From positions 1 to 64,000 of the forward strand of contig NZ_NOXU01000023.1 in assembly GCF_002251795.1 (NCBI RefSeq): a stretch of DNA of 64,000 nucleotides. Reading direction: 5' to 3'. Each line of letters opens with the position of its first letter. The stretch's first letter is position 1. Positions 1 to 64,000 of this stretch are shown here, piece after piece. Both the position numbers and the translations under genes were made by a program. This DNA comes from Niveispirillum lacus (GTDB lineage Bacteria > Pseudomonadota > Alphaproteobacteria > Azospirillales > Azospirillaceae). Below the pieces are notes generated by a model that saw nothing but the letters and a program-made list of their open reading frames with translations, was not told the DNA's origin and searched no databases.

Positions 1-87
1 GATTATAAAGGAGAGTCGCACTTCAAAATAGAATCCACCCGACCTATCATAAAAACGCGGTAATTTAAATTACGGAAAATAAAGAAA

Positions 88-110
88 GGGGCCGGTTGAT
101 GACCGGCCCC
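88..110 (-). terminator. Rho-independent terminator of the TonB receptor gene
   Basis: A perfect 9-bp stem (GGGGCCGGT / ACCGGCCCC) with a 5-nt TGATG loop. Read on the minus strand it is followed by CTTTCTTTATTTT, so it should stop transcription coming from the receptor gene that ends at 151. The first 87 bases of the window are AT-rich and show no gene. Confidence 0.8.
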
Positions 111-150
111 CCAGTTTGCCTATCGGGAGTTCACGCTTCGACAGGTAACC

Positions 151-2577
151 TTAGAATTTGGCACCCAGGGTCAGCCCGTAATAACGAGGCGGGCCATAGG
201 TGGAGAAGGTCCAGAGCGCGCCGACCACGTTGGTGGCGGTGTTATACCGCTTGTCGGTCAGATTGCGGCCGACAGCCTGGATCGTGTAACGGTCTTCTGC
301 ATCGTGCCAGGTGATGGCCGCGTTCAGCAGGGTCTTCTTGACCAGCTTGCTGTCAAATTCCGAACTGACATCGGAATAGACATAGCCGTTTTCATCTTCG
401 AACTGGATGGCGCCGTTAAACAGGATTTCGCCCTTGTCGGCCAGATCCAGGGTGTAGGTGGCATCCAGCGACCATTGCCATTTCGGCGCACGGTTCAAGG
501 GCCGGTTGGAGAAGTCGATATCGATGTCGCCATCGAAATCCGTATCGGCTTCGAACTTGTCATACTGGGCGTCCAGGTAACCCAGGACACCGCGGATTTC
601 CAGCCCGTCCATCGGCAGGATGCTGCCTTCCAGTTCCAACCCCTTCACGGTGGCTTCACCGGCATTAAAGAAGCGGGTTTCCTGCACCTGCTGACCGAAG
701 GAATTGGTCAGGGTGGCGACAAGCCCGCGCTGCATGTCGGTGTAGTTGACATAGAAGGCGGTGGCGTTCAGGCGTGCCCGATTATCCAGGAAGTCGGTCT
801 TGATACCGGCTTCATAACTGTCGGCCAGTTCCGGGTTGGTCGGGCGCGCGCCCAGGGCCGGGATGGCGACACCGGTGGTGCCCGTCTGGTCATTATAGGC
901 GCCCGAGCGGAAGCCACGCGAATAGGTGGCATAGGCCATGAGGTCGTCAGTCACCTGGTACGACGCGCTGGCCCGCCAGGTCGGCTCTGACCAGGTTTCG
1001 CTGTCGCGCACCACACCGGTCGGATACTTGTTGAAATCGCCGGCATTCAGAAGTTTGCCCAGCTTGTTCCAGGTGAAATTCGGGTCAAAGGTGCCGGACA
1101 GGGCCTGCACGAACACCTGGTTGCGCCCGGCCCAGGCCTTCTTTTCCTTGGTCCAGCGCGCCCCACCGACCAGAGTCAACTTGTCATTCACCTCCCAGGT
1201 GACGTCGCCATAAGCGGCATAGGCCTTTTGACGTTCCTGGTTACACAGAACCTGCGGGTTGTTGTTGAAGGTGCCAAACGGCAGCGTCACGCCGAACAGG
1301 TCCAGGAAGCCCAGAACCTGTCCCACACAGAAATTGACGTCATTCTTCTGATAGAAGCCGCCCGCCACCATCTGTACGGGGCCGTCCCAGTTGGACGCCA
1401 TGCGGAATTCCTGCTGGAAGGTCTTGCGCAGGTCGGTCCGGTTGGCGTCAAACAGGGAGATGGGGCCGACCTCACCCGTGTAGGTGCTGGGCAATTGCGA
1501 ATATTGCTTACGCCAGCCGGTGACGGAGGTCAGGGTGACCTTGTCGGCGTCCCAGTTGATGGTGCTGTAATAGCCATCGACATCGACCTGATGCCCGTCC
1601 GACATGTTCAGCAGGCTGTCATCGCGGTTGGTGATACCGGCCTTGTCCAGCGGGTCACCGGCATCCTGGCTGAAGCCGAGATTAAAGAAGGCCCAGCGAT
1701 TGTCCGAGGGCGTGGTGTTGACCACGGGCACACTGTCGGAATTGTCACGCACCCGCTCCGCCTGGAACAGGGCCTCGACATTTTCCGTGGGTTTCCACAA
1801 CAGCTTGGCCCGGCCGTTGAAGATGTCCTCACCACCCAGGGTGGAGCCGTCACCACAGCCACGGGCATTGCTGCCAGGCACCGGGCCATAGCAGGCGCCG
1901 TTCTTGTAATACCCATCGGACTTGTTATAGGCGGCAACCAGACGCACGCCCAGCTTATCTTCCACCACGGGAAGATTGAGCGATGCCTTGGCCGACCGGG
2001 TGCCGAAGCTGCCGGCGGTCAACTGCACTTCGCTGGCCTGATCGGTCAGGGAGGGTTTTTTGGTATAAACGGTGACAACGCCACCGGTGGTGTTCTTGCC
2101 GAACAGCGTGCCCTGCGGCCCGCGCAGCACTTCCACCCGCTCCACGTCAAACGTGTCCAAGAGCTGGCTCTGTACACTGGGCATGACAAAATCGTCCAGC
2201 ATCACGCCCACCGGCGCTTCGGAATAGACGATGATGTCCACCTGGCCGACACCGCGCATGGCGAAGGAGGCGGCATTAAAGCCGGTAACGCGCGCAGCGG
2301 AGAAGTTGGGCACATAGGCCGCAATGTCCCCCAGATCCTTGGGCGGGGCGGCATCGAACATGGCCGGGGTAAAGGCCGTCACGGCCACCGGCGTTTCCTG
2401 AAGGTTGCTCTGTCGACGGTTGGCCGTCACCACAATCTCGTCCAGCCCGATGGCTTGTGTGCCGGTCTGGGTTCCCCCAGCGGGGGTGGCCTCCTGGGCC
2501 AGCACCGGCATCGAGGCAATCATGGCAACGGCACTGGCACACAAGCGCCAACCCGTCACACGGTATGTCCGTGACAT
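151..2577 (-). CDS. TonB-dependent outer-membrane receptor
   Basis: 808 residues. Signal peptide of about 28 residues ending ASMPVLAQ, then a TonB box (LDEIVVTA), a plug domain with the typical VEVLRGPQGTLFGKNTTGG segment, and a C-terminal 22-strand barrel ending in the aromatic-rich GLTLGAKF. The frame is open further upstream, but the start at 2577 is preceded by GGAGGAAC at correct spacing and begins the signal peptide. It lies divergent to the GntR gene and close to the Rieske oxygenase genes. It probably imports the substrate of that pathway across the outer membrane by TonB/ExbBD energy, though the ligand cannot be read from the sequence. Receptors of this kind beside Rieske genes are common in sphingomonad-type degraders. 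Family call is firm, substrate unknown. Confidence 0.93.
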   Translation of the reverse strand: MSRTYRVTGWRLCASAVAMIASMPVLAQEATPAGGTQTGTQAIGLDEIVVTANRRQSNLQETPVAVTAFTPAMFDAAPPKDLGDIAAYVPNFSAARVTGFNAASFAMRGVGQVDIIVYSEAPVGVMLDDFVMPSVQSQLLDTFDVERVEVLRGPQGTLFGKNTTGGVVTVYTKKPSLTDQASEVQLTAGSFGTRSAKASLNLPVVEDKLGVRLVAAYNKSDGYYKNGACYGPVPGSNARGCGDGSTLGGEDIFNGRAKLLWKPTENVEALFQAERVRDNSDSVPVVNTTPSDNRWAFFNLGFSQDAGDPLDKAGITNRDDSLLNMSDGHQVDVDGYYSTINWDADKVTLTSVTGWRKQYSQLPSTYTGEVGPISLFDANRTDLRKTFQQEFRMASNWDGPVQMVAGGFYQKNDVNFCVGQVLGFLDLFGVTLPFGTFNNNPQVLCNQERQKAYAAYGDVTWEVNDKLTLVGGARWTKEKKAWAGRNQVFVQALSGTFDPNFTWNKLGKLLNAGDFNKYPTGVVRDSETWSEPTWRASASYQVTDDLMAYATYSRGFRSGAYNDQTGTTGVAIPALGARPTNPELADSYEAGIKTDFLDNRARLNATAFYVNYTDMQRGLVATLTNSFGQQVQETRFFNAGEATVKGLELEGSILPMDGLEIRGVLGYLDAQYDKFEADTDFDGDIDIDFSNRPLNRAPKWQWSLDATYTLDLADKGEILFNGAIQFEDENGYVYSDVSSEFDSKLVKKTLLNAAITWHDAEDRYTIQAVGRNLTDKRYNTATNVVGALWTFSTYGPPRYYGLTLGAKF

Positions 2578-3069
2578 CGTCTGTTCCTCCCTTGGTGCCG
2601 CGTTCGGCGGCTTTGTCTGTCGCCACAGGCTGGCGACGTTTTTGGGAAATTCCGGCACCCGATCACCGGATACATGAAGCTCTTATCCGCACGGGCGAGC
2701 GCCGTGTTTCTGGATACGGTCTGAACAGTATAATATTTTTTTACGGCGCGCAATGTATACGAACGAAGAAAATGTGCGCGGACGCAGGAAGTGGCTTGAG
2801 CGCTGCCTGATCCGCCGCCTTTCCGCCCCTTCCGGCGGGTTCGGGGCCCGATCTAGCACCGCTTCTGGACAGGATCAGTGAGAAGAATGCCCGGTTTGAG
2901 TATGCAATCTTGGCCTCTTACGTATTCAAATCGCGCCACGATGGCTTGACTTGTCCCCGGCCATGACCGATACATGACACCGGTGCTTCTCCCCTTTGCC
3001 GGGGCCGGATGGCGCTTGATTGGCAGAGTTTTACCTTAAGGTGACGCGCGGGCGCGCGGCGGAGGACGG
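2578..3069. promoter_or_regulatory. Divergent promoter region between TonB receptor and GntR gene, with a TGTATACG site
   Basis: A 492-bp gap without a credible gene. At 2727-2732 the minus strand reads TATACT, with TTGCGC (2748-2753) 15 bp upstream, a possible sigma-70 promoter for the receptor. Directly upstream of it lies TGTATACG (2754-2761), a one-mismatch version of the palindrome TGTATACA found before other island operons. The plus strand has TATAAT at 2729-2734. The rest (2770-3040) shows only short GC-rich inverted repeats. Confidence 0.5.
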
Positions 3070-3741
3070 ATGAACAAGCCCACACACGTGACCCATGCCG
3101 AACATGTGCGTGTGTCCCTGGAGCAGGACATATTCATGGGCCGTCTGCGTCCTGGTTCCCGCCTGGATGAAGAAGTGATCGCCAGCCGGTTTGGCATCTC
3201 GCGCACCCCGGTGCGCGAAGCGGTGCTGCAACTTGTGGAATCCGGGCTGGTGGAAAAGCGGCCGCGCCAGGGGGCGGTGGTGGCCAGCATGGATATCCGC
3301 CGCATGATCCATATGTTTGAGGTCATGTCGGAACTGGAGGGCCTGTGCGCCAAACTATCCGCCCGCCGCATGTCACCGGAAGAAAAAGCCAAGCTGGCCG
3401 AGGTGCACAAGCTGTCGGAGGAACATTACAACGCCGGTCGCCAGGATGAATATTACGCGGCCAGCCGCAAGTTCCATCAGCTTCTGGTCTGGGGCAGCCA
3501 TAATGATGTGCTGGTGGAGATGACGGACAAGCTGGCGCTGCAACTGGTTCCGTATCGCCGCTATCAGTTGAATTATCCGGGCCGGGCGGATGAAAATCTG
3601 CGCGACCATGCCGCCATTCTGGAGGCGGTACAGCAGGGCGATCCGGAAATGGCCTATCGTCGCTTGCGCCAGCATACGACCATCCAGGGCGACATCTTCG
3701 CCGAATATATCTCCCTGACAGGGCAGCGGGCGGCGGAATAA
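3070..3741 (+). CDS. GntR-family transcriptional regulator, FCD subfamily
   Basis: 223 residues. N-terminal winged helix-turn-helix at about residues 15-75, with the family signature RLDEEVIASRFGISRTPVRE, then an all-helical FCD ligand-binding domain (about 85-215) in which D/H-rich helices normally bind a metal and a carboxylate ligand. Length matches the FadR/VanR group. It starts at ATG 3070 after GGCGGAGGACGG. FCD regulators usually repress catabolic genes and bind TNGTNNNACNA-type or TGTATACA-type palindromes; such sites occur before the receptor, the acyl-CoA dehydrogenase/SDR pair and the Rieske/CoA-transferase operons here. I infer it is the local regulator and that its effector is an acid or acyl-CoA intermediate. 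Confidence 0.92.
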   Translation: MNKPTHVTHAEHVRVSLEQDIFMGRLRPGSRLDEEVIASRFGISRTPVREAVLQLVESGLVEKRPRQGAVVASMDIRRMIHMFEVMSELEGLCAKLSARRMSPEEKAKLAEVHKLSEEHYNAGRQDEYYAASRKFHQLLVWGSHNDVLVEMTDKLALQLVPYRRYQLNYPGRADENLRDHAAILEAVQQGDPEMAYRRLRQHTTIQGDIFAEYISLTGQRAAE

Positions 3742-3915
3742 GGCTGACATCACGCGGGTGCCGTTCGTCGGGTTTCACGCTGGCAAGGAGGGGCATGTCC
3801 CTAACCCTGAAACAGGGCAGGGCGCGGTTTGCCTTGAGATCATTGTTGTTGCGGGAACCGGGGGCGGAAAAGGCCGGCATCAGGACCGGCACGGAACAGA
3901 GATGGATCAGGGATA

Positions 3916-5151
3916 ATGGCGCAGGCCGATCATTATGACATCGTCATTGCCGGGGCCGGACAGGCGGCCGCGCAATGTGCCCAATCGCTGCGGCAGGGCG
4001 GATTTGCCGGCAGTCTGGCCCTGATCGGGGATGAAAATCACGCCCCTTATGAACGCCCCCCCCTGTCGAAGGATTACCTGTCGGGGAAGCGGGATGCCGC
4101 AAAGCTGTTGCTGCGCAAGCCGGATTATTGGCTGGAAAAGCAGGTGACGCTGCTGACCGGGCAGCGGATCGGGGCGGTGGATCGCGGGGCGCGGGTGCTG
4201 ACCTTGACGCAGGGTCGTCGGGTCACCTATGGCAAGCTGGTCTGGGCCACAGGGGGCCGGCCCCGCCGACTGTCCTGTCCTGGTGCCGACCTGGCCGGTG
4301 TGCATGCCATCCGCTCGATCGCCGATATAGACGGGCTGAAGGCCGATCTGGCGCCGGCGGCGCGGGTGGTGATTATTGGCGGCGGTTACATCGGGCTGGA
4401 AACCGCCGCGGTGTTGCGCGGCTTGGGTCATCCGGTGACGGTTCTGGAGGCGCAGGATCGTCTGTTGGCCCGTGTCACTTCCCCGCCCGTATCGGCCTAT
4501 TTCGCCGACCTTCATCGTCGCCACGGGGTGGATGTGCGCTTGTCGGCCCAGGTCGCGGCCCTGCATGGCGGGGCGCGGGTGGAAAGCGTGGAACTGTCTG
4601 ATGGGGTCCAGGTCCCTGCCGATATCGTGGTGGTGGGCATTGGCATCATCCCCAATGTCGAACCGCTGGCGGCAGCGGGCCTGCCCTGCCCCAACGGGGT
4701 GGTGGTCGATGCCCATTGTCGCACCGAGGACCCTGACATTCTGGCCATCGGTGATTGTGCCCTGCATCCCAATCTCTTCGCGGGACGCGCCATCCGCCTG
4801 GAATCGGTGCCCAATGCCGTGGATCAGGGCAAGGTGGCGGCCGACACGCTGCTGGGTCAGGGCAAGCCCTACAGCGCGCTGCCCTGGTTCTGGTCTGACC
4901 AGTATGACGTGAAGATGCAGGCGGCGGGTCTGGCCATGGACTATGACCGGATCGTGCCGCGCGGCGATCCGTCCGGTCCCGGCTTTGCCGTCCTGTATCT
5001 GCGCGCGGGCCGTATCATCGCCATTGACTGTCTGAACGCCCCTCGCGACTTCATCCAGGCCAAAGCCCTGATCACCGGCGGCACGGCGATCGACGCCGAC
5101 AGGGCGGCCGATCCGGGCGTGGAACTGAAGACCTTGGCCGCTGCCCAGTGA
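3916..5151 (+). CDS. FAD-dependent ferredoxin reductase (rhodocoxin/putidaredoxin-reductase type)
   Basis: 411 residues. N-terminal FAD-binding Rossmann fold (IVIAGAGQAAAQ, residues about 9-20), the family segment ERPPLSKDYL near 45, a second NAD(P)H-binding fold (VVIIGGGYIGLE, about 150-162), and a third FAD-contact motif AIGDCALHPN. The C-terminal reductase domain contains the W-SDQYD segment. The family passes electrons from NADH to a [2Fe-2S] ferredoxin. The only ferredoxin here is the Rieske one at 6294-6605, and three Rieske oxygenases lie downstream, so it is probably their shared reductase. The AGGGATA upstream of ATG 3916 is a modest ribosome site. The 175 bp to the GntR gene suggests a separate or weakly linked transcript. 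Confidence 0.9.
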   Translation: MAQADHYDIVIAGAGQAAAQCAQSLRQGGFAGSLALIGDENHAPYERPPLSKDYLSGKRDAAKLLLRKPDYWLEKQVTLLTGQRIGAVDRGARVLTLTQGRRVTYGKLVWATGGRPRRLSCPGADLAGVHAIRSIADIDGLKADLAPAARVVIIGGGYIGLETAAVLRGLGHPVTVLEAQDRLLARVTSPPVSAYFADLHRRHGVDVRLSAQVAALHGGARVESVELSDGVQVPADIVVVGIGIIPNVEPLAAAGLPCPNGVVVDAHCRTEDPDILAIGDCALHPNLFAGRAIRLESVPNAVDQGKVAADTLLGQGKPYSALPWFWSDQYDVKMQAAGLAMDYDRIVPRGDPSGPGFAVLYLRAGRIIAIDCLNAPRDFIQAKALITGGTAIDADRAADPGVELKTLAAAQ

Positions 5152-5287
5152 GGGGCTGCTGGCATTGACGGTTGCTTCCGGGCGATTGCGGGGCGCGCGA
5201 TAATGCCAGGGGTCAGGATGCTTGACCCCTGTTATAAGGCGCCGATCCTGTTCATTGATCGGTGTGACCATGGCCGGCCCCTGCGAT

Positions 5288-6259
5288 ATGACCGTCATTT
5301 ACCTGCTGGGCGGGACCATCCTGTCACTGGCGGGGAAGGCCGATCCTGCCGACAGTGCCGCTCTGCTGCGCACGGCGGGCATCCATCTGGACGGGCCGGT
5401 GACGGTGCGCCCGTTCCGCTCTGTCGGCAGCCAGAACCTGACCCTGGCCGATCTGCGGGCGCTGGCCGCCGATATCACGCTTCGCCATGCCGAGGGTGTC
5501 CGCGCCTTTGTGGTTGCACAAGGGACGGATACGATGGAGGAAAGCAGCTTCCTTCTGTCGCTGCTGGTCCCGACCACCGCCACCATCATCATGACCGGGT
5601 CAATGCGTACCGCCGACGCGCCGGGCGCGGAAGGGCCGGGCAATCTGCGCGATGCGCTGATCGCGGCGCGGTCATTGGCCGGCCATCGCCCTGGCGTGCT
5701 GGTGGCCGTCGCCGGTGAACTTCATGATGCGCGGCTGGTTCGCAAAATGGATAGCGGCCGCATCGCGGCCTTTGGCAGCCCGGGCTGGGGCCCGGTGGGC
5801 AGCATCATCACCGGTCGTGTGCGCCTGGCCATGACGCCCCTGCCGGCCCCCGGCCCCTATCAGTGGCCGGCGGATCGGGCGGCGCTCCGGGTTGGTCTGC
5901 TGACCGTGGCCATGGATGCTGACCCGCTCTGCGTCCAGCCCTATGCCGATGCGGCCTGGGATGGGCTGGTGGTGGAAGCAATGGGATCGGGCCATGTGCC
6001 CCAGGCCCTGGCGGCGCCGCTGGCCGCCATCGCCGCGACCAAACCCGTCTTGCTGGTCAGCCGCTGTCCGCAGGGAGACACCGATGCCCACGGTACCTAT
6101 CAGGGCGATGGCACTGCCGCCTGGCTGATCGCCAATGGTCTGATCGACGCCGGCAGCCTGGACGGGCGCAAGGCCCGCCTGCTCCTGACCGTCCTGCTGG
6201 GTGCGGGCCGTGATGTGCGGGCGGAACTGGCGGGGTGGGCCGGTATGGGGGTGGTTTAA
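5288..6259 (+). CDS. L-asparaginase/glutaminase family protein
   Basis: 323 residues from ATG 5288, the usual family length. The first catalytic threonine motif is present as LLGGTIL (residues 6-12). The second is GTDTMEES, with the usual preceding His replaced by Gln (VAQGTDTMEES). An in-frame ATG at 5270 and a TTG at 5222 also exist; neither has a good Shine-Dalgarno, and 5288 matches where the family's first strand begins. The enzyme would hydrolyse Asn/Gln or a related amide in the cytoplasm, as no signal peptide is seen. Its place inside a catabolic island is unexplained; it may act on an amide-bearing pathway intermediate or be an unrelated passenger. Convergent with the Rieske ferredoxin gene. 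Confidence 0.85.
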   Translation: MTVIYLLGGTILSLAGKADPADSAALLRTAGIHLDGPVTVRPFRSVGSQNLTLADLRALAADITLRHAEGVRAFVVAQGTDTMEESSFLLSLLVPTTATIIMTGSMRTADAPGAEGPGNLRDALIAARSLAGHRPGVLVAVAGELHDARLVRKMDSGRIAAFGSPGWGPVGSIITGRVRLAMTPLPAPGPYQWPADRAALRVGLLTVAMDADPLCVQPYADAAWDGLVVEAMGSGHVPQALAAPLAAIAATKPVLLVSRCPQGDTDAHGTYQGDGTAAWLIANGLIDAGSLDGRKARLLLTVLLGAGRDVRAELAGWAGMGVV

Positions 6260-6293
6260 CCCCGGTATGAGCGGGGCACGGGCCGCAGGGCCC

Positions 6294-6605
6294 CTACCCT
6301 TCCACGGTCACCAGCACCCGTCCATCCGCCACCCGCACCGGGAACAAGGTCAGCGGGCGGTAGCCGGCACCACCCAGGCAGCGGCCCCCATCGCTGAGAT
6401 CGAAACGGGCGCCATGCAGCGGGCAGGACAGGATGCCATTGCGCAGCCGCCCTTCTTCCAGGGTGCTGGCCGCGTGTGTACACATGTTGCGCACCGCACG
6501 TATATCAGAACTGCTGCGGCAGAGCAGGACATCCTCTCCGCCGGCGTCGACGCGCAGTTTGCCGCCATCGGGCAGGTCGGCAAGCGCACAGACATCATGT
6601 TCCAT
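6294..6605 (-). CDS. Rieske-type [2Fe-2S] ferredoxin
   Basis: 103 residues. Cluster ligands are clear: C42-T-H44 and C61-P-L-H64 followed by GARFDLSDG. Small soluble Rieske ferredoxins of this length carry electrons from a flavoprotein reductase to a ring-hydroxylating or demethylating oxygenase. The open frame runs further upstream, but ATG 6605 follows AAGGGGGCAACAGAC and gives a normal-length protein. It starts 13 nt after the acyl-CoA dehydrogenase stop, so the two are one operon. As the only ferredoxin in the window it is the likely donor for the oxygenases at 8843, 19782 and 22633. Confidence 0.93.
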   Translation of the reverse strand: MEHDVCALADLPDGGKLRVDAGGEDVLLCRSSSDIRAVRNMCTHAASTLEEGRLRNGILSCPLHGARFDLSDGGRCLGGAGYRPLTLFPVRVADGRVLVTVEG

Positions 6606-6618
6606 GTCTGTTGCCCCC

Positions 6619-7782
6619 TTATGACCGGCGCTGGTCGAACCGGCGGCCGACCATGGCGGACGCGATATTGATCTTCTGGATATCGACAGCACCGCCGGCG
6701 ATGCCCCAGCCCCAACTGTCACGCAGACGGCGTTCCATGCCATATTCATGGGAATAACCATATCCGCCCATCAACTGTACCGCTGACCCCGTCACTTCGC
6801 GGGCGATTTCATTGGCAAAACATTTGGCGACGGAGCTTTCAAGCAGGGACGGCATCCCGTCCTGGGCATTGTTGGCGGCGCGGTGGATCAGCAGACGGGC
6901 GGCTTCCACCTTCATCTTCATTTCGGCCAGCTTGATCTGTACCGCCTGGAACTCCACAATGGCGCGGCCGAACTGTTTACGCTCCTGTACATAGTCGGTG
7001 ACCTCTTCCAGGGCACCCGATGCCTGGGCCAGCGACATGGTGGCATTGCCGCAGCGTTCCAGATCAAACGCCTCCATCATCTTTTTGAACCCACCCGCGC
7101 CGACAATGACATTTTCGCGCGGGATTTCGACCTCATCGAAATAGATGTCGGAACTGGGGATCCCCCGGAACCCCATCAATTGTTCGTTGGCGCCGAACGT
7201 CAGGCCCTTCATGCCTTTTTCGACAAAAACGGCCCCGATTCCCTTGGCGCCCGCCTCTTCCGACATGCGGACATAAACCACATAACCATCGGCATGGCCG
7301 CCGCCCGAACACCAGCGTTTGGTACCGTTCAGGTACAGTTTGCCGTCGCGTTCGGTGACCTTGCTGGTCAAATCGGTCAGGGCTGATCCGGCCTCTGGTT
7401 CCGACATGGCGATGGCCACGATCATGTCGCCGCGACAGACGGCCGGTACCACCCGGTCGCGCAGTTGCTTGGAACCGAAATGTTCGATGGCGCGGACGGG
7501 GCCGACGCAGCTTTCAAACACCGGAAAAGCCACGGCAGAGGAGATTTTGGCCAGTTCCTCCAGCACGATCAGGGCTTCAAGATTGCCCAGTCCCATGCCG
7601 CCATATTCTGTCGGTATATTTATACCGAGAAACCCCATATCCGCATATTTACGGATCCATTCCTTCGGGCAGGCCTCGCCCGTCAGGTCCAGATGTTTGG
7701 CCAGCGGGCGCAACTGTTCCTGGGCAAAGCGGCGCGCGGCCTCCTGCAGCTCCCGCTGCTCCTCTGTCAGTCGGAAATCCAT
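6619..7782 (-). CDS. Acyl-CoA dehydrogenase (Glu in the DLER position)
   Basis: 387 residues with the full ACAD fold: N-terminal helical domain starting MDFRLTEEQRELQEAARRFA, middle beta domain (AMSEPEAGSALTDL; RWCSGGG), and C-terminal helical domain (ERKQFGRAI; QLMGGYGYSHEYGMERRLRD). The C-terminal YEGT glutamate of short/medium-chain enzymes is missing (GIAGGAVDIQ), but E242 in FDLERCGNA sits where isovaleryl-CoA and long-chain dehydrogenases keep their catalytic base, which suggests a branched or bulky acyl-CoA. Start at 7782 is supported by GGAGGACAGAGGTCC. Divergent from the SDR gene across a region holding a perfect TGTATACA palindrome; co-transcribed with the Rieske ferredoxin. Confidence 0.93.
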   Translation of the reverse strand: MDFRLTEEQRELQEAARRFAQEQLRPLAKHLDLTGEACPKEWIRKYADMGFLGINIPTEYGGMGLGNLEALIVLEELAKISSAVAFPVFESCVGPVRAIEHFGSKQLRDRVVPAVCRGDMIVAIAMSEPEAGSALTDLTSKVTERDGKLYLNGTKRWCSGGGHADGYVVYVRMSEEAGAKGIGAVFVEKGMKGLTFGANEQLMGFRGIPSSDIYFDEVEIPRENVIVGAGGFKKMMEAFDLERCGNATMSLAQASGALEEVTDYVQERKQFGRAIVEFQAVQIKLAEMKMKVEAARLLIHRAANNAQDGMPSLLESSVAKCFANEIAREVTGSAVQLMGGYGYSHEYGMERRLRDSWGWGIAGGAVDIQKINIASAMVGRRFDQRRS

Positions 7783-7914
7783 GGACCTCTGTCCTCCCCA
7801 TCCATGCCGTGGCGGCTTGTTCTTCTGATCGAAAAGCGTCGGCGTGCTGAATTTGCAGGGCCTGCCGCGCGGTGTTGCGCGCTGGCCTCTCCCCATATCT
7901 ATACGCAGGGACAG

Positions 7915-7933
7915 TTTTTTGTATACAGAAAAA
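7915..7933. promoter_or_regulatory. Candidate GntR operator TGTATACA
   Basis: Perfect 8-bp palindrome TGTATACA at 7920-7927 in a symmetric T-run/A-run context (TTTTT before, GAAAAA after). It lies in the 281-bp intergenic region between the acyl-CoA dehydrogenase (minus) and the SDR (plus), so it could control both directions. Similar sites occur at 2754, 21079, 21099 and 22353. Binding by the GntR protein at 3070 is inference. Confidence 0.55.
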
Positions 7934-8063
7934 CGCCGATGCTGATATAAAGCCGGCAGAGCATGAAAATCTGCACAGGCGCAGGCTTGCGCGTCCCCCT
8001 GTTCCGAAGGAGCATGGGGGCAGAGGCGATGAAGCCCGCGATGCATAGGGAAGGAAAAACGCG

Positions 8064-8825
8064 ATGGATCTGGGTCTGAAGGGCAAAAAGGCCGTTGTCA
8101 CCGGTGCGACCAAGGGCATTGGGCGCAAGATCGTAGAGACGTTGGCCGATGAAGGTGTGGATATCGCCATCTGCTCCCGCACCGCCGAAGAGGTGGAGGA
8201 GACGCTGGCCGTGCTGCGCGCCAAGGGCGTGAATGCCGTGGGCGAGGCCGTGAATGTCCGCGACGGCGAGGCCTACAAGGCGTGGATTGCCAAGGCTGCC
8301 GAACAATTAGGGGGCATCGACATCCTGGTGCCCAACGTGTCCGGCGGGGCCGGCATGGACAGCGAAAAGAACTGGCAGCGCAATTTCGAAGTGGATGTGA
8401 TGGGGTCGGTGCGCGCGGTGGAAACCGCTGTGCCCTTCTTGAAAAAATCCGGTGAAGGCTCGGTGGTGTTCATCGTGTCGACCAATGCCATTGAAACATT
8501 TGCGGCCCCCATGGCGTATAACGCGCTGAAGGCCAGCCTGATCACCTATTCCAAGCAATTGGGCCAGTTCCACGGCAAGCGGCGCATCCGTTTCAACGCC
8601 CTGTCGCCGGGCCCGATCTTTGTCGAAGGCGGTGCCTGGGACATGATCCAGACCTCCCAGCCTGATTTCTATAATGCCACCATCGCTGCTCATCCGTTTG
8701 GCCGTATGGGCACCGCGGAAGAAGTGGCCAGGGCCGTCGCCTTCCTGGCCAGCCCCGCCGCGAGCTGGATCAACGGCACCCACCTGATTGTTGATGGTGG
8801 GTATACGAAGGGCGTCCATTTCTGA
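8064..8825 (+). CDS. SDR-family oxidoreductase (FabG-like)
   Basis: 253 residues. Classical short-chain dehydrogenase: cofactor motif TGATKGIG (residues about 13-20), NVSGG in the NNAG position, catalytic Ser in VSTNAIE and Y-N-A-L-K giving the YxxxK pair. The C-terminal segment ends IVDGGYTKG. It would oxidise or reduce a hydroxy/keto group on a pathway intermediate. The start at 8064 follows AGGGAAGGAAAAACGCG. It is first in a plus-strand run, 17 bp before a Rieske oxygenase, then E1alpha, E1beta and E2, under the region containing TGTATACA. Confidence 0.93.
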   Translation: MDLGLKGKKAVVTGATKGIGRKIVETLADEGVDIAICSRTAEEVEETLAVLRAKGVNAVGEAVNVRDGEAYKAWIAKAAEQLGGIDILVPNVSGGAGMDSEKNWQRNFEVDVMGSVRAVETAVPFLKKSGEGSVVFIVSTNAIETFAAPMAYNALKASLITYSKQLGQFHGKRRIRFNALSPGPIFVEGGAWDMIQTSQPDFYNATIAAHPFGRMGTAEEVARAVAFLASPAASWINGTHLIVDGGYTKGVHF

Positions 8826-8842
8826 TCCGGGAGCGCCGTATC

Positions 8843-10141
8843 ATGCCGATCAAACGGGTCAAGCCGGGTGACTTCACCCGCACCCCCATCGAAAAAGCCC
8901 CGGACCCGCAGTTGGGGAACGCCATCATTGCCAAGGAGCGCTACACCAGCCCCGATTTCATGAAACTGGAATGGGAGCGGATGTGGAAACGCTGCTGGTT
9001 GATGGGCTGCCGCGAGGATGACATTCCGGAGCCGGGTGATTATGTCTGCACGGAGATCGGACGCGAGGCGATCTTGATCGTCCGGCAGGCCGATATGTCC
9101 ATCCGCGCCTTCTACAATGTCTGTCAGCATCGCGGCAACCGGCTGGTTCCGCCGGGTATGGGCAAGCTGAAGACCTTCAAATGCGCCTATCACCATTGGG
9201 AATATGGCCTGGACGGTGATTATGTGCGTATCCCGGATAAAGAAACCTTCCCCCAGGGCACGCCCTGCCAGGGGCTGCCGGAGGTGCCGTGTGACACCTG
9301 GGGCAGCTTTGTCTGGTACAACCTGAACAAGGATGCCGAGCCATTGGCCGAGTTCCTGGGCGTGATCCCGGAACATCTGGACCCCTATCATTTCGACCGT
9401 ATGGCCCTGACGCGGGACTGGACCATCGAATGGGATTGCAACTGGAAAGCGTCCGTTGATGCCTTCAACGAGAGCTACCATGTGCAGGGTATCCATCCGC
9501 AACTGCTCTATTATCTGGATGATCTGGACATCCAGATCGACTGTTATGACCGGCACAGCCGCTATCTGATCCCCTTCGCCACCACCAGCCCGCGCGTGAA
9601 GGAAACCTCAGACATCCCGCCCCTGATCCGCCTGATCATGAAGCAGGCGGGCATGGACCCCGCCGATTTCGACGGTAAGACGCGGGAAGTGCGGCTGGCG
9701 GTGCAGAAATGGAAGCGGGAGAATGGGGCGTCACAGGGGTTTGATTATTCGGACCTGAATGACGACCAACTGACCGATGATTACCATTACCTGATCTTCC
9801 CCAACATCACCTTGAATGTCCATGCGGATGATCTGATGCTGTTTCGCCAGCGGCCGCATCCGACCGACCCCAACAAGATGTATTACGACCTGCAGAACTT
9901 CCGTCTTCTGAAGAAGGGGGAGGAAAAGCCGGAACGGCCCGAACATCGTTTCTACCGCCATGGGGAAAAGTCGCTGGGCCAGGTCTTGGATCAGGACGCC
10001 TACAACCTTCCCGGCGTGCAGTTGGGCATGCATTCGGAAGGTTTCCCCGGCCTTTGGCTGGGCGACCAGGAACTGCGCATCCGTCACTTCCACAAGGTCA
10101 TCGACGATTATGTGTATGGGCCAGCAGGCGGACCGGATTGA
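8843..10141 (+). CDS. Rieske non-haem iron oxygenase, alpha subunit (1)
   Basis: 432 residues. Rieske domain with C-Q-H-R-G-N and C-A-Y-H-H ligands (about residues 93-120). The catalytic domain has the mononuclear iron ligands in NESYHVQGIHP (two His), with the third carboxylate expected near the C terminus. No beta subunit gene follows, so it is probably a homomeric alpha-only oxygenase of the CntA/carnitine or demethylase-like branch. The C-terminal LDQDAYNLPGVQLGMHSEGF resembles the corresponding part of the oxygenase at 22633, so the two are paralogues. Electrons probably come from the ferredoxin at 6294. Substrate unknown. Confidence 0.93.
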   Translation: MPIKRVKPGDFTRTPIEKAPDPQLGNAIIAKERYTSPDFMKLEWERMWKRCWLMGCREDDIPEPGDYVCTEIGREAILIVRQADMSIRAFYNVCQHRGNRLVPPGMGKLKTFKCAYHHWEYGLDGDYVRIPDKETFPQGTPCQGLPEVPCDTWGSFVWYNLNKDAEPLAEFLGVIPEHLDPYHFDRMALTRDWTIEWDCNWKASVDAFNESYHVQGIHPQLLYYLDDLDIQIDCYDRHSRYLIPFATTSPRVKETSDIPPLIRLIMKQAGMDPADFDGKTREVRLAVQKWKRENGASQGFDYSDLNDDQLTDDYHYLIFPNITLNVHADDLMLFRQRPHPTDPNKMYYDLQNFRLLKKGEEKPERPEHRFYRHGEKSLGQVLDQDAYNLPGVQLGMHSEGFPGLWLGDQELRIRHFHKVIDDYVYGPAGGPD

Positions 10142-10147
10142 GCAGTC

Positions 10148-10268
10148 CGCCTTCCCGGCGAAGGCCGGGACCCAGGGGCCGCAGCCCCCACCTTGCGGCA
10201 GCGTTGATTGACGCAGCTTCGACGTTACTCCTTGTGACCTCTGGGTCCCGGCCTTCGCCGGGAAGGCG
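10148..10268. repeat. Palindromic repeat element (MITE/REPIN-like), intergenic
   Basis: Perfect 28-bp inverted arms (10148-10175 and 10241-10268) beginning CGCCTTCCCGGCGAAGGCC, separated by 65 bp. It fills most of the 170-bp gap between the oxygenase stop and the E1alpha start. Both arms carry the core CCCGGCGAAGGCCGGG. A related but diverged palindrome sits inside the E2 coding sequence at 12663-12748. RNA from it would fold into a long hairpin between two genes of one operon. Confidence 0.85.
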
Positions 10269-10311
10269 TTGGGGGTCATGAAAGCAGTCAGTCCCATCAA
10301 GGAACCAACCC

Positions 10312-11280
10312 ATGCAACTCAACCGTGACGCCCTGCTTCAGGCCTATCGGCGCATGCGTACCATCCGTGAGTTCGAGGAACGGCTTCATATCGAGAACCG
10401 CACCGGGGAAATTGCGGGCTTCACCCATCTCTATGCCGGCCAGGAAGCCGTGGCGGTCGGGGTGTGCGAACATCTGACCGACAAGGACTGGATCGCCTCC
10501 ACCCATCGTGGCCATGGCCATTGTATTGCCAAAGGATGCGATGTCGGCGGCATGATGAAGGAGATTTATGGCCGCGCTGACGGGTTGTGCAAAGGCAAGG
10601 GTGGCTCCATGCATATTGCCGATCTGGACAAGGGCATGTTGGGCGCCAATGCCATTGTTGGCGGCGGCCCGCCCATTGCGGTGGGGGCGGCCATCGCCGC
10701 CAAGCTGGCCGGTGAAGGCCATGTCGCGGTCAGCTTCACCGGCGATGGCGGCTCCAACCAGGGCACCGTGCTGGAAGCGCTGAATATGGCCGCTGTTCTG
10801 AAGGTGCCGAAGATTTTCGTGTTCGAGAATAATGGCTATTCCGAACATACGGGGGCTGCCTATGCGCTGGCCGGTCAGGATCTCGGCCGCCGGGTGGAAG
10901 GGTTCGGCATTCCGGTCTTCCGCGCCGACGGGTTTGATTTCTTCTCCGTGTACGAGGCGATGCGCCAGGCGCTGGAGATCGCACGCAACGGTGGGGGCCC
11001 GGCAGCGGTCTATGCCACCTGCACCCGCTATTTCGGGCATTTCGAGGGTGACCCGCAGAATTACCGCGCCAAGGGCGAGGTGGAGAAGTTCCGCGAGGAA
11101 AGCGATTGCCTGACCGGCTTCCGGGCGCGGGTGACAGAGGCGGGCCTGATCGATGCCGCCGCGCTGGACGCCATTGATGCCGATGTGCTGGCCGAGATCG
11201 ATACCGCGACGGTCGCCGCGAAGTCAGCCGCGCCGCCCACCGCGGCGGATGTGCTGACCGACGTCTATATCAGCTATTGA
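10312..11280 (+). CDS. Thiamine-dependent 2-oxoacid/acetoin dehydrogenase E1, alpha subunit
   Basis: 322 residues, the length of AcoA/PdhA-type alpha chains. The thiamine-diphosphate motif is clear: GDGGSNQG ... FVFENN (about residues 146-180), and the activation-loop region is SMHIADLDKGMLGANAIVGGG. Overall it is closest in feel to acetoin dehydrogenase AcoA. Start ATG 10312 follows AAGGAACCAACC. It is followed within 15 bp by the beta subunit, then E2. In this setting it may cleave or decarboxylate a keto intermediate to give acyl-CoA rather than use acetoin; no acoR or acoD lies nearby. Confidence 0.9.
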   Translation: MQLNRDALLQAYRRMRTIREFEERLHIENRTGEIAGFTHLYAGQEAVAVGVCEHLTDKDWIASTHRGHGHCIAKGCDVGGMMKEIYGRADGLCKGKGGSMHIADLDKGMLGANAIVGGGPPIAVGAAIAAKLAGEGHVAVSFTGDGGSNQGTVLEALNMAAVLKVPKIFVFENNGYSEHTGAAYALAGQDLGRRVEGFGIPVFRADGFDFFSVYEAMRQALEIARNGGGPAAVYATCTRYFGHFEGDPQNYRAKGEVEKFREESDCLTGFRARVTEAGLIDAAALDAIDADVLAEIDTATVAAKSAAPPTAADVLTDVYISY

Positions 11281-11294
11281 CCGGGAGAGGTTCG

Positions 11295-12308
11295 ATGCCC
11301 GTCATCACCCTGCGCGAAGCCCTGAACGAGGCCCTGCATCTTGAAATGGCCCGCGATCCCCGCGTCATCGTCCTGGGCGAGGATGTGTCCGGCGGGGCTG
11401 GCGGCACATCCGGTCAGCGCGACGCGGCCGGCGGCATTTTCGGCGTGACCAAGGGTCTGATCCATAAGTTTGGCGATGGCCGCGTCATCGACACGCCGAT
11501 TTCCGAAAGCTGCATCATTGGCGCGGCCAATGGGGCGGCGCTGGCCGGGCTGCGGCCGGTGGCCGAACTGATGTTTGCCGATTTTGTCGGCGTGGCCATG
11601 GACCAGATATTCAATCAGGCGGCCAAGTTCCGCTACATGTTCGGGGGCAAGGCGCGCACGCCGCTGGTCATCCGCATGTCGTTCGGCGCCGGTATGAACT
11701 GTGCCGCCCAGCATTCGCAGACCATCTACCCCTTCATGACGGCGGTGCCGGGGCTGAAGGTGGTGGTGCCGTCCAACCCGTACGACGCCAAGGGCCTGCT
11801 GCTGACCGCCATCCGCGATGATGATCCGGTGGTGTTCTTCGAACATAAGGCGCTGTACAGCCGTAAGGGCGAGGTGCCGGACGGCGATTACATGATCCCG
11901 TTCGGCGAAGCGGCCCTGGTCCGCGAAGGTGAGCATGCCACCATCGTGGCGCTCGGCCGTATGGTGCCCTTTGCCGAAAAGGCGCTGGATAAGCTGAATG
12001 CCGAGGGCATCACCTGCGACCTGATTGATCCGCGCACCACCAGCCCGCTGGATGAAGAGACGATCCTGGAAAGCGTGTCGAATACCGGCCGGCTGATTGT
12101 GGTGGATGAAAGCCCGCCGCGCTGTTCCGTGGCGTCCGATATCGCCGCGATCGTGGCGCAGAAGGGCTTCCGCGACCTGAAGGCACCCATCGAGATTGTC
12201 ACCGCCCCCCATACGCCCGTTCCCTTCGCCCGCGAACTGGAACGCGCCTATGTCCCCGGCCCCGCCCAGATTGAGGCCGCTGTTCGCAAGGTGCTGGCTG
12301 ATGGCTGA
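11295..12308 (+). CDS. Thiamine-dependent 2-oxoacid/acetoin dehydrogenase E1, beta subunit
   Basis: 337 residues. Typical transketolase-like pyrimidine-binding domain (ITLREALNEALHLEMARD; VIVLGEDVSGGAGG; DTPISESCIIGAANGAALAG; ELMFADF) and C-terminal domain (IDPRTTSPLDEETILESV). ATG 11295 follows GGGAGAGGTTCG; the frame also opens at TTG 11277. It forms the alpha2beta2 E1 with the preceding gene. The 3' end overlaps the E2 start by 8 bp, implying coupled translation. Confidence 0.92.
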   Translation: MPVITLREALNEALHLEMARDPRVIVLGEDVSGGAGGTSGQRDAAGGIFGVTKGLIHKFGDGRVIDTPISESCIIGAANGAALAGLRPVAELMFADFVGVAMDQIFNQAAKFRYMFGGKARTPLVIRMSFGAGMNCAAQHSQTIYPFMTAVPGLKVVVPSNPYDAKGLLLTAIRDDDPVVFFEHKALYSRKGEVPDGDYMIPFGEAALVREGEHATIVALGRMVPFAEKALDKLNAEGITCDLIDPRTTSPLDEETILESVSNTGRLIVVDESPPRCSVASDIAAIVAQKGFRDLKAPIEIVTAPHTPVPFARELERAYVPGPAQIEAAVRKVLADG

Positions 12309-14031
12309 GATCCACCCGATCACCCTGCCCAAATGGGGCATCGAAATGTCAGAAGGCACGGTTGCCAACTGGCATATGGCCGTGGGCACGCGTGCCGAGA
12401 AGGGCGCCGAGCTGGTCGATATCGAGACGGAAAAGATCGTCAACACCCTGGATCTGGAAGTCGGCGGAACGCTGCGCCGGCAATTGGCCCAGCCCGGCGA
12501 TGTGCTGCCTGTGGGCGCCCTGATCGCGGTACTGGCCGATGCCGCCGTTCCCGACAGCGCCATTGATGCCTTTGTGGCCGCGTACAAACCCATCGACGTG
12601 TCGTTTGAGCCGAAGGAAGAGGGGGGGGCGCCGTCCGCCTCTTCCACTGAAATCGCTTCCAGCCTTCCCCGCGAAAGCGGGGACGCTGGGGCCACGAGCC
12701 CGACCGTTGGTGCAAGCGGCCCCTGGACCCCCGCTTTCGCGGGGGAGGCAGCGAAGAGCGACGTCCCCGTTGCTCCCCCCCTCGATCCCGCCATCCTTTC
12801 CGCCCGTAACGAGGCGGCGCATGCCAGTCCCCTGGCCCGGCGGCTGGCCAATAAGCTGGGCATTGACCTGTCAACCCTGACCGGGACCGGGCAGAAGGGG
12901 CGGATCAGTCAGGAAGATGTGGAGAAGGCGGCCGCTTCACGCGGGTCCGCCTCCCCTGCCCCGGCGCCCGCCGCAGAACCCGCCGCACAGCCGCAACCCA
13001 CCGGCCCTGAACCCCATGCCAGCCCCATCGCGCAGAAGTTCGCCCGTAAGCTGGGCATGCGTCTGCATGGCATCACGGGCACGGGCGCGCGGGGCCGGGT
13101 CTCGCTGGCTGATGTGCAGGCGGCGGCCAAGGCGCGCGGCCTCCTGGCCGTCCCCGCCCCCGTGGTGGTTGCCAGCCCGGCGCCCGCCGCTGGCCCCGCC
13201 GCACGCAAGCTGGCCGGTGATCTGGGGGTGGATCTGTCCACTGTCACGCCCACGGGGCCGAAGGGTCATGCCACCAAGCAGGATGTCCGCGACGCCGCTG
13301 ACCGGGCTGCGGCCCCGACGGCCCCGGTCCCAGCCCCCGACACCGCTTATGACCTGCTGCCGATGACCGGCATGCGCCGGGCCATCGCCACGGCTTTGGT
13401 CAATGCCAAGCAGACGATCCCGCATTTTTATCTGACCAGCGACGTCACAGTCGATGCATTGTTATCCTTCCGCGAACAGGTGAATGCACGGGCCAACAGC
13501 CCCCGTAAACTGTCGGTCAATGACCTGCTGATCAAGGCGGCGGCCCTGGCGCTGATGGACGTGCCGGATGTCAATGTGCATTGGGCGGAGGATGGCATCC
13601 GTCGCTTCCGCACCGCTGATATCTCAGTGGCGGTCGCCGTGGAAGGCGGGCTGCTGACGCCGGTGGTGCGCGGCGCCGACAGGCTGGACCCTTGGTCCAT
13701 CGCGGCGAAGGCGGCCGACCTGGCCGACCGGGCGCGCAAGCGCACCCTCGCCAGGGAGGAGATCAGCGGCGGCAGCTTTACCATTTCCAACCTGGGCATG
13801 TTCGGTATCCGCCAGTTCCAGGCCATTATCAACCCGCCGCAGGGCGCCATCCTGGCCGTCGGCACCACAAGGCGGGAAGCACGCGAAACCGCCGATGGCG
13901 GGGTGCGCTTCGCCTCGGTGATGAGCCTGACCTTGTCCTGCGATCACCGCGCCGTCGATGGCGCGCTGGGGGCCAAGTTCCTGGCGGCCCTGGGCCGCCG
14001 GCTGGAAGATCCAATCGGGCTGGTACTGTAA
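12301..14031 (+). CDS. Dihydrolipoamide acyltransferase (E2) with one lipoyl and three E3-binding domains
   Basis: 576 residues. Lipoyl domain at residues 1-80 with lipoyl-lysine K45 in DIETEKI. Then a linker containing an in-frame palindromic repeat (residues about 121-149). Three peripheral-subunit-binding domains follow at about 174-209, 239-276 and 298-335, each with the A-R-K/R-L-A...G-T-G-x-x-G-R/H-xx-x-x-D-V pattern. The catalytic domain is at about 350-576, with H549-R-A-V-D553-G at its active site. Usual E2 proteins carry one such binding domain. It transfers the acyl group made by E1 to CoA. No E3 (lipoamide dehydrogenase) gene is in the window. Start ATG 12301 overlaps the beta-subunit stop. 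Confidence 0.93.
   Translation: MAEIHPITLPKWGIEMSEGTVANWHMAVGTRAEKGAELVDIETEKIVNTLDLEVGGTLRRQLAQPGDVLPVGALIAVLADAAVPDSAIDAFVAAYKPIDVSFEPKEEGGAPSASSTEIASSLPRESGDAGATSPTVGASGPWTPAFAGEAAKSDVPVAPPLDPAILSARNEAAHASPLARRLANKLGIDLSTLTGTGQKGRISQEDVEKAAASRGSASPAPAPAAEPAAQPQPTGPEPHASPIAQKFARKLGMRLHGITGTGARGRVSLADVQAAAKARGLLAVPAPVVVASPAPAAGPAARKLAGDLGVDLSTVTPTGPKGHATKQDVRDAADRAAAPTAPVPAPDTAYDLLPMTGMRRAIATALVNAKQTIPHFYLTSDVTVDALLSFREQVNARANSPRKLSVNDLLIKAAALALMDVPDVNVHWAEDGIRRFRTADISVAVAVEGGLLTPVVRGADRLDPWSIAAKAADLADRARKRTLAREEISGGSFTISNLGMFGIRQFQAIINPPQGAILAVGTTRREARETADGGVRFASVMSLTLSCDHRAVDGALGAKFLAALGRRLEDPIGLVL
12663..12748. repeat. Palindromic repeat inserted in frame inside the E2 gene
   Basis: Imperfect 31-bp inverted arms (12663-12693 and 12718-12748, about five mismatches) around a short centre, with core CCCCGCGAAAGCGGGG. 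The 86 bp lie in the flexible linker after the lipoyl domain and are read through as part of the protein (LPRESGDAG ... TPAFAGEA), adding about 29 residues. Related in design to the intergenic element at 10148-10268. Confidence 0.8.
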
Positions 14032-14062
14032 AACCGGCCTCGACCAGGCGCCGGCGATAAGG

Positions 14063-14097
14063 GGATGGGGGATCAGATTGATCCTCCATCCTTTTTT
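14063..14097 (+). terminator. Rho-independent terminator after E2
   Basis: A 13-bp stem (GGATGGGGGATCA with TGATCCTCCATCC, one G-T pair) and a 3-nt loop, followed by TTTTTT. It lies 32 bp after the E2 stop and should end the SDR-oxygenase-E1-E2 transcript. Confidence 0.85.
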
Positions 14098-14144
14098 ATG
14101 GCTGTTACCTGCGCGGTTCCCAAACCCCAAGGGGCATCAGATCA

Positions 14145-14183
14145 AAAACAAACCCCCTCCCGGCGTCGACCGCCAGGAGGGGG
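14145..14183 (-). terminator. Rho-independent terminator after the quinohaemoprotein gene
   Basis: Stem CCCCCTCC (14153-14160) / GGAGGGGG (14176-14183), with an inner GGCG/CGCC pairing in the loop. On the minus strand it is followed by TTTGTTTTTG. It ends the long minus-strand operon whose last gene stops at 14220. Confidence 0.8.
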
Positions 14184-14219
14184 CGTTGAGTAACTGGAAC
14201 CGGGTGGCTGAAAAAGCCG

Positions 14220-16118
14220 TTATTTCCCGTCCACGCCGAACACCAGCAACGCATTGCCAGGCATCTTGAAATAAAGCCCATAGCCGGAATTCAGCACCAG
14301 ATGGCCATCGCCGATGGCGGGGCCGGACCCGCTCATCGAGCCCCCCTTGGCCTCTACACCATTCACGGCCATGACCGGCTGGGTCGTGTCATATTTCCAG
14401 ACAATCTTGCCCGTGGCCCCGTCATAGGCACGGACCCAGCCATCGGAATGACCGGCAAAGACGATACCGGGCATGGCGGTGATCGCCGCCGTGATGCCGG
14501 GATCACAGAATTCGCGGCCCTGGCAGACATCCTCCGCCGGATGGCTCCACAGCAATGCGCCGGACGCGCCATCCACGGCGTAAAGGCCGGGGCGGGGCGG
14601 TTCGGTCGGTGTGCTGCCGTCGCGGGCATTGGCCATGTCATAGATCGGCACATAAAGCCGCGAACCTTCCGCCGCCATGCCGAAATGCACCCCGCCCTGC
14701 ACCCCGCCGCGCCCGACACGCGTGCTCCAGCGGATGGCGCCGGTATCAGGGTCAAAACCATGCACGACACCGCTTTTCTGGCCGCCCAGCAACACCTGTC
14801 CGCCACCGGGCAGGTTGGCCAGGATGGGTGAGGCAGCGTAATCCAGGTCCGGACCGCGTTCGGTGGGGCAATTGGGGTGGTCCCCCATCATGCAGGCCAC
14901 ATTCCAGGCATCACGCGCCACGGTCTGGCTGACCCAGCGCCGCTGCCCGGTCTTCAGGTCGAAGGCCATGATGGCATCGCTGTTGCTATCGGCCGGGCTG
15001 GAGTAATTCTCCCCCGATCCGACATAGAGCACACCCCGCGCGGCATCCACGGCCGGGCTGTTCCACACCGGGGCACCGGAGGCCGCCAGAATGGCCGTGC
15101 CGACACTGGTTGTGCCTTTCTGGGTGGGTTCATCGGGGATTGTGTGGCTTTTCCAGATGGGGGTGCCCGACGCGGTATCCAGGGCCGCGACCGCCCCCCG
15201 GAAAGTGCAGCAGGGATAGGCCGGGTCGGCGGCCGCCGTGACCTCCAGCGAGGATACGGGCACATACAGCCGGTCATTGAACAGGGCCGGAGTGCCAGTG
15301 ATGGTGGCGCTGGAATGGTCATCGACCTTGGTGACCCAGAGCTCCTTGCCCGTCAGGGCATCCAACGCATAGGCCCGTGCCATGACATCGCCAAAATACA
15401 GCTTGGGCGCCGTCTGGGTGGTTTCCACCACGATGCCGGTTCGCACCTCGGCCCGCGCCTTGTAGGACCAGCGCACGCAGCCGGTTTCCAGGTCGAACGC
15501 ATAGACGGTGCCGTCCTTGCTGCCCACAAACACCGCTCCCAAACCGATGGAGGGCTGGGAGCGGGCCCGCATAGCGTTGGGGAAAGCAAAGGCCCATTTC
15601 AGGCGCAGCTTCGGCACCTCGGCCGCCGTCAGCCCGGCCACATCACCAGGCACAAACCGGCTGGTATCATGGCCCCAGCCCACCGGGGGGGCCGGACGCG
15701 ACAGATCAAAATTTGCCGCTGTGCCCACACATTGCCGGGGTTTCGGTTCGCTGGCGAAGGCCTCCAGTTTCTGGCGCGACAGATATTCAGCGATATGCTG
15801 ACGCTGTTCGGGCGACAGATGGGCAGCCTGTGGCTGCATGATGCCTTCATTCATGGCACTGTACAGCATGGCCGGCGTCATCATTTCCAGCCATGTCCGA
15901 TGCGGCGCCTTGTAGACCCCGCCCTGGTGGCAGCCGGCGCAGTTTTCCTGATACAGCGGCGCCCCCGGCAGTTTTTCCGGGTCGGCGAAGGCATCACGGC
16001 CCGATTGGAACTGATCGGTGGATGTCACCCTTTCCCCACCCGGCGGGGCCGCCAGGGACGTACCGCCGACCAACAGGGCGACAAGGCCCAGCAATCCGAT
16101 ACCCACACGCCCGACCAT
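14220..16118 (-). CDS. PQQ/haem c dehydrogenase, polyvinyl-alcohol-dehydrogenase-like
   Basis: 632 residues. Signal peptide of about 23 residues (ends GGTSLAA), so exported to the periplasm. A short cytochrome c domain comes first, with C60-A-G-C63-H64 and a later Met-rich segment (MNEGIMQPQ). An eight-bladed PQQ beta-propeller follows with repeated G-x-x-x-W blade motifs. Haem at the N terminus and propeller at the C terminus is the arrangement of Sphingopyxis PVA dehydrogenase (quinohaemoprotein), reversed relative to ordinary quinohaemoprotein alcohol dehydrogenases. It would oxidise a secondary alcohol or diol and pass electrons to cytochrome c. It lies 39 bp downstream of an SDR gene and is last in a six-gene minus-strand run. 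PQQ synthesis genes are not in the window. Confidence 0.85.
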   Translation of the reverse strand: MVGRVGIGLLGLVALLVGGTSLAAPPGGERVTSTDQFQSGRDAFADPEKLPGAPLYQENCAGCHQGGVYKAPHRTWLEMMTPAMLYSAMNEGIMQPQAAHLSPEQRQHIAEYLSRQKLEAFASEPKPRQCVGTAANFDLSRPAPPVGWGHDTSRFVPGDVAGLTAAEVPKLRLKWAFAFPNAMRARSQPSIGLGAVFVGSKDGTVYAFDLETGCVRWSYKARAEVRTGIVVETTQTAPKLYFGDVMARAYALDALTGKELWVTKVDDHSSATITGTPALFNDRLYVPVSSLEVTAAADPAYPCCTFRGAVAALDTASGTPIWKSHTIPDEPTQKGTTSVGTAILAASGAPVWNSPAVDAARGVLYVGSGENYSSPADSNSDAIMAFDLKTGQRRWVSQTVARDAWNVACMMGDHPNCPTERGPDLDYAASPILANLPGGGQVLLGGQKSGVVHGFDPDTGAIRWSTRVGRGGVQGGVHFGMAAEGSRLYVPIYDMANARDGSTPTEPPRPGLYAVDGASGALLWSHPAEDVCQGREFCDPGITAAITAMPGIVFAGHSDGWVRAYDGATGKIVWKYDTTQPVMAVNGVEAKGGSMSGSGPAIGDGHLVLNSGYGLYFKMPGNALLVFGVDGK

Positions 16119-16157
16119 GGCGTTGCCTCCCGTTTGTTTGTTTTTTCGTCAGGACCG

Positions 16158-17018
16158 TCAAACCACGTTGAAATAGTCCGGCACACCGCCGGGCCAGACG
16201 GTGCCCCACATCTGCATGCCGCCATCAATGGTCAGCATCTCGCCCGTAATGAATTTGCCAGACGGGGCAACCAGATAGACCACACCCTCGGCCACGTCCC
16301 AGGCATTGCCCATGCGGCGCATCGGGTTGGTGTCGGCAAAGCGCTTGGTGGCCTCTGGCGGATAGACGTTGAAACCTTCGGTCGCCACGGTGCCCGGCGC
16401 CACGCAATTGACCCGGATCTTCAGCGGCGCCCACTCGGTGGCCACGGTCTTGGACAGGTAGATCACCCCGGCGCGCGCCGCACAGGTGTGGGCCGCCTGC
16501 GGCATGCCGCGTTCGACATAGGCCACAATATTGACGATGGACCCCGCCTCTCCCCGGTCGCGCCAGCGCCTGGCGGCGGCCTGCATCATGTGCCAGGTGC
16601 CGTTCAGGTTGGTGTCGATAACGGCGTTCCAGCCCTTTTTGGAAAAGTCGATCGCCGCCTGCGGGAACTGTCCGCCGCCATTATTGATGACATGGTCGAT
16701 GCGCCCGAATTCCGCGATGGTGCGGTCCATCAGCGCATCCACTTGGTCGGGATCACGGATGGTCATGGGCATGATGGCGATCTCCCGGCCCAGCAGGCGG
16801 CGGATGCCGTCGCGCGTCTCGGCCAGCTTTTCCTCCCGCCGGCCACAGATCATCACCTTGGCGCCCAGCCGCGTGAACAGATAGGCCATGGCCTTGCCCA
16901 TGCCGCTGCCCCCGCCTGACAGCACCACCACCTGGTCCTCCAGCAGGTCCGGGCGATAAACGGTGGGCAGGCTGGCCAACTCTTCCTCGCTGAAGCCCCA
17001 TTCTCTGGTTTCGGTCAT
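16158..17018 (-). CDS. SDR-family protein, 2,4-dienoyl-CoA-reductase-like, with atypical active site
   Basis: 286 residues. The Rossmann cofactor motif is intact (GGGSGMGKA, about residues 35-43), as are NNGGG and the late APGTVATEG and DGGMQMWG segments. The catalytic region reads AHTCAARAGVIYLSK: where classical SDRs have YxxxK and dienoyl-CoA reductases have SxxxK, this has TxxxR. The ATEWAPLKIRVNCVAPG stretch and overall look fit the DECR branch acting on acyl-CoA thioesters. It starts 3 bp after the thiolase stop. Either a reductase with a different proton relay or a protein with another role; the fold call is firm, the activity is not. Confidence 0.85.
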   Translation of the reverse strand: MTETREWGFSEEELASLPTVYRPDLLEDQVVVLSGGGSGMGKAMAYLFTRLGAKVMICGRREEKLAETRDGIRRLLGREIAIMPMTIRDPDQVDALMDRTIAEFGRIDHVINNGGGQFPQAAIDFSKKGWNAVIDTNLNGTWHMMQAAARRWRDRGEAGSIVNIVAYVERGMPQAAHTCAARAGVIYLSKTVATEWAPLKIRVNCVAPGTVATEGFNVYPPEATKRFADTNPMRRMGNAWDVAEGVVYLVAPSGKFITGEMLTIDGGMQMWGTVWPGGVPDYFNVV

Positions 17019-17021
17019 GGC

Positions 17022-18224
17022 TTATCCCTCCAGCCGCCCGATAATGGCGACCGATGTGATGTTGCGGTTGGGCAGGCCGCCCAGATTGTGGGTCAGGCCG
17101 AAGCGCGGATCGGGCAATTGCCGTTCGCCCGCGCGCCCCTGAAGCTGCAGATAAATCTCGTAGACCATGCGCAGGCCCGTGGCCCCAATCGGGTGGCCGA
17201 AACATTTCAGGCCGCCATCAATCTGACAGGGGATCTTGCCGTCGCGGTCAAAGAACCCGTCCATCACGTCGGCAACGGCCCCGCCTTCCGGCGACAGGCC
17301 CAGATCCTCCATCACCACCAGTTCGGTGACGGAGAAACAATCATGCACCTCGATCAGCGACAACTCCGCCCGCGGGTCCTTGATGCCCGCCTCCTCATAG
17401 GCGCGTTTGGCCGCGATGCGGGTGGTCAAGGTGTAAGACCCGTCCCAGGAGCCATGCGCCAGTTCCACCCCGTTGCTGGGGGCCAGCTGCAGCGCCTTGA
17501 CGGTCACCGGATTATGCTTGCCCAGGGATTTGGCAATCTCCGGGGTGGTGACGATGGCACAGGCTGCCCCGTCCGATACCCCGGCGCAATCAAACAGGCC
17601 CAACGGATAGGCCACCATGCGCGCATCGAGAACCTGCTGCTCGGTGATGGGATTGCGCAGATGCGCCTTGGGGTTCAACGCACCATTGGCGTGACTTTTC
17701 ACCGAAATATGGGCCATGGCGCGTTTCAGGTCGGCCATGTCCGTCCGCGTGCGCGCGGCATAGGCGGCCCCCAACTGGGCAAAGCCGCCGGGGGCGGTGT
17801 TCTGCGGCAGCCAGAGATCCTCAAACGTGCCCTTGGTCCGCTCCGGCAGGCCGCCGAAGCCGGTATCTTTCAGCTTTTCAACACCCATGGCGATGGCGAT
17901 GTCACAGGCCCCGGCCGCCACGGCATAGACGGCGCCGCGCAACGCCTCCGTCCCCGTGGCACACAGATTTTCCACCCGCGTCACGGGGATGTTGGGCAGA
18001 CGCAGGGCCATGGACAAAGGCAGGGCGGATTTGCCCACACTCTGTTCATCAAAGAACACGCCCATCCAGCCGGCCTGGATATCGGTCTTGGCGATGCCGG
18101 CATCCTGGATACATTCCTGAAACGCTTCCAGCATCAGGTCGTCAGGTCCGGCATCCCAGCGTTCGCCGAAACGCGAACAGCCCATGCCGATGATCGCCAC
18201 CTTGTCGCGGATACCCTTGGCCAT
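17022..18224 (-). CDS. Thiolase, SCP-x type
   Basis: 400 residues. Nucleophile C88 in NLCATGTEAL, then H294-D-C-F and C341-F-G-H344-P-I-G-A-T-G in the C-terminal half. This HDCF/GHP pattern is that of SCP-x/Ltp-type thiolases, which work on branched or sterol-derived chains and often need a DUF35 partner. The next gene upstream ends in exactly such a DUF35 domain, 12 bp away. It probably performs thiolytic (or retro-aldol, if Ltp2-like) chain cleavage; retained Cys residues favour true thiolase chemistry. Confidence 0.9.
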   Translation of the reverse strand: MAKGIRDKVAIIGMGCSRFGERWDAGPDDLMLEAFQECIQDAGIAKTDIQAGWMGVFFDEQSVGKSALPLSMALRLPNIPVTRVENLCATGTEALRGAVYAVAAGACDIAIAMGVEKLKDTGFGGLPERTKGTFEDLWLPQNTAPGGFAQLGAAYAARTRTDMADLKRAMAHISVKSHANGALNPKAHLRNPITEQQVLDARMVAYPLGLFDCAGVSDGAACAIVTTPEIAKSLGKHNPVTVKALQLAPSNGVELAHGSWDGSYTLTTRIAAKRAYEEAGIKDPRAELSLIEVHDCFSVTELVVMEDLGLSPEGGAVADVMDGFFDRDGKIPCQIDGGLKCFGHPIGATGLRMVYEIYLQLQGRAGERQLPDPRFGLTHNLGGLPNRNITSVAIIGRLEG

Positions 18225-18236
18225 GTGCCGAACCCC

Positions 18237-19694
18237 TTAAACCGTGGTGGCGACGGCGGGCGTCGCTTTCCAGAAATACCGGCGGAAGCCGCGCTTCTCG
18301 TCATCATCCTTCAGGCGGAAGACAAGGCGGACCGGCAGGCCGACCGACAATTGTCCGGCCTGGATATCGGTGAATTCCATCATCACATTGGCACCATTGG
18401 CGAACTGGACATTGCCATAGGCCAGCGGTGGGCAGGGGGTGAAGCCCAGCCAATCCTCGGTAAAGGTCTTGACGGCCGCCGGTTCATCGGCCAGCCGGAC
18501 CGGCGTTTGTGTATTGAATGCGCCACAGGCCGGGTTCACACAGGCGCGGGTGCGCGGGAACTGCACACAGCCGCACGAACCACAGCGCCCGCCGGTCAGC
18601 CCATTCACCATGTCGCGCTTGCGATAGGCCACCGTATGGGCCGTGCGCTTGTCATGTTCGGCCCGCATGCCGAAATGGATATCCACCATCCCGGAAAAGG
18701 ACAGGTGCTTCAGATAGCGATCCTCTGACTGCCGCCGCGCCAGCCAGCCGGCAACCCCGGTGGCCGGGATGAAATCGGCCAGCGCCGGCGTGGTGCGCAA
18801 CAGGATGGCATCCGCCCCCTGGCCATAGCCAACCAGCAGAACAATCCGACCCGGCGCCGTACGGCCCAGGATATCGGCCAGCATCAATAGCGGATGTGCG
18901 GCACCCGTATCCCCGACGGTGGCCGCCAGCGGGTCAACCACGCTGTCAGGGCGCAGGCCCAGCTTCGCCGCCAGCGTCACCTGGATCTTGGCCTGGGTGC
19001 CGGGCAGGATGAAATGATCCACCTGATCGGCACCGATCCCGGCCTTCGCCAGTGCCCCCTGAACGACGGCGGGCACAATCTTCAGATAGCCCTCATCGCG
19101 TGCCCACCGTTCCTCCAGAACGTAATCAGCAATCTCGCCTTCCGCCCGATAATGGTCCACCAGATCGCGGAACAGGCTGTGCCCGCCCAGGAACTCGGCG
19201 ATAACGCCCGGTCCCGACCCCACCGTGACGGCGGCGGCCCCGTGGCCATAGGTGAAATCCTGTACAGAGCCAGGCCGGGCCAGCCGTCGGTCACCCGCCG
19301 TCAGCAGGGTGGTGCCCGACTGTTCCAGCGCGGCCAACAGCGCGCTGGTCGCGGCGCGCAGACTGCCGGTCGCATCAGCAGGGCGCGTGGTCTCTCCCAG
19401 GCCGAGGGCGTCAGTGATCAGGCCGGCATTGGAGCGGTCCTGAAAGGGCAATGTGGTGGACGCAAAGACCAGTCGGTCGGGGCAAAGGGCACGGGCGGTC
19501 AGCAGATCGCGGGCGGCTTCCACCGCCATGGTCAGGCTGTCCTCATCCCAGTTGGCCATAGCCCGTTCACCCTTGCCCTGGGCGGCAAGGTTAGGGTCCA
19601 GCCAGTCCAGTGCAACCGCCATTGCCTTACGCGACAGACGCAGACGGGGGATATAGGCGCCAAAACCAGTGATGCCGATCGGGTGTTGGGTCAC
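18237..19694 (-). CDS. HMG-CoA-synthase-like / DUF35 OB-fold fusion protein
   Basis: 485 residues. Residues about 5-340 have the HMG-CoA synthase/ketoacyl-synthase-III fold (ITGFGAYIPRLRLSR; WDEDSLTMAVEAARD; VTVGSGPGVIAEFLGGHS). Residues about 360-480 are a DUF35 domain: rubredoxin-like zinc ribbon (CGSCGC ... CVNPAC) followed by an OB fold. The position of the synthase nucleophilic Cys appears as DATGSLRAA, a Thr, so condensation activity is doubtful. With the adjacent thiolase it recalls the archaeal thiolase-DUF35-HMG-CoA-synthase complex, where DUF35 bridges two enzymes and CoA intermediates are channelled. The fusion of two of those parts is notable. Confidence 0.85.
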   Translation of the reverse strand: MTQHPIGITGFGAYIPRLRLSRKAMAVALDWLDPNLAAQGKGERAMANWDEDSLTMAVEAARDLLTARALCPDRLVFASTTLPFQDRSNAGLITDALGLGETTRPADATGSLRAATSALLAALEQSGTTLLTAGDRRLARPGSVQDFTYGHGAAAVTVGSGPGVIAEFLGGHSLFRDLVDHYRAEGEIADYVLEERWARDEGYLKIVPAVVQGALAKAGIGADQVDHFILPGTQAKIQVTLAAKLGLRPDSVVDPLAATVGDTGAAHPLLMLADILGRTAPGRIVLLVGYGQGADAILLRTTPALADFIPATGVAGWLARRQSEDRYLKHLSFSGMVDIHFGMRAEHDKRTAHTVAYRKRDMVNGLTGGRCGSCGCVQFPRTRACVNPACGAFNTQTPVRLADEPAAVKTFTEDWLGFTPCPPLAYGNVQFANGANVMMEFTDIQAGQLSVGLPVRLVFRLKDDDEKRGFRRYFWKATPAVATTV

Positions 19695-19740
19695 TTGGAT
19701 GGGACCTTTCGGAAATGGGCGCTGACGCTGCCTTTCTCGC

Positions 19741-19770
19741 GCGTCACCCCTGCTTTCCCAGGGGTGACGC
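19741..19770. repeat. Intercistronic 12-bp hairpin
   Basis: Perfect inverted repeat GCGTCACCCCTG / CAGGGGTGACGC with a CTTTCC loop, between the Rieske oxygenase stop (19782) and the HMG-synthase-like start (19694). No T-run follows on the minus strand, so an mRNA-stabilising or attenuating hairpin within the operon is more likely than a full terminator. Confidence 0.6.
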
Positions 19771-19781
19771 CTGGGATGGGC

Positions 19782-21002
19782 TTACGCCGCCTTTGTCGCC
19801 TCGATGAACTTACCCAGCACCTGCGCCACCCGCAGATGGTCGGGCACCGCATCGCCGATGCGACGGTCCAGTTCTTCGTGCCAATGGTAAATCCGGCGTT
19901 CCTGATAATTCAGGGAAATGCCCGTGAAGCCGCCGCTTTCCACCGATTTCTGGATGCTGTCGGCAAATTGGGTATCCTCTTCCAGGATACGGTCAAAATT
20001 GCTGATGCGCGTTTCCCAGATTTCAGGGCGCGGACCCTCGCCCCAGTCGGGGGAGAACCAGCACACCTCAATATACATGCGCCTGATATCAATGGGCCAA
20101 AACACGATGAAGGGCATGCCCGTCGGCGCGGGGGGGACTACGATGTTCGGATAGACATTGATCGACACGTTGGCCGTGCGCGGGATCTCACTCACCGTCG
20201 GGATGTCGGGCAGACCCTTGGTACCCGGGTCCTGCCAGTCGGGGCGGCGGTTGGGGGTGATCATGCGCGAATGGCCGCCTGGCCACAGGGTCATGAACGA
20301 CCCGCGATGGTCCAGGAAGCGATCCACCGTGTTCTGGTGGATGGATTTCAGGTGATAGACTTCCAGAAACGCATCCAGCAGAACCTTGACGTTACAATTC
20401 ACCACCACCCCATGCCGGTCCGCCAGACGCAGGTTTTGTGGCTGAAACTCCGACAGATCTGGGACGACGGGGGCCAGATAGTCCATCAGCGGCCCGGCAT
20501 TTTCATCCATGTTGATGAAATGCCAGTTGCCGAAATTCTCGCACCGGACCTCGATCAGCGATTTGCACTTCAGGTCCAGCCCGACAAAGTCACGTTTGTC
20601 GCGCAGATTGATCAGGTCGCCTTTCAGATTATAGGTCCAGCCATGATAGCCGCAGACCATGCCGCGGCCCTTGCCCTTTTCTTCCGTCACCACCGGCGCG
20701 CCCCGGTGACGGCAGGTATTGTAGAAGCAGCGGATCTTGTTATCGTCGCCGCGCACAAAGAACAGAGGATCGCCCAACCGGTCCCATTTCAAAAATGACC
20801 CAATCTCCGGCACCTCATCGGCGTGGATGGCATAGACCCAGGTCCGCCGCCACAGGGCCTGACGCTCCAGTTCATAAAAATCTGGATCGACATAACGCCC
20901 AGAGGGAATTTCCGGCAGCGCCGGAAAACCATCCGGTGGGCCCTCCCGCGTGGATTCGTAATTCATGCCGGCTTTGATACGGTCGATTTCCAGGGCGTCC
21001 AT
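19782..21002 (-). CDS. Rieske non-haem iron oxygenase, alpha subunit (2)
   Basis: 406 residues. Rieske ligands C-R-H-R-G-A and C-G-Y-H-G-W (about residues 83-110). The mononuclear iron site is LEVYHLKSIH. Start ATG 21002 follows GAAAGGGAAGGACC; the longer open frame has no ribosome site. No beta subunit is nearby. The C-terminal third differs from the other two oxygenases, so it may act on a different intermediate. It precedes the HMG-synthase-like gene by 87 bp. Confidence 0.93.
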   Translation of the reverse strand: MDALEIDRIKAGMNYESTREGPPDGFPALPEIPSGRYVDPDFYELERQALWRRTWVYAIHADEVPEIGSFLKWDRLGDPLFFVRGDDNKIRCFYNTCRHRGAPVVTEEKGKGRGMVCGYHGWTYNLKGDLINLRDKRDFVGLDLKCKSLIEVRCENFGNWHFINMDENAGPLMDYLAPVVPDLSEFQPQNLRLADRHGVVVNCNVKVLLDAFLEVYHLKSIHQNTVDRFLDHRGSFMTLWPGGHSRMITPNRRPDWQDPGTKGLPDIPTVSEIPRTANVSINVYPNIVVPPAPTGMPFIVFWPIDIRRMYIEVCWFSPDWGEGPRPEIWETRISNFDRILEEDTQFADSIQKSVESGGFTGISLNYQERRIYHWHEELDRRIGDAVPDHLRVAQVLGKFIEATKAA

Positions 21003-21078
21003 GGTCCTTCCCTTTCCTTCTCTGTCTTCACCCCTGTTCCGTCCTGGGGATAACGGAATAAGCGGGCGCGCATTTTCC

Positions 21079-21128
21079 GCATACATAGCAGATCGCTCTG
21101 CATACAGAAAGCATGTATTTTGTGTACG
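21079..21128 (-). promoter_or_regulatory. Cluster of GCATACA/TGTATT half-sites before Rieske oxygenase 2
   Basis: Between the CoA-transferase stop and the oxygenase start are CGCATACA (21079-ish), TGCATACA (21099-21106), ATGTATTT (21113-21120) and TGTGTACG (21121-21128), all one- or two-mismatch forms of TGTATACA. Spacing suggests tandem operator half-sites and an internal promoter for the second part of the operon. Inference from pattern only. Confidence 0.45.
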
Positions 21129-22313
21129 TCAAACGATCCTGGCCGAACGCAGGGCTGCAATCGCGGCGGCGTCATAGCCCAGTTCGCGCAGGATCACCTC
21201 GGTATGCTCACCCACTGTGGGCGGGCGTGACCGGATACTGCCGGGGGTTGCCGACAGGGTGACGGGGGGGCCGGCCACTGGGGCTGGATGTGGCAGGCCG
21301 GGATAATCCACCGGCTGCAACAGGCCCAAGGCCTGCACTTGGGCATGGTCCAGCACCTGCTGGGGTGACAGGACGGGGCCACCGGGAATGCCCGCTGCCG
21401 CCAGGGCCTCCATCGCCTCATCGGTGCTAAGGTTTCGGCACCAGTCAGCCATGCGGGCGCAGAGAATCTGGTTATTGTCGCCGCGCGCCTGATCGCTGGC
21501 GAAGCGTGGATCGGCTTTCCATTCAGGTTCGCCCACCATGTCGCACCAGCGTGCAAACAGGCCGTCGCCCACCGTATGGATCAGGACATGGCCGTCCGTG
21601 GTGGCGAACACGTCCGACGGTGCGGATGTCTGGACCCGGTTGCCGGTGCCGACCCGGTTGATGCCGGTCACCGCCTGTTCCACCAGAAAGGCGTTGAACA
21701 GGGTCACGCCGGTGGACAGCAGGCTGGCCTGGACAGACTGTCCCCGGCCGGTGGCCCGCTTCTCCATCAGCGCTGCCATGGCGCCCAGGGCAGCAAACAT
21801 TCCGGTACCGAAATCAACATAGGGTGCGCCGGCCTTCATGGGCTGTTCGGGCGTGCCGGAAAAATACATGGCGCCCGACATGGCCTGCCCGACCCCATCA
21901 AACCCCCCGCGCGCCGCCCAGGGGCCCGCGGCACCAAAACTGGAGATCAGGACCGGGATGATGTCAGGCTTGATGGCGCGCAGGCTGTCTTCATCCAGGC
22001 CCATGGCAGCCAAGGCCGGCGGCGGCAGGTTGGCGACAACCACATCTGCTGTGGCCACCAGACGCCGCACCACCTCGCGCCCCTCCGGCTTGGTCGGGTT
22101 CAGCGTCAAGGAGCGTTTATTGACGCCCATCTGCAGCCATCCCGCCCCTTCGCCCGTGTCAGTCACCGGGGTGATGAACCGGTCCTCGCCGCCGCCCAAA
22201 CGTTCGACGCGGATGATTTCGGCACCGAAATAACCAAGTAGGGTGGCGCAGTATGGCCCCGCCACATACCGGCCGAAATCCAGAACCCGCACCCCGTTCA
22301 GAACCTGTGACAC
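21129..22313 (-). CDS. Family III CoA-transferase (CaiB/BaiF) (1)
   Basis: 394 residues. N-terminal LNGVRVLDFGRYVAGPYCATLLGYFGAEIIRVE is diagnostic. The catalytic aspartate is in APYVDFGTGMFAA (about residue 170), and the glycine-rich loop is ATGRGQSVQ. It moves CoA between carboxylic acids with a covalent Asp anhydride intermediate and needs no ATP. First gene of the minus-strand operon that continues with Rieske oxygenase 2, HMG-synthase/DUF35, thiolase, SDR and quinohaemoprotein. Probably activates or recycles a pathway acid as its CoA ester. Confidence 0.92.
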   Translation of the reverse strand: MSQVLNGVRVLDFGRYVAGPYCATLLGYFGAEIIRVERLGGGEDRFITPVTDTGEGAGWLQMGVNKRSLTLNPTKPEGREVVRRLVATADVVVANLPPPALAAMGLDEDSLRAIKPDIIPVLISSFGAAGPWAARGGFDGVGQAMSGAMYFSGTPEQPMKAGAPYVDFGTGMFAALGAMAALMEKRATGRGQSVQASLLSTGVTLFNAFLVEQAVTGINRVGTGNRVQTSAPSDVFATTDGHVLIHTVGDGLFARWCDMVGEPEWKADPRFASDQARGDNNQILCARMADWCRNLSTDEAMEALAAAGIPGGPVLSPQQVLDHAQVQALGLLQPVDYPGLPHPAPVAGPPVTLSATPGSIRSRPPTVGEHTEVILRELGYDAAAIAALRSARIV

Positions 22314-22632
22314 GTTCCATCCTCCCCCGCCGGTCTCCCCGGTCTATTGCTGTGCATACAGGATATAGCCAGTTTCAGTAAATCTGCAAGTGCGCATAAA
22401 GTGAGTGTTTCTGCGGATTTTAGCGGCGCTCGCATAGCCACGTATGTCGCACCGCAGCAAAAATCGGCGGTTCCGACTTTTTAATTTTACACACAAAAGG
22501 CATTGTGTGTATATTTTTCCAAACCAAACGGGATCGGTTTGGGCACTCGCCCTTTGTCGGCAATGTTGCGACCTGCGCACCCCACCCCCCGACAAGAAGT
22601 TCCTGGGAACCCGCGATCTGGGAGGATCATCC
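22314..22632. promoter_or_regulatory. Divergent operon promoter region with TGCATACA and a TACACACAA/TTGTGTGTA inverted repeat
   Basis: A 319-bp gap with no gene. TGCATACA at 22353-22360 lies close to the CoA-transferase start. A perfect 9-bp inverted repeat, TACACACAA (22488-22496) and TTGTGTGTA (22503-22511), with 6-bp spacer AAGGCA, lies 122 bp before the Rieske oxygenase start within an AT-rich patch. This looks like a dimer-binding operator or a promoter-overlapping site. Shine-Dalgarno GGGAGGA precedes ATG 22633. Confidence 0.55.
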
Positions 22633-24033
22633 ATGGATGGGATCAGTTCGTCTTTTGATTATCGCAAGGGCTGGTCGGTCAATCCGAAGGCCAAGCCGGG
22701 TGATATCGACGCCAAGGCGCCCTTCATTGACAATGGCACCGAAAAATTCGACCCGGCCCAATATTACGACAAGGGTTGGATGGCGCAGGAATGGGACAAG
22801 CTGTGGACCAAGACCTGGCTGATCGCTTGCCCGTCCAGCGATGTGCGCGAGGAAGGGGATTTCGCCACCTTTGAGATCGGCAACGAGAATATCGTGGTGG
22901 TCCGGGGTGATGATGGCCAGGTGCGCGCCTTCTATAATGTCTGCCCGCACCGGGGTAACCGGTTGGTGCATACGGCCCTTGGCAGCCTGTCGAACGGATT
23001 TGCCTGTTCATTCCATAGCTGGAAATTCAACCTGGATGGCAGCCTGAAAAGCATCACCGACCGCGAGACGTTCCGGCCAGAGGTGGTGTGTCACAATCCG
23101 GGCATGAGTGCAGTCAAATGTGAGGAACTGGCCGGTCTGGTGTTTATTTCCATGAACCCGGACGCGCCCGACCTGCGCACCTGGCTGGGGCCGGTCGCGG
23201 CGCATCTGGAAAGTTACCAGATCGACAAGATGCATGTGGTCCGTCAGGTGCGCAGTGAATGGGCTGCCAACTGGAAGATTGGTGTCGATGCCTTTTACGA
23301 GGTCTATCACCTGCATGCGGTCCATCCGGAAACCCAGGGCGTGATGGAGGATTATTTCGTCCAGTACGACCTGTTCCCCAATGGCATGAGCCGGATGTGC
23401 ATTCCGTTCTACCGGCCCAGCCCGCGCGTCCCCGACCAGTTGGGCGTGAATGAGGGGCTGAAAATGATGATGCCCGATGCCGCGCTCGACCCGGCCGGCT
23501 TCACCGGCACCGCCCAGGAAGTGCGTGAGGCGGCCCAGAAGGCCAAGCGGGAGCGGGCTGAACGGCTGGGTCTGGGCTATGAGAAACTGACCGATGCGCA
23601 ATTGACCGACAGTTTTGCGTATGGCCTGTTCCCCAATGTGCAGATCGGCTGCCATCCCGAAGGCGTGTTCCTGATGCGATTCATCCCGCATCCGGACGAT
23701 CCCGAGCGTTTTTTCTACGATATCACCATCCTGTTCCGGCCCGTGGGAGCCGTGGCGGAAGCGGCGGGCAATTATGATGTGCCGGCCTGGATGGGCCTGC
23801 CGGAAGGCACGGACATTTCTGGTCGGGTGCGGCCGGATTGTGTGCATGTGCCGCTGGGTGAACCGGCCAATCTGGGGCTGGTGCTGGATCAGGACAGCGA
23901 GCTTCTGCCTGTGGTGCAGCAGGGCCTGCGGTCGCGCGGTTTCAACGGCATGCTGTTCGGCGAGCAGGAGCAGCGCCTGCGTCATTTCCATGTCGAACTG
24001 AACCGCTACATGGCGGCGGGGGAGCCGCGATGA
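22633..24033 (+). CDS. Rieske non-haem iron oxygenase, alpha subunit (3)
   Basis: 466 residues. Rieske ligands C-P-H-R-G-N and C-S-F-H-S-W (about residues 106-133). Iron site FYEVYHLHAVHPE. C-terminal LVLDQDSELLPVVQQGLRSRGF parallels oxygenase 1, implying duplication. The frame is open upstream to 22444 but the Shine-Dalgarno and the normal N terminus fix the start at 22633. Its stop overlaps the next gene's ATG by 4 bp, so it is the first gene of an oxygenase-ABM-ligase-ABM operon. Confidence 0.93.
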   Translation: MDGISSSFDYRKGWSVNPKAKPGDIDAKAPFIDNGTEKFDPAQYYDKGWMAQEWDKLWTKTWLIACPSSDVREEGDFATFEIGNENIVVVRGDDGQVRAFYNVCPHRGNRLVHTALGSLSNGFACSFHSWKFNLDGSLKSITDRETFRPEVVCHNPGMSAVKCEELAGLVFISMNPDAPDLRTWLGPVAAHLESYQIDKMHVVRQVRSEWAANWKIGVDAFYEVYHLHAVHPETQGVMEDYFVQYDLFPNGMSRMCIPFYRPSPRVPDQLGVNEGLKMMMPDAALDPAGFTGTAQEVREAAQKAKRERAERLGLGYEKLTDAQLTDSFAYGLFPNVQIGCHPEGVFLMRFIPHPDDPERFFYDITILFRPVGAVAEAAGNYDVPAWMGLPEGTDISGRVRPDCVHVPLGEPANLGLVLDQDSELLPVVQQGLRSRGFNGMLFGEQEQRLRHFHVELNRYMAAGEPR

Positions 24034-24341
24034 TCTTCTTCATCAGCCGATTTACGGTGAAGCCGGACTGCGAGGCGGAGTTCATCCGCCTCGCCACTTC
24101 CCTGACGGAAAAGGTCCGGGCCCATGAGCCGAAGACCCTCTATTACGCCTTCTACCGGGCCGACGGCCCCGGTCGCTTTGTTGTCGTGGAAAGTTTCCCC
24201 GACGAGGCGGCAGAACATGAGCATCAATCCACGCCCTGGTTCACCGAGATTGTGCCGCAGATGATCCCGTGTTTCGACGGGCCCTATGTGCGGGAATATT
24301 TCCATCCGCTGAACGCATCCGTGAAAGGATCGACGGCATGA
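24030..24341 (+). CDS. Antibiotic-biosynthesis-monooxygenase (ABM) domain protein (1)
   Basis: 103 residues, one dimeric alpha/beta-barrel ABM domain (MIFFISRFTVKPDCEAEF; FVVVESFPDEAAEHEHQST at the His-containing helix). Such proteins are cofactor-free monooxygenases, quinol oxygenases or isomerase-like enzymes on aromatic or polyketide-like compounds. ATGA overlap at both ends ties it to oxygenase 3 and the CoA ligase. A paralogue lies after the ligase at 26006. Activity not determinable from sequence. Confidence 0.85.
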   Translation: MIFFISRFTVKPDCEAEFIRLATSLTEKVRAHEPKTLYYAFYRADGPGRFVVVESFPDEAAEHEHQSTPWFTEIVPQMIPCFDGPYVREYFHPLNASVKGSTA

Positions 24342-25990
24342 GCAAGGCCGACCAGTTCATCCATGCCACCACGCTTGGCGACCTGCTTTTGTCGGCCGCC
24401 CGCACCTGGCCCGACACGGACGCGCTGATCTTTCCCGATGAAAGCCTGACCTATCGTGATCTGGCTGCCCGCGCCATGCGCCATGCCAAGGGGCTGATGG
24501 CGATGGGCATCAAGCCCGGCGACCATGTCGGCGTGCTGCTGCCTTCCTGTATCGAGTTTGTCGATATCCTGTTCGGCGTGGCCCTGGCCGGTGGGGTGAC
24601 GGTGCCGATCAATGCCCGTTACCGGGCACATGAATTGGCCTATGTCACCGACAATGCCGATCTGGTCACCATCATCACCACCGAACAGGTTGCCGATCAG
24701 CTTAACTTTATCGACCGGTTGTGTGAGGGATTGGACGGTCTGGCTGACCAGACAGACCCGATGGCCCTGGGTCTGAAGGGTTGTCCGCGGTTGCGGTCGA
24801 TCATCCTGCTGGGCGATGGTGGCCGGCAATTTACCGTCACTGCCGACCAGTTCGGCGCCCTGGCGGACACGGTGACGGACGAGGCCGTGCATGAACGCCG
24901 CGCCTTTGCGCGGGTGCGCGCGCCGGGGATCATCTTGTACACCTCCGGCACCACGTCCAACCCCAAGGGCTGCCTGATCAGCCATGAAGCGATTGTCCGC
25001 ACCTCCCAGGCGTTGGCCGAGCGGTATGAGCTGACCGACCGCGACCGGTTCTGGTCGCCGCTGCCCCTGTTCCATATCGCGGCCATCCTGCCGCTGGTCG
25101 CCATCTATGCCAAGGGCGGCACCTATCTGTCGATGCAGCATTTTGATGCCGGCGTGGCGCTGAAAATGCTGGAAACACATAAGGTGACGGCCACTTACCC
25201 CTGTTTTGCGCCCATCATGGTGGACCTGATCCACCATCCGGACTTTGCCACCACCGATCTGTCATCCGTGCGCCTGATGAATTCGTCGCTGGCGGTGCAG
25301 ACAGGGGCGATGAAGGAGATGTTGGCCAAGGCCATGCCCAACTGCATCCAGGTCGGCACCTATGGCCTGTCAGAGGCAGCGGGCACCGTTTGCACCAGCA
25401 GCCTTCACGACCCCTACGAGGTGCGCACCACACGGCTGGGCCGGCCTTTGCCGGGGATCGAGGTGAAGATCGTCGATGCCTTTGGTGAGACCCTGCCGGC
25501 GGGTCTAAAGGGCGAGATCCTGGTGCGCAGCCCTGGGCTGCTGGACGGCTATTACAAGGACCCGGCGAAAACGGCCGAGGCGCTGCAGGGCGGCTGGCTG
25601 CATACGGGCGATGTCGGGTCGCTGGATGCTGACGGCAACATCATGTTCCATGGCCGCACCAAGGACATGCTGAAGGTCGGCGGGGAAAATGTCGCCGCGG
25701 CGGAGATCGAAGCCTATATCGGCACCCATCCGGCGGTGAAAATGTGCCAGGTGGTCGGTGCGCCCGATCCCCGTTTGGTGGAGGTGCCGGCCGCCTTCAT
25801 CGAACTGCATCCGGGCAGCGCGCTGACGGCGCAGGAAGTGCTGGATTATTGCCGCGGCAAAATCTCCAGCTTCAAGGTGCCGCGCCATGTGCGGTTTGTG
25901 ACCCAATGGCCGATGTCGACCAGCAAGATCCAGAAATACAAGCTGCGTCAGCAACTTGAAGCGGAACTGGCGGCCGGGGCCGCCGCCTGA
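24338..25990 (+). CDS. Acyl-CoA synthetase (AMP-forming, ANL superfamily)
   Basis: 550 residues. AMP-binding motifs: YTSGTTSNPKGC (about residues 205-216), YGLSEAAGT, WLHTGDVGSLDADG and GRTKDMLKVGGENVAA. The adenylation lysine is in STSKIQKYKLR near the C terminus. The protein adenylates a carboxylate and transfers it to CoA; together with the flanking ABM proteins and oxygenase 3 it would start CoA-dependent breakdown. Start ATG 24338 overlaps the ABM stop (ATGA); the longer frame lacks a ribosome site. Confidence 0.93.
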   Translation: MSKADQFIHATTLGDLLLSAARTWPDTDALIFPDESLTYRDLAARAMRHAKGLMAMGIKPGDHVGVLLPSCIEFVDILFGVALAGGVTVPINARYRAHELAYVTDNADLVTIITTEQVADQLNFIDRLCEGLDGLADQTDPMALGLKGCPRLRSIILLGDGGRQFTVTADQFGALADTVTDEAVHERRAFARVRAPGIILYTSGTTSNPKGCLISHEAIVRTSQALAERYELTDRDRFWSPLPLFHIAAILPLVAIYAKGGTYLSMQHFDAGVALKMLETHKVTATYPCFAPIMVDLIHHPDFATTDLSSVRLMNSSLAVQTGAMKEMLAKAMPNCIQVGTYGLSEAAGTVCTSSLHDPYEVRTTRLGRPLPGIEVKIVDAFGETLPAGLKGEILVRSPGLLDGYYKDPAKTAEALQGGWLHTGDVGSLDADGNIMFHGRTKDMLKVGGENVAAAEIEAYIGTHPAVKMCQVVGAPDPRLVEVPAAFIELHPGSALTAQEVLDYCRGKISSFKVPRHVRFVTQWPMSTSKIQKYKLRQQLEAELAAGAAA

Positions 25991-26005
25991 CCGGAAGGAA
26001 TGCCC

Positions 26006-26296
26006 ATGTATACCATCGTCGCCAAACTTTACGTGAAACCCGAGAAGGAAGCGGAATTCGTCGCCGCCATGTCGGCACTAACCGACAAGGTCCTGGCCAA
26101 TCAGCCCGACGTCACCGTCTATCTGTTCAAGAAAATCCGCGGCCGCGACCACGCCTATGCTGCCATTGAACAGCACCCGTCCCAGGATTATTTCCGCGAC
26201 GTCCATTGCACCACGCCCTGGTTTCAGGAACTGGTGCCCGTGGTGATGCCGTGCCTGGCCGAACCGATGGTGCTGGAGGAGTTTGACGATCTGTAA
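26006..26296 (+). CDS. Antibiotic-biosynthesis-monooxygenase (ABM) domain protein (2)
   Basis: 96 residues. MYTIVAKLYVKPEKEAEFVAAMSAL opens a single ABM domain; the HPSQDYFRD and TPWFQELV segments align with the first ABM protein (STPWFTEIV), so they are paralogues. Two ATGs compete: 26000 sits directly against GGAAGG, while 26006 has that Shine-Dalgarno 7 nt upstream, so 26006 is preferred. Last gene of the oxygenase 3 operon. Confidence 0.85.
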   Translation: MYTIVAKLYVKPEKEAEFVAAMSALTDKVLANQPDVTVYLFKKIRGRDHAYAAIEQHPSQDYFRDVHCTTPWFQELVPVVMPCLAEPMVLEEFDDL

Positions 26297-26317
26297 GGGG
26301 CAGTGGACGAGGCAAAG

Positions 26318-26348
26318 CCGCCCGGCATCCGGCGGCAATGCCGGCGGG
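26318..26348. terminator. Candidate hairpin between convergent genes
   Basis: Inverted repeat CCGCCCGGCAT / ATGCCGGCGGG (two mismatches in the outer part) with a 9-nt loop, in the 54-bp space between the ABM gene and the diguanylate cyclase stop. No clear T-run on either side. Confidence 0.4.
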
Positions 26349-26350
26349 CC

Positions 26351-27277
26351 TTACCCCGCCATGGCCACACGGTTGCGGCCGCTGGCCTTCGCGCGGTAAA
26401 GCGCCTGGTCGGCGGCGGCGACCAGGGATGCGGCGTCACCGGGACTGGTCAGGGATGCGGCGCCGGCGCTGATGGTGACCAGATCCCCATCAGGTCGGGC
26501 AACATGGGCCAGGCACAGGGCGGCCACGGCCCGGCGCAGACGTTCGGCGGCCATGATGGCGGCGTCAGCATCGTGACCGGGCAGCAGGATGGCGAATTCC
26601 TCTCCCCCGAACCGGGCCGCAATCTCGCCTGGGCGGCGCAGGGCCCCGGACAGAGCCCCGGCCACCGCCCGCAGGCAATCATCGCCGGCTTGGTGCCCAT
26701 AAAAATCATTATAGCGCTTGAAATGATCGACATCGGCCAGGATCAGGGACAGGGGCCCCACCCCGCCCTGGACCAGACGCTCTGTTTCCTGGGCCAGCGC
26801 GCCGTCAAAGGCGCGGCGGTTGGCAATACCGGTCAGGCCATCCATGGTGGCCAGCCGCATCAGCGCATCCGTGCGCTGTTTCAGGGCCAGATGGGTTCGT
26901 ACCCGGGCTTCTACGATGTGGGGGTGAAAGGGTTTGGTGATGAAATCCACCGCCCCCGCCGCCAGCGCCCGGATCTCCACCGCTACCCCGGTGTGGGAGG
27001 TGACAAACAGGATGGGCACCGCCTCCATCCCCGGCAACCGCCGCAGGGCGGCGCAGGTCTCGAACCCGTCCATCCCTTCCATCTCTGCGTCCAGCAGCAC
27101 CAGATCAGGATTTTCTGTCCGCGCAGCCGTCAGGGCATCGGCTCCGCCGGTGGCAAAGCGGACATCGCCCAACTCACGGACCACCTGTGCCAACAGGCGG
27201 ATCGTCCCCACATCGTCATCAACGATCAGGATGCGCGGCTTGTCCGGTGCATGGACAAAGGGCAGGCCAGGGATCAA
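26351..27277 (-). CDS. Response regulator diguanylate cyclase (REC-GGDEF)
   Basis: 308 residues. Receiver domain (about 15-130) with ILIVDDD, phospho-acceptor Asp near residue 60 in LVLLDAEMEGMDG, and K in ITKPF. The GGDEF domain (about 140-305) has the active GGEEF motif near 222 and DVDHFKRYNDFYGH. It makes cyclic di-GMP when phosphorylated. Its start is TTG at 27277, overlapping the kinase stop TGA, with GGAGAGGGAG 8 nt upstream inside the kinase gene; no in-frame ATG precedes the receiver domain. Coupled translation makes the kinase its obvious partner. No RxxD inhibitory site could be fixed with confidence. Confidence 0.92.
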   Translation of the reverse strand: MIPGLPFVHAPDKPRILIVDDDVGTIRLLAQVVRELGDVRFATGGADALTAARTENPDLVLLDAEMEGMDGFETCAALRRLPGMEAVPILFVTSHTGVAVEIRALAAGAVDFITKPFHPHIVEARVRTHLALKQRTDALMRLATMDGLTGIANRRAFDGALAQETERLVQGGVGPLSLILADVDHFKRYNDFYGHQAGDDCLRAVAGALSGALRRPGEIAARFGGEEFAILLPGHDADAAIMAAERLRRAVAALCLAHVARPDGDLVTISAGAASLTSPGDAASLVAAADQALYRAKASGRNRVAMAG

Positions 27278-30200
27278 ACAGGAAACTCCCTCTCCAGAAG
27301 TGCCAGCGCCTCCTCAAAGCGCAGGGCCTCCACCAGACTGGCGAACTCCCGGACCTTGTCCGTCCCCAGCCGTCGGGTCAAGTCATCCTTTAGCATCTCC
27401 AGCGTGTCCAGCGCCGTCAACCGCTTTGCCCGCAAGGCCGCGCGTAACTCATCCAGATCAAGCGGTTCCAGCGGGTCCCCGGTCGGGGGCGGTGGCAGAA
27501 CGGGCACGGTTTCGGCCGGATGCGGCCGGGGTCGTGCCCGGATGGCCGCCACCAGTGCCGTCAGGTCCCCCGCCAGTGCGGCAAGACCCGCCGCATGGTC
27601 CGCCGCCGGTTCCTCCCGCAAGGCGCGTTCAAGCAGCGTTGCCTTTTCGGCAACCGCCAGGGCGGAGATATTGCCCGCCGCACCGCGCAATTCATGCAGC
27701 TTGGCGACCGCCCGATCAATCTGTTGGTTCGAAAGCTGGCTGGCAAGCCGTTCGCCCAGCCCGTCGAAACGGGCGACGAACTGGTCCAGGATGGTTTCAA
27801 ACAGCGCGCGGTTGCCCATGACCCGACCCATGGCCTGTTCCGTATCGATCCCGGCAATGGGCTGTGGCCACGCCAGTACCGGCGGCTGTGTCACCGGGGT
27901 TGGCGGCACCACCGCCACCCCGGCAGCCAGCCAGCGGCGCAGCGTGGCCAGGAACAGGGCGGGTACAAAGGGTTTGTCGATATGGTCATCCATGCCTGCA
28001 TCCAGGCAGGCCCGCAGGTCCTGCTCATGCCCGGCCGCTGTCAGCGCCAGGATGGGCAGGTCACGGCCAACCGCCAGGGCGCGGATGGCGCGGGTGGCGT
28101 CCAACCCGTCCATCACCGGCATCTGAAGGTCCATCAGGACAAGGTCAAACCGCTCCCGCTCGACTGCGGCCACGGCTTCGGCCCCGTTTTCCACCAGGGT
28201 GGTGACAGCACCGGCCCGATCCAGGAACCCCTTGGCCACAAGCCGGTTCAGGTCATTATCCTCCACCACCAGAATCCGCGCCCCGCCCAGGCCCGACATA
28301 TCTTCGAACAGGTTGACACTGGCGGCTGGCTGGGTGGGGCTGGTGATGCTGGCCGGCGGATCGACCGGGGTCATGTGCAGATTGATGATGAAGCGGCTGC
28401 CCTGCCCCTGGGTGCTTTCGGCCCGGATGGTTCCGCCCATCATCTGCACCAGACGCTGGGTCAAGGCCAGACCCAGGCCCGTGCCCCCATGCTGACGGCG
28501 GTGGCTGTCATCGCCCAGGGCGAAGGGCTGGAACAGCCGGGCCACCTGTTCGGGGGCCATGCCGATGCCGGTGTCGCTGACCGTAACCTGCATATCCACC
28601 TTGCCATCCGGCTGCATACCGGTGCGGCGCAGGGCGACGGTGATCGTACCGGTCGTCGTGAATTTCACGGCATTGCCGACCAGATTGTCCAGGATCTGCC
28701 GCATCCGCCCGGCATCCCCCTGGACCCAGTCCGGCAAGGCGGGGTCCAGGCTGATCTCCAGCGCCACTGGTCGGGTGCGGATGACCGGTGCGAACAGGTC
28801 GGCCACGGCCGCCACCGGGTCGGCCAGCCGGAACGGCGCCGGTTCCAGCATCAGCAGTCCGGCATCAATACGTGAATAATCCAGCACGTCATTGACGATG
28901 GACAGCAAGGCGCTGGCGGACCGCCGGACACTGTCGATATGGGTGTGCTGGCTGTCGCTCAACGGCTCATCCAGCACCAGATGGGCTGATCCGATGATGC
29001 CGTTCAGAGGGGTGCGGATCTCGTGCCCCATATTGGCCAGGAAGGCGGATTTGGCCCGGCTGGACGCTTCGGCCCCTGCCAGCGCATCGCGCAGGCGGGC
29101 GGCATCGCGCACCTGCACGGAAATGTCCGTGGCGATGATCAGGTAGCCGGCGATGCCGCCGCTGCGGTCCGCCAGCGTGGTGACGGCCAGCAGCACCGGC
29201 AGCCGGGTGCCATCCTTGCGCAGAAAACTCCATTCCCGTGTATCGACACCGCCATGATGGGCATCGGCGGACAGCACATCCATGGCGGACAGCAGCAGAT
29301 GTTCACCATCGGCATGCATTGCTGCGCCGCGCATCGCCAGTTCGGCAGGATCGTGGAACAGGGCCGGTGTGGCCTTTCCCACCACCTCGTCCGGGGCATA
29401 GCCGAGCATGCTTTCGGCGGCGGGGTTGAACAGGGTGATCGTACCGGCCCGGTCACAGGCAATAATGGCGGACCCGGCGCAATGCAGGATGGCGTTGCGC
29501 AGGGCGGCCAGGGCCTCGATCTCCATGGTCCGTTCGCGCACCTGCTGTTCCAGTCGGCTGTTGATCTCGCGGATGCTGGTTTCTGCCGCCACCTGTTCGG
29601 TAATGTCACGGATGACCAGAGCGGCCCCGTTTATGCCATGGGCTCCCCGTACGGGGGTGGCTGTGACCGACACGTCAATGATGCGGCCGTCGCTGCGCTG
29701 GCGGCGGGTACGCAGATTGACCAATATCTCCCCCCGTCCGACACGGTCCAGCAGGTCACGTTCCTGTGGCTCCAGCCCCGGCGGCACAATCAGCGCCAGG
29801 GTGGACAGGCCCAGCACATCGGACGGCGCCCGCCCGAACAGGCGGGTCGCGGCAGGGTTCCAACTGGTGATGACACCCTGACCATCCAGGCCGATCACGG
29901 CATCGCTGGCGCTGTCGATGATGGCCCCCAGCCAGGCATCGCTGGCCGCCAGTTCCCGGTCGCGGCGATGGGACCGGCGGCTGAACACCAGCAGCAGCGC
30001 CATCAGCCCGGCCAATGGCAGGCCCAGTCCGGCCACCCAGTACCGCACCATAGCGGCGTGGGCCGCGATCACCTGATCCGGCACCGCGACAACCAGGGTG
30101 ACGAACCGGTTAGGGTCCGTCCGGTCCAGCGCCACGCGCTGGCGCATCACATGGATGTGGCCCTCCGCACCATGGAAGGTCATTGCCCCGTTGGCTTCCC

Positions 30201-31029
30201 GGACGCCGGACTCCAGCGGTTCAAATTCGTCAGACCAGCGCCAGGGACGGCCGCGCGCCATGCCGAAACTGCGGCCCGGATCGGGGTGCAGCAGGAAATT
30301 GTCAGCCGCATCAAGAAGGTAAACGCGATAGATCGGGTTGAGGTCATTCACCAGATCAATCATCAGCCCGCGCGCATCAACCGCCATGGTCATGATGCCG
30401 AAGGTTGTGCCATCCAGTGCCGGGACGGAGGTTGCCAGCCGCAGCAAGGGCCGGGGCGGATCGGCCACCGACCCGTTCATCCGGCGGTCAAGGTCGATAT
30501 CGGCAATCACGATATCGCCCACCGGTCGCTGTGCCAGCAGGCCCAGCAGGTCACTGTCCGGATGGGCGCCCCCGGCCTGTCCGGCGCTATGGGCCTGTCC
30601 ATCATGGCTTTCCACGGCCACCACGGGTTGCTTCTGCCCCACGGCCAGCAAGGCCATGCGTTCAACGCCGGGCCGTGACAGGGCATAACCGGCCAGCACG
30701 GTTTCCAGCCGCCGCCGCCAGCGACTGCCCTCGGTATTTTCCTCCGCATCAAAGCCGGTGGCCTCTGCCCGCACGATCCCCGGAATCGGCGGGGACTGGG
30801 ACAGAAACTGCAATTGCATTCGCAGATCGTCCTGCGTGCGTGTCAGGATGCTGACCCGCTGCAACAGCACGTTACGCTGCCGGACGTCCATTTCCGCCTG
30901 ATAGCGCTCCCTTTGCTGCTCACCGGCAACCAGGGCAGCAATCAGGACCAGCAGAACCAAAGCTGCCGTGAGCAGAACAATGGTACGCGGGCTCAGCCCG
31001 CCATCATCGATGCGGTTGGAAATCTGCAA
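27274..31029 (-). CDS. Hybrid sensor histidine kinase (sensor-PAS-PAS-HisKA-HATPase-REC-Hpt)
   Basis: 1251 residues. Transmembrane helix about 15-35, a long periplasmic sensor region (about 36-325, double-Cache-like), a second transmembrane helix about 330-350, then two PAS domains (about 365-480 and 510-640; NPAATRLFG and NPAAESMLGY). Phospho-histidine H669 is in GHEIRTPLNG; the ATPase N-box QILDNLVGNAVKFT and GTGLGLAL follow. A receiver domain has Asp near 965 (LVLMDLQMPVMDG), and an Hpt domain has His near 1111 (LHELRGAAGNIS). The phosphorelay likely ends on the coupled REC-GGDEF protein, linking an extracellular signal to cyclic di-GMP. The 109 bp upstream, before bioD, should hold its promoter. 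Confidence 0.93.
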   Translation of the reverse strand: MQISNRIDDGGLSPRTIVLLTAALVLLVLIAALVAGEQQRERYQAEMDVRQRNVLLQRVSILTRTQDDLRMQLQFLSQSPPIPGIVRAEATGFDAEENTEGSRWRRRLETVLAGYALSRPGVERMALLAVGQKQPVVAVESHDGQAHSAGQAGGAHPDSDLLGLLAQRPVGDIVIADIDLDRRMNGSVADPPRPLLRLATSVPALDGTTFGIMTMAVDARGLMIDLVNDLNPIYRVYLLDAADNFLLHPDPGRSFGMARGRPWRWSDEFEPLESGVREANGAMTFHGAEGHIHVMRQRVALDRTDPNRFVTLVVAVPDQVIAAHAAMVRYWVAGLGLPLAGLMALLLVFSRRSHRRDRELAASDAWLGAIIDSASDAVIGLDGQGVITSWNPAATRLFGRAPSDVLGLSTLALIVPPGLEPQERDLLDRVGRGEILVNLRTRRQRSDGRIIDVSVTATPVRGAHGINGAALVIRDITEQVAAETSIREINSRLEQQVRERTMEIEALAALRNAILHCAGSAIIACDRAGTITLFNPAAESMLGYAPDEVVGKATPALFHDPAELAMRGAAMHADGEHLLLSAMDVLSADAHHGGVDTREWSFLRKDGTRLPVLLAVTTLADRSGGIAGYLIIATDISVQVRDAARLRDALAGAEASSRAKSAFLANMGHEIRTPLNGIIGSAHLVLDEPLSDSQHTHIDSVRRSASALLSIVNDVLDYSRIDAGLLMLEPAPFRLADPVAAVADLFAPVIRTRPVALEISLDPALPDWVQGDAGRMRQILDNLVGNAVKFTTTGTITVALRRTGMQPDGKVDMQVTVSDTGIGMAPEQVARLFQPFALGDDSHRRQHGGTGLGLALTQRLVQMMGGTIRAESTQGQGSRFIINLHMTPVDPPASITSPTQPAASVNLFEDMSGLGGARILVVEDNDLNRLVAKGFLDRAGAVTTLVENGAEAVAAVERERFDLVLMDLQMPVMDGLDATRAIRALAVGRDLPILALTAAGHEQDLRACLDAGMDDHIDKPFVPALFLATLRRWLAAGVAVVPPTPVTQPPVLAWPQPIAGIDTEQAMGRVMGNRALFETILDQFVARFDGLGERLASQLSNQQIDRAVAKLHELRGAAGNISALAVAEKATLLERALREEPAADHAAGLAALAGDLTALVAAIRARPRPHPAETVPVLPPPPTGDPLEPLDLDELRAALRAKRLTALDTLEMLKDDLTRRLGTDKVREFASLVEALRFEEALALLEREFPV

Positions 31030-31138
31030 AACCGGAACCCCTGTGCCCCGGCAGGCGTAGGCCCGCCATCAACTTGTCTGATTGTTGCCAGTAGTGCCAC
31101 GTCCCCGCACGAAAGATAGATATCCAGGCGGCTAGGGC

Positions 31139-31831
31139 TTAATCCACATGGCCCAGAAGCTGTGTGATCGCCGGATGTTCGAAGCACCCGGCTGCCAGCC
31201 GGGGCAGATAGACAATGGGCAGGCCGTCCAGGAACGGGGCCAGGGTCGCCGCCGTATCGGCCGGTGGTACGGTCCCGCCGGGTGTTTCGGACAGGACCAG
31301 GGCCGTCACCCGCAATCCGCGCGCGCGCAGCACCGCATGGGCCGTCAGGATATGGCTGATCGTGCCCAGATAGGTACCGGCCACCAGGATATTGGGCAGA
31401 CCCAGTTCGGCCATCCAGTCCAGGACGGTGCGCCCATCATCCACCGGGGCCATGACCCCCCCCACCCCTTCGATCAGCAACGGGCCGGTTGCATCGGCAA
31501 TGCGCCGGCGGCACGCGGCCAGCATGGCGCTGTAAGGCACCTGCCGCCCCTCCAGTCGCGCTGCCATGTTGGGGGCCAGCGGGGCGGCAAATCGCCAGGG
31601 CGACACCCGGTCCAGCGTATCAGGCGTCAGGTCCAGGCCCATCGCGTCAATCAGGGCGGCAGGATCGCTGCCCGTCGGGTCCTCCGGATCGATCCCGCTG
31701 ACCAGTGGCTTGAATGCATCCGGCGCCCGCCCCGCCGCCCGCCAGTGCCGCAGCAGGCAGGCGCTGACAAAGGTCTTGCCGATATCGGTGCCGGTGGCGG
31801 TGACAAAATGGGGGCGCATGGTCAAATCCAT
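31139..31831 (-). CDS. bioD: Dethiobiotin synthetase
   Basis: 230 residues. P-loop near the N terminus as TATGTDIGKTFVSA, with the usual GTDTGKT changed at one Thr to Ile; later IEGVGGVMAP and VAGTYLGTISHILTA match BioD. It closes the ureido ring of diaminopelargonic acid using ATP and CO2. ATG 31831 is taken; ATG 31819 (after GGATTTGACC) is an equal alternative giving MRPHFVTATG. Divergent from the bioB operon. Confidence 0.93.
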   Translation of the reverse strand: MDLTMRPHFVTATGTDIGKTFVSACLLRHWRAAGRAPDAFKPLVSGIDPEDPTGSDPAALIDAMGLDLTPDTLDRVSPWRFAAPLAPNMAARLEGRQVPYSAMLAACRRRIADATGPLLIEGVGGVMAPVDDGRTVLDWMAELGLPNILVAGTYLGTISHILTAHAVLRARGLRVTALVLSETPGGTVPPADTAATLAPFLDGLPIVYLPRLAAGCFEHPAITQLLGHVD

Positions 31832-31991
31832 TGTTTGCTTGTGGAGCAGGTGGTTACCCTACCACCCCCCTTTCCCTCAACCCCCCCATGCAGGATGGGG
31901 GATGCTGGCCTGCATTTGGGTCCTGACAGCATCGTGTAACAGGTTTTATACCACTAGCCCTGACCCGCTTTTCCTGTTGAAGGGATGAGAG
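31832..31991. promoter_or_regulatory. Divergent bio promoter region with GTGTAACAGGTTTTATAC
   Basis: 160 bp between bioD and bioB. At about 31933-31950 is a hyphenated dyad, GTGTAA-CAGGTT-TTATAC, with five of six positions symmetric, 40 bp before bioB. It resembles in layout the biotin operators bound by BirA or BioR but matches neither consensus well. GGGATGAGAG precedes the bioB ATG. Confidence 0.35.
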
Positions 31992-33005
31992 ATGAGCATC
32001 GCCGCCACTGCCCCGCACGCCGCCCTGGCCGGCAATCCGATCCGCAATGATTGGACGCAAGGAGAGGTGGAGGCCCTGTTCAACCTGCCCTTCATGGATC
32101 TGCTCTATCGTGCCCAGACCCTGCACCGGCAGTTCTTCGACCCGAACGAGGTGCAGATCTCCACGCTGCTGTCGATCAAGACCGGCGGTTGCCCGGAGGA
32201 TTGCAATTACTGCCCGCAATCGGCGCAGTTCGACACCGGCCTGAAGGCGTCCAAGCTGATGCAGGTCGAAAAGGTGCTGGCCGAGGCGCGCGCTGCTAAG
32301 GAACAGGGTGCGTCCCGCTTCTGCATGGGTGCCGCCTGGCGCTCGCCCAAGGATCAGGACCTGGACACGGTCTGCGCCATGGTGGAGGGCGTGAAGGCCA
32401 TGGGCATGGAGACCTGCGTCACCCTGGGCATGCTGCGTCCCGATCAGGCGCTGAAGCTGAAGGATGCGGGTCTGGATTATTACAACCACAATCTGGACAC
32501 CTCGCCCGAGCATTACGGCAACATCATCACCACCCGCACCTATCAGGACCGTCTGGACACGCTGGACGCCGTGCGCAATGCCGGCATCAATGTCTGCTGC
32601 GGCGGCATCATGGGTCTGGGCGAGGGGCGGGAGGACCGCGCCAGCCTGATCCGTACCCTGGCCACCCTGCCGCAGCACCCGGACAGCGTGCCGATCAACC
32701 TGCTGGTCAAGGTGGAGGGCACGCCGCTCGATAAGGCCGAACAGGTCGATCCCATCGAGTTTGTCCGCACCATTGCGGTCGCCCGCATCACCATGCCGGC
32801 CAGTGTCGTCCGCCTGTCGGCGGGGCGCGAGGATATGAGCGATGAGATGCAGGCCCTGTGCTTTGCCGCCGGTGCCAATTCCATTTTCTATGGTGAACGC
32901 CTGCTGACCACGCCGAACCCGGCCCAGGCGCGGGACGCCAAGCTGTTCCAGAAGCTGGGCCTGCGGTCGATGCAGGTCGAGGTGGAAGCGGACGCCTGCG
33001 AATGA
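31992..33005 (+). CDS. bioB: Biotin synthase
   Basis: 337 residues. Radical-SAM cluster C-P-E-D-C-N-Y-C (about residues 60-67), SIKTGGC before it, and the conserved [11 protein letters not shown] and [10 protein letters not shown] segments that hold the second [2Fe-2S] cluster ligands. It inserts sulfur into dethiobiotin. First gene of bioB-bioA-bioF-hydrolase-bioC; bioA starts inside its stop codon. Confidence 0.97.
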
Positions 33006-34273
33006 CAGGCAGCCCCGTCTGGCTGGATGACGGCATGCGGCATGTCTGGCTGCCCTACAGCCAGATGAAACATGCCGACCCACCGTTGCCCGTGGTGGCA
33101 ACGGAGGGCACGCGCATCCATCTGGCCGATGGGCGTGTGCTGATCGACGGTATCGCCAGTTGGTGGACGGCCTGTCACGGCTATAACCATCCACATCTGC
33201 GCGCCGCACTGGAGGCACAGGCAGCGCGGATGCCGCATGTGATGTTCGGCGGCCTCTGCCATGAACCGGCCCTGACACTGGCCACAAGACTGGCCACGCT
33301 GTTGCCCGGTGATCTGGAGCGGGTGTTTTTCGCCGAAAGCGGGTCGGTGGCCGTGGAGGTCGCCATGAAAATGGCGATCCAGTACGGATTGAACAGAGGC
33401 GAGCGGGGACGGTCCAAGATCCTGTCCTTCACCGGCGGCTATCATGGCGACACCATCGCCACCATGGCGGTCTGCGACCCCGAAGAGGGCATGCATTCCC
33501 TGTTCACCGGCCTGCTGCCAGAGCATTTCGTACAGCCCTTGCCCCGCGACGCCGACAGTCTGGCGGCCCTGGAGCGGTTCTTGGACCAGCATGCCGGCCA
33601 GATCGCCGCCATTCTGGTGGAACCGCTGGTGCAGGGGGCGGGCGGTATGCTGTTCCATGACATTGCCGTCCTGCGCAGCCTGCGTGATCTGGCCGACCGC
33701 TACGGTCTGCTGCTGATCTTTGACGAGATTTTCACAGGGTTTGGCCGCACGGGCACGATGTTTGCCTGTCAGGCGGCAGGCGTGGTGCCCGATATCATCA
33801 CCCTGTCCAAGGCGCTGACCGGTGGCACCCTGCCCCTGTCCGCGACCATCGCCCGCCGGCATGTCTTCGATGCTTTCTGGTCGGATGACCCCCAAGCTGC
33901 ATTGATGCACGGGCCGACCTATATGGGTAATGCGCTGGGCTGCGCGGTGGCCAATGCCTCGCTCGACCTCTTCGAATCACACGATCGTATGGCGCAGGTG
34001 GCGGCCATTGCGGGCTGGCTGGCGGCGGGACTGGAACCCTGCCGGGGCCTGCCCGGCGTGGTCGATGTCCGCACGCTGGGGGCCATCGGCGTGGTGCAAA
34101 TGGATAGGATCAATGATTTACGCGCCTTGAAGCGGCTTTTGCTGGCCGAAGGGGTGTGGATACGGCCATTCCGCGATATTCTCTATCTGACGCCGGCCTT
34201 TACGGCGACGGAGGAGGATGTGATGCGTCTGACGGGGGCGATCACCCGCGTGCTTGAACGGGGTCACCCATGA
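33002..34273 (+). CDS. bioA: Adenosylmethionine-8-amino-7-oxononanoate aminotransferase
   Basis: 423 residues. Class III aminotransferase with [10 protein letters not shown] at the N terminus, [23 protein letters not shown], the Asp of [13 protein letters not shown] and the PLP lysine in [13 protein letters not shown] (about residue 270). Makes diaminopelargonate from KAPA. ATGA overlaps with bioB and bioF. Confidence 0.96.
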
Positions 34274-35463
34274 GCGGGGCTGCCGGCTGGCTGGACATGC
34301 TGGCGGCTCAGGCGCTGGATGCGCTGGACATGGCGGGTCGCCGTCGCACCTTGCGTGCCTATGACCGTGACGGTATCCGCCTGCGTCTGCCCGACGGCAA
34401 TGTGCTGGTCGATGTGGCGTCCAATGATTATCTGGGTCTGGCCCAGGACCCCGGCATCATTGACCGTGCCGCCGAATATGTGGCCCGGTTCGGGGCGGGC
34501 AGCGGCGCGTCGCGCCTGATCTGTGGCACCCTGACCGCGCATCGGGAGGTGGAGGAAAAGCTGGCGGCGTTTTTAGGCACCGAAGCCGCCCTGCTGTTTG
34601 GCAGTGGCTTCCAGGCCAATGCCACCCTGCTGCCCGCCCTGGCCGAACTGCTGGGTGGGGAGGCGGAACTGCTGGTCGACCGTCTGTCCCATGCCAGCAT
34701 TCTGAACGGCGCGTTTTCCCACGGCGTGAAGGCCAAGCGGTTTCGGCATAATGACCTGAACCATCTGGAAGACCTGCTGAAAGAGGGGTCCGGCCCGCGC
34801 ATGGTGGTGACCGAGTCTGTGTTCAGCATGGATGGCGACCGCGCCGACCTTGCCGCGATTGCCGATCTGGCCGACCGTTACGGCGCGCCCGTCTATCTGG
34901 ACGAGGCGCATGCCATCGGCGTGCTGGGGCCGGAGGGACGGGGGCTGGCGGCGGAACTGCCAGGCCGTATCGCCGTCACCATGGGCACCCTGGGCAAGGC
35001 GTTTGGCGGGTTTGGCGCCTATGTCGCCGGATCACGTCTGTTGATTGATTATCTGACCAACCGCTGCGCCGGGTTCCTTTATACCACGGCCCCGCCGCCG
35101 GCCGTGCTGGGTGCGCTGGATGCGGCGCTGGATGTCATCCCGTCGCTGGATATGGAGCGCATGCGGCTGGCCAGCATGGCGGATGCGGTCCGCATGGCGG
35201 TACAGGCCATCGGTTATGACACGGGGGCCAGCAGCACCCAGATCATTCCCGTCATTGCCGGCACCGAACAGGCGGCCCTGGGCTTGCAGCAGATTTTGGA
35301 GATGGCGGGTTTCCTGGCTGTCGCCATCCGGCCCCCGACCGTGCCCGCTGGCACGTCGCGCCTGCGCCTGTCGCTGTCGGCAGCGCTGGATGATCACACG
35401 GCAGGCCAGTTGCTGACCGTTCTGTCCTGTCTGCCACCGCCGGGCCTGGGCCTGCCCGGATGA
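34270..35463 (+). CDS. bioF: 8-amino-7-oxononanoate synthase
   Basis: 397 residues. Alpha-oxoamine synthase fold: VDVASNDYLGLAQDP, GSGASRLICGTLTAHREVE, DEAHAIGVLGPEGRG, and PLP lysine in GTLGKAFGGFGAYVAG (about residue 242). Condenses pimeloyl-ACP/CoA with alanine. Overlaps bioA and the hydrolase gene by 4 bp each. Confidence 0.95.
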   Translation: MSGAAGWLDMLAAQALDALDMAGRRRTLRAYDRDGIRLRLPDGNVLVDVASNDYLGLAQDPGIIDRAAEYVARFGAGSGASRLICGTLTAHREVEEKLAAFLGTEAALLFGSGFQANATLLPALAELLGGEAELLVDRLSHASILNGAFSHGVKAKRFRHNDLNHLEDLLKEGSGPRMVVTESVFSMDGDRADLAAIADLADRYGAPVYLDEAHAIGVLGPEGRGLAAELPGRIAVTMGTLGKAFGGFGAYVAGSRLLIDYLTNRCAGFLYTTAPPPAVLGALDAALDVIPSLDMERMRLASMADAVRMAVQAIGYDTGASSTQIIPVIAGTEQAALGLQQILEMAGFLAVAIRPPTVPAGTSRLRLSLSAALDDHTAGQLLTVLSCLPPPGLGLPG

Positions 35464-36080
35464 CCAGCCCCCTGTTCCTGTTTGTGCATGGCTGGGCCGG
35501 CACACCCCGCCTGTGGGACCCTGTCCGCGTCGAACTGTGCGCGCGGGGCGTGGCGGCGGGAGATATGGTCACAGAGGTACCGCCGGAAGTGACAAAACGC
35601 CCTGTGATCGGCATTGGCCATTCCCTGGGGGCCGCCTGGCTGCTGGCCCATGGCCCGGCCCTGGCGGGGTTTGCCGCCATCAACGGCTTCACCCGGTTCA
35701 GCGCCGCCCCCGACTTTCCTGTCGGCACGCCGACGCGTGTGCTGTCAACCATGCGCCGCCGGCTGCTGTCCGACCCGGTGGCTGTGCTGACGGATTTCCA
35801 TGCCCGCGCCGGGCTGCCCCTGCCTGCCGACCCGCCGGTTGCTGATCTTCTGGCACAGGGTCTTGACCTGTTGGGCTCCATTGATGTGCGGCAGGCATTC
35901 GGAGTTTTCGCCAGCCCGCATCTGGCCCTGTGCGGGGCCGATGATGTCATCGTCCCGCCGGCCCACAGCGCCGCCTGCTTTGCTGATCCGGTGATGGTGG
36001 CCGGGGCGGGTCATGGGCTGCCGGTCACCCATCCCCGTCTCTGCGCTGATCATATCCTGGCCCTGGTGGCGCGATGCTGA
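35460..36080 (+). CDS. Alpha/beta hydrolase, probable pimeloyl-ACP methyl ester esterase
   Basis: 206 residues. Small alpha/beta hydrolase: oxyanion HGWAG near residue 10, nucleophile elbow GHSLGA (Ser near 56), Asp in CGADDVIVPP and His in GAGHGLP. It sits between bioF and bioC with overlaps on both sides. BioC methylates malonyl-ACP and an esterase (BioH, BioG, BioJ, BioK types) removes the methyl at pimeloyl-ACP, so that role is very likely. It is shorter than BioH (about 256) and lacks an obvious BioG signature, so I leave the symbol empty. Confidence 0.82.
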   Translation: MTSPLFLFVHGWAGTPRLWDPVRVELCARGVAAGDMVTEVPPEVTKRPVIGIGHSLGAAWLLAHGPALAGFAAINGFTRFSAAPDFPVGTPTRVLSTMRRRLLSDPVAVLTDFHARAGLPLPADPPVADLLAQGLDLLGSIDVRQAFGVFASPHLALCGADDVIVPPAHSAACFADPVMVAGAGHGLPVTHPRLCADHILALVARC

Positions 36081-36829
36081 CGGCGGCGGATAAGGGGCGG
36101 GTGGCCGGGCGTTTTGCCGCCGCCGCCGGGGGGTACGATGCCTCGGCCCGGGTGCAGGCGCGCATTGCCGCCACCCTGGCGGACCGGCTGGGCACCCTGC
36201 CCCTGGCCGACGGGGCACGGGTGCTGGAAATCGGCTGTGGGACCGGGCTGCTGACGGCGGCGGCGCTGTCGCGGCTGCCGCGGATCGGGTCCTGGCTGGC
36301 CAGCGATATAGCGCCCACCATGGTCGCATCCTGCCGCCAGCGACTGTCCCCCGACCCTCGCCTCACCGTGGCGGTGATGGATGGCGAGGCACCCGCCGTG
36401 ACCGGCCCCTATGACCTGATCTGTTCCAGTCTCGCGCTGCAATGGTTTCCGGATGCGGCGGGTGCGCTGGCGCGCTGGCGCCGGATGCTGGCACCGGGCG
36501 GTATGTTGCTGGTGGCGACCCTGGGCGTGGATACGTTCGCGCAATGGCGCGCGGCCCTGGCGGCGGCGGGGGCGCCGGGGGCTGGCCCTGCCTATCCGGA
36601 TGGGGCCACCCTGTCACGCTGGCTGGGCCCCGGCGGACGCGTGGAGCGGCAGGATTTTGTCGAACATCATGCTGATGCCCGGCATTTCCTGCATGCCCTG
36701 CGTGGGATCGGGGCGGATTATGCGCCGACCCGGCTGCCATCTGCCACCCTGCGCCGCGCCATGCGCTTGCTGGATGCAGCGCGGCCGGTGGACATCACCT
36801 ATGATGTGCGCTGGTTACTGGCGCTGTAA
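36074..36829 (+). CDS. bioC: Malonyl-ACP O-methyltransferase
   Basis: 251 residues. Class I SAM methyltransferase: FAAAAGGYDASARVQ at the N terminus (BioC signature for the FDRHA..Y region), VLEIGCGTGLLT, SDIAPTMVA, and SSLALQWFPD typical of BioC. It starts biotin synthesis by methylating malonyl-ACP. The ATG lies inside the preceding gene's last codons (7-bp overlap). Its last 31 bp overlap the 3' end of the convergent oxygenase gene. Confidence 0.92.
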   Translation: MLTAADKGRVAGRFAAAAGGYDASARVQARIAATLADRLGTLPLADGARVLEIGCGTGLLTAAALSRLPRIGSWLASDIAPTMVASCRQRLSPDPRLTVAVMDGEAPAVTGPYDLICSSLALQWFPDAAGALARWRRMLAPGGMLLVATLGVDTFAQWRAALAAAGAPGAGPAYPDGATLSRWLGPGGRVERQDFVEHHADARHFLHALRGIGADYAPTRLPSATLRRAMRLLDAARPVDITYDVRWLLAL

Positions 36830-37905
36830 CCGCCATTCTGGGGATCGGCCAGGAAAGCCAGATTGGCCCTACGCAGTCGCTCCCCCTCCTCGTCATAGAG
36901 GAACGGCAGGAAGGCATAGCGCACACCCCTGGTCACGGGTTTCGCCTCATGCAGCATGGAGCAGGAGAAGGCGATGGCCCCGCCAGTGGGCGCGCGATAG
37001 GTGCGGGGGCCGAATTCCGGGAAACACAGATCCCCGCCTTCATACTCTTCTGCGTTCAGATTGATGGTGACAGCAAAGCGACGATGGGCGGTGCCACGTG
37101 TGGTATCGTCGCGGTGCGGGCGGAAAAACCCCTGTTCGGCCGCGTCATAGCAGGCAACGATAAAGCGTTCCATGCGTGTGGCCCGGAATTGCAGACACCG
37201 GGTCAACATGGGCAACAGCCGTTTTTCAATTCGGGCCCGCGCCTCCATTAACACCGCCGGATCGGTGATCAGCATGTCGCGGCGGCGCTTGAAACTATGG
37301 TCGATAATGCCGACCGTCTTGCCATCCTTTTCGCGCATATAGCCGGAATCCTGCCCCCCATTGGCCTTGTACAGGTCGATCAGCAGTCGGCAGAATGCCG
37401 GTTCGAACACATGGGGCAGGGTCAGCACCGGCGCCGGCATGTCGGGCGGCGCACACAGGCCCGCCGCCGGCAACAGCTTCACCCATCCCAGAATGGATGG
37501 CCCGTCGCCAAGCGGGCCGCGCATCAGCACCCGCAGCATCGGGTCCAGCACCACCCAGCCGCCCGTGCCATCAACCCCATAAAGCCGGGCGATCGCCTGT
37601 GCGCCAAATTCCTGAAAAAAGCGTAGGCGTGGCCAAGTGGTACGCGCCGCCGGGGCCGTTTCGGGCGGGATCACGCCAAAGCCGATACAATGCCGCTCCG
37701 GCACATCCACGACCCAGGTGGCCAACAGATTGATGGCCTGGGTGGCCGCCTGCTGATCCAGTCCAGGAAACAGCAGCACGACATGCCGCCCGCCCAGGCT
37801 GGACAGGTGGAATTCCGCAATTTCGCCACAACGGGTGATGAACCAGGGCGCAGGTTCACCATGACCAGGCTGTGGGTGGGATGGCAGGGGGATAGCCATT
37901 GTCAT
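36799..37905 (-). CDS. Peroxiredoxin-like / 2OG-Fe(II) oxygenase fusion protein
   Basis: 368 residues from ATG 37905. Residues about 10-150 resemble a thioredoxin/AhpC-TSA fold (GEPAPWF, VVLLFPGLDQQ, YGVDGTGGWVVLDPMLRVL) but have no Cys at the peroxidatic place. Residues about 180-355 are a prolyl-4-hydroxylase-like domain with iron ligands H-R-D and the distal His in SMLHEAKPV, plus R for 2-oxoglutarate in GVRYAF. The frame is open to 38133; 37905 overlaps the stop of a short upstream ORF (ATGA). It lies next to an ECF sigma pair and has the same promoter motif as the sigma gene. Redox sensing coupled to hydroxylation is possible but unproven. Confidence 0.82.
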   Translation of the reverse strand: MTMAIPLPSHPQPGHGEPAPWFITRCGEIAEFHLSSLGGRHVVLLFPGLDQQAATQAINLLATWVVDVPERHCIGFGVIPPETAPAARTTWPRLRFFQEFGAQAIARLYGVDGTGGWVVLDPMLRVLMRGPLGDGPSILGWVKLLPAAGLCAPPDMPAPVLTLPHVFEPAFCRLLIDLYKANGGQDSGYMREKDGKTVGIIDHSFKRRRDMLITDPAVLMEARARIEKRLLPMLTRCLQFRATRMERFIVACYDAAEQGFFRPHRDDTTRGTAHRRFAVTINLNAEEYEGGDLCFPEFGPRTYRAPTGGAIAFSCSMLHEAKPVTRGVRYAFLPFLYDEEGERLRRANLAFLADPQNGGYSASNQRTS

Positions 37906-38114
37906 CGCCGGAATCGGCTCTGATGTCCGCGCCAGCGCCATGGCCCGGAGACGGGCCGACGATTGGTCGCGCTGGCGACGGAAGTGCGGCGATCGGTGCC
38001 GATCACCAGGACAGGATATTGGGCCAGGGCCGGGCCAAGCCGGCGCTCCCAGACATGGGGCCGGGCGGGCGGACCGCCGGGTTTGAAAGGGCGTGAGGCA
38101 ATGTGCAGTGTCAT
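37902..38114 (-). CDS. Possible small leader ORF upstream of the 2OG-Fe(II) oxygenase
   Basis: 70 codons, ATG 38114, ending in a TGA that overlaps the oxygenase ATG. It fills the space between the candidate ECF promoter (about 38122-38149) and the oxygenase. No recognisable domain; basic and proline/arginine-rich, and with no clear ribosome site (the ATG is near the expected transcript start). May be a coupled leader peptide or chance. Confidence 0.3.
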   Translation of the reverse strand: MTLHIASRPFKPGGPPARPHVWERRLGPALAQYPVLVIGTDRRTSVASATNRRPVSGPWRWRGHQSRFRR

Positions 38115-38121
38115 AAAATGA

Positions 38122-38149
38122 AAAACGCATCACGGCGCGTTTTCATCCC
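38122..38149 (-). promoter_or_regulatory. Candidate ECF-sigma promoter of the 2OG-Fe(II) oxygenase
   Basis: On the minus strand GGGATG (38149-38144), a 16-bp spacer, then CGTTTT (38127-38122). The same arrangement, GGGATG-N16-CGTTTA, stands upstream of the ECF sigma gene at 39526-39553. GG-start -35 and CGT -10 elements are typical of ECF promoters. Confidence 0.6.
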
Positions 38150-38183
38150 GCCAGGACTGGATTTTTTTGCACCAGCAGGGTGT

Positions 38184-38966
38184 TTATCGGGAAGCCGTAT
38201 CCAGAGCCTTGTCAACGGCCAGTATCAGCGGTTCCATTTCCGTCGGCAGGTCGCTGGAAATGGCGGCCACGGCGAAATCTTCAGACCGCCACATGCTCAC
38301 CTCCAGACCATGGAACGCCTCCATGACCGGGCTATCGGGGGCCAGCCCCTCATCCGGGGCGAGTGACAGGGTCATGCGATGGCCAAGAGCATCTTCATAG
38401 AGAAGCTGGCCTGCCGGTCCCTCCTCCGTCCCCAGGACCCGCGCGCCGACCAAAGACAGGCCCATCCGGCGAAGGTCGGGAACGGTCACCTCTTCGCCCA
38501 GTTTGGTCGTCAGCCAACGGCGAATGTCGTCTGGTCTGGTGCCGGGTATTTCCACGGGCCGGGTAGGATCATTGGCAAAAACGGCATGGGCATCCATCGC
38601 TTCCTGCGCATAATCGGGCAGGCCGGCAAAGACGGGCCGTCGCAGCACTTCATTGGCGCCCCAGCCCACGGCCAGCAGCAGCACCGTTGCCGCAACCCGT
38701 GACAGGCGTTGGCGCCAGACACTGCGGCGCAGGGCCTGTTCCAGTCCCTGGATCAAGGGTGCCGGCAATGTTGGCCAGGCTGGCTCCGCTGCTGCGGCGG
38801 CCAGGGCCAGTTGCTGTTCGGCATAACAGGCCAGCCGTTCATGGGCGTCAGGATTGGCCAGCAGCCAAGCCCGGACCTGCGCTTCGCGCGCGGGTTCCAG
38901 TTCGCCATCCAGAAAGGCGTGCAGGTCGCTGTCCTCGATCCCGTCCGCCGCCATGTCATCTGCCAT
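38184..38966 (-). CDS. Anti-sigma factor (membrane-anchored)
   Basis: 260 residues. N-terminal cytoplasmic part with the zinc-less anti-sigma pattern DLHAFLDGELEPAREAQVRAWLLANPDA (residues about 14-40), one transmembrane helix at about 90-107 (VAATVLLLAVGWGANEVL), then a periplasmic domain. This is the layout of RsiW/ChrR-like anti-sigma factors released by signal. Its start overlaps the sigma gene's 3' end by 11 bp, so the two are cotranslated. Confidence 0.88.
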   Translation of the reverse strand: MADDMAADGIEDSDLHAFLDGELEPAREAQVRAWLLANPDAHERLACYAEQQLALAAAAAEPAWPTLPAPLIQGLEQALRRSVWRQRLSRVAATVLLLAVGWGANEVLRRPVFAGLPDYAQEAMDAHAVFANDPTRPVEIPGTRPDDIRRWLTTKLGEEVTVPDLRRMGLSLVGARVLGTEEGPAGQLLYEDALGHRMTLSLAPDEGLAPDSPVMEAFHGLEVSMWRSEDFAVAAISSDLPTEMEPLILAVDKALDTASR

Positions 38967-39498
38967 CTCTGCCCCCCTTCAGCAGGCGCAGCATCGGGCC
39001 AGACCGTTCTTCACCTTCCAGCGCACGGCGCAGGGCCTCCCGTCCCCTCGCGATCCGCGACATGAAGGTGCCGACGGGAATGCCCAGGCGCTTGGCCGCC
39101 TCGTCATATTTCAGGTCTTCAACCGCCACCATGAGGATGGCCTGGCGCTGCCCCTCTGGCAGGGCCTGAAGATGCGTCACCACCTGTGCCGCCTCCACCC
39201 GTGCCAGTTGGTCGGCCGGCTGTACCGTTTCCGCCATGCCCTCTGCCAGGATGCCGACAGTGCGCTGGCGCACCTGCTGGTGGCGGCGGCGGCTGATATG
39301 GGTGGTGTAGAGAATACGGAACAGCCAGGCCTTCAGATCGCTGCCCGGTCGCCATTGCGTTGCTGATGCCACCGCCTTGGCCAGGCAATCCTGCAACAGA
39401 TCCTCCGCCTCCTCCGCCGACCGGGTCAGCACGAAGGCATAACGGCGCAGCGCCGTCAGGTGCAGGGTCAGTTCCTGGTGAAAGGGATCATCATGCAT
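38956..39498 (-). CDS. ECF-subfamily RNA polymerase sigma factor
   Basis: 180 residues. Region 2 (LRRYAFVLTRSAEEAEDLLQDCLAKA ... LKAWLFRILYT) and region 4 (ALPEGQRQAILMVAVEDLKYDEAAKRLGIPVGTFMSRIARGREAL) with the helix-turn-helix. There is no extra C-terminal domain. Coupled to a membrane anti-sigma factor and preceded by a GGGATG-N16-CGTTTA promoter that matches the one before the nearby oxygenase, implying autoregulation. Confidence 0.93.
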   Translation of the reverse strand: MHDDPFHQELTLHLTALRRYAFVLTRSAEEAEDLLQDCLAKAVASATQWRPGSDLKAWLFRILYTTHISRRRHQQVRQRTVGILAEGMAETVQPADQLARVEAAQVVTHLQALPEGQRQAILMVAVEDLKYDEAAKRLGIPVGTFMSRIARGREALRRALEGEERSGPMLRLLKGGRDGR

Positions 39499-39525
39499 CG
39501 GGATCTCGTCCGCCTGTCATCAGCA

Positions 39526-39553
39526 TAAACGCGGCAGACGGATTTTTCATCCC
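39526..39553 (-). promoter_or_regulatory. Candidate autoregulated ECF promoter of the sigma gene
   Basis: Minus strand GGGATG (39553-39548), 16-bp spacer, CGTTTA (39531-39526), 28 bp before the sigma-factor ATG. Same motif and spacing as at 38122-38149. Confidence 0.6.
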
Positions 39554-39639
39554 GTTGAATGGTGCATCTGTGTCATTTGCCCTCAACCCTCCCATTGACG
39601 GGCGCCGATGGGAGGGTGCCGCCAAGGAGCAGCGGTGGA

Positions 39640-40773
39640 CTAACCCCGCGTCACCGCCCCGCGCAAGGACGCGGCAATGGCTTCGCGCAGGGGTTTGGGC
39701 TGGAAATTTTCGTCATACGGGCAACAGCGTTGTGGTTTCTTGTCGGTACGCGGGGTGAAACCCTGCAGCCACGAATATTTGTCGACCATGCCCCAGGCCA
39801 GAACGTCGCCTGTCTGTTTATAGGACAGCATCATGTCCAGATAGGCACGGGCATAATCGGCCACCCCCTGGTCGCGGGCAACGATGTCGCCGGGCAGCCC
39901 CTTGTCGTTGACATCGAATTCGGTGATCAGCAACCCATAGCCCATGCCCACCACCTCATCAATGAAGCGTTTCCAGGCCGCTTCTTCATAGCGCGGGCCA
40001 CCATCAATCACCATGATATGGGATTGCACCCCCAGCGCATCGACTGGTGTGCCGCGTTTGCGGAACCCTTCCAGCAGGCGCAGCACCCCGTCGCGGTGCT
40101 TGGCGTGGCCAGGTTCCCAACTCATGTAGTCATTATAGACAAGCTGGCCCTGCGGCAGCACTTCGCGCGCCTTGTGAAAGGTGATGTCCAACACCGTCTC
40201 CGCCGGCACATGGCGGGTGAAGGCGGTTTCGCGCATCAGGCCGGTATCGGCGTCCACTGCTTCATTCACCACATCCCAGGAGGTGATGCGGTTCTTGTAG
40301 GAACCGGCAACCATGGCGACATGGTCGGTCAGCATCTTTTCCACGCCCTTGACGGGATCGGCGCCGAAATCATGGCTGTTCAGCCAGGCGGGCAACCATT
40401 TGACATGGTGCCAGAGCAATGTGTGGCCCCGGAAGGCCAGTCCCTTTTCTTTGGCGAAATTCAACAGAATTTCTGCCCGGTCGAAACTGAACAGATCGGC
40501 GGACGGGCGCAACGCCCCCCATTTCATCTCATTTTCGGCCACCAACAGCCCGCATTCGGCCACCAGCAGGTCACGATAGGCGGGATCGGCGAAGGTCCCG
40601 GTCAGGGTGCCGGGACGGCCCGTGCCCACACAGGACCCGAAGCGTCGGCCCGACTGCCGGGCCAGGTCGTTCAGCGACGGACCGGTCGCCGCCGCTCCTG
40701 ACGGCAACGACATGGCGGCGCCAGCAGCCAGCGCGGTCGTCATGACCTGACGCCGGTTCAGCGATATCGTCAT
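39640..40773 (-). CDS. Endo-1,4-beta-xylanase, glycoside hydrolase family 10
   Basis: 377 residues. Twin-arginine-like signal (LNRRQVMTTALAAGAAMSLP), so exported, possibly by Tat. GH10 barrel: NEMKWGALRP, GHTLLWH, acid/base Glu in WDVVNEA and nucleophile Glu in LITEFDVND. Cleaves xylan backbones in the periplasm or outside. Two nearby ATGs: 40779 touches GGGAG directly, 40773 has it 6 nt upstream and is chosen. Its stop is 141 bp from the ECF gene and it reads from its own promoter. The TonB receptor at 53547 is of a sugar-uptake type, but they are not adjacent. Confidence 0.93.
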   Translation of the reverse strand: MTISLNRRQVMTTALAAGAAMSLPSGAAATGPSLNDLARQSGRRFGSCVGTGRPGTLTGTFADPAYRDLLVAECGLLVAENEMKWGALRPSADLFSFDRAEILLNFAKEKGLAFRGHTLLWHHVKWLPAWLNSHDFGADPVKGVEKMLTDHVAMVAGSYKNRITSWDVVNEAVDADTGLMRETAFTRHVPAETVLDITFHKAREVLPQGQLVYNDYMSWEPGHAKHRDGVLRLLEGFRKRGTPVDALGVQSHIMVIDGGPRYEEAAWKRFIDEVVGMGYGLLITEFDVNDKGLPGDIVARDQGVADYARAYLDMMLSYKQTGDVLAWGMVDKYSWLQGFTPRTDKKPQRCCPYDENFQPKPLREAIAASLRGAVTRG

Positions 40774-40898
40774 TTGCATCTCCCTGGGCACTGTTATTGT
40801 TAGCGGTATCATGACCGGATGATAACAGGGGGAGATGCGGCTGGAAACGGGGTAGTTGGGGTTTTTTGACTGCGTAGAGGATGCTGGCACAGGCAGGG

Positions 40899-40945
40899 TT
40901 TCCCTCACCCTTTCCACCTCGTCAGGCTTGGCAGGGTGAGGGAAA
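40899..40945. terminator. 13-bp inverted repeat after the M28 peptidase gene
   Basis: TTTCCCTCACCCT (40899-40911) and AGGGTGAGGGAAA (40933-40945) with a 21-nt loop, 10 bp past the peptidase stop on the minus strand. A strong hairpin, but no T-run follows, so terminator or mRNA-end protection. The remainder of the gap 40774-40954 shows nothing else clear. Confidence 0.5.
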
Positions 40946-40954
40946 GACCGTTCT

Positions 40955-42601
40955 TTATTTCCGTTCCGCTGCACTAAGGTCACGTGCAGCGCGGAATTCG
41001 CTGTCCGGGCTCCAGTTCGGCCACTCGCGGCCATCGGCCAGACGCCGTCCCAGCGTGTAGAGCAGGCTCATATCCAGCCGGGCCCCTTCCAGGTTCCAGT
41101 CCGGCGACCATTCATCATCGGGCTGGTGGTACTTGTCCTTGATATAGGCGTCGCGCCAGGCCTTGCCTGCTGCCACACCGCCATTGACCAGATCCATGCC
41201 GCCGCCGAAGGAGATGGCCGGCACGCCAACCTTGGCCAAGGGGAAATGGTCGGAACGGAAAAAGCCGCCGGCTTCCACCCGCGGGTCGGGCGTATAGGTA
41301 CGACCGACCTTCCCGCCCTCCTCGATCAGCATGTCGAGCAGCCCCAACTTGGCCGTACCGGAAATGGTGAAATCCTTGGCGGGGCCGGGTCCGATCGTGC
41401 CATCCATATTGATGACACCCACGGTCTTGGCCAGCGGATAGACCGGGTTGCTGGCATAATAGGTTGAACCCAGCAGGCCCTTCTCCTCTGCTGTCACCGC
41501 CAGGAACAGCACCGACCGTTGGGTCGGGCCTGCTGCCTTGAAGGCCCGACCCAGTTCCAGCAGGCTGGCAATGCCCGAGGCATTGTCCAGCGCCCCGTTG
41601 AAGATGCTGTCACCATTGGCGTCGGGTTCCCCGACACCAATATGGTCCCAGTGCCCGGAATAGACGATGGTTTCGTCCGGGTAGGTGGTGCCGGTGAGAC
41701 GGCCCATCACGTTTTTCGAGGTGATGATCTGAGTCTTGACCTGGTAGTCGGCCGACAATGTGGCTTTCAACGGGACCGGCTGGAAACTCTCCTTGCGCGC
41801 TTCGGCCCGTAATTTCTCGAAATCAAGACCCGAGGCCTTGAACAGGTCCACCGCCAGGTCGCGCTGGATCCAGCTTTCAAATGGCGTATGCGCCGTGGTT
41901 GGATCGGCGCGCACAATGTCAAACATCGTGTTGGGATTGGAACTGGCGACCGTGGCCCAGCCATAAGAGGCGGGCTCGGTTTCATGCACAATGATGACAC
42001 CGGCGGCACCCAGACGGGCCGCTTCCTCATACTTATAGGTCCAGCGGCCATAATAGGTCATGGCCTTGCCGCCAAACTTGCCTTCCGGGCCTTCAAAATC
42101 CGGATCATTGATCAGGACGACCAGGATCTTACCCCTGACGTCCTGGCCCTTAAAGTCGTCCCAACCGCGTTCCGGCGCCTTGATGCCGTACCCGACAAAC
42201 AGCAGCGGCGCCGCCTTTATGGACACATGGTCCTGGCCCGTCAGCGCCGCGCGTACGGCAATGTCTTTGGCCTGGGTCAGGGAATGGGTCTTGCCGCCAT
42301 AGGTCAGGGACAGGGTGGGCTTGCCCACAATGTCGGACATGCGCAGCGGCACATCCTGGGTCCAGCCGCGCTTTCCATCCGGGCCGATGCTGCCGCCCGG
42401 TTCCAACCCGGCCGCCTGCATCCGGTCGATCAGGAACTCGACGGTCTTTGTCTCCCCCACGGTGGCCGGCGCGCGGCCCTGGAAATCATCGGCCGACATG
42501 ACGCGGATATCTTCCGATACACGTTTCATATCGAACGAGGGTTCGGCCGCGAAGGCCAAGGTGGAGGTCAGGGCCGCTGTGGCCAGCAATAGGTACTTCA
42601 T
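40955..42601 (-). CDS. M28-family zinc aminopeptidase with PA domain
   Basis: 548 residues. Signal peptide KYLLLATAALTSTLAFA, then a protease-associated domain (about 130-260). The peptidase domain has zinc ligands H and D in YSGHWDHIG, D in LDNASGIASLLEL, catalytic Glu in TAEEKGLLGS, later D in VINMDGTIGP and H in RSDHFPLAK. Exported; removes N-terminal residues or acts as a glutamate-carboxypeptidase-like enzyme. ATG 42601 follows GGGAGCTTCAATCGGAC. TCGTATACGA lies about 24-33 bp upstream. Confidence 0.9.
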   Translation of the reverse strand: MKYLLLATAALTSTLAFAAEPSFDMKRVSEDIRVMSADDFQGRAPATVGETKTVEFLIDRMQAAGLEPGGSIGPDGKRGWTQDVPLRMSDIVGKPTLSLTYGGKTHSLTQAKDIAVRAALTGQDHVSIKAAPLLFVGYGIKAPERGWDDFKGQDVRGKILVVLINDPDFEGPEGKFGGKAMTYYGRWTYKYEEAARLGAAGVIIVHETEPASYGWATVASSNPNTMFDIVRADPTTAHTPFESWIQRDLAVDLFKASGLDFEKLRAEARKESFQPVPLKATLSADYQVKTQIITSKNVMGRLTGTTYPDETIVYSGHWDHIGVGEPDANGDSIFNGALDNASGIASLLELGRAFKAAGPTQRSVLFLAVTAEEKGLLGSTYYASNPVYPLAKTVGVINMDGTIGPGPAKDFTISGTAKLGLLDMLIEEGGKVGRTYTPDPRVEAGGFFRSDHFPLAKVGVPAISFGGGMDLVNGGVAAGKAWRDAYIKDKYHQPDDEWSPDWNLEGARLDMSLLYTLGRRLADGREWPNWSPDSEFRAARDLSAAERK

Positions 42602-42624
42602 GTCCGATTGAAGCTCCCTGGATT

Positions 42625-42634
42625 TCGTATACGA
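42625..42634. promoter_or_regulatory. TCGTATACGA palindrome before the M28 peptidase
   Basis: Perfect 10-bp palindrome centred on TATA, 24-33 bp upstream of the start codon. It shares the GTATAC core with the sites of the catabolic island (2754, 7920), but here may simply be a -10 element. Another imperfect dyad, CTTACC-AACT-GGTTAAG, lies at 42656-42672. Confidence 0.35.
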
Positions 42635-42753
42635 TCCATAACAGAGAGCCAAAACCTTACCAACTGGTTAAGTGCGTCTGGCGCCAGGGCGGCGATCGCG
42701 GCTTAGGCCATCCGCACAAGCACGGGCACGGCACCGACCACCGCAGGGTCGGG

Positions 42754-43359
42754 TCAGTGCCAGAGGGCACTGCCCAGGGTGTAGGCGCCCAGAAGGCCCA
42801 GGATCACCCCGGTGCCGATATTGATCCAATGCACGGTCCGGGCCGTGACATGGCGGCGCAGCAGGGTAACGCCGGCGCAAAGGAACACCCACCAGAGCAG
42901 CGAACCGATGAAGATGCCGCCAACCAGGGTCCCATCCTCCACCGGCCCGCGCGTATTGCCGAACCCGACGACCAATGTGCTCATGCCCAGGATGGTGACA
43001 GGGTTGGTGGCGGTCAGGAACAGGCCGGAAAAGACCGCCGCAGGCAGATTGCCGGCCACCGGTTCGGCAGCCAGCGGTTTGGGTTCCTGTGTCAGGCTGT
43101 GGACCGCCACGATCAGCAGGAACAATCCCCCCACCACTTGCAGCAGCGGCATGTTGTTGGTGATGACATTCAGCACGGCGGTGATACCGAAGGCGGCAAT
43201 ACCGCTGAAAAACGCATCGGCCAGGGCCGCGCCCAGGCCGGTGGCCAAGCCGGTGGGCAGGCCGCGTTCCAGCGACCGGCGGATACAAAGCAGGCCGATC
43301 GGTCCCACCGGTGCCGCGATGATGACGCCCAGCACCACGCCGCGCCAGAAAATCCCCAT
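42754..43359 (-). CDS. LysE-family amino-acid exporter
   Basis: 201 residues, about six transmembrane helices, with the LysE signature GVIIAAPVGPIGLLCIRRSLERG near the N terminus and TNPVTILGM in the middle. Exports amino acids or homoserine-lactone-like solutes. ATG 43359 is used; a TTG at 43371 is possible. Divergent from an Lrp/AsnC regulator, a common pairing for amino-acid-responsive export. Confidence 0.88.
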   Translation of the reverse strand: MGIFWRGVVLGVIIAAPVGPIGLLCIRRSLERGLPTGLATGLGAALADAFFSGIAAFGITAVLNVITNNMPLLQVVGGLFLLIVAVHSLTQEPKPLAAEPVAGNLPAAVFSGLFLTATNPVTILGMSTLVVGFGNTRGPVEDGTLVGGIFIGSLLWWVFLCAGVTLLRRHVTARTVHWINIGTGVILGLLGAYTLGSALWH

Positions 43360-43436
43360 ATCGTCGAGCAAATCCAGACCCTTCCGCCTTCAACCGGTTG
43401 GCGTGCGGCGCAACATCCGGTTAGGATGGTGGCATC

Positions 43437-43907
43437 ATGCCTGACCGAACCCCCTCCCCGCTCGACCTGCTTGACGATATCGGCCTGCATCTGCTGCGTG
43501 AATTGCAGCGGGATGCACGGCTATCCTTCGCCGATCTGGCCCGTCAGGTGGGGCTGACAGCCCCCGCCGTCGCCGAACGTGTGCGCCGGATGGAAGCCAC
43601 GGGCCTGATACAGGGCTACCGGGCAGAGGTCAACCGCGCCGCCCTGGGGCTGCGCATGACGGCCTTTGTCCGGGTGCGGACCCATCCCGGCCGCGATGCC
43701 GAACTGGAACGTTTCGCCGCCGAACAGCGTGAGGTTCTGGAATGCCATGAGGTGGCGGGGGAGGAAAGTTATCTGCTGAAGGTGGGCGCCACCGATGTGC
43801 ATCATCTCAACCGGTTGCTGGTGCTGCTATCGGCCTTTGGCGCCACCCATTCCACCATGGTGTTGACCACCAAACTGACGGGCCGCGTGCTGGAGCCGTT
43901 CGCATGA
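43437..43907 (+). CDS. Lrp/AsnC-family transcriptional regulator
   Basis: 156 residues. N-terminal helix-turn-helix (LLRELQRDARLSFADLARQVGLTAPAVAERVRRME) and C-terminal RAM domain (MTAFVRVRTHPGRD; HEVAGEESYLLKVGATDVHHLNRLL). It binds an amino acid and controls transporters. Divergent from lysE (77 bp apart) and overlapping the EamA transporter by 4 bp, so it likely controls both. Confidence 0.92.
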   Translation: MPDRTPSPLDLLDDIGLHLLRELQRDARLSFADLARQVGLTAPAVAERVRRMEATGLIQGYRAEVNRAALGLRMTAFVRVRTHPGRDAELERFAAEQREVLECHEVAGEESYLLKVGATDVHHLNRLLVLLSAFGATHSTMVLTTKLTGRVLEPFA

Positions 43908-44803
43908 GTGCCGATGCCATCCCCCCCACGGCACCGGGCTCTGTGCGCCGGGCCACGCTGGTCGGTGGTAGTGCCATCCTGATCTGGTCCACACTGGCGC
44001 TGTTGACGGCCCTGGCCGGGCCGGTGCCGCCCTTCCTGCTGGTGGCGCTGTCCTTCGGTCTGGGGGGGCTGGTCAGCCTGGGGGTGATCCTGGTCACCGG
44101 TCGTCCGCTGCTGACGGTGATGCGGGCTCCGGCCCCTGTATGGTTGCTGGGGATCGGTGGGCTGTTCGGCTATCATTTTCTTTATTTCCTGGCGCTCCAG
44201 ACGGCACCGGCGGCCGAAGCCAACCTGATCAATTATCTGTGGCCGCTGCTGATCGTGCTGTTTTCCGGCCTGCTGCCGGGGGAACGGCTGCGGCGGGCCC
44301 AGGTGGCGGGTGCGGCAGCGGGGCTGGCAGGTACTTTGCTGCTGGTCACCGGCGGCAAGGGTGTGGCGGTCGCGGCCCAGCATCTGCCGGGCTATCTGGC
44401 GGCCTTGGCGGCATCGGTGACGTGGGCTGGCTATTCCGTCCTGTCCCGGCGATTCGGCGCCGTCCCCACAGAGATCGTGGCATTCTTCTGCCTGGCCACC
44501 GCCGCCCTGGCCGTGCCCTGTCACCTGATGTTTGAACAGACGGTCTGGCCGCAGGGCCTATGGGGCTGGTCGGTCATTGCCGCCATGGGCATCGGTCCCG
44601 TTGGGCTGGCCTTTTTTGTCTGGGACCATGGGGTGAAGCGCGGGGATATCCAGACGCTGGGTGCCCTGTCCTATGCCACGCCCCTGCTGTCCACCGGCCT
44701 GCTGATCGTGGCGGGCCGCGCTGCCCTGACCTGGCCGGTCATCGCCGCCTGCCTGTTGATTGTCGGCGGGGCGGTGGTGGCCAGCCGGGGCATGGCGAAG
44801 TAG
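43904..44803 (+). CDS. DMT-superfamily transporter (EamA domains)
   Basis: 299 residues, ten predicted transmembrane helices in two EamA halves (first half GSAILIWSTLALLTAL; FGYHFLYFLALQTAPAAEANLINYLWPLLIVLFSGLLPGE, second half from about 160). Likely exports amino acids or related metabolites (YdcZ/aromatic-amino-acid-exporter-like YddG). ATGA overlap with the Lrp gene. Confidence 0.9.
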   Translation: MSADAIPPTAPGSVRRATLVGGSAILIWSTLALLTALAGPVPPFLLVALSFGLGGLVSLGVILVTGRPLLTVMRAPAPVWLLGIGGLFGYHFLYFLALQTAPAAEANLINYLWPLLIVLFSGLLPGERLRRAQVAGAAAGLAGTLLLVTGGKGVAVAAQHLPGYLAALAASVTWAGYSVLSRRFGAVPTEIVAFFCLATAALAVPCHLMFEQTVWPQGLWGWSVIAAMGIGPVGLAFFVWDHGVKRGDIQTLGALSYATPLLSTGLLIVAGRAALTWPVIAACLLIVGGAVVASRGMAK

Positions 44804-44880
44804 TTTTTTCACCCGGCTCCGTAACCTTTTCTCTCCCCGCCGCGAAGGAACAAGGGATACGGCACGCCAGGGGACCCGCC

Positions 44881-45366
44881 ATGACCATCATCGACACCGC
44901 CCTCCACCGCCTTCCGGCACCATCCGCCGCCATCCAGGCATTGCGCTGGTCCATGGTTTTCATCTTCGCGATGTTCGGGATCGCCAAGTTCGCCGCGTAT
45001 GAGGCCGAGGGTGTGGCCCGCATCGCTGACCATTATTGGCTGTTTGCCTGGATGTATCCGCTCTGGGGTGTGCAAGGGGCCAGCAATGCCATCGGCATCC
45101 TGGAATTGTCGGCCGGTGCCCTGATCGCTGCCGGGGCCTGGTCACACCGCGCCGGGCTGATTGGCGGCATCATGGGCGTGGCGACCTTCTTGGTCACACT
45201 TAGCTTCGCCATCGGTGCCGACCTCTGGCAGGCGGGCTATGGTTTCCCCTTCATGGGGTCCTTGGCGCAGTTTCTGTTCAAGGACGCGGTGCTGCTGGCC
45301 GCCTGTCTGGCCTTGAGCCTGGATGCGGGGCATCGTCTGGCGCGAACGCGAAAGGGCGCCACGTAA
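44881..45366 (+). CDS. DUF417 family membrane protein (RclC/YkgB-like)
   Basis: 161 residues, about four transmembrane helices. MFGIAKFAAYEAEGVARIADHYW, YPLWGVQGASNAIGILELSAGAL and SLAQFLFKDAVLLAACL are the DUF417 pattern. In E. coli the family member RclC belongs to the reactive-chlorine response. Start 44881 is preceded by AGGGGACCCGCC. It is convergent with Ohr, another oxidant-resistance protein, which supports a stress role. Confidence 0.88.
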   Translation: MTIIDTALHRLPAPSAAIQALRWSMVFIFAMFGIAKFAAYEAEGVARIADHYWLFAWMYPLWGVQGASNAIGILELSAGALIAAGAWSHRAGLIGGIMGVATFLVTLSFAIGADLWQAGYGFPFMGSLAQFLFKDAVLLAACLALSLDAGHRLARTRKGAT

Positions 45367-45381
45367 ACACGCAGCGCCCTT
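45352..45381 (+). terminator. Hairpin at the end of the DUF417 gene
   Basis: AAGGGCGC (45352-45359) pairs with GCGCCCTT (45374-45381) and is followed by CTTCATTTG. The stem begins inside the last codons. The space up to 45480 also holds GC-rich palindromes (GGGCGC...GCGCCC near 45410-45425) that may serve the opposite strand. Confidence 0.5.
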
Positions 45382-45479
45382 CTTCATTTGCCCCCTCAAT
45401 CGCCGGGCGGGCGCATCCGCGCCCTTAGGCTTTCGCCGCATGGGCGGCGCGGCGGCAGTCGCCGCCGTCACGCCGGTGA

Positions 45480-45899
45480 TCAAACGATCACCGTCTCCAC
45501 GCTGATATTGCCCTTGGTGGCGTGGCTGTAGGGGCAGACCTTATGGGCGCGGGCCACCAGATCCTGGGCCGTGGTGGCGTCCAGGCCCGGCAGGCTGACA
45601 TGCAGCGTGACCGTCAGGCCGAAACCTTCGCCATCATCCCGTGGGCCGATGCCGACATGGGCGGTCACCGCGACGGCTGCGGGCACCGCGATCTTGTCAC
45701 GGCCACCGACAAATTTCAGGGCGCCGATGAAGCAGGCCGAATAGCCGGCGGCGAACAATTGTTCAGGATTGGTGGCGCCACCGGCCCCACCTAGTTCCTT
45801 CGGCGGGGCCAACTTCACATCCAGCAGACCATCATCGCTGCTGGCGCGGCCATCGCGGCCGCCGGTGGCGGTGGCCTTGGCGGTGTAAAGAACCTTCAT
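45480..45899 (-). CDS. ohr: Organic hydroperoxide resistance protein (OsmC/Ohr)
   Basis: 139 residues from ATG 45899. Ohr subfamily: TNPEQLFAAGYSACF with the peroxidatic Cys, and KVCPYSHAT with the resolving Cys; also SSDDGLLDVKLAPPKELGG. Reduces organic hydroperoxides with lipoamide as reductant. A longer start at 45908 is possible. Upstream are three direct ATCGCNNAC repeats and an inverted copy, likely sites for a MarR/OhrR-type repressor not found in the window. Confidence 0.93.
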   Translation of the reverse strand: MKVLYTAKATATGGRDGRASSDDGLLDVKLAPPKELGGAGGATNPEQLFAAGYSACFIGALKFVGGRDKIAVPAAVAVTAHVGIGPRDDGEGFGLTVTLHVSLPGLDATTAQDLVARAHKVCPYSHATKGNISVETVIV

Positions 45900-45952
45900 G
45901 ATCATCACTCCTGTCTGATCGGCTGTGACGCCGTCAATGTCGTGCGTTAACT

Positions 45953-46010
45953 ATCGCTCACGATTATATCGCACACAACATAAATGATCGCAAACAATTA
46001 GATCGTGTGC
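45953..46010 (-). promoter_or_regulatory. Repeat array upstream of ohr (ATCGCNNAC boxes)
   Basis: ATCGCTCAC (45953-45961), ATCGCACAC (45968-45976), ATCGCAAAC (45987-45995) and the inverted ATCGTGTGC (46002-46010). Spacings of 15 and 19 bp. Such arrays before ohr are usually OhrR/MarR operators. The AT-rich segment also holds the probable -35/-10 of ohr. Confidence 0.55.
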
Positions 46011-46070
46011 TATGCAATTTCAGATATTGACAGGGGATTGATCGGGGGACGGGGTGCCAGCGCCAGGATG

Positions 46071-46099
46071 AAGGCGGCCGCCTTAAAAAAGGCGGCCGC
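46071..46099 (-). terminator. GCGGCCGCC hairpin after the TerB-like gene
   Basis: A 14-bp palindrome AAGGCGGCCGCCTT (46071-46084) overlaps a 9-bp stem GCGGCCGCC (46074-46082) / GGCGGCCGC (46091-46099) with loop TTAAAAAA. It lies 61 bp past the TerB-like stop; the minus strand reads TTTTTT between arms rather than after, so strength as terminator is uncertain. Confidence 0.45.
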
Positions 46100-46159
46100 G
46101 GGCGCGCGGACCAGGACAGGGGAGCCGGCCCGCGGGACGTGTGCCCGCGGCCGCAACGG

Positions 46160-46672
46160 TCATGCCGCTTGCCCCGGCATGCCCACCTGGAAACCGGGCT
46201 GGTTCATGGGGTGGTTCTTATCCACGAACACCGACCGGTCATTCTTCATCATGATGACTTCAAAATAGGGGCGGAACTGCTCATCGGTGATGCCGAAGGC
46301 CTTTTGGGCCTTGTCGAAGAATTCGCGCTCCTCCTGCTCGGCTTCGCCATCCGCCAGGGCGCTGTCGACCAGGTTCATCAGGATGCAAAGGCGCTGTGCC
46401 GTGGTCAGAACCGGGGTGGCTTCAGCCAGGAACTGCTCATGGCTGTGGCTGCGCACATACTTCATGGATGCGTTCAGCAGCGCCTGGTTGTTGGCGCCGA
46501 CACCGATGGTGCCGCCCGACTTCTCGCCGCCAATGACGGCCAGCAAGTGGCCCACTTCTTCGGCATCCATTTCGCCGTCGGCGGCCATGGTATACAGAAG
46601 GGAGATGGCAAAGGCCTTGTGGGCCGTCATTGCCTCACCCTTATCGCTTTTGAACATGCTGAACAGGCTCAT
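46160..46672 (-). CDS. TerB-like tellurite-resistance family protein
   Basis: 170 residues. All-helical TerB domain with two acidic motifs, YTMAADGEMDAEEVGHL (near residue 30) and SALADGEAEQEEREFF (near 105), which bind divalent metal in TerB. No signal peptide. TerB proteins link to membrane stress or phage defence when in ter clusters; no other ter gene is here, so it stands alone with a DUF4112 protein upstream. Confidence 0.8.
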   Translation of the reverse strand: MSLFSMFKSDKGEAMTAHKAFAISLLYTMAADGEMDAEEVGHLLAVIGGEKSGGTIGVGANNQALLNASMKYVRSHSHEQFLAEATPVLTTAQRLCILMNLVDSALADGEAEQEEREFFDKAQKAFGITDEQFRPYFEVIMMKNDRSVFVDKNHPMNQPGFQVGMPGQAA

Positions 46673-46716
46673 TTCAGGACCTCATCTGCCAAGATGTTGT
46701 TTTATCGGGTTATTTT

Positions 46717-47175
46717 TTAAAGACGGGTATAGTTCCCGTCGATGATGCCGCCGCGCCCATCGTGGGGCCGGCGGAACGGGTGCTGCCCGTCAAGGTGACG
46801 ACGCAGAAGATCGACATTGCGGTCATTGGCGCGGAAGAACAGGTCACCGAACCAGCCCACGACGGGAATCGCGCTGATCATGCTGTCGATGACGACATTG
46901 CCGGCCATCTTGGTGATCAGCCGTTTCGGTGCCCCCAGCCGCGCACTTTCCCAGACCAGCCAGCCGGCAACGCCGGTGGACACCGCCAGACCGGCGCCGG
47001 GGATCAGGTTCAAAGGCGCGTCCAGACCAACCCGCCCGACGATCGGCAGGCTGATGGCGCTGTCCAGCAGCTTGGCCACGCGGTCCAGCCGCCGGCGCAC
47101 ACGCCAGTGATTGTCCTGAAACGCATCAGCGCCAGGATGATCGTAACGGGGGGAATAACGTTCCAGGTTCGACAT
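46717..47175 (-). CDS. DUF4112 domain-containing protein
   Basis: 152 residues. LDSAISLPIVGRVGLDAPLNLIPGAG and MISAIPVVGWFGDLFFRANDRNVDLLRRHL match the DUF4112 pattern of two hydrophobic glycine-rich segments near a small membrane domain. Function unknown in the family. 44 bp upstream of the TerB-like gene, same strand, probable two-gene operon. Confidence 0.8.
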   Translation of the reverse strand: MSNLERYSPRYDHPGADAFQDNHWRVRRRLDRVAKLLDSAISLPIVGRVGLDAPLNLIPGAGLAVSTGVAGWLVWESARLGAPKRLITKMAGNVVIDSMISAIPVVGWFGDLFFRANDRNVDLLRRHLDGQHPFRRPHDGRGGIIDGNYTRL

Positions 47176-47539
47176 AAAAGACAGGCTCCTTCACGACCAA
47201 GCCATAGCTTCGCCCAAGGAGTCCGACATCACGTGTGGCAAGCGCCATCACGCCAGAGGGGCCCGGACCCAGGATAGCGCTGATGTAAGAAGTGCTGACT
47301 GCCGTTCAAGGGCAGGATGTGAGATTTTTATGAATTCGGTTGGTGCCTGTTATCGATCAGAAGATCGACAGCGGCTGATTATCCCTACAGGCGATCAGCG
47401 CGGCGACCGGCACCCCTTGTAATAAGGTTATTAGTCCTATATAGTGCCTTTATTCCTTACCTGAAATCCCAATCCGGCGGTGGTGGCCCTGATCGGCTGC
47501 CGCCGCCTTTTTCATGCGCATGGCGCGGAAAGGTTCATC
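47176..47539 (+). promoter_or_regulatory. Gap with a sigma-70-like promoter for the holin gene
   Basis: A 364-bp non-coding stretch. TTGTAA at 47417-47422 and TATAGT at 47440-47445 with a 17-bp spacer form a good sigma-70 promoter about 95 bp before the holin ATG. Nothing else convincing in 47176-47410. Confidence 0.55.
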
Positions 47540-48124
47540 ATGTTGGGCAAGGTGCTAGGGGCCCTGGTTGGCGGCGGGGCACAGGCGATGGCGGCGGCGG
47601 TGACGCCCTTTACCGGTGACAGGTTGCAGGACGAGGCCAGCCGCCATGGCGAGATGCTGGCGCGGTTCCAGCAGTATGGCGTCGAGTTCGCCGACCGGCA
47701 AAACCGTACCGGATGGGATAGTTTCATCGACGGGCTGAACCGTCTGCCGCGCCCAGCCATGGCGCTGGGCGTGATCGGCATGTTTGTCTGGGCCTCCGCC
47801 GATCCCGCTGGCTTTGCCGTCGCGGCTCAGGCCTGGGCACTGATCCCGGAGGAAATGTGGATCGTGCTGGGCGCGATCATCACCTTCTTTTTCGGTGACC
47901 GTACCTTGCTGTCGATCCGGCGCATCGGTGGGCCGAGCGCTGAACAGGTGGCGGCGGTGCTGGCGGCGCGCGCCCGGCTGGACCAGACCCGCGCCGAAAG
48001 GTCGCCTGATCCAGCGGTCAGCGCTGAGCAGTATGACCGGGCAATGGCCGACCCGGACATCCCCCTGTCGGATGAAATCATCCAGGAATGGAACCGTCGG
48101 CGCGGTAGGACGGGCACCAGATAG
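47540..48124 (+). CDS. Holin of three transmembrane segments, gene-transfer-agent family
   Basis: 194 residues. Middle region LPRPAMALGVIGMFVWASADP and MWIVLGAIITFFFGDRTLLSIRR are the hydrophobic segments of the GTA holin family (3TM), which lets endolysin reach the wall for release of gene-transfer agents. The N terminus is small and glycine/alanine-rich (MLGKVLGALVGGGAQAM). ATG 47540 follows GGAAAGG. No endolysin or GTA structural gene is in the window, so it is an isolated copy. Confidence 0.82.
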   Translation: MLGKVLGALVGGGAQAMAAAVTPFTGDRLQDEASRHGEMLARFQQYGVEFADRQNRTGWDSFIDGLNRLPRPAMALGVIGMFVWASADPAGFAVAAQAWALIPEEMWIVLGAIITFFFGDRTLLSIRRIGGPSAEQVAAVLAARARLDQTRAERSPDPAVSAEQYDRAMADPDIPLSDEIIQEWNRRRGRTGTR

Positions 48125-48222
48125 GGTTGGCCACGGCATGACCTGCCGCCAGCGATGGCCGGATCGGTGCCCGGCACTGAAGCAAGCTGCCTATCCTGCG
48201 GCCGGATCAGCCTTGATGCGGA

Positions 48223-48942
48223 ATGACGGAAATGGACCGGGTTTTCAGCTTTATCGACCTGCGCGCCTTCGCGGCGCGGGCCTTGCCGGCCATGCCGGCC
48301 AGTGGGTCCTGGCTGGAGGGGCGCGCGGCGGTACCGCTGGCCCCCGGTCCGGTCAGCCTGTCGGCACTGAAACTGGCGGCGGGCGGGGAACAGGTGCCGC
48401 CCCTGCCCTTTGATGAATGTGTCCTGGTCCTTACCGGATCGCTGACCCTGACCGCGGGCGGGGGCAGCGTGACGCTGGGGCCCGACCAGGCGGCGGTGGT
48501 GCCGCGTGGGCTGGCGCTGACCTGGACCGCTCCCGCCGGGGCCACCGCCCTAGTGATGCGCAGCGCAGAGCCGGGCACCGCCGGCGCCGACACGGTGGTG
48601 GCGGTTGACACCTGCGCACCGCTGGCCCCATCGGGGGCACCGCTGGCTGATCTGCTGCTGACCCCGACCCCATCCTGCCGTAACCATACCGATTACACAT
48701 CCGGCAGCGGTGTCTTCATGGTCGGTACCTGGGACAGCACGCCCTATCACCGTCGGGCCATGCATTATCGCCATTTTGAGCTGATGCTGCTGCTGGCCGG
48801 GTCCGTCACCCTTGTCGACGGGGCCGGGCGCGTGGGCACCTTCAGCAAGGGCGATATTTTTCTGGTCGAACAGGCGGCCGACTGTTCCTGGGAAAGTCGG
48901 GATCATGTTGCCAAGATTTATGCCATCCACCGGCCGCGATGA
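48223..48942 (+). CDS. Bicupin-fold protein
   Basis: 239 residues with two cupin domains: the first (about 25-110) with FDECVLVLTGSLTLTAGGGSVTLGPDQAAVVPRG, the second (about 150-235) with HYRHFELMLLLAGSVTLVDGAG and GDIFLVEQ. Metal ligand His is present in the second (RAMHYRHFE), mostly absent in the first. Ureidoglycine-hydrolase-like or regulatory bicupins look like this; substrate not identifiable. Ends 7 bp from a convergent gene. Confidence 0.78.
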   Translation: MTEMDRVFSFIDLRAFAARALPAMPASGSWLEGRAAVPLAPGPVSLSALKLAAGGEQVPPLPFDECVLVLTGSLTLTAGGGSVTLGPDQAAVVPRGLALTWTAPAGATALVMRSAEPGTAGADTVVAVDTCAPLAPSGAPLADLLLTPTPSCRNHTDYTSGSGVFMVGTWDSTPYHRRAMHYRHFELMLLLAGSVTLVDGAGRVGTFSKGDIFLVEQAADCSWESRDHVAKIYAIHRPR

Positions 48943-48949
48943 TCAGGGC

Positions 48950-49729
48950 CTAAACCAGCGGCGGCGACACGCTGCCGGGCAGCCAGCGGCCCCGCATATG
49001 CTGACGCACAGCACCGCGCAGCTTGCCTGCATAATCATCGATGGCCGGCCCGATCAACGGCAGATCCAGCCGCCTGATCGTGGCGGCGATACCGGCGTCG
49101 TCCAGATCATATCCCCACGCCACGCCATGGCGGGCGATTTCCAGTTCCTGCCCCCAGAAATAGACGGCGCCAGCCTGGATATTGGCCTGCATGTGCCGCA
49201 CCTCTTCAACCCGCCCGTCATTCATCAGGGGCAACCAGATGTCGGGCATCAGCAGGTCGACGGGCTGGTCCGGCACGAAGCTGTAGGCGTCACCTTGCAC
49301 GAGATGCAGCTTGGCCCGTGCTGATGGCGGCACTTGGGCTGTCAGATCCAGTTCGCGATGCAGGGCAAGGATGGCGGGGTCCAGCTCTACCACTGTCACC
49401 CGCGTCACGTCCGGCCGTAGCGCACAGTTGACGGCGGCCCAGCCCATGCCCATGCCGCAGATCAGCACATGGCCATGCGCCAGACGCACCCCGATTTCCT
49501 GGCTCTCCAGTTCCATGGGCGATGTGGACATCCAGGTATCGCCATGGCGCAGCAGCGCGACCATGTCACGGACGAGCCGCGTCGGTGTCCAATAGCCTGG
49601 GCTGATCGACAGGGCAGCCGCCCGCAGCCGCCAGCCATTGTCCCCGTCGCCCAGCCGATATGTGGGAATGAACAGGTCCGTCTCATAGAATTCCAGGCCG
49701 GGCGGCAGGCCGGATTCCTGCATGGTCAT
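48950..49729 (-). CDS. Spermidine-synthase-like SAM-fold protein
   Basis: 259 residues. Class I methyltransferase/aminopropyltransferase fold: MSTSPMELESQEIGVRLAHGHVLICGMGMGWAA (cofactor loop) and VTVVELDPAILALHREL (acidic residue after strand 2), then LVQGDAYSF and VDLLMPDIW. The usual spermidine-synthase gatekeeper D-Y-x-D is not obvious, so a different small-molecule substrate is likely. Start uncertain within a few codons. Confidence 0.7.
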   Translation of the reverse strand: MTMQESGLPPGLEFYETDLFIPTYRLGDGDNGWRLRAAALSISPGYWTPTRLVRDMVALLRHGDTWMSTSPMELESQEIGVRLAHGHVLICGMGMGWAAVNCALRPDVTRVTVVELDPAILALHRELDLTAQVPPSARAKLHLVQGDAYSFVPDQPVDLLMPDIWLPLMNDGRVEEVRHMQANIQAGAVYFWGQELEIARHGVAWGYDLDDAGIAATIRRLDLPLIGPAIDDYAGKLRGAVRQHMRGRWLPGSVSPPLV

Positions 49730-49807
49730 CGTGCCAACATCATTTTTCGGTTGCTGATGTTGGCAAGCATTACCACCATGTGGCGGTTGATGGCGAGGGG
49801 CTGTTGC

Positions 49808-51007
49808 CTATGCCACCACACCCGCCGCCTTCAGGTTGGCGATTTGATCGCCGTCCAGGCCCAGCAACGTGGACAGGACCGACACCGTGTCCGCGCCCAG
49901 ATCGGGCGGGGCGCTGCTGTCGACATTCGGCGTATGGCTGAATTTTACCGGATTGGCCACCCCCGGCACCGTGCCCGCCGCCGCATGCGGCAGGCTCAGG
50001 GCCAGACCGCGATGCACCACCTGCGGGTCGGCAAAGGCCTGCGACAGGCTGTTGATCGGTCCCGCCGGCACGTCGGCTTCCTCCAGCGCCGCCAGCCATT
50101 CCGCCCCCGGCCGCATCGTCAACCGCTCCGTGAGCCGGCGGGCCAGATCGACGCGGTTGGCGACGCGGGCGCGGTTGCTGGCAAACCGGTCATCGCTGCC
50201 CAACTCCGGCACCCCCAGCACGGCACACAGGCGCTGAAACTGCCGGTCATTGCCGACCGCCAGGTTGATATGGCCATCGGCCACGGGGAATGTGTCATAG
50301 GGCACGATCGACGGGTGGCCATTGCCCAGGCGTCGCGGATCCCGGCCCGACACCAGCACATTCAGCGCCTGGTTGGCCATGGCGGCCAGCATACAATCCA
50401 GCAGGGCCACGTCGATGCGCTGCCCCTGGCCCGTCCGTTCCCGGTGATGCAGGGCGGCCAGGATGGCATTGCCCGCGTAAAGCCCGGTGATGATATCGGC
50501 CAGCGCCACACCGGCCTTGGCCGGGCCGCCCTCTGCATCGCCGGTGACGGACATCAGCCCGCTCATTCCCTGGATCAGGAAATCATAGCCCAGGCGCTGC
50601 GCATAGGGCCCGTCCTGACCGAAACCGGTGATGGAACAATAGATCAGGCGCGGGTTGAGGGCGGCCAGACTGTCATAATCCAGCCCATACTTCGCCAAGC
50701 CCCCGACCTTGTAATTCTCCACCAGCACATCCGACCTCGACGCCAGGTCGCGGATCAGGGCCTGTCCCTCTGTGCTGGTGAAATCCACGGCGATGGACCG
50801 CTTGTTGCGGTTGGCCGTCAGGAAATAGGCCGACAGGCTGTCCGGCCCGTCCACGAAGGGAGGGCCCCAGCGGCGGGTGTCATCCCCTTCCCCCGGCCGT
50901 TCGACCTTAATGATCTCCGCCCCGAAATCGCCCAGCATCTGGGTCGCCCAGGGGCCGGCCAGAATACGGGACAGGTCCAGAACGCGGATGCCATCAAGCG
51001 CTGCCAT
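49808..51007 (-). CDS. Family III CoA-transferase, probable succinyl-CoA:glutarate CoA-transferase
   Basis: 399 residues. LDGIRVLDLSRILAGPWATQMLGDFGAEIIKVE signature and catalytic Asp in GVALADIITGLYAGN (about residue 170). Start ATG 51007 has GGAG 9 nt upstream; the longer open frame runs into the tandem repeat and is discounted. The neighbour upstream is glutaryl-CoA dehydrogenase with a divergent LysR regulator, the layout of glutarate degradation loci, where the CoA-transferase makes glutaryl-CoA. Confidence 0.85.
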   Translation of the reverse strand: MAALDGIRVLDLSRILAGPWATQMLGDFGAEIIKVERPGEGDDTRRWGPPFVDGPDSLSAYFLTANRNKRSIAVDFTSTEGQALIRDLASRSDVLVENYKVGGLAKYGLDYDSLAALNPRLIYCSITGFGQDGPYAQRLGYDFLIQGMSGLMSVTGDAEGGPAKAGVALADIITGLYAGNAILAALHHRERTGQGQRIDVALLDCMLAAMANQALNVLVSGRDPRRLGNGHPSIVPYDTFPVADGHINLAVGNDRQFQRLCAVLGVPELGSDDRFASNRARVANRVDLARRLTERLTMRPGAEWLAALEEADVPAGPINSLSQAFADPQVVHRGLALSLPHAAAGTVPGVANPVKFSHTPNVDSSAPPDLGADTVSVLSTLLGLDGDQIANLKAAGVVA

Positions 51008-51028
51008 GATTGAACGCTCCAGAATCAT

Positions 51029-51208
51029 CACCCCAGGCCGGCGACCGCCGGCCCGCCGCGCGTGCGGCGTAAGCCCAGGGCGCGGATGCGCCCGCCCGGC
51101 GCCTTTGGGAACATAGAACCACCACCCCAGGCCGGCGACCGCCGGCCCGCCGCGCGTGCGGCGTAAGCCCAGGGCGCGGATGCGCCCGCCCGGCGCCTGA
51201 GGGAACAT
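51029..51208. repeat. Two 86-bp direct repeats, 94-bp period
   Basis: Copies at 51029-51114 and 51123-51208 differ only at TTT/TGA near the end. Each contains the palindrome CCGGCGACCGCCGG and GC-rich boxes (GCGCGTGCGGCGT). They lie between gcdH (its stop overlaps-adjoins the second copy) and the CoA-transferase. Recent tandem duplication of an intergenic repeat. Confidence 0.88.
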
Positions 51209-52396
51209 TTAAAAGAAAGCCTGCAGCCCGGTGATGGCGCGGCCCAGGATCAGGGCGTGAACGTCGTGCGTGCCTTCATAGGTGTTGACCGTTTCGAGGT
51301 TCACCATGTGGCGGATCACATCAAATTCGCCGGAAATGCCGTTGCCACCGTGCATGTCGCGGGCCATGCGGGCAATATCCAGGGCCTTGCCGCAATTGTT
51401 GCGTTTGACGATGGAGATCATTTCCGGCGCCACCTGCCCTGCCTCGAACAGGCGGCCGACGCGCAAGCTGCCCTGCAAACCCAGGCTGATTTCGGTCAGC
51501 ATATCGGCCAGCTTCTTCTGCACCAACTGTGTACCGGCCAGCGGCTTGCCGAACTGCTTGCGGTCCAGCGTATAGGTGCGGGCGGCGTGGAAACAGGCTT
51601 CCGCCGCCCCCATGGAACCCCAGGAAATGCCGTAACGCGCCCGGTTCAGGCAGCCGAACGGTCCCTTCAGACCCGATACATTGGGCAGCAGGGCGTCTTC
51701 GCCCACCTCCACCCCATCCATGACGATTTCCCCGGTGACCGAGGCGCGCAAGCTGAGCTTGCCCTCAATCTTGGGCGCTGACAGGCCCTTCATGCCCTTT
51801 TCCAGGACGAAGCCCCGGATGGCGCCGTCATGGGCGTCGGATTTGGCCCAGACGACAAAGACATCGGCGATGGGGGAATTGGTGATCCACATCTTGGACC
51901 CGGTCAGACGGTAACCGCCGTCAATCCGCTCGGCCCGTGTGCGCATGCCACCGGGGTCGGACCCGGCATCGGGTTCCGTCAGGCCAAAACAGCCAATCCA
52001 GTCACCAGAGGCGAGTTTGGGCAGGTATTTGCGCTTCTGCGCCTCGCTGCCATAGGCCTCGATCGGGTACATGACCAGCGAGGATTGTACGCTCATCATG
52101 GAGCGATACCCTGAATCCACCCGTTCCACCTCGCGCGCGACCAGGCCATAGGCAACGTAGCCGACACCGGCCCCACCATAGTCGGCGGCCACGGTCACGC
52201 CCAGCAGACCCATATCCCCCATCTCTTTGAAGATGGCGGGATCGGTCTGTTCCTTCTCAAACGCCTGGCGCACGCGGGGGCGCAGTTTTTCCTGGGCAAA
52301 GGCGTGGGCGCTGTCCCGGATCAGGCGCTCTTCCTCGGTCAGTTGGTCGTTCAGCAGAAATGCATCATCCCAGTGGAACGCGGCTGTACCCGCCAT
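51209..52396 (-). CDS. gcdH: Glutaryl-CoA dehydrogenase
   Basis: 395 residues. ACAD fold with GcdH features: [72 protein letters not shown] and catalytic Glu E374 in [20 protein letters not shown]. Oxidatively decarboxylates glutaryl-CoA to crotonyl-CoA, part of lysine/tryptophan/glutarate breakdown. ATG 52396 with GGGGG upstream is used; TTG 52405 also opens. The stop codon adjoins the repeat. Confidence 0.95.
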
Positions 52397-52468
52397 GATC
52401 ACCAACCCCCTGCATGGATAAGGACCTTAGCGATACGCCCCTTGCTGTCGCGGCGCAAACCAAGATTG

Positions 52469-52485
52469 CTCACCAACTTGATGAG
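52469..52485. promoter_or_regulatory. CTCA-N9-TGAG dyad between gcdH and the LysR gene
   Basis: In the 205-bp divergent region a dyad CTCA (52469-52472) / TGAG (52482-52485) lies in an AT-richer patch, the sort of site LysR proteins use, though it is not a clean T-N11-A. No other strong dyad seen. Confidence 0.3.
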
Positions 52486-52601
52486 TATTCTGCATGACGT
52501 ATGGCGGTTTCCAGGGGATTTTGCCATTCTGATCTCAGGAAGTGGCATGACTGACCTTTCCATCGGGACCGACAGACCCCAACAATCGCTGAGACCCGCC
52601 C

Positions 52602-53486
52602 ATGTTTGCCCGCCGCCTGATCCCCAGCACCGCCGCCCTGATCGCGTTTGAGGCGGCGGCCCGCCTGGGTGGCTTTACGGCGGCGGCGGCAGAGTTGAAC
52701 CAGACGCAGGGCGCCGTCAGCCGGCAGGTCGCGCAGTTGGAGGCGCTGCTGGGTGTGGCGCTGTTCACGCGGGTACGGCAGCGGGTGGTGCTGACACCGG
52801 CCGGGCGTTATTTCGCTGATCAGGTGCAGGATATTCTGGGCCGGTTGGGCCATGCAGCGGCGCGCACCATCGCCTTTGACGGGGATGGCGGTACGCTGGA
52901 TCTGGCGATCCTGCCCACGTTCGGCGCCCGCTGGCTGATCCCGCGTATGGGGGATTTTTTTGCCCGCCACCGCGATGTGACCATCAATTTCTCCACCCGC
53001 GTGCGGCCCTTCGACCTGCGGGCGGAGGGCATCGACGCTGCCATCATGGCGGCCCCGCCTTCCCTGCCCGGTCTGGTCCATCATCGCTTCATGGGGGAAA
53101 TGCTGTTGGCGGTGGCGGCCCCGTCGTTACTGCGCGACCGGGCGGTGACCGGCCCTGCTGATGTCGCTGCCCTGCCGCTGTTGCAGCAGGAGACACGGCC
53201 CGATAGCTGGGACCGCTGGTTCACGGCGCACGGGCTACAGCGGGGTGGTGGACAGCCCCTGGTCTTTGAACAGTTCCTGTTGGTCATCCGTGCTGCGGTG
53301 GCCGGACTGGGGGCGGCGCTGGTGCCGTCCTTCCTGGTCAAGGATGAACTGGCGGCGGGAGAACTGGTGCCCCTGCCGGGCGGTGAACTGGCCACCGATG
53401 GTGGTTATCATCTGGTCTATCCGGCCGACCGCGAGACCTATGGGCCCTTGGTCGCCTTTCGTGAATGGCTGCTGGCGGCACCCTAA
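52602..53486 (+). CDS. LysR-family regulator, probable activator of the glutarate genes
   Basis: 294 residues. Winged helix at the N terminus (STAALIAFEAAARLGGFTAAAAELNQTQGAVSRQVAQLEALLGVALFTR) and a periplasmic-binding-protein-like effector domain (LDLAILPTFGARWLIPRM). The GcvA/GcdR subgroup layout fits. It is divergent from gcdH, which it probably activates with glutarate or glutaryl-CoA as effector. Ends at a strong terminator shared with the opposite gene. Confidence 0.9.
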   Translation: MFARRLIPSTAALIAFEAAARLGGFTAAAAELNQTQGAVSRQVAQLEALLGVALFTRVRQRVVLTPAGRYFADQVQDILGRLGHAAARTIAFDGDGGTLDLAILPTFGARWLIPRMGDFFARHRDVTINFSTRVRPFDLRAEGIDAAIMAAPPSLPGLVHHRFMGEMLLAVAAPSLLRDRAVTGPADVAALPLLQQETRPDSWDRWFTAHGLQRGGGQPLVFEQFLLVIRAAVAGLGAALVPSFLVKDELAAGELVPLPGGELATDGGYHLVYPADRETYGPLVAFREWLLAAP

Positions 53487-53520
53487 AAAAAATGGCGCCG
53501 TCATGTGACCGACGGCGCCA
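53485..53520 (-). terminator. Terminator of TonB receptor 2
   Basis: Perfect 10-bp stem TGGCGCCGTC (53493-53502) / GACGGCGCCA (53511-53520). On the minus strand it is followed by TTTTTTTT (53492-53485). It terminates the receptor transcript; the LysR stop lies in the A-run. Confidence 0.85.
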
Positions 53521-53546
53521 AGTCCTTGAGGAGAGAGGGATCAGGG

Positions 53547-56500
53547 TCAGTAGGTGAAGCGGGCAACAGCCGTGATGCGACGGTCGTTCATGTACCAACC
53601 GCGCGGCACCTTCACAATTTCGCCATCCGGGCTGTTAACCACGGCGGACGTCTTGGTGACCTGGTTCAGCAGGTTGGCACCCTGCAGACCGAACTTGAAA
53701 TTGTCGTTGAAACTGTAGAACAGCGAGGCATCCCACTGGCCGCCCGACTCATTGACGATCGGGTCATAGGGGAAGATCACGTCGCGGATCGTCAGCACAA
53801 AATCCGACCGCCAGGAATAAGAAACGCGGGCGGAAATCGGGCCGTAATCCCAGAAGGGTGTGATGTTGAACTGATGCTTGGACAGACCTTGCAAGGGCAA
53901 TTGCGTGAGATCCACCGTCGTCACCCGGCCGGCACCGACATCCGGGTCGGTTTCCGACAGGGTGCTTTGCGGCACACCCTTGCTGTCGACATAGGTATAG
54001 TTGGCCTGCAGACCAACGCCCGACAGGAAGCTGGGCAGGAAATCATAGGTCTGCTGGTAAGACAGCTCGAACCCCTTGATCTTACCCACCTTGTAGGAAT
54101 TGACCGAGGTGTTGACGATGGCGTCGAACGTTGCCCCGTTATTGGTCAGTGACTGACGGACCGTGTTGTTGGTCAACACACCCTTCAGCCGCTTATAGAA
54201 CAGCGAGCCGGTCAACTGCCCGACATTGGAGAAGTACCATTCCGCCGTCAGGTCGAAATTGTCGGCGGTCGTGGGCCGCAGATAGGGGTTACCCGCTTCA
54301 AACTGACCCTGCATGCGGAAGGAATTGGGAATGGCGTTGCCATTGGCATCGACATTCTGCACCGGGGCCAGATTGACATTATAGTAGTTGCGGACCAGAC
54401 CCACCGCCGGCGGGGCCACGCCCTTGAAGTAGCTGGCGCGGAACTGGACGCCATCATCCACTTCCAGCTTCATGTTCAGGTTCGGCAACCAGTAGCTATA
54501 GTCGATCTTCACTGTGCTGGGGTTCAGCGCGTTGTTCATGAAGGCCCGGGCCTGCGCCCGCACCGCTGGCGTCAGGGTACAGAAGCCCGGTAGCGTCACA
54601 CCCGCCTGACCCTGGGCAATCTGTGCGGCCGTCGCGGCACAGCTTTCATCGGTGACAAACGTCCCACGGCTGGCCGGGAAGGACTGGAAGCCCGATGAGG
54701 TGCGTTCGGTGGTGGTGTAACGCACACCGACATTACCGGTGAGGTTCCAACCATTGGCGAACTCGGTATCGAACTTCGTCAGCAGGTAGGCTGCGTTGTT
54801 TTCTTCCCGGATCGGGTTGATTTCACCGGGCAGGAACGGGGTACCGGCAATGACGCCGAACCGGTTGCCCAGCGAATTCCAGCCCGTATTGCGCACCACA
54901 CCATCCGAGCCGGTTGTCGTGCCCTGCCACTCCCGGGCAATCTGGTTGGCATAAGCGACATAGGCGTCGTAATTCTTCGCCACATTGCCCGAGTAGAATA
55001 CCCGGCCCTGACCCAGCAGCGGATCGGGGAACTTGCCGCGGAAGAAGTTGCTGAAGGTGTAGTTCTCAATCTGATTCAACGGCGTGCCGCCGGATGTGGT
55101 CGGGCTGCCATCGACCGGATCATCCAACCAGACCGGACCACCATTGCCCCACTGTTCGGACAAAACACCCCAGTTATAGGTGGAGAAGCGCGACGTCTGA
55201 CGCCGGTCAGCATAACGATAGCCGGTCTGCACCGACTTGAAGAAATTGCTGTCTTCGATTTTGTAATCAAGGTCGATGCGGGCAGCATCCGAATTGCCCA
55301 CGCTGTCCTCGATATGGTCCATCGCCGAACGGTAGAAGGCGTTATACGGATCGGCAAAACTGGTATGGCCAGGGCCGAAATAGCTGGGATTGTTGGCGGT
55401 GCCGATGGCGCCCGAGCAACCCGTCGTATAGTTCTGGGCGGGACCGGAGCAGACCTGCGGCGGCCGGAATTCCACGGTGGGATAGCCCTTACCGCCATTC
55501 ATGTCGATAAACACATCCTGGTAGCTGGAGGTCCACAGACCATTATCCAAAACCCAGGTGCTGGAATTCACATGCTGGTAGTCAAAATTGACACCCAGCT
55601 TTTCCGACACGTCCCACCGGAAGTTGAAGCCATAATCATCCGTCACCGCCTTGTCTTCACGGTCACGGCGGATATTGTTGCTCTGTAGACCAGACAGCGG
55701 CACGCGCGCATTGCCCGCCGTGTTCTGGTCGGCGCGCCAGCCATTGGGCCCGGTGATCAGGCCGCTTTCAAACATGCCGGAACTGTCAAATTCCAGTGTC
55801 GTGCCCGGCACCCGGCGGCTGTCGCCATTGTTCGCCACATTGTCGGTGGCGATTTCGACGGCATGTTCGGTCCAGGATTGGCGCGCGTCGGAGCGCAGGA
55901 AGGTGAACACCGCTTCCATGGAACTGTCAGGGCTGCGCCACTGGGCAGCGCCGGCATAGCCATACCGGCGGCGGTCAAATTCCTGGCTGCCGACCACGGC
56001 ACCACGCGGGAACAGCACCCTGTCGGTGATGGTGGCATTTCCACTCTGTACCACATCGCCCGTGGAGTAAAGATTACGGACACGGAAGCTTGATAGCTGG
56101 AAACGGTCAGCGCGGGTTTTTAACTGCGAGCCAACGGCGCTGCCCAGAATGCCGATTTCACCAATTTTGGTGTCCCAGCGGTCGGAATAAAGAATGGACC
56201 CGGTCGGCGCCGTCTTTTTCACGAAATCGCCATAGGACATTTCGGCGGATGCGGCCAGCATCCGTTCGGCGCTGTCGAACGGCTTGCGGGTGCGCAGGTT
56301 GACAACGCCGGCGATGCCCCCCTCGATACGGTCAGCCGTCGGCGACTTGAACACATCGACGCCGCCCATCAATTCGGACGGCACATCGGCAAAGCCCAGC
56401 GCCCGGCCGTTATTGGCGCTGAACGCCTCACGCCCGTTGAATTCGGACCGCACATAGGTCAGGCCGCGCACCACCACACCCGAACCTTCGACCGAGAAAT

Positions 56501-56942
56501 GGTCAGGATCGACACCGGCGGCAAAGCGGTTGATCGACACGCCGGGGATACGCTGGAGCGCTTCCGTGACCGACCGGTCCGGCAGGGCGCCAATATCCTC
56601 GGCCGTGACGCTGTCCACGATGCTGTCGGCGTTCTGCTTGATCTCCTGCGCGCTCTGCAGCGACTTGCGGAAACCGGTGACGATGATTTCTTCCAGCTCG
56701 GTTGTCGCAGCCGGCGTCGCGGCCTGCGCCACTAGTACAGCGCTGTCATTGCCGGCAACAGAAGAAGCGACCGGCGCCGGGGTCTGCCCCCCCACGGGCG
56801 TATCATTCTGATTCTGCTGGGCTTGTGCCGGCAGTACCGTCGCAATGGCGCACAGCGTCGCGATGGAAACCCCGCCCCGCAGCGTCTGGCCAAAGACGTG
56901 ACCCCGCCGCAACCCCTTCCGGGGGCGATCCATAACACCCAT
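53547..56942 (-). CDS. TonB-dependent receptor of the Xanthomonas/Caulobacter sugar type
   Basis: 1131 residues. Signal peptide about 40 residues (ends VLPAQAQ), TonB box LEEIIVTG, plug with VDSVTAEDIGALPDRSVTEALQRIPGV and IEGGIAGVVNLRTRKPF, then a long barrel ending VARFTY. This plug signature marks the TonB-Xanth-Caul subfamily, often carbohydrate-induced. Of several close ATGs the one at 56942 has GGGAGGA 7 nt upstream. Divergent from four tryptophan-halogenase-like genes and under LacI-type operators, an arrangement seen in Caulobacter and Xanthomonas for sugar-responsive receptors. Ligand unknown. Confidence 0.93.
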   Translation of the reverse strand: MGVMDRPRKGLRRGHVFGQTLRGGVSIATLCAIATVLPAQAQQNQNDTPVGGQTPAPVASSVAGNDSAVLVAQAATPAATTELEEIIVTGFRKSLQSAQEIKQNADSIVDSVTAEDIGALPDRSVTEALQRIPGVSINRFAAGVDPDHFSVEGSGVVVRGLTYVRSEFNGREAFSANNGRALGFADVPSELMGGVDVFKSPTADRIEGGIAGVVNLRTRKPFDSAERMLAASAEMSYGDFVKKTAPTGSILYSDRWDTKIGEIGILGSAVGSQLKTRADRFQLSSFRVRNLYSTGDVVQSGNATITDRVLFPRGAVVGSQEFDRRRYGYAGAAQWRSPDSSMEAVFTFLRSDARQSWTEHAVEIATDNVANNGDSRRVPGTTLEFDSSGMFESGLITGPNGWRADQNTAGNARVPLSGLQSNNIRRDREDKAVTDDYGFNFRWDVSEKLGVNFDYQHVNSSTWVLDNGLWTSSYQDVFIDMNGGKGYPTVEFRPPQVCSGPAQNYTTGCSGAIGTANNPSYFGPGHTSFADPYNAFYRSAMDHIEDSVGNSDAARIDLDYKIEDSNFFKSVQTGYRYADRRQTSRFSTYNWGVLSEQWGNGGPVWLDDPVDGSPTTSGGTPLNQIENYTFSNFFRGKFPDPLLGQGRVFYSGNVAKNYDAYVAYANQIAREWQGTTTGSDGVVRNTGWNSLGNRFGVIAGTPFLPGEINPIREENNAAYLLTKFDTEFANGWNLTGNVGVRYTTTERTSSGFQSFPASRGTFVTDESCAATAAQIAQGQAGVTLPGFCTLTPAVRAQARAFMNNALNPSTVKIDYSYWLPNLNMKLEVDDGVQFRASYFKGVAPPAVGLVRNYYNVNLAPVQNVDANGNAIPNSFRMQGQFEAGNPYLRPTTADNFDLTAEWYFSNVGQLTGSLFYKRLKGVLTNNTVRQSLTNNGATFDAIVNTSVNSYKVGKIKGFELSYQQTYDFLPSFLSGVGLQANYTYVDSKGVPQSTLSETDPDVGAGRVTTVDLTQLPLQGLSKHQFNITPFWDYGPISARVSYSWRSDFVLTIRDVIFPYDPIVNESGGQWDASLFYSFNDNFKFGLQGANLLNQVTKTSAVVNSPDGEIVKVPRGWYMNDRRITAVARFTY

Positions 56943-56957
56943 CCCCATTTCCTCCCG

Positions 56958-57053
56958 TGTTAGCGCTAGCATTTTTGGATTTGCGCTTTCAACAAGCTAA
57001 ATTGGTAATCATGAGCCGCCTGAACGTCAAGTGCCGTTATGTTAGTGCTAACA
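56958..57053. promoter_or_regulatory. Two LacI-type operators between TonB receptor 2 and the halogenase operon
   Basis: TGTTAGCGCTAGCA at 56958-56971 and TGTTAGTGCTAACA at 57040-57053, 14-bp near-palindromes of the TGTTAGCGCTAACA type, 82 bp apart. A weaker half-match AGCGTTAACA is at about 57129. LacI-family sugar repressors in related bacteria bind this motif. No LacI gene is in the window. Placed to control both divergent units. Confidence 0.75.
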
Positions 57054-57159
57054 AAAAAGCATTCACTGCTATTGCGCCGCAGCAAACCCTTTGATGCGGC
57101 GCACACACATTGACCTTCTATTAGGGGGAGCGTTAACATTCGCAGTAATGGGAGGAGCA

Positions 57160-58692
57160 ATGAAAAATCATCACATAAAAAAGCAATCTAACGTACGCGT
57201 GCTGATCCTGGGGGGTGGGACCGCTGGCTGGATGGCAGCGGCAGCGCTGTCAGCGAAGCTCGCCGGCACCGGTGTTTCCATACGGCTCGTCGAATCGGCA
57301 GAGATTGGCACGGTGGGAGTGGGGGAGGCAACGGTCCCCCATATCCGGCATTTTAATGCCAGCCTGGGCTTTGACGAGGCTGACTTCATGTCGCGTACCG
57401 AGGCCACGTTCAAACTGGGGATTGAGTTCCGCGACTGGGGTCGCAAGGGTGACGCCTATATCCATCCGTTCGCCGCCTTCGGGCGCGAGATTGGCGGCGT
57501 GCCCTTCCATCACCATTGGACGCGCGCCCGCCGCGCCGGTCGGGTGCCGGCGGACGGTCTGGACGCGGTGTCCCTGCCCATTCAGGCGGCGCGAATGGGC
57601 CGCTTTGGCCACCCGTCACCCGACCCGTCCAGTTTTTTCTCCACCTTCTCCTACGCCTATCAGTTCGATGCCGGGCTTTATGCCGGCTATCTGCGTGCCT
57701 ATGCAGAAGCGCGCGGCGTGGTGCGGACAGAGGGCAAGGTCCAGGACGTGTCCTTGCGCGCCGATGGCCATGTGGAGGCCGTGACCCTGGAAAGCGGCGA
57801 ACGTCTGGTTGCCGACCTGTTTGTTGATTGCTCGGGTTTCCGGGGCCTGCTCATCGAAGGGGCCCTGAAGACGGGGTATGAGGATTGGACACGATACCTG
57901 CCCTGTGATCGGGCGGTGGCCGTGCCCTGCGCCAATGACGGCCCGCCCGCCCCCTATACCCGTGCTACGGCGCGGGATGCCGGCTGGATGTGGCGCATCC
58001 CGTTACAGCACCGGGCCGGCAATGGCCATGTCTATTGCAGCGGTTTCATGGATGATGATGCCGCCGAACAGGCGTTGCTGGCCCAACTGGACCACCCCCC
58101 GCAGGCTGCGCCCCGCCGCCTGCGTTTCACCACCGGCAAACGCCGGCGGCAATGGGTGGGTAATGTTGTGGCCATCGGCCTGTCAGCGGGGTTCCTCGAA
58201 CCGCTGGAAAGCACCTCCATTCACCTGATCCAACTGGGCATTGGCCGGCTGCTGGACCTGTTCCCGACCAGCGCGGACATGGACCCGCTGGATGCGGCAG
58301 AGTTCAACCGGCTGATGGATCTGGAATATGAGCGGGTGCGGGATTTCATCATCCTGCATTATGTGGCGACCCAGCGCGACGACACCCCCTTCTGGAACCA
58401 TTGCCGTACGATGGCCATACCCGACAGCCTGGCGACCAAGATGGAGCTGTTCAAACAGCGGGGCATCGTCACGCTGTATCGCGACGGCATGTTCCTGGAA
58501 CCCAGTTGGATTGCCGTCTATCTGGGGCAGAACATTCTGCCCACCCATGTGGACCCGCGCGCCGCCCTGGTGTCGGATGCGGAAATTGACCGGCTGATCG
58601 CGATGGAGGCGGAACATTGCCGCCGGGCGGCCAGTTCCATGCCAGCCCATGGCGAGATCCTGTCGCGTTACAAGGTGCAGGTGACGGCATGA
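57160..58692 (+). CDS. Flavin-dependent tryptophan-halogenase family protein (1)
   Basis: 510 residues. FAD motif GGGTAGWM (about 18-25), catalytic lysine K85 in TFKLGIEF, W276-M-W278-R-I-P matching the WxWxIP halogenase motif, and the Glu-containing FLEPLESTS (about 345). All main catalytic features are kept, so an active halogenase is expected. Start ATG 57160 follows GGGAGGAGCA. First of four overlapping genes. In such receptor-linked loci the substrate is not free tryptophan with any certainty. Confidence 0.92.
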   Translation: MKNHHIKKQSNVRVLILGGGTAGWMAAAALSAKLAGTGVSIRLVESAEIGTVGVGEATVPHIRHFNASLGFDEADFMSRTEATFKLGIEFRDWGRKGDAYIHPFAAFGREIGGVPFHHHWTRARRAGRVPADGLDAVSLPIQAARMGRFGHPSPDPSSFFSTFSYAYQFDAGLYAGYLRAYAEARGVVRTEGKVQDVSLRADGHVEAVTLESGERLVADLFVDCSGFRGLLIEGALKTGYEDWTRYLPCDRAVAVPCANDGPPAPYTRATARDAGWMWRIPLQHRAGNGHVYCSGFMDDDAAEQALLAQLDHPPQAAPRRLRFTTGKRRRQWVGNVVAIGLSAGFLEPLESTSIHLIQLGIGRLLDLFPTSADMDPLDAAEFNRLMDLEYERVRDFIILHYVATQRDDTPFWNHCRTMAIPDSLATKMELFKQRGIVTLYRDGMFLEPSWIAVYLGQNILPTHVDPRAALVSDAEIDRLIAMEAEHCRRAASSMPAHGEILSRYKVQVTA

Positions 58693-60122
58693 AGCCGCTG
58701 CACGATATCACTGTCGCAGGTGCTGGCTTTGTCGGCTGGCTGGCCGCAGCCGCCCTGGCCCGCAATCATGCGGGACGGGGCGGGTCGGTAACGCTGGTGC
58801 CGTTGCCCGGTCTTGATGACAGTCTGGACCCGTTCGGACCTGCCACAGCCCTGCTGCCCGGCGGGGTGGAGGGGCTGGCGGCTCTGCTGGGTGTCACCCC
58901 GGCCGACATCCTGCGCGCCGGTGACGGTGGTTTCAGCCTGGGCACAGCCTTCCAGGGCTGGGAAGGGCCGGGGTCGGTCAGTTTCCTGCCCTTTGGGCAG
59001 ACAGGGGCGGACCTGAAAGGTGTCGCTTTTCATCATCTGGTCTGGCGGGCACGGGCCGCCGGGGCTTCGATACGGATGACCGATTATTCCCTGTCCACCC
59101 TGGCGGCACAGGCAGAACGTTTTGCCCTGCCCTCGCCTGATCCGCGTTCGGTGCTGTCGACCCTGGCGCCCGGCGGCTTTGCCGATCTGCGTGGCCTGAC
59201 GGCTCTGGCGCAGCGACAGGCCCTGGCGGCGGGCGCGCGGCTGGCCACGGCCCCGCTGTCGCATGTGCGGCGGGATGCGGCGGGGCGGGTCACGGCCTTG
59301 GTCCTGGCCGATGATACCGACATCCCCGCCGATCTGTTCATTGATGCCACGGGGGCCCGCGCTCTGCTGGCCGCCCCCGGCAATGGCTGGCACGATTGGC
59401 GCTGCTGGCTGCCCTGTGACCAGTATGCGGTGGAACCGGCCACCGCCGACGGCCCGCCGCCGCCCTATGCCCTGCACAGTGCCGATGCCACCGGTTGGAC
59501 CCGCCGCATCCCCCTGCGCACAGGGGCCTGGGTGACCAGACTGGGCCGGGGGGCGGGCCGCTTCACCAGCGGACGGCGCGACCTGGCCTGGGACGCGAAC
59601 ACCGTTCTGCTGGGCGCGTCCGCCTGCTTGTTGGACCCGGTGGGCGGGGTGGCCCTGTCGCTGCTGATCACCACCATCCGTCACCTGCTGTCGCATTATC
59701 CTGTCACCCCCGGCAGCGGGCCGGAAGCGGCATCCTTCAACAGCCAGGTTGCAGTGGCGATGGACCGGGCACGTGATTTCCTGATCCTGCGGTTCAAGGC
59801 CAATGGCCGGACGGGCGAGGCCTTTTGGGACGCGGCCCGCGCCATGGACCTGCCCGATCCGCTGGCCCATAAGATGGCCTTGTATGAGAGCCGGGGCCGC
59901 ATTCCGCTTTATGACGGGGAACTGTTCGACCGGCCCGACTGGATCAACCTGCTGGACGGTGCCGGCATCCGCGCCCGGCGGTGTGATGTACAGGCCAATG
60001 GCTTGAACGACGGGGAGATCATGGCCCATCTGGAACGGTTGCGTGGGGTGCTGCTGCGCGCGGCAGGCGAACTGCCGCCGCATGCACAGGCCCTGGCGCA
60101 GCTTCTGGGAGGGACGCCATGA
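58689..60122 (+). CDS. Degenerate tryptophan-halogenase-like flavoprotein
   Basis: 477 residues. The FAD-binding motif AGAGFVGWL survives, but the catalytic lysine position reads GFSLGTAF (S83), the WxWxIP motif is W270-T-R-R-I-P, and the FLEPLEST segment has become [10 protein letters not shown]. The rest of the fold and length are kept ([29 protein letters not shown]). It overlaps both neighbours by 4 bp, so it is made in step with active-looking halogenases. Perhaps a non-halogenating flavoenzyme or a structural partner. Not a pseudogene by frame: uninterrupted. Confidence 0.9.
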
Positions 60123-61633
60123 CACGCAGCCCCGACCCCATCCGCCAGATCGTGATTGTCGGTGGCGGCACCGCCGGCTGGATGGCCGCCGCCGCCCTGT
60201 CGCGCCTGTCGGCCAATGGCACCACCCGCATCACCCTGGTGGAATCAGACGAGATTGGCACCGTCGGCGTGGGCGAGGCTACGATCCCGCCCATCCAGCA
60301 ATTCAACGCCCTGCTGGGTCTGGACGAAAACGACTTTGTGTCCCAGACCCAGGGCAGCATGAAGCTGGGTATCGCCTTTGAAGGCTGGACCATGGCGCGG
60401 CCCCGCTACCTGCACCCGTTCGGGTCTTTCGGCTTTGATATGGAGGCGATCAAGTTCCATCAATTCTGGCTGAAGCTGCACGCCCAAGGCCTGGCCAGCG
60501 GCATTGACGATTACAATCTTTGCGCCACCATGGCCAACCGGGAGAAGTTCGCCCGGCCCGTGCCCGATCCGTCTTCGGTGCTGTCGCAGATCACCTACGC
60601 CTACCATTTCGATGCCGGCCTCTACGCCGCCTATCTGCGGCGCTACGCGGAGGCGCGGGGTGTCACGCGGATCGAAGGCAAGGTGGCATCGGTGCCCCTG
60701 CGCGCCACCGATGGATTCATCGAGGCGGTCGTGCTGACCGATGGGCGGCGGCTGGAGGGCGACCTGTTCATCGATTGCTCCGGCTTCCGGGGCCTGCTGA
60801 TCGAAGAGGCACTGAACAGCGGGTATGAGGATTGGACGCATTGGCTGCCCTGTGACCGCGCGCTGGCGGTACCGTCCGCCAATGTCGGCCCGCCCAAGCC
60901 CTATACCCGCGCCATCGCGCGGGACGGCGGCTGGCAATGGCGCATCCCGCTGCAACACCGCACCGGCAATGGCTATGTCTATTGCAGCCAGTTTGTGAGC
61001 GACGAACAGGCCGCCAACACACTGCTCTCCAATCTGGAGGGCCCGGCACTGGCCGATCCCCGCCCGTTGCGCTTCACCACCGGGCGCCGGCGCAAGATGT
61101 GGAACCGCAATTGTGTGGCGCTGGGGCTGGCCTCGGGCTTCCTGGAACCGCTGGAAAGCACCTCGATCCACCTGATCCAGGCGGGTATTTCCAAGTTGCT
61201 GGCCCTGTTCCCCGACCGGTCCTTCAACCCCACCAATGAGGATGCCTATAACCGGCTGTCCGCGATGCAGTTTGAACAGGTGCGGGATTTCATCATCCTG
61301 CATTACGTGGCCAATGACCGCCCGGAACCGTTCTGGCTCCGCGCCGCCGCCATGGACATCCCCGACAGTCTGCGCCAGAAGATCGACCTGTTCCGTGCCT
61401 GCGGCCGGTTGTTCCGGTTCGAGGATGAGCTGTTCAGCGAGAATAGTTGGATCGCCGTCCTGCTGGGCCAGGGGGTGTTGCCAGCGCGCTGGGACCCGCT
61501 GGTGGACACTATTGATCCCGGCCTTGTCCGCCATAATCTTGACCGTCTGCGCGCCGTCTTTGCCCGCGCCGCCGATGCCATGCCCGGCCATGGCGACTTC
61601 CTGGCCCGCACCGCCCCCGTGAGGAAATCATGA
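60119..61633 (+). CDS. Flavin-dependent tryptophan-halogenase family protein (2)
   Basis: 504 residues. GGGTAGWM at the N terminus, K82 in [16 protein letters not shown] for WxWxIP, and [11 protein letters not shown]. Active-site residues complete. ATGA overlaps with both neighbouring genes. Differs from copy 1 in the insertion after [19 protein letters not shown], so possibly different substrate binding. Confidence 0.92.
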
Positions 61634-63138
61634 GCAGCGACCGCCGTATCCGCCGCATCACCATCGTTGGCGGCGGCACCGCCGGGTGGATGAGTGCCGC
61701 CACCTTTGCCCGCCTGCTCGGCCCCGACTATGCCGAGATCACCCTGGTTGAAAGCGACGAGATCGGGATCGTGGGTGTGGGTGAGGCAACCATTCCCCAG
61801 ATGGCCACCTTCAACCGCATGCTGGGCATCGACGAGGATGAGTTCCTGCGGGAAACCAAGGGCAGTTTCAAGCTGGGTATCCAGTTCGTGGATTGGGGCC
61901 GTAAGGGCCACACCTATTTCCACCCGTTCGGCCATATCGGCCTGCATATGGAGGGCGTGTCCTTCCATGCCTTCTGGTTGCGTCTGAAACAGGCGGGACT
62001 GGTCGACCGGATCGAGGATTGGTCCTTGCAGGCCACTGCCGGCGCGCGCGGCAAGTTCATGCGCGCCATCAATGCCGGCCGCTCGCCCTTGTCGGAAATC
62101 GCCTATGCCTTCCATTTCGATGCCGGGCTCTATGCCCGCTATCTGCGCCGCTATGCCGAAGCGCGGGGTGTGGTGCGGCGGGAGGGCAAAATCACAACCG
62201 TGCATCAGCATCCCGAAACCGGCTTTGTGCAATCCGTCGAACTGGCCGATGGCACAAAGGTGGAGGGTGATCTGTTTATTGATTGCTCCGGCTTCCGGGG
62301 CCTGCTGATCGAAGGCACCTTAAAAGCCGGTTATGTCGACTGGTCGCATCATCTGCCCTGCAACCGCGCCGTGGCCGTCCCGTGTGAGGGGACCGAGGCC
62401 ATGACCCCCTATACCCGCTCCACCGCGCGGGCTGCCGGATGGCAATGGCGTATCCCGTTGCAGCACCGGATCGGCAATGGCCATGTCTTCTGTTCCAATT
62501 ATATGAGCGATGATGAGGCGGTGTCGGTCCTGCTCGCCAATCTGGATGGCAAACCGCTGGCCGACCCGCGCTTCGTGCCGTTCCAGACGGGGCACCGGCG
62601 GAAGATGTGGGACAAGAATGTGGTCGCCATCGGCCTGTCGTCAGGGTTCCTGGAACCGCTGGAAAGCACGTCCATCTGGCTGATCCAGTCGGGCCTGTCG
62701 CGCCTGATGGCCATGTTCCCGGATCTGGATTTCGATGCGGCGACCCGCGACCGCTATAACCGCATCCTGACCACCGAATATGCCGAAATCCGCGACTTCC
62801 TGATCCTGCATTACAAGGCCACCGACCGCGACGACAGCCCGTTCTGGGACTATTGCCGCACCATGCCGGTGCCCGACCGGTTGCAGGAAAAGATGGATGT
62901 GTTCATGGCCCATGGCCGTTGTTTTCGGGAGAATGAGGAACTGTTCAACGATACAAGCTGGTTTGCCGTGATGCTGGGCCAGTTGATGATGCCGCGCAGT
63001 TACGACCCTGTCGCCAATGTGCTGAGCCTGGAGGAGACAAAGGCGCGGCTAGCCCATATCAAGGACGCGATCAGCAATTCTGCCGAGTACATGCCGAGGC
63101 ATCGGGATTTCATTAATGAGCATTGCCGGGCGGGGTGA
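61630..63138 (+). CDS. Flavin-dependent tryptophan-halogenase family protein (3)
   Basis: 502 residues. GGGTAGWM, K81 in [16 protein letters not shown] and [11 protein letters not shown] all kept. Last gene of the four-gene operon, with ATGA overlap to copy 2 and a hairpin after the stop. Closest in look to copy 1 ([17 protein letters not shown] versus DWGRKGDAYIHPFAAFG). Confidence 0.92.
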
Positions 63139-63145
63139 CAGGCTT

Positions 63146-63167
63146 GCGGGGCCTGTTTGGGCCCTGC
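63146..63167 (+). terminator. Hairpin after the halogenase operon
   Basis: Stem GCGGGGCC (63146-63153) with GGCCCTGC (63160-63167), one G-T pair, small TGTTTG loop, 8 bp after the operon stop. The following bases are GACGTTCTTC, so only a weak T-run. Lies between convergent genes. Confidence 0.5.
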
Positions 63168-63175
63168 GACGTTCT

Positions 63176-63721
63176 TCACTTATGCGCCACTGATCCCGCG
63201 CCTTGATGCATGACCTTTTGTCCGCCGCCAAAGCGGGGATCATTTAACGAATCCGGGTTGGCGCTGCGGTAGGCATTGTGCAGCTTGTCGGATTGTTTAC
63301 GGGCGGTACTGGCGGCCAGTGATTTCTTTGTCGCCTCCTTCCTCAAAGCTTCTACCGGTTTGCGTTTTTCGAGCTGTTCATTCGCCGGCATCGGATTTTT
63401 GTTCTTGTGCCGGGTGAAGATTTCTTTGTCCAGCTTGCTGTTGGCCGTGCGGTACGCCAAATCCGCCTGTGCCGCCTCAGCCTCCAGCGCCTTATATTTG
63501 GCGACAGACTGATTCAGTTCCTCTTTGGTTGGCGGATCGTTGACCCGCTGGACAACCGGTTGCGCCGGCGATGCCAGCGGGGCCAACCGACGTTGAAGCG
63601 GCGGGAGGGAACGATGGTCATGCAGAACCGCATGGCCGTTTGTGGCAGGGCCAGGGTTGGCCTGTGACGGACTGGTTGGCGGCAGGGCGCGCTTTCGCGC
63701 CGGCATCAATGGCTTGAACAT
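63176..63721 (-). CDS. Hypothetical protein with PVVQR motif (possible eCIS/DUF4157-associated)
   Basis: 181 residues. The N-terminal 60 residues are basic and proline-rich and contain LPPLQRRLAPLASPAQPVVQRV. The rest is charged, helical and coiled-coil-like (AKYKALEAEAAQADLAYRTA; RKEATKKSLAASTARKQSDKLHNAYRSA). A P-VVQR segment near the N terminus is common in proteins found with DUF4157 domains and extracellular contractile injection systems, often as a processing or targeting stretch. No toxin domain is recognised. It has a TATAAT on its strand at 63766-63771. Confidence 0.5.
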   Translation of the reverse strand: MFKPLMPARKRALPPTSPSQANPGPATNGHAVLHDHRSLPPLQRRLAPLASPAQPVVQRVNDPPTKEELNQSVAKYKALEAEAAQADLAYRTANSKLDKEIFTRHKNKNPMPANEQLEKRKPVEALRKEATKKSLAASTARKQSDKLHNAYRSANPDSLNDPRFGGGQKVMHQGAGSVAHK

Positions 63722-64000
63722 GGCCGCCCCTGCTCCCTCCGCTAAAAACCCCGTCTATTACAACCATTATAATATAGGACGCATAGACTCAATCGGGCTT
63801 TATCAGCGTCACGCCAATGCCGGGGGGCGGATCGGGCCTGGGTGGCACGAACAGGGACCGCTGTGCAACGTCGCACATCCTGTCACAAAACTGACGCTAC
63901 CGGCATGGTAGCCCCTTTGCCTGTCCAGGGATCGGCCGGGTGGGGATGGTCATGGCCAGGGTGGAGGGTGCAGAAGGAGTGCTGGGGGCGGAGGTGCTGG
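63722..64000. other. Terminal intergenic stretch with a promoter-like TATAAT
   Basis: ATTATAAT at 63766-63773 gives a -10 box on both strands, 45 bp before the hypothetical gene start. A short frame opens at ATG 63946 and runs off the window end (begins MVMARVEGAEG); too short to call. Confidence 0.35.

Follow-up and report, generated by a model that had tools for sequence, protein, structure and literature searches.

A conserved gene set with three Rieske oxygenases and an E1/E2 complex in Niveispirillum lacus: a candidate catabolic regulon

The window analysed here is a 64,000-nucleotide stretch of Niveispirillum lacus DNA. Positions 151–26296 hold 21 called genes, among them every gene type named in an earlier sequence-only reading. 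The genes and three putative operators are given below with the basis of each assignment.

151..2658, minus strand: TonB-dependent receptor (Pfam; 43–52% relatives in several RO1 loci)
3070..3741, plus: GntR/FCD regulator, proposed controller (Pfam; 59–60% orthologs in the Terrarubrum and Paracoccus clusters)
3916..5151, plus: ferredoxin reductase, AndAa-like (NCBIfam score)
5222..6259, plus: asparaginase-like hydrolase (Pfam)
about 6294..6605 (ORF called to 6761), minus: Rieske ferredoxin (Pfam; start from N. cyanobacteriorum)
6619..7782 (ORF called to 8046), minus: acyl-CoA dehydrogenase, ACAD (Pfam, NCBIfam; start from N. cyanobacteriorum)
7919..7928, no strand: putative operator TTGTATACAG between ACAD and SDR1 (shared motif)
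8064..8825, plus: SDR1 (Pfam)
8843..10141, plus: RO1, Rieske oxygenase alpha (Pfam)
10312..11280, plus: E1 alpha, E1a (Pfam, NCBIfam)
11277..12308, plus: E1 beta, E1b (Pfam, NCBIfam)
12301..14031 (ORF called from 12196), plus: E2 (Pfam; start from N. cyanobacteriorum)
14220..16118, minus: cytochrome c-PQQ quinohaemoprotein, PVA-dehydrogenase-like (domains; Sphingopyxis 113P3 relative)
16158..17018, minus: SDR2, 2,4-dienoyl-CoA-reductase-like (206 bits, cut-off 318)
17022..18224, minus: thiolase PRK06157 (profile score, alignment)
18237..19694, minus: HMGS-like/DUF35 fusion, HMGS Cys replaced (domains, alignment)
19782..21086, minus: RO2, Rieske oxygenase alpha (domains)
21098..21107, no strand: putative operator before RO2 (shared motif)
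21129..22313, minus: CaiB-type CoA-transferase (domains)
22352..22361, no strand: putative operator between CaiB and RO3 (shared motif)
about 22633..24033 (ORF called from 22444), plus: RO3, Rieske oxygenase alpha (start from N. cyanobacteriorum)
24030..24341, plus: ABM-domain protein 1 (domain match)
24338..25990 (ORF called from 24269), plus: CoA ligase (start from N. cyanobacteriorum)
26000..26296, plus: ABM-domain protein 2 (domain match)

Start sites were judged against the annotated orthologs of N. cyanobacteriorum. By this comparison, the 5′ ends of five ORFs (ferredoxin, ACAD, E2, RO3 and ligase) are probably over-extended. The asparaginase-like gene and the two ABM-domain genes were absent from the list of the earlier reading; N. 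cyanobacteriorum has a serine hydrolase at the place of the former. Rfam at the gathering threshold gave no match in positions 1–27000.

RO1, RO2 and RO3 all carry the Rieske C-x-H...C-x2-H and iron-binding H-x4-H motifs. The beta subunit family Ring_hydroxyl_B (PF00866) had 0 matches in the 4.97-Mb genome, which bears out the earlier description of three alpha-only oxygenases. The same search in 14 control genomes gave matches in 3, above the cut-off in 2. As that description also proposed, the three alpha genes share the island with a single Rieske ferredoxin and a single ferredoxin reductase. The shared redox chain is not the only one in the genome, as a paralogous island on contig C29 has its own ferredoxin reductase (55%) and its own Rieske ferredoxin (52%), and a detached unit described below adds one further ferredoxin. 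Four Rieske matches lie at C29:266–296 kb, where E1/E2 genes again stand beside another RO, SDRs and ThuA.

The best NCBIfam match of the ROs was GbcA (131.8, 118.5 and 121.7 bits), and the best PDB match of both RO2 and RO3 was carnitine oxygenase. The closest folds of an RO1 structure model (pLDDT 77, pTM 0.82) include carnitine oxygenase and stachydrine demethylase. The ROs also have Glu at the bridging position, as presumably does carnitine oxygenase. These matches could indicate that the ROs remove N- or O-methyl groups from betaines or methoxylated compounds and that CaiB handles the product, as happens in carnitine metabolism. We consider this improbable. The scores are far below the GbcA cut-off of 670 and the fold matches have 18–21% identity; demethylation would not call for three ROs together with E1/E2, a thiolase and a PQQ enzyme, and none of the 21 genes was recognised as formaldehyde-handling. 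In the RO1 model, residues 209–229, which include both iron-binding His, have a pLDDT under 50, and a fold search for a substrate clue found the general RO fold alone.

The thiolase scored 663 bits against PRK06157 (cut-off 403), and BbsB was among the PDB matches. Aligned with 6esq_A, 6hsj and BbsB, it keeps the nucleophilic Cys and the GHP His (NLCATGT and CFGHPIGATG). In the HMGS half of the fusion, SLRAAT is aligned opposite ACKAGT of 6esq_I, whose Cys we take to be the catalytic Cys of HMG-CoA synthase. Because this Cys position is lost, the HMGS-like half probably serves as a scaffold, like PhlA, rather than as an active HMG-CoA synthase, so that the HMG-synthase/DUF35 gene of the earlier reading is present but its name needs this change. 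The island has HMGS-like, DUF35 and thiolase parts in common with the PhlABC acyltransferase and the archaeal thiolase-DUF35-HMGS complex, and its HMGS-like part lacks the Cys like PhlA. However, the PhlA- and PhlB-like parts are fused in the island, and 7yvy and 6esq_A match the thiolase more closely than PhlC does. The bbs operon for benzylsuccinate beta-oxidation also has CaiB, acyl-CoA dehydrogenase, SDR, DUF35 and thiolase genes, but it is anaerobic and oxygenase-free, whereas the island has three ROs.

The ibuprofen ipf cluster contains a CoA ligase, an alpha/beta Rieske oxygenase, an SCP2-like thiolase and DUF35. The same kinds of gene occur together in the island, with alpha-only oxygenases, and the closest NCBIfam models of its ferredoxin reductase are AndAa (357 bits, cut-off 650) and HcaD. 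An ibuprofen-like set for aromatic side chains or arylalkanoates would work by CoA ligation, Rieske ring hydroxylation, side-chain removal by thiolase/DUF35 and ring cleavage. We regard such a set as unlikely here: the genome has no beta subunit, no ring-cleavage dioxygenase was found among the 21 genes, and E1/E2 and the PQQ enzyme would be left unexplained. To our knowledge the ipf cluster has no TPP complex, in contrast to the island.

DUF35 is also the C-terminal family of ChsH2. In steroid or bile-acid degradation, a DUF35/thiolase aldolase would process the side chain, with ring hydroxylation left to a Rieske oxygenase; according to a bile-acid review, degradation includes DUF35-aldolase and Rieske KshA steps (PMC8399759). 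KstD/4-oxocyclohexanecarboxylate-dehydrogenase-like proteins in the related Terrarubrum and Paracoccus clusters speak for this reading as well, and likewise for the alicyclic or terpenoid reading given below, with scores under the curated cut-offs. Of 80 loci, 3 had KstD-like proteins in the neighbourhood of RO1 (34–35% identity). A KstD-like relative in the N. lacus genome itself was rejected as a pathway member: it lies on a different contig, where no further labelled pathway gene was found in 20 kb. These low scores, the few loci and the lone relative count against the alicyclic or terpenoid reading. KshA/HsaC-type models were absent from the matches of the 21 genes, and the thiolase and HMGS-DUF35 are closest to groups other than Ltp2 (51 bits). 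On these grounds a steroid or bile-acid pathway is very unlikely.

By Pfam, E1 alpha, E1 beta and an E2 with lipoyl, E3-binding and catalytic domains are parts of a 2-oxo-acid dehydrogenase complex. No E3 gene was found among the 21 island genes. Against pyruvate dehydrogenase equivalogs, E1a scored 305 bits (cut-off 394) and E2 412 bits (cut-off 445); E1b passed a subfamily model only (339 bits, cut-off 321). The closest solved E1a structure is human pyruvate dehydrogenase, so E1/E2 may have a plain 2-oxo-acid role, a point against the pathway proposed below. The quinohaemoprotein has an N-terminal cytochrome c domain followed by a PQQ propeller. In N. cyanobacteriorum TH16 the corresponding gene is broken. 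The N. lacus protein shares 36% identity (91% coverage) with a plasmid protein of Sphingopyxis 113P3, which we take to be the PVA dehydrogenase of that strain; the 113P3 locus differs in that no oxygenase is present among 9 features in 9.8 kb.

A palindrome-like motif, CTGTATRCA, precedes three island units and another unit some 155 kb farther along the same contig. The detached unit (C12:181680–184797) contains ThuA, VOC, MaoC, [2Fe-2S] ferredoxin and SDR genes. TGTATRCA occurs at 3 distinct places in the window, each before an island unit; the motif was spotted by eye, and the observed window count was reached in 3 of 100 shuffles. All 4 places are found at orthologous positions in N. cyanobacteriorum. 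Because the motif precedes four units and its places are conserved there, one GntR-controlled regulon is suggested. The gene set probably reaches past 151–26296 to the detached unit, since this too has a putative operator. In Anianabacter, a motif site lies between the GntR and VOC genes. Additional sites lie within genes in N. cyanobacteriorum and in loci L053, L055 and L126, and the exact site is absent from loci L046 and L047 despite orthologous GntR proteins. Among nine promoter stretches, no 13-mer was shared by at least three when one mismatch was allowed.

We compared the island with six distant plasmid clusters (Sphingobium RAC03, Croceicoccus, Novosphingobium PP1Y, Novosphingobium SA1, Paracoccus and Terrarubrum). 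Orthologs of the ligase (51–60%), RO1 (64–74%), RO2 (53–66%), SDR1 (50–66%), SDR2 (59–67%) and ACAD (67–73%) are present in all six, including the clusters of Paracoccus pantotrophus DSM 11072, Terrarubrum 7MK25, Sphingobium RAC03 and Croceicoccus E4A9. E1a/E1b are 64–81% identical in 5 of the 6 and just 41–43% in the Croceicoccus stretch, the one of those four named strains without orthologous E1a/b. CaiB, thiolase and HMGS-DUF35 have non-orthologous counterparts in all six and are present in some other loci; the four named clusters have a stand-alone DUF35 gene, another thiolase and another CaiB (28–38%). By this comparison, other lineages can have a different set in place of the three genes. 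Neither RO3 nor the TonB receptor is present in the Paracoccus and Terrarubrum stretches, which have a branched-chain-type ABC transporter.

Among 54 RO1 loci flanked by 5 kb or more on each side, the partners were SDR in 53, E1a and E1b in 40 each, E2 and a CaiB-family gene in 38 each, DUF35 or thiolase in 32, ligase in 30 and ACAD in 28, where the SDR, ACAD and ligase labels denote broad families and E1/E2 were scored for RO1 loci alone. Of 76 loci, 74 have an SDR1-type SDR upstream of RO1, and 24 have no E1a close downstream of it. RO2 was present in 42/42 RO1 genomes tested. Among 385 genomes of the class, RO1 reached at least 600 bits in 9, and RO2 was found in all 9. Judging from the orthologs in distant clusters, the recurring partners and the RO2 counts, the gene set is conserved and widely shared rather than a unique island. 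Several carriers come from lakes, blooms, mats or sediments, as judged by record titles and with no background count.

The order of the modules varies among lineages, and in N. cyanobacteriorum transposons separate the RO1 block from the RO2/RO3 block. Both observations would fit unrelated catabolic modules collected by chance on an accessory replicon. We consider this highly improbable, given the constant co-occurrence of RO1 and RO2 and the common motif before four units; recurrence in distant genomes argues that the gene set is more than chance.

No description of this gene set was found in the literature searched, mostly outside subscription papers, and the annotated records of the DSM 11072, 7MK25, RAC03 and E4A9 clusters name no pathway. 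This agrees with the earlier statement that the full combination matches no described pathway. SAR202 bacteria have ring-hydroxylating oxygenase expansions, whose numerous RO alpha paralogues have been proposed to act on organic matter; no similar gene set or regulon was found in the accessible part of that report (PMC6946804). The earlier proposal of a catabolic island with a CoA-dependent C-C cleavage set stands as to its genes (CoA ligase, CaiB, ACAD, SDRs, thiolase, HMGS/DUF35 and E1/E2, with the PVA-dehydrogenase-like quinohaemoprotein, TonB receptor and GntR regulator), but the island is not unique and its borders probably lie further out.

We think it rather likely that these genes form a single catabolic regulon under the GntR/FCD regulator and that its substrate is a carboxylated natural product, probably alicyclic or terpenoid. 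The compound would be imported via the TonB receptor, an alcohol would be oxidised by the periplasmic quinohaemoprotein, and the CoA ligase or the CaiB enzyme would make the CoA ester. RO1–3 would hydroxylate the skeleton with electrons from the ferredoxin reductase and ferredoxin. SDR1 may convert the RO1 product to a 2-oxo acid, ketol or diketone, in which a ketone adjoins another oxygen function; the TPP/lipoyl E1/E2 complex would cut this compound oxidatively at a C-C bond, giving an acyl-CoA. After that, the CoA ester could be shortened in retro-Claisen or retro-aldol reactions by ACAD, a hydratase, SDR2 and the thiolase/HMGS-DUF35 complex. It is doubtful that the asparaginase-like hydrolase belongs to this pathway.

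A bolder version, which we put forward only tentatively, is that an alicyclic ring oxygenated by RO and SDR is opened directly to an acyl-CoA by thiamine-diphosphate/lipoyl E1-E2. This would be an undescribed pathway widespread in Alpha- and Gammaproteobacteria, used on phototroph-derived terpenoid or other refractory alicyclic matter. That distant bacteria share a coherent set of about twenty genes suggests a common natural compound with an as yet unexplained breakdown route. If E1/E2 does cut the RO/SDR product, the few known routes of ring or chain cleavage would gain another.

The 64-kb window is the start of a 201,333-base contig (C12) in a 4.97 Mb genome of 31 contigs. Codon-model gene calling with Pfam and NCBIfam scans recovered every gene type that the sequence-only reading had listed for the catabolic island at 151–26296, and added an asparaginase and two ABM genes. 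The papers searched gave no description of the island gene combination. Signalling, biotin-synthesis-like and other genes follow from 26351 (19 of 30 called genes there were scanned), and no link to the island was seen. Farther on, acyl-CoA dehydrogenase adjoins a CoA-transferase ORF whose 5′ end carries a 94-base tandem duplication (51021–51208, 96% identical). A large TonB receptor and then tryptophan halogenases (two scanned) occupy 53547–63138, where repeats suggest one more halogenase copy; genes of these kinds directly follow E2 in N. cyanobacteriorum.

The Rieske oxygenase alpha genes are:
8843–10141, + strand, RO1
19782–21086, − strand, RO2
about 22633–24033, + strand, RO3

All three have the Rieske ligands and the E-x2-H-x4-H iron motif, and Ring_hydroxyl_B had zero matches in the whole genome. 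Their best NCBIfam match was GbcA, at 118–132 bits against a 670-bit cut-off. The best PDB match was HcaE for RO1 (127.5 bits) and carnitine oxygenase for RO2 (104.6 bits) and RO3 (114.1 bits). Each is much nearer its own orthologs than the other two: identities in six distant clusters (Sphingobium RAC03, Croceicoccus, Novosphingobium PP1Y and SA1, Paracoccus, Terrarubrum) were 64–74% for RO1 and 53–66% for RO2, those for RO3 in the four sphingomonad clusters were 53–56%, and RO3 is about 37–39% identical to the Paracoccus and Terrarubrum RO1 orthologs. In a tree of 22 proteins (18 from the window and from named relatives, plus 4 paralogues in the same genome), RO2 formed a supported group (6 rows, 100/99). 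RO3 split into two supported subsets, and the tree left open whether these join each other, together with a Rhizorhabdus protein. The fork that holds the RO1 rows was unresolved, and a warning of long branches applies to the tree.

Scanning genome contigs with an RO1 alignment gave 253 relatives. The best 80, at 63–98% identity, belonged to Niveispirillum, Paracoccus, numerous sphingomonads and MAGs of Gammaproteobacteria. Neighbours were counted at the 54 of these loci flanked by 5 kb or more on each side, labelled by best tblastn match of at least 60 bits, which over-counts broad families: SDR 53, E1a 40, E1b 40, E2 38, ThuA 38, CaiB family 38, DUF35 or thiolase 32, ligase 30, acyl-CoA dehydrogenase (ACAD) 28, Rieske ferredoxin 25, ABM 23, TonB 23, PQQ protein 21, RO3 18, RO2 17, SDR2 17 and HMGS-DUF35 3. 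Of 76 loci, 74 have an SDR upstream of RO1 and 52 have E1a downstream of it, in each case no more than 1.5 kb away. The PQQ gene of N. cyanobacteriorum TH16 is split, its two pieces flanking a recombinase gene and a transposase of the Tn3 family (L049:9245–15141).

RO2 was found in all 42 RO1 genomes searched (42 of the 80), with best matches of 626–791 bits. Among 385 genomes of the class, scored on up to 4 candidates each at a 600-bit threshold picked after the scores were seen, RO1 occurred in 9 and RO2 in 12, including all 9 (Fisher p 4.7e-16; 8.6e-11 with families collapsed ad hoc). The other three belong to one family (f50) and have weaker RO1 relatives (393–545 bits). Several RO1/RO2 relatives occur in the 1.3–1.4 Mb f50 genomes G149, G273 and G444, and four f40 genomes (G097, G266, G362, G438) gave 52–92 first-look candidates for the RO profiles.

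Orthologs of the ligase, RO1, RO2, SDR1, SDR2 and ACAD are present in all six distant clusters, and close orthologs of E1a and E1b in five; RO3 is confined to the four sphingomonad clusters. The GntR ortholog is 59–60% identical in Paracoccus and Terrarubrum. The CaiB and thiolase of the six are only 28–38% identical to the window's versions, and HMGS-DUF35 had no match in these stretches. Window-type genes occur elsewhere among the best 80 RO1 loci: CaiB (58–67%) in 8 outside Niveispirillum-type loci, thiolase (70–75%) in 4 and HMGS-DUF35 (45–65%) in 3.

Three distinct places in the window carry the motif TGTATRCA, each before an island unit, and the motif recurs as CTGTATRCA at a fourth place on C12, in a detached unit of ThuA, VOC, MaoC, ferredoxin and SDR genes.

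Motif sites on C12
7920, in the gap from SDR1 to the corrected start of ACAD
21099, before RO2
22353, between CaiB and RO3
183544, in the detached unit, with MaoC on one side and the ferredoxin gene on the other

Shuffled windows gave a mean of 1.23 strand hits, and the observed 4 were reached in 3 of 100 shuffles. The Poisson probability of at least 3 sites in 26.3 kb, 1.2e-5 to 4.1e-5, is descriptive only, as the motif had been picked by inspection. Across the genome CTGTATRCA stands at 12 distinct places (13 strand hits; the reversed control gave 7); of the other 8, five are outside the listed GC3-filtered ORFs or before one, and at least three inside an ORF. N. cyanobacteriorum and locus L053 both have sites at the positions orthologous to all four on C12, and each has one further site inside RO3. 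In a five-sequence promoter alignment, 90% identical overall, site 7920 falls within the longest stretch of invariant columns, 45 in all. Two sites with one mismatch each lie in the TonB/GntR promoter, and in Anianabacter TTTTTGTATGCAGAAAAA lies between the GntR gene and a VOC gene. Sites are intergenic in L105 and L069 and inside SDR1 in L055; the Paracoccus and Terrarubrum stretches contain no exact site. We infer that GntR binds these putative operators. On another contig, the perfect palindrome AAAAGCTGTATACAGCTTTT (C25:49500–49525), with the same core, lies 39 bases upstream of an ORF of 347 aa that encodes a Rieske domain.

E1a and E2 scored under the PDH equivalog cut-offs, E1b passes a subfamily model only, and among solved E1a structures human pyruvate dehydrogenase is the nearest. 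E2 (12301–14031) has three E3-binding stretches by Pfam; by eye, N. cyanobacteriorum has three and the Paracoccus, Terrarubrum and Sphingobium rows two. Palindromic repeat-like elements lie in the RO1/E1a gap (10148–10268) and inside the E2 reading frame (12662–12749), the latter in the linker where E2 lengths vary. A second, paralogous island (C29:263000–298000) has E1a (73%), E1b (79%), E2 (53%), an oxygenase 42% identical to RO1, Rieske ferredoxin (52%), ferredoxin reductase (55%), TonB (30%), ThuA and SDRs.

The thiolase retains its nucleophilic Cys and GHP His. The HMGS half aligned best to PhlA (99.5 bits), then to archaeal HMG-CoA synthase (82.4 bits), whose Cys is replaced in the island protein as in PhlA. 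A PhlABC-like acyl-transfer or retro-Claisen complex is thus more probable than HMG-CoA synthesis.

The gene order SDR-RO1-E1a-E1b-E2 suggests sequential action, in which RO1 would hydroxylate, the SDR oxidize and E1/E2 cleave the substrate. The Terrarubrum and Paracoccus clusters encode proteins like KstD or 4-oxocyclohexanecarboxylate dehydrogenase (430 and 485 bits; cut-offs 1000 and 900), a hint of an alicyclic ketone; the Paracoccus protein scores best with the model of an unnamed FAD oxidoreductase (660 bits; cut-off 747). The island consists of ordinary parts in a conserved, apparently co-regulated combination, and we hold with fair confidence that the set forms one pathway.
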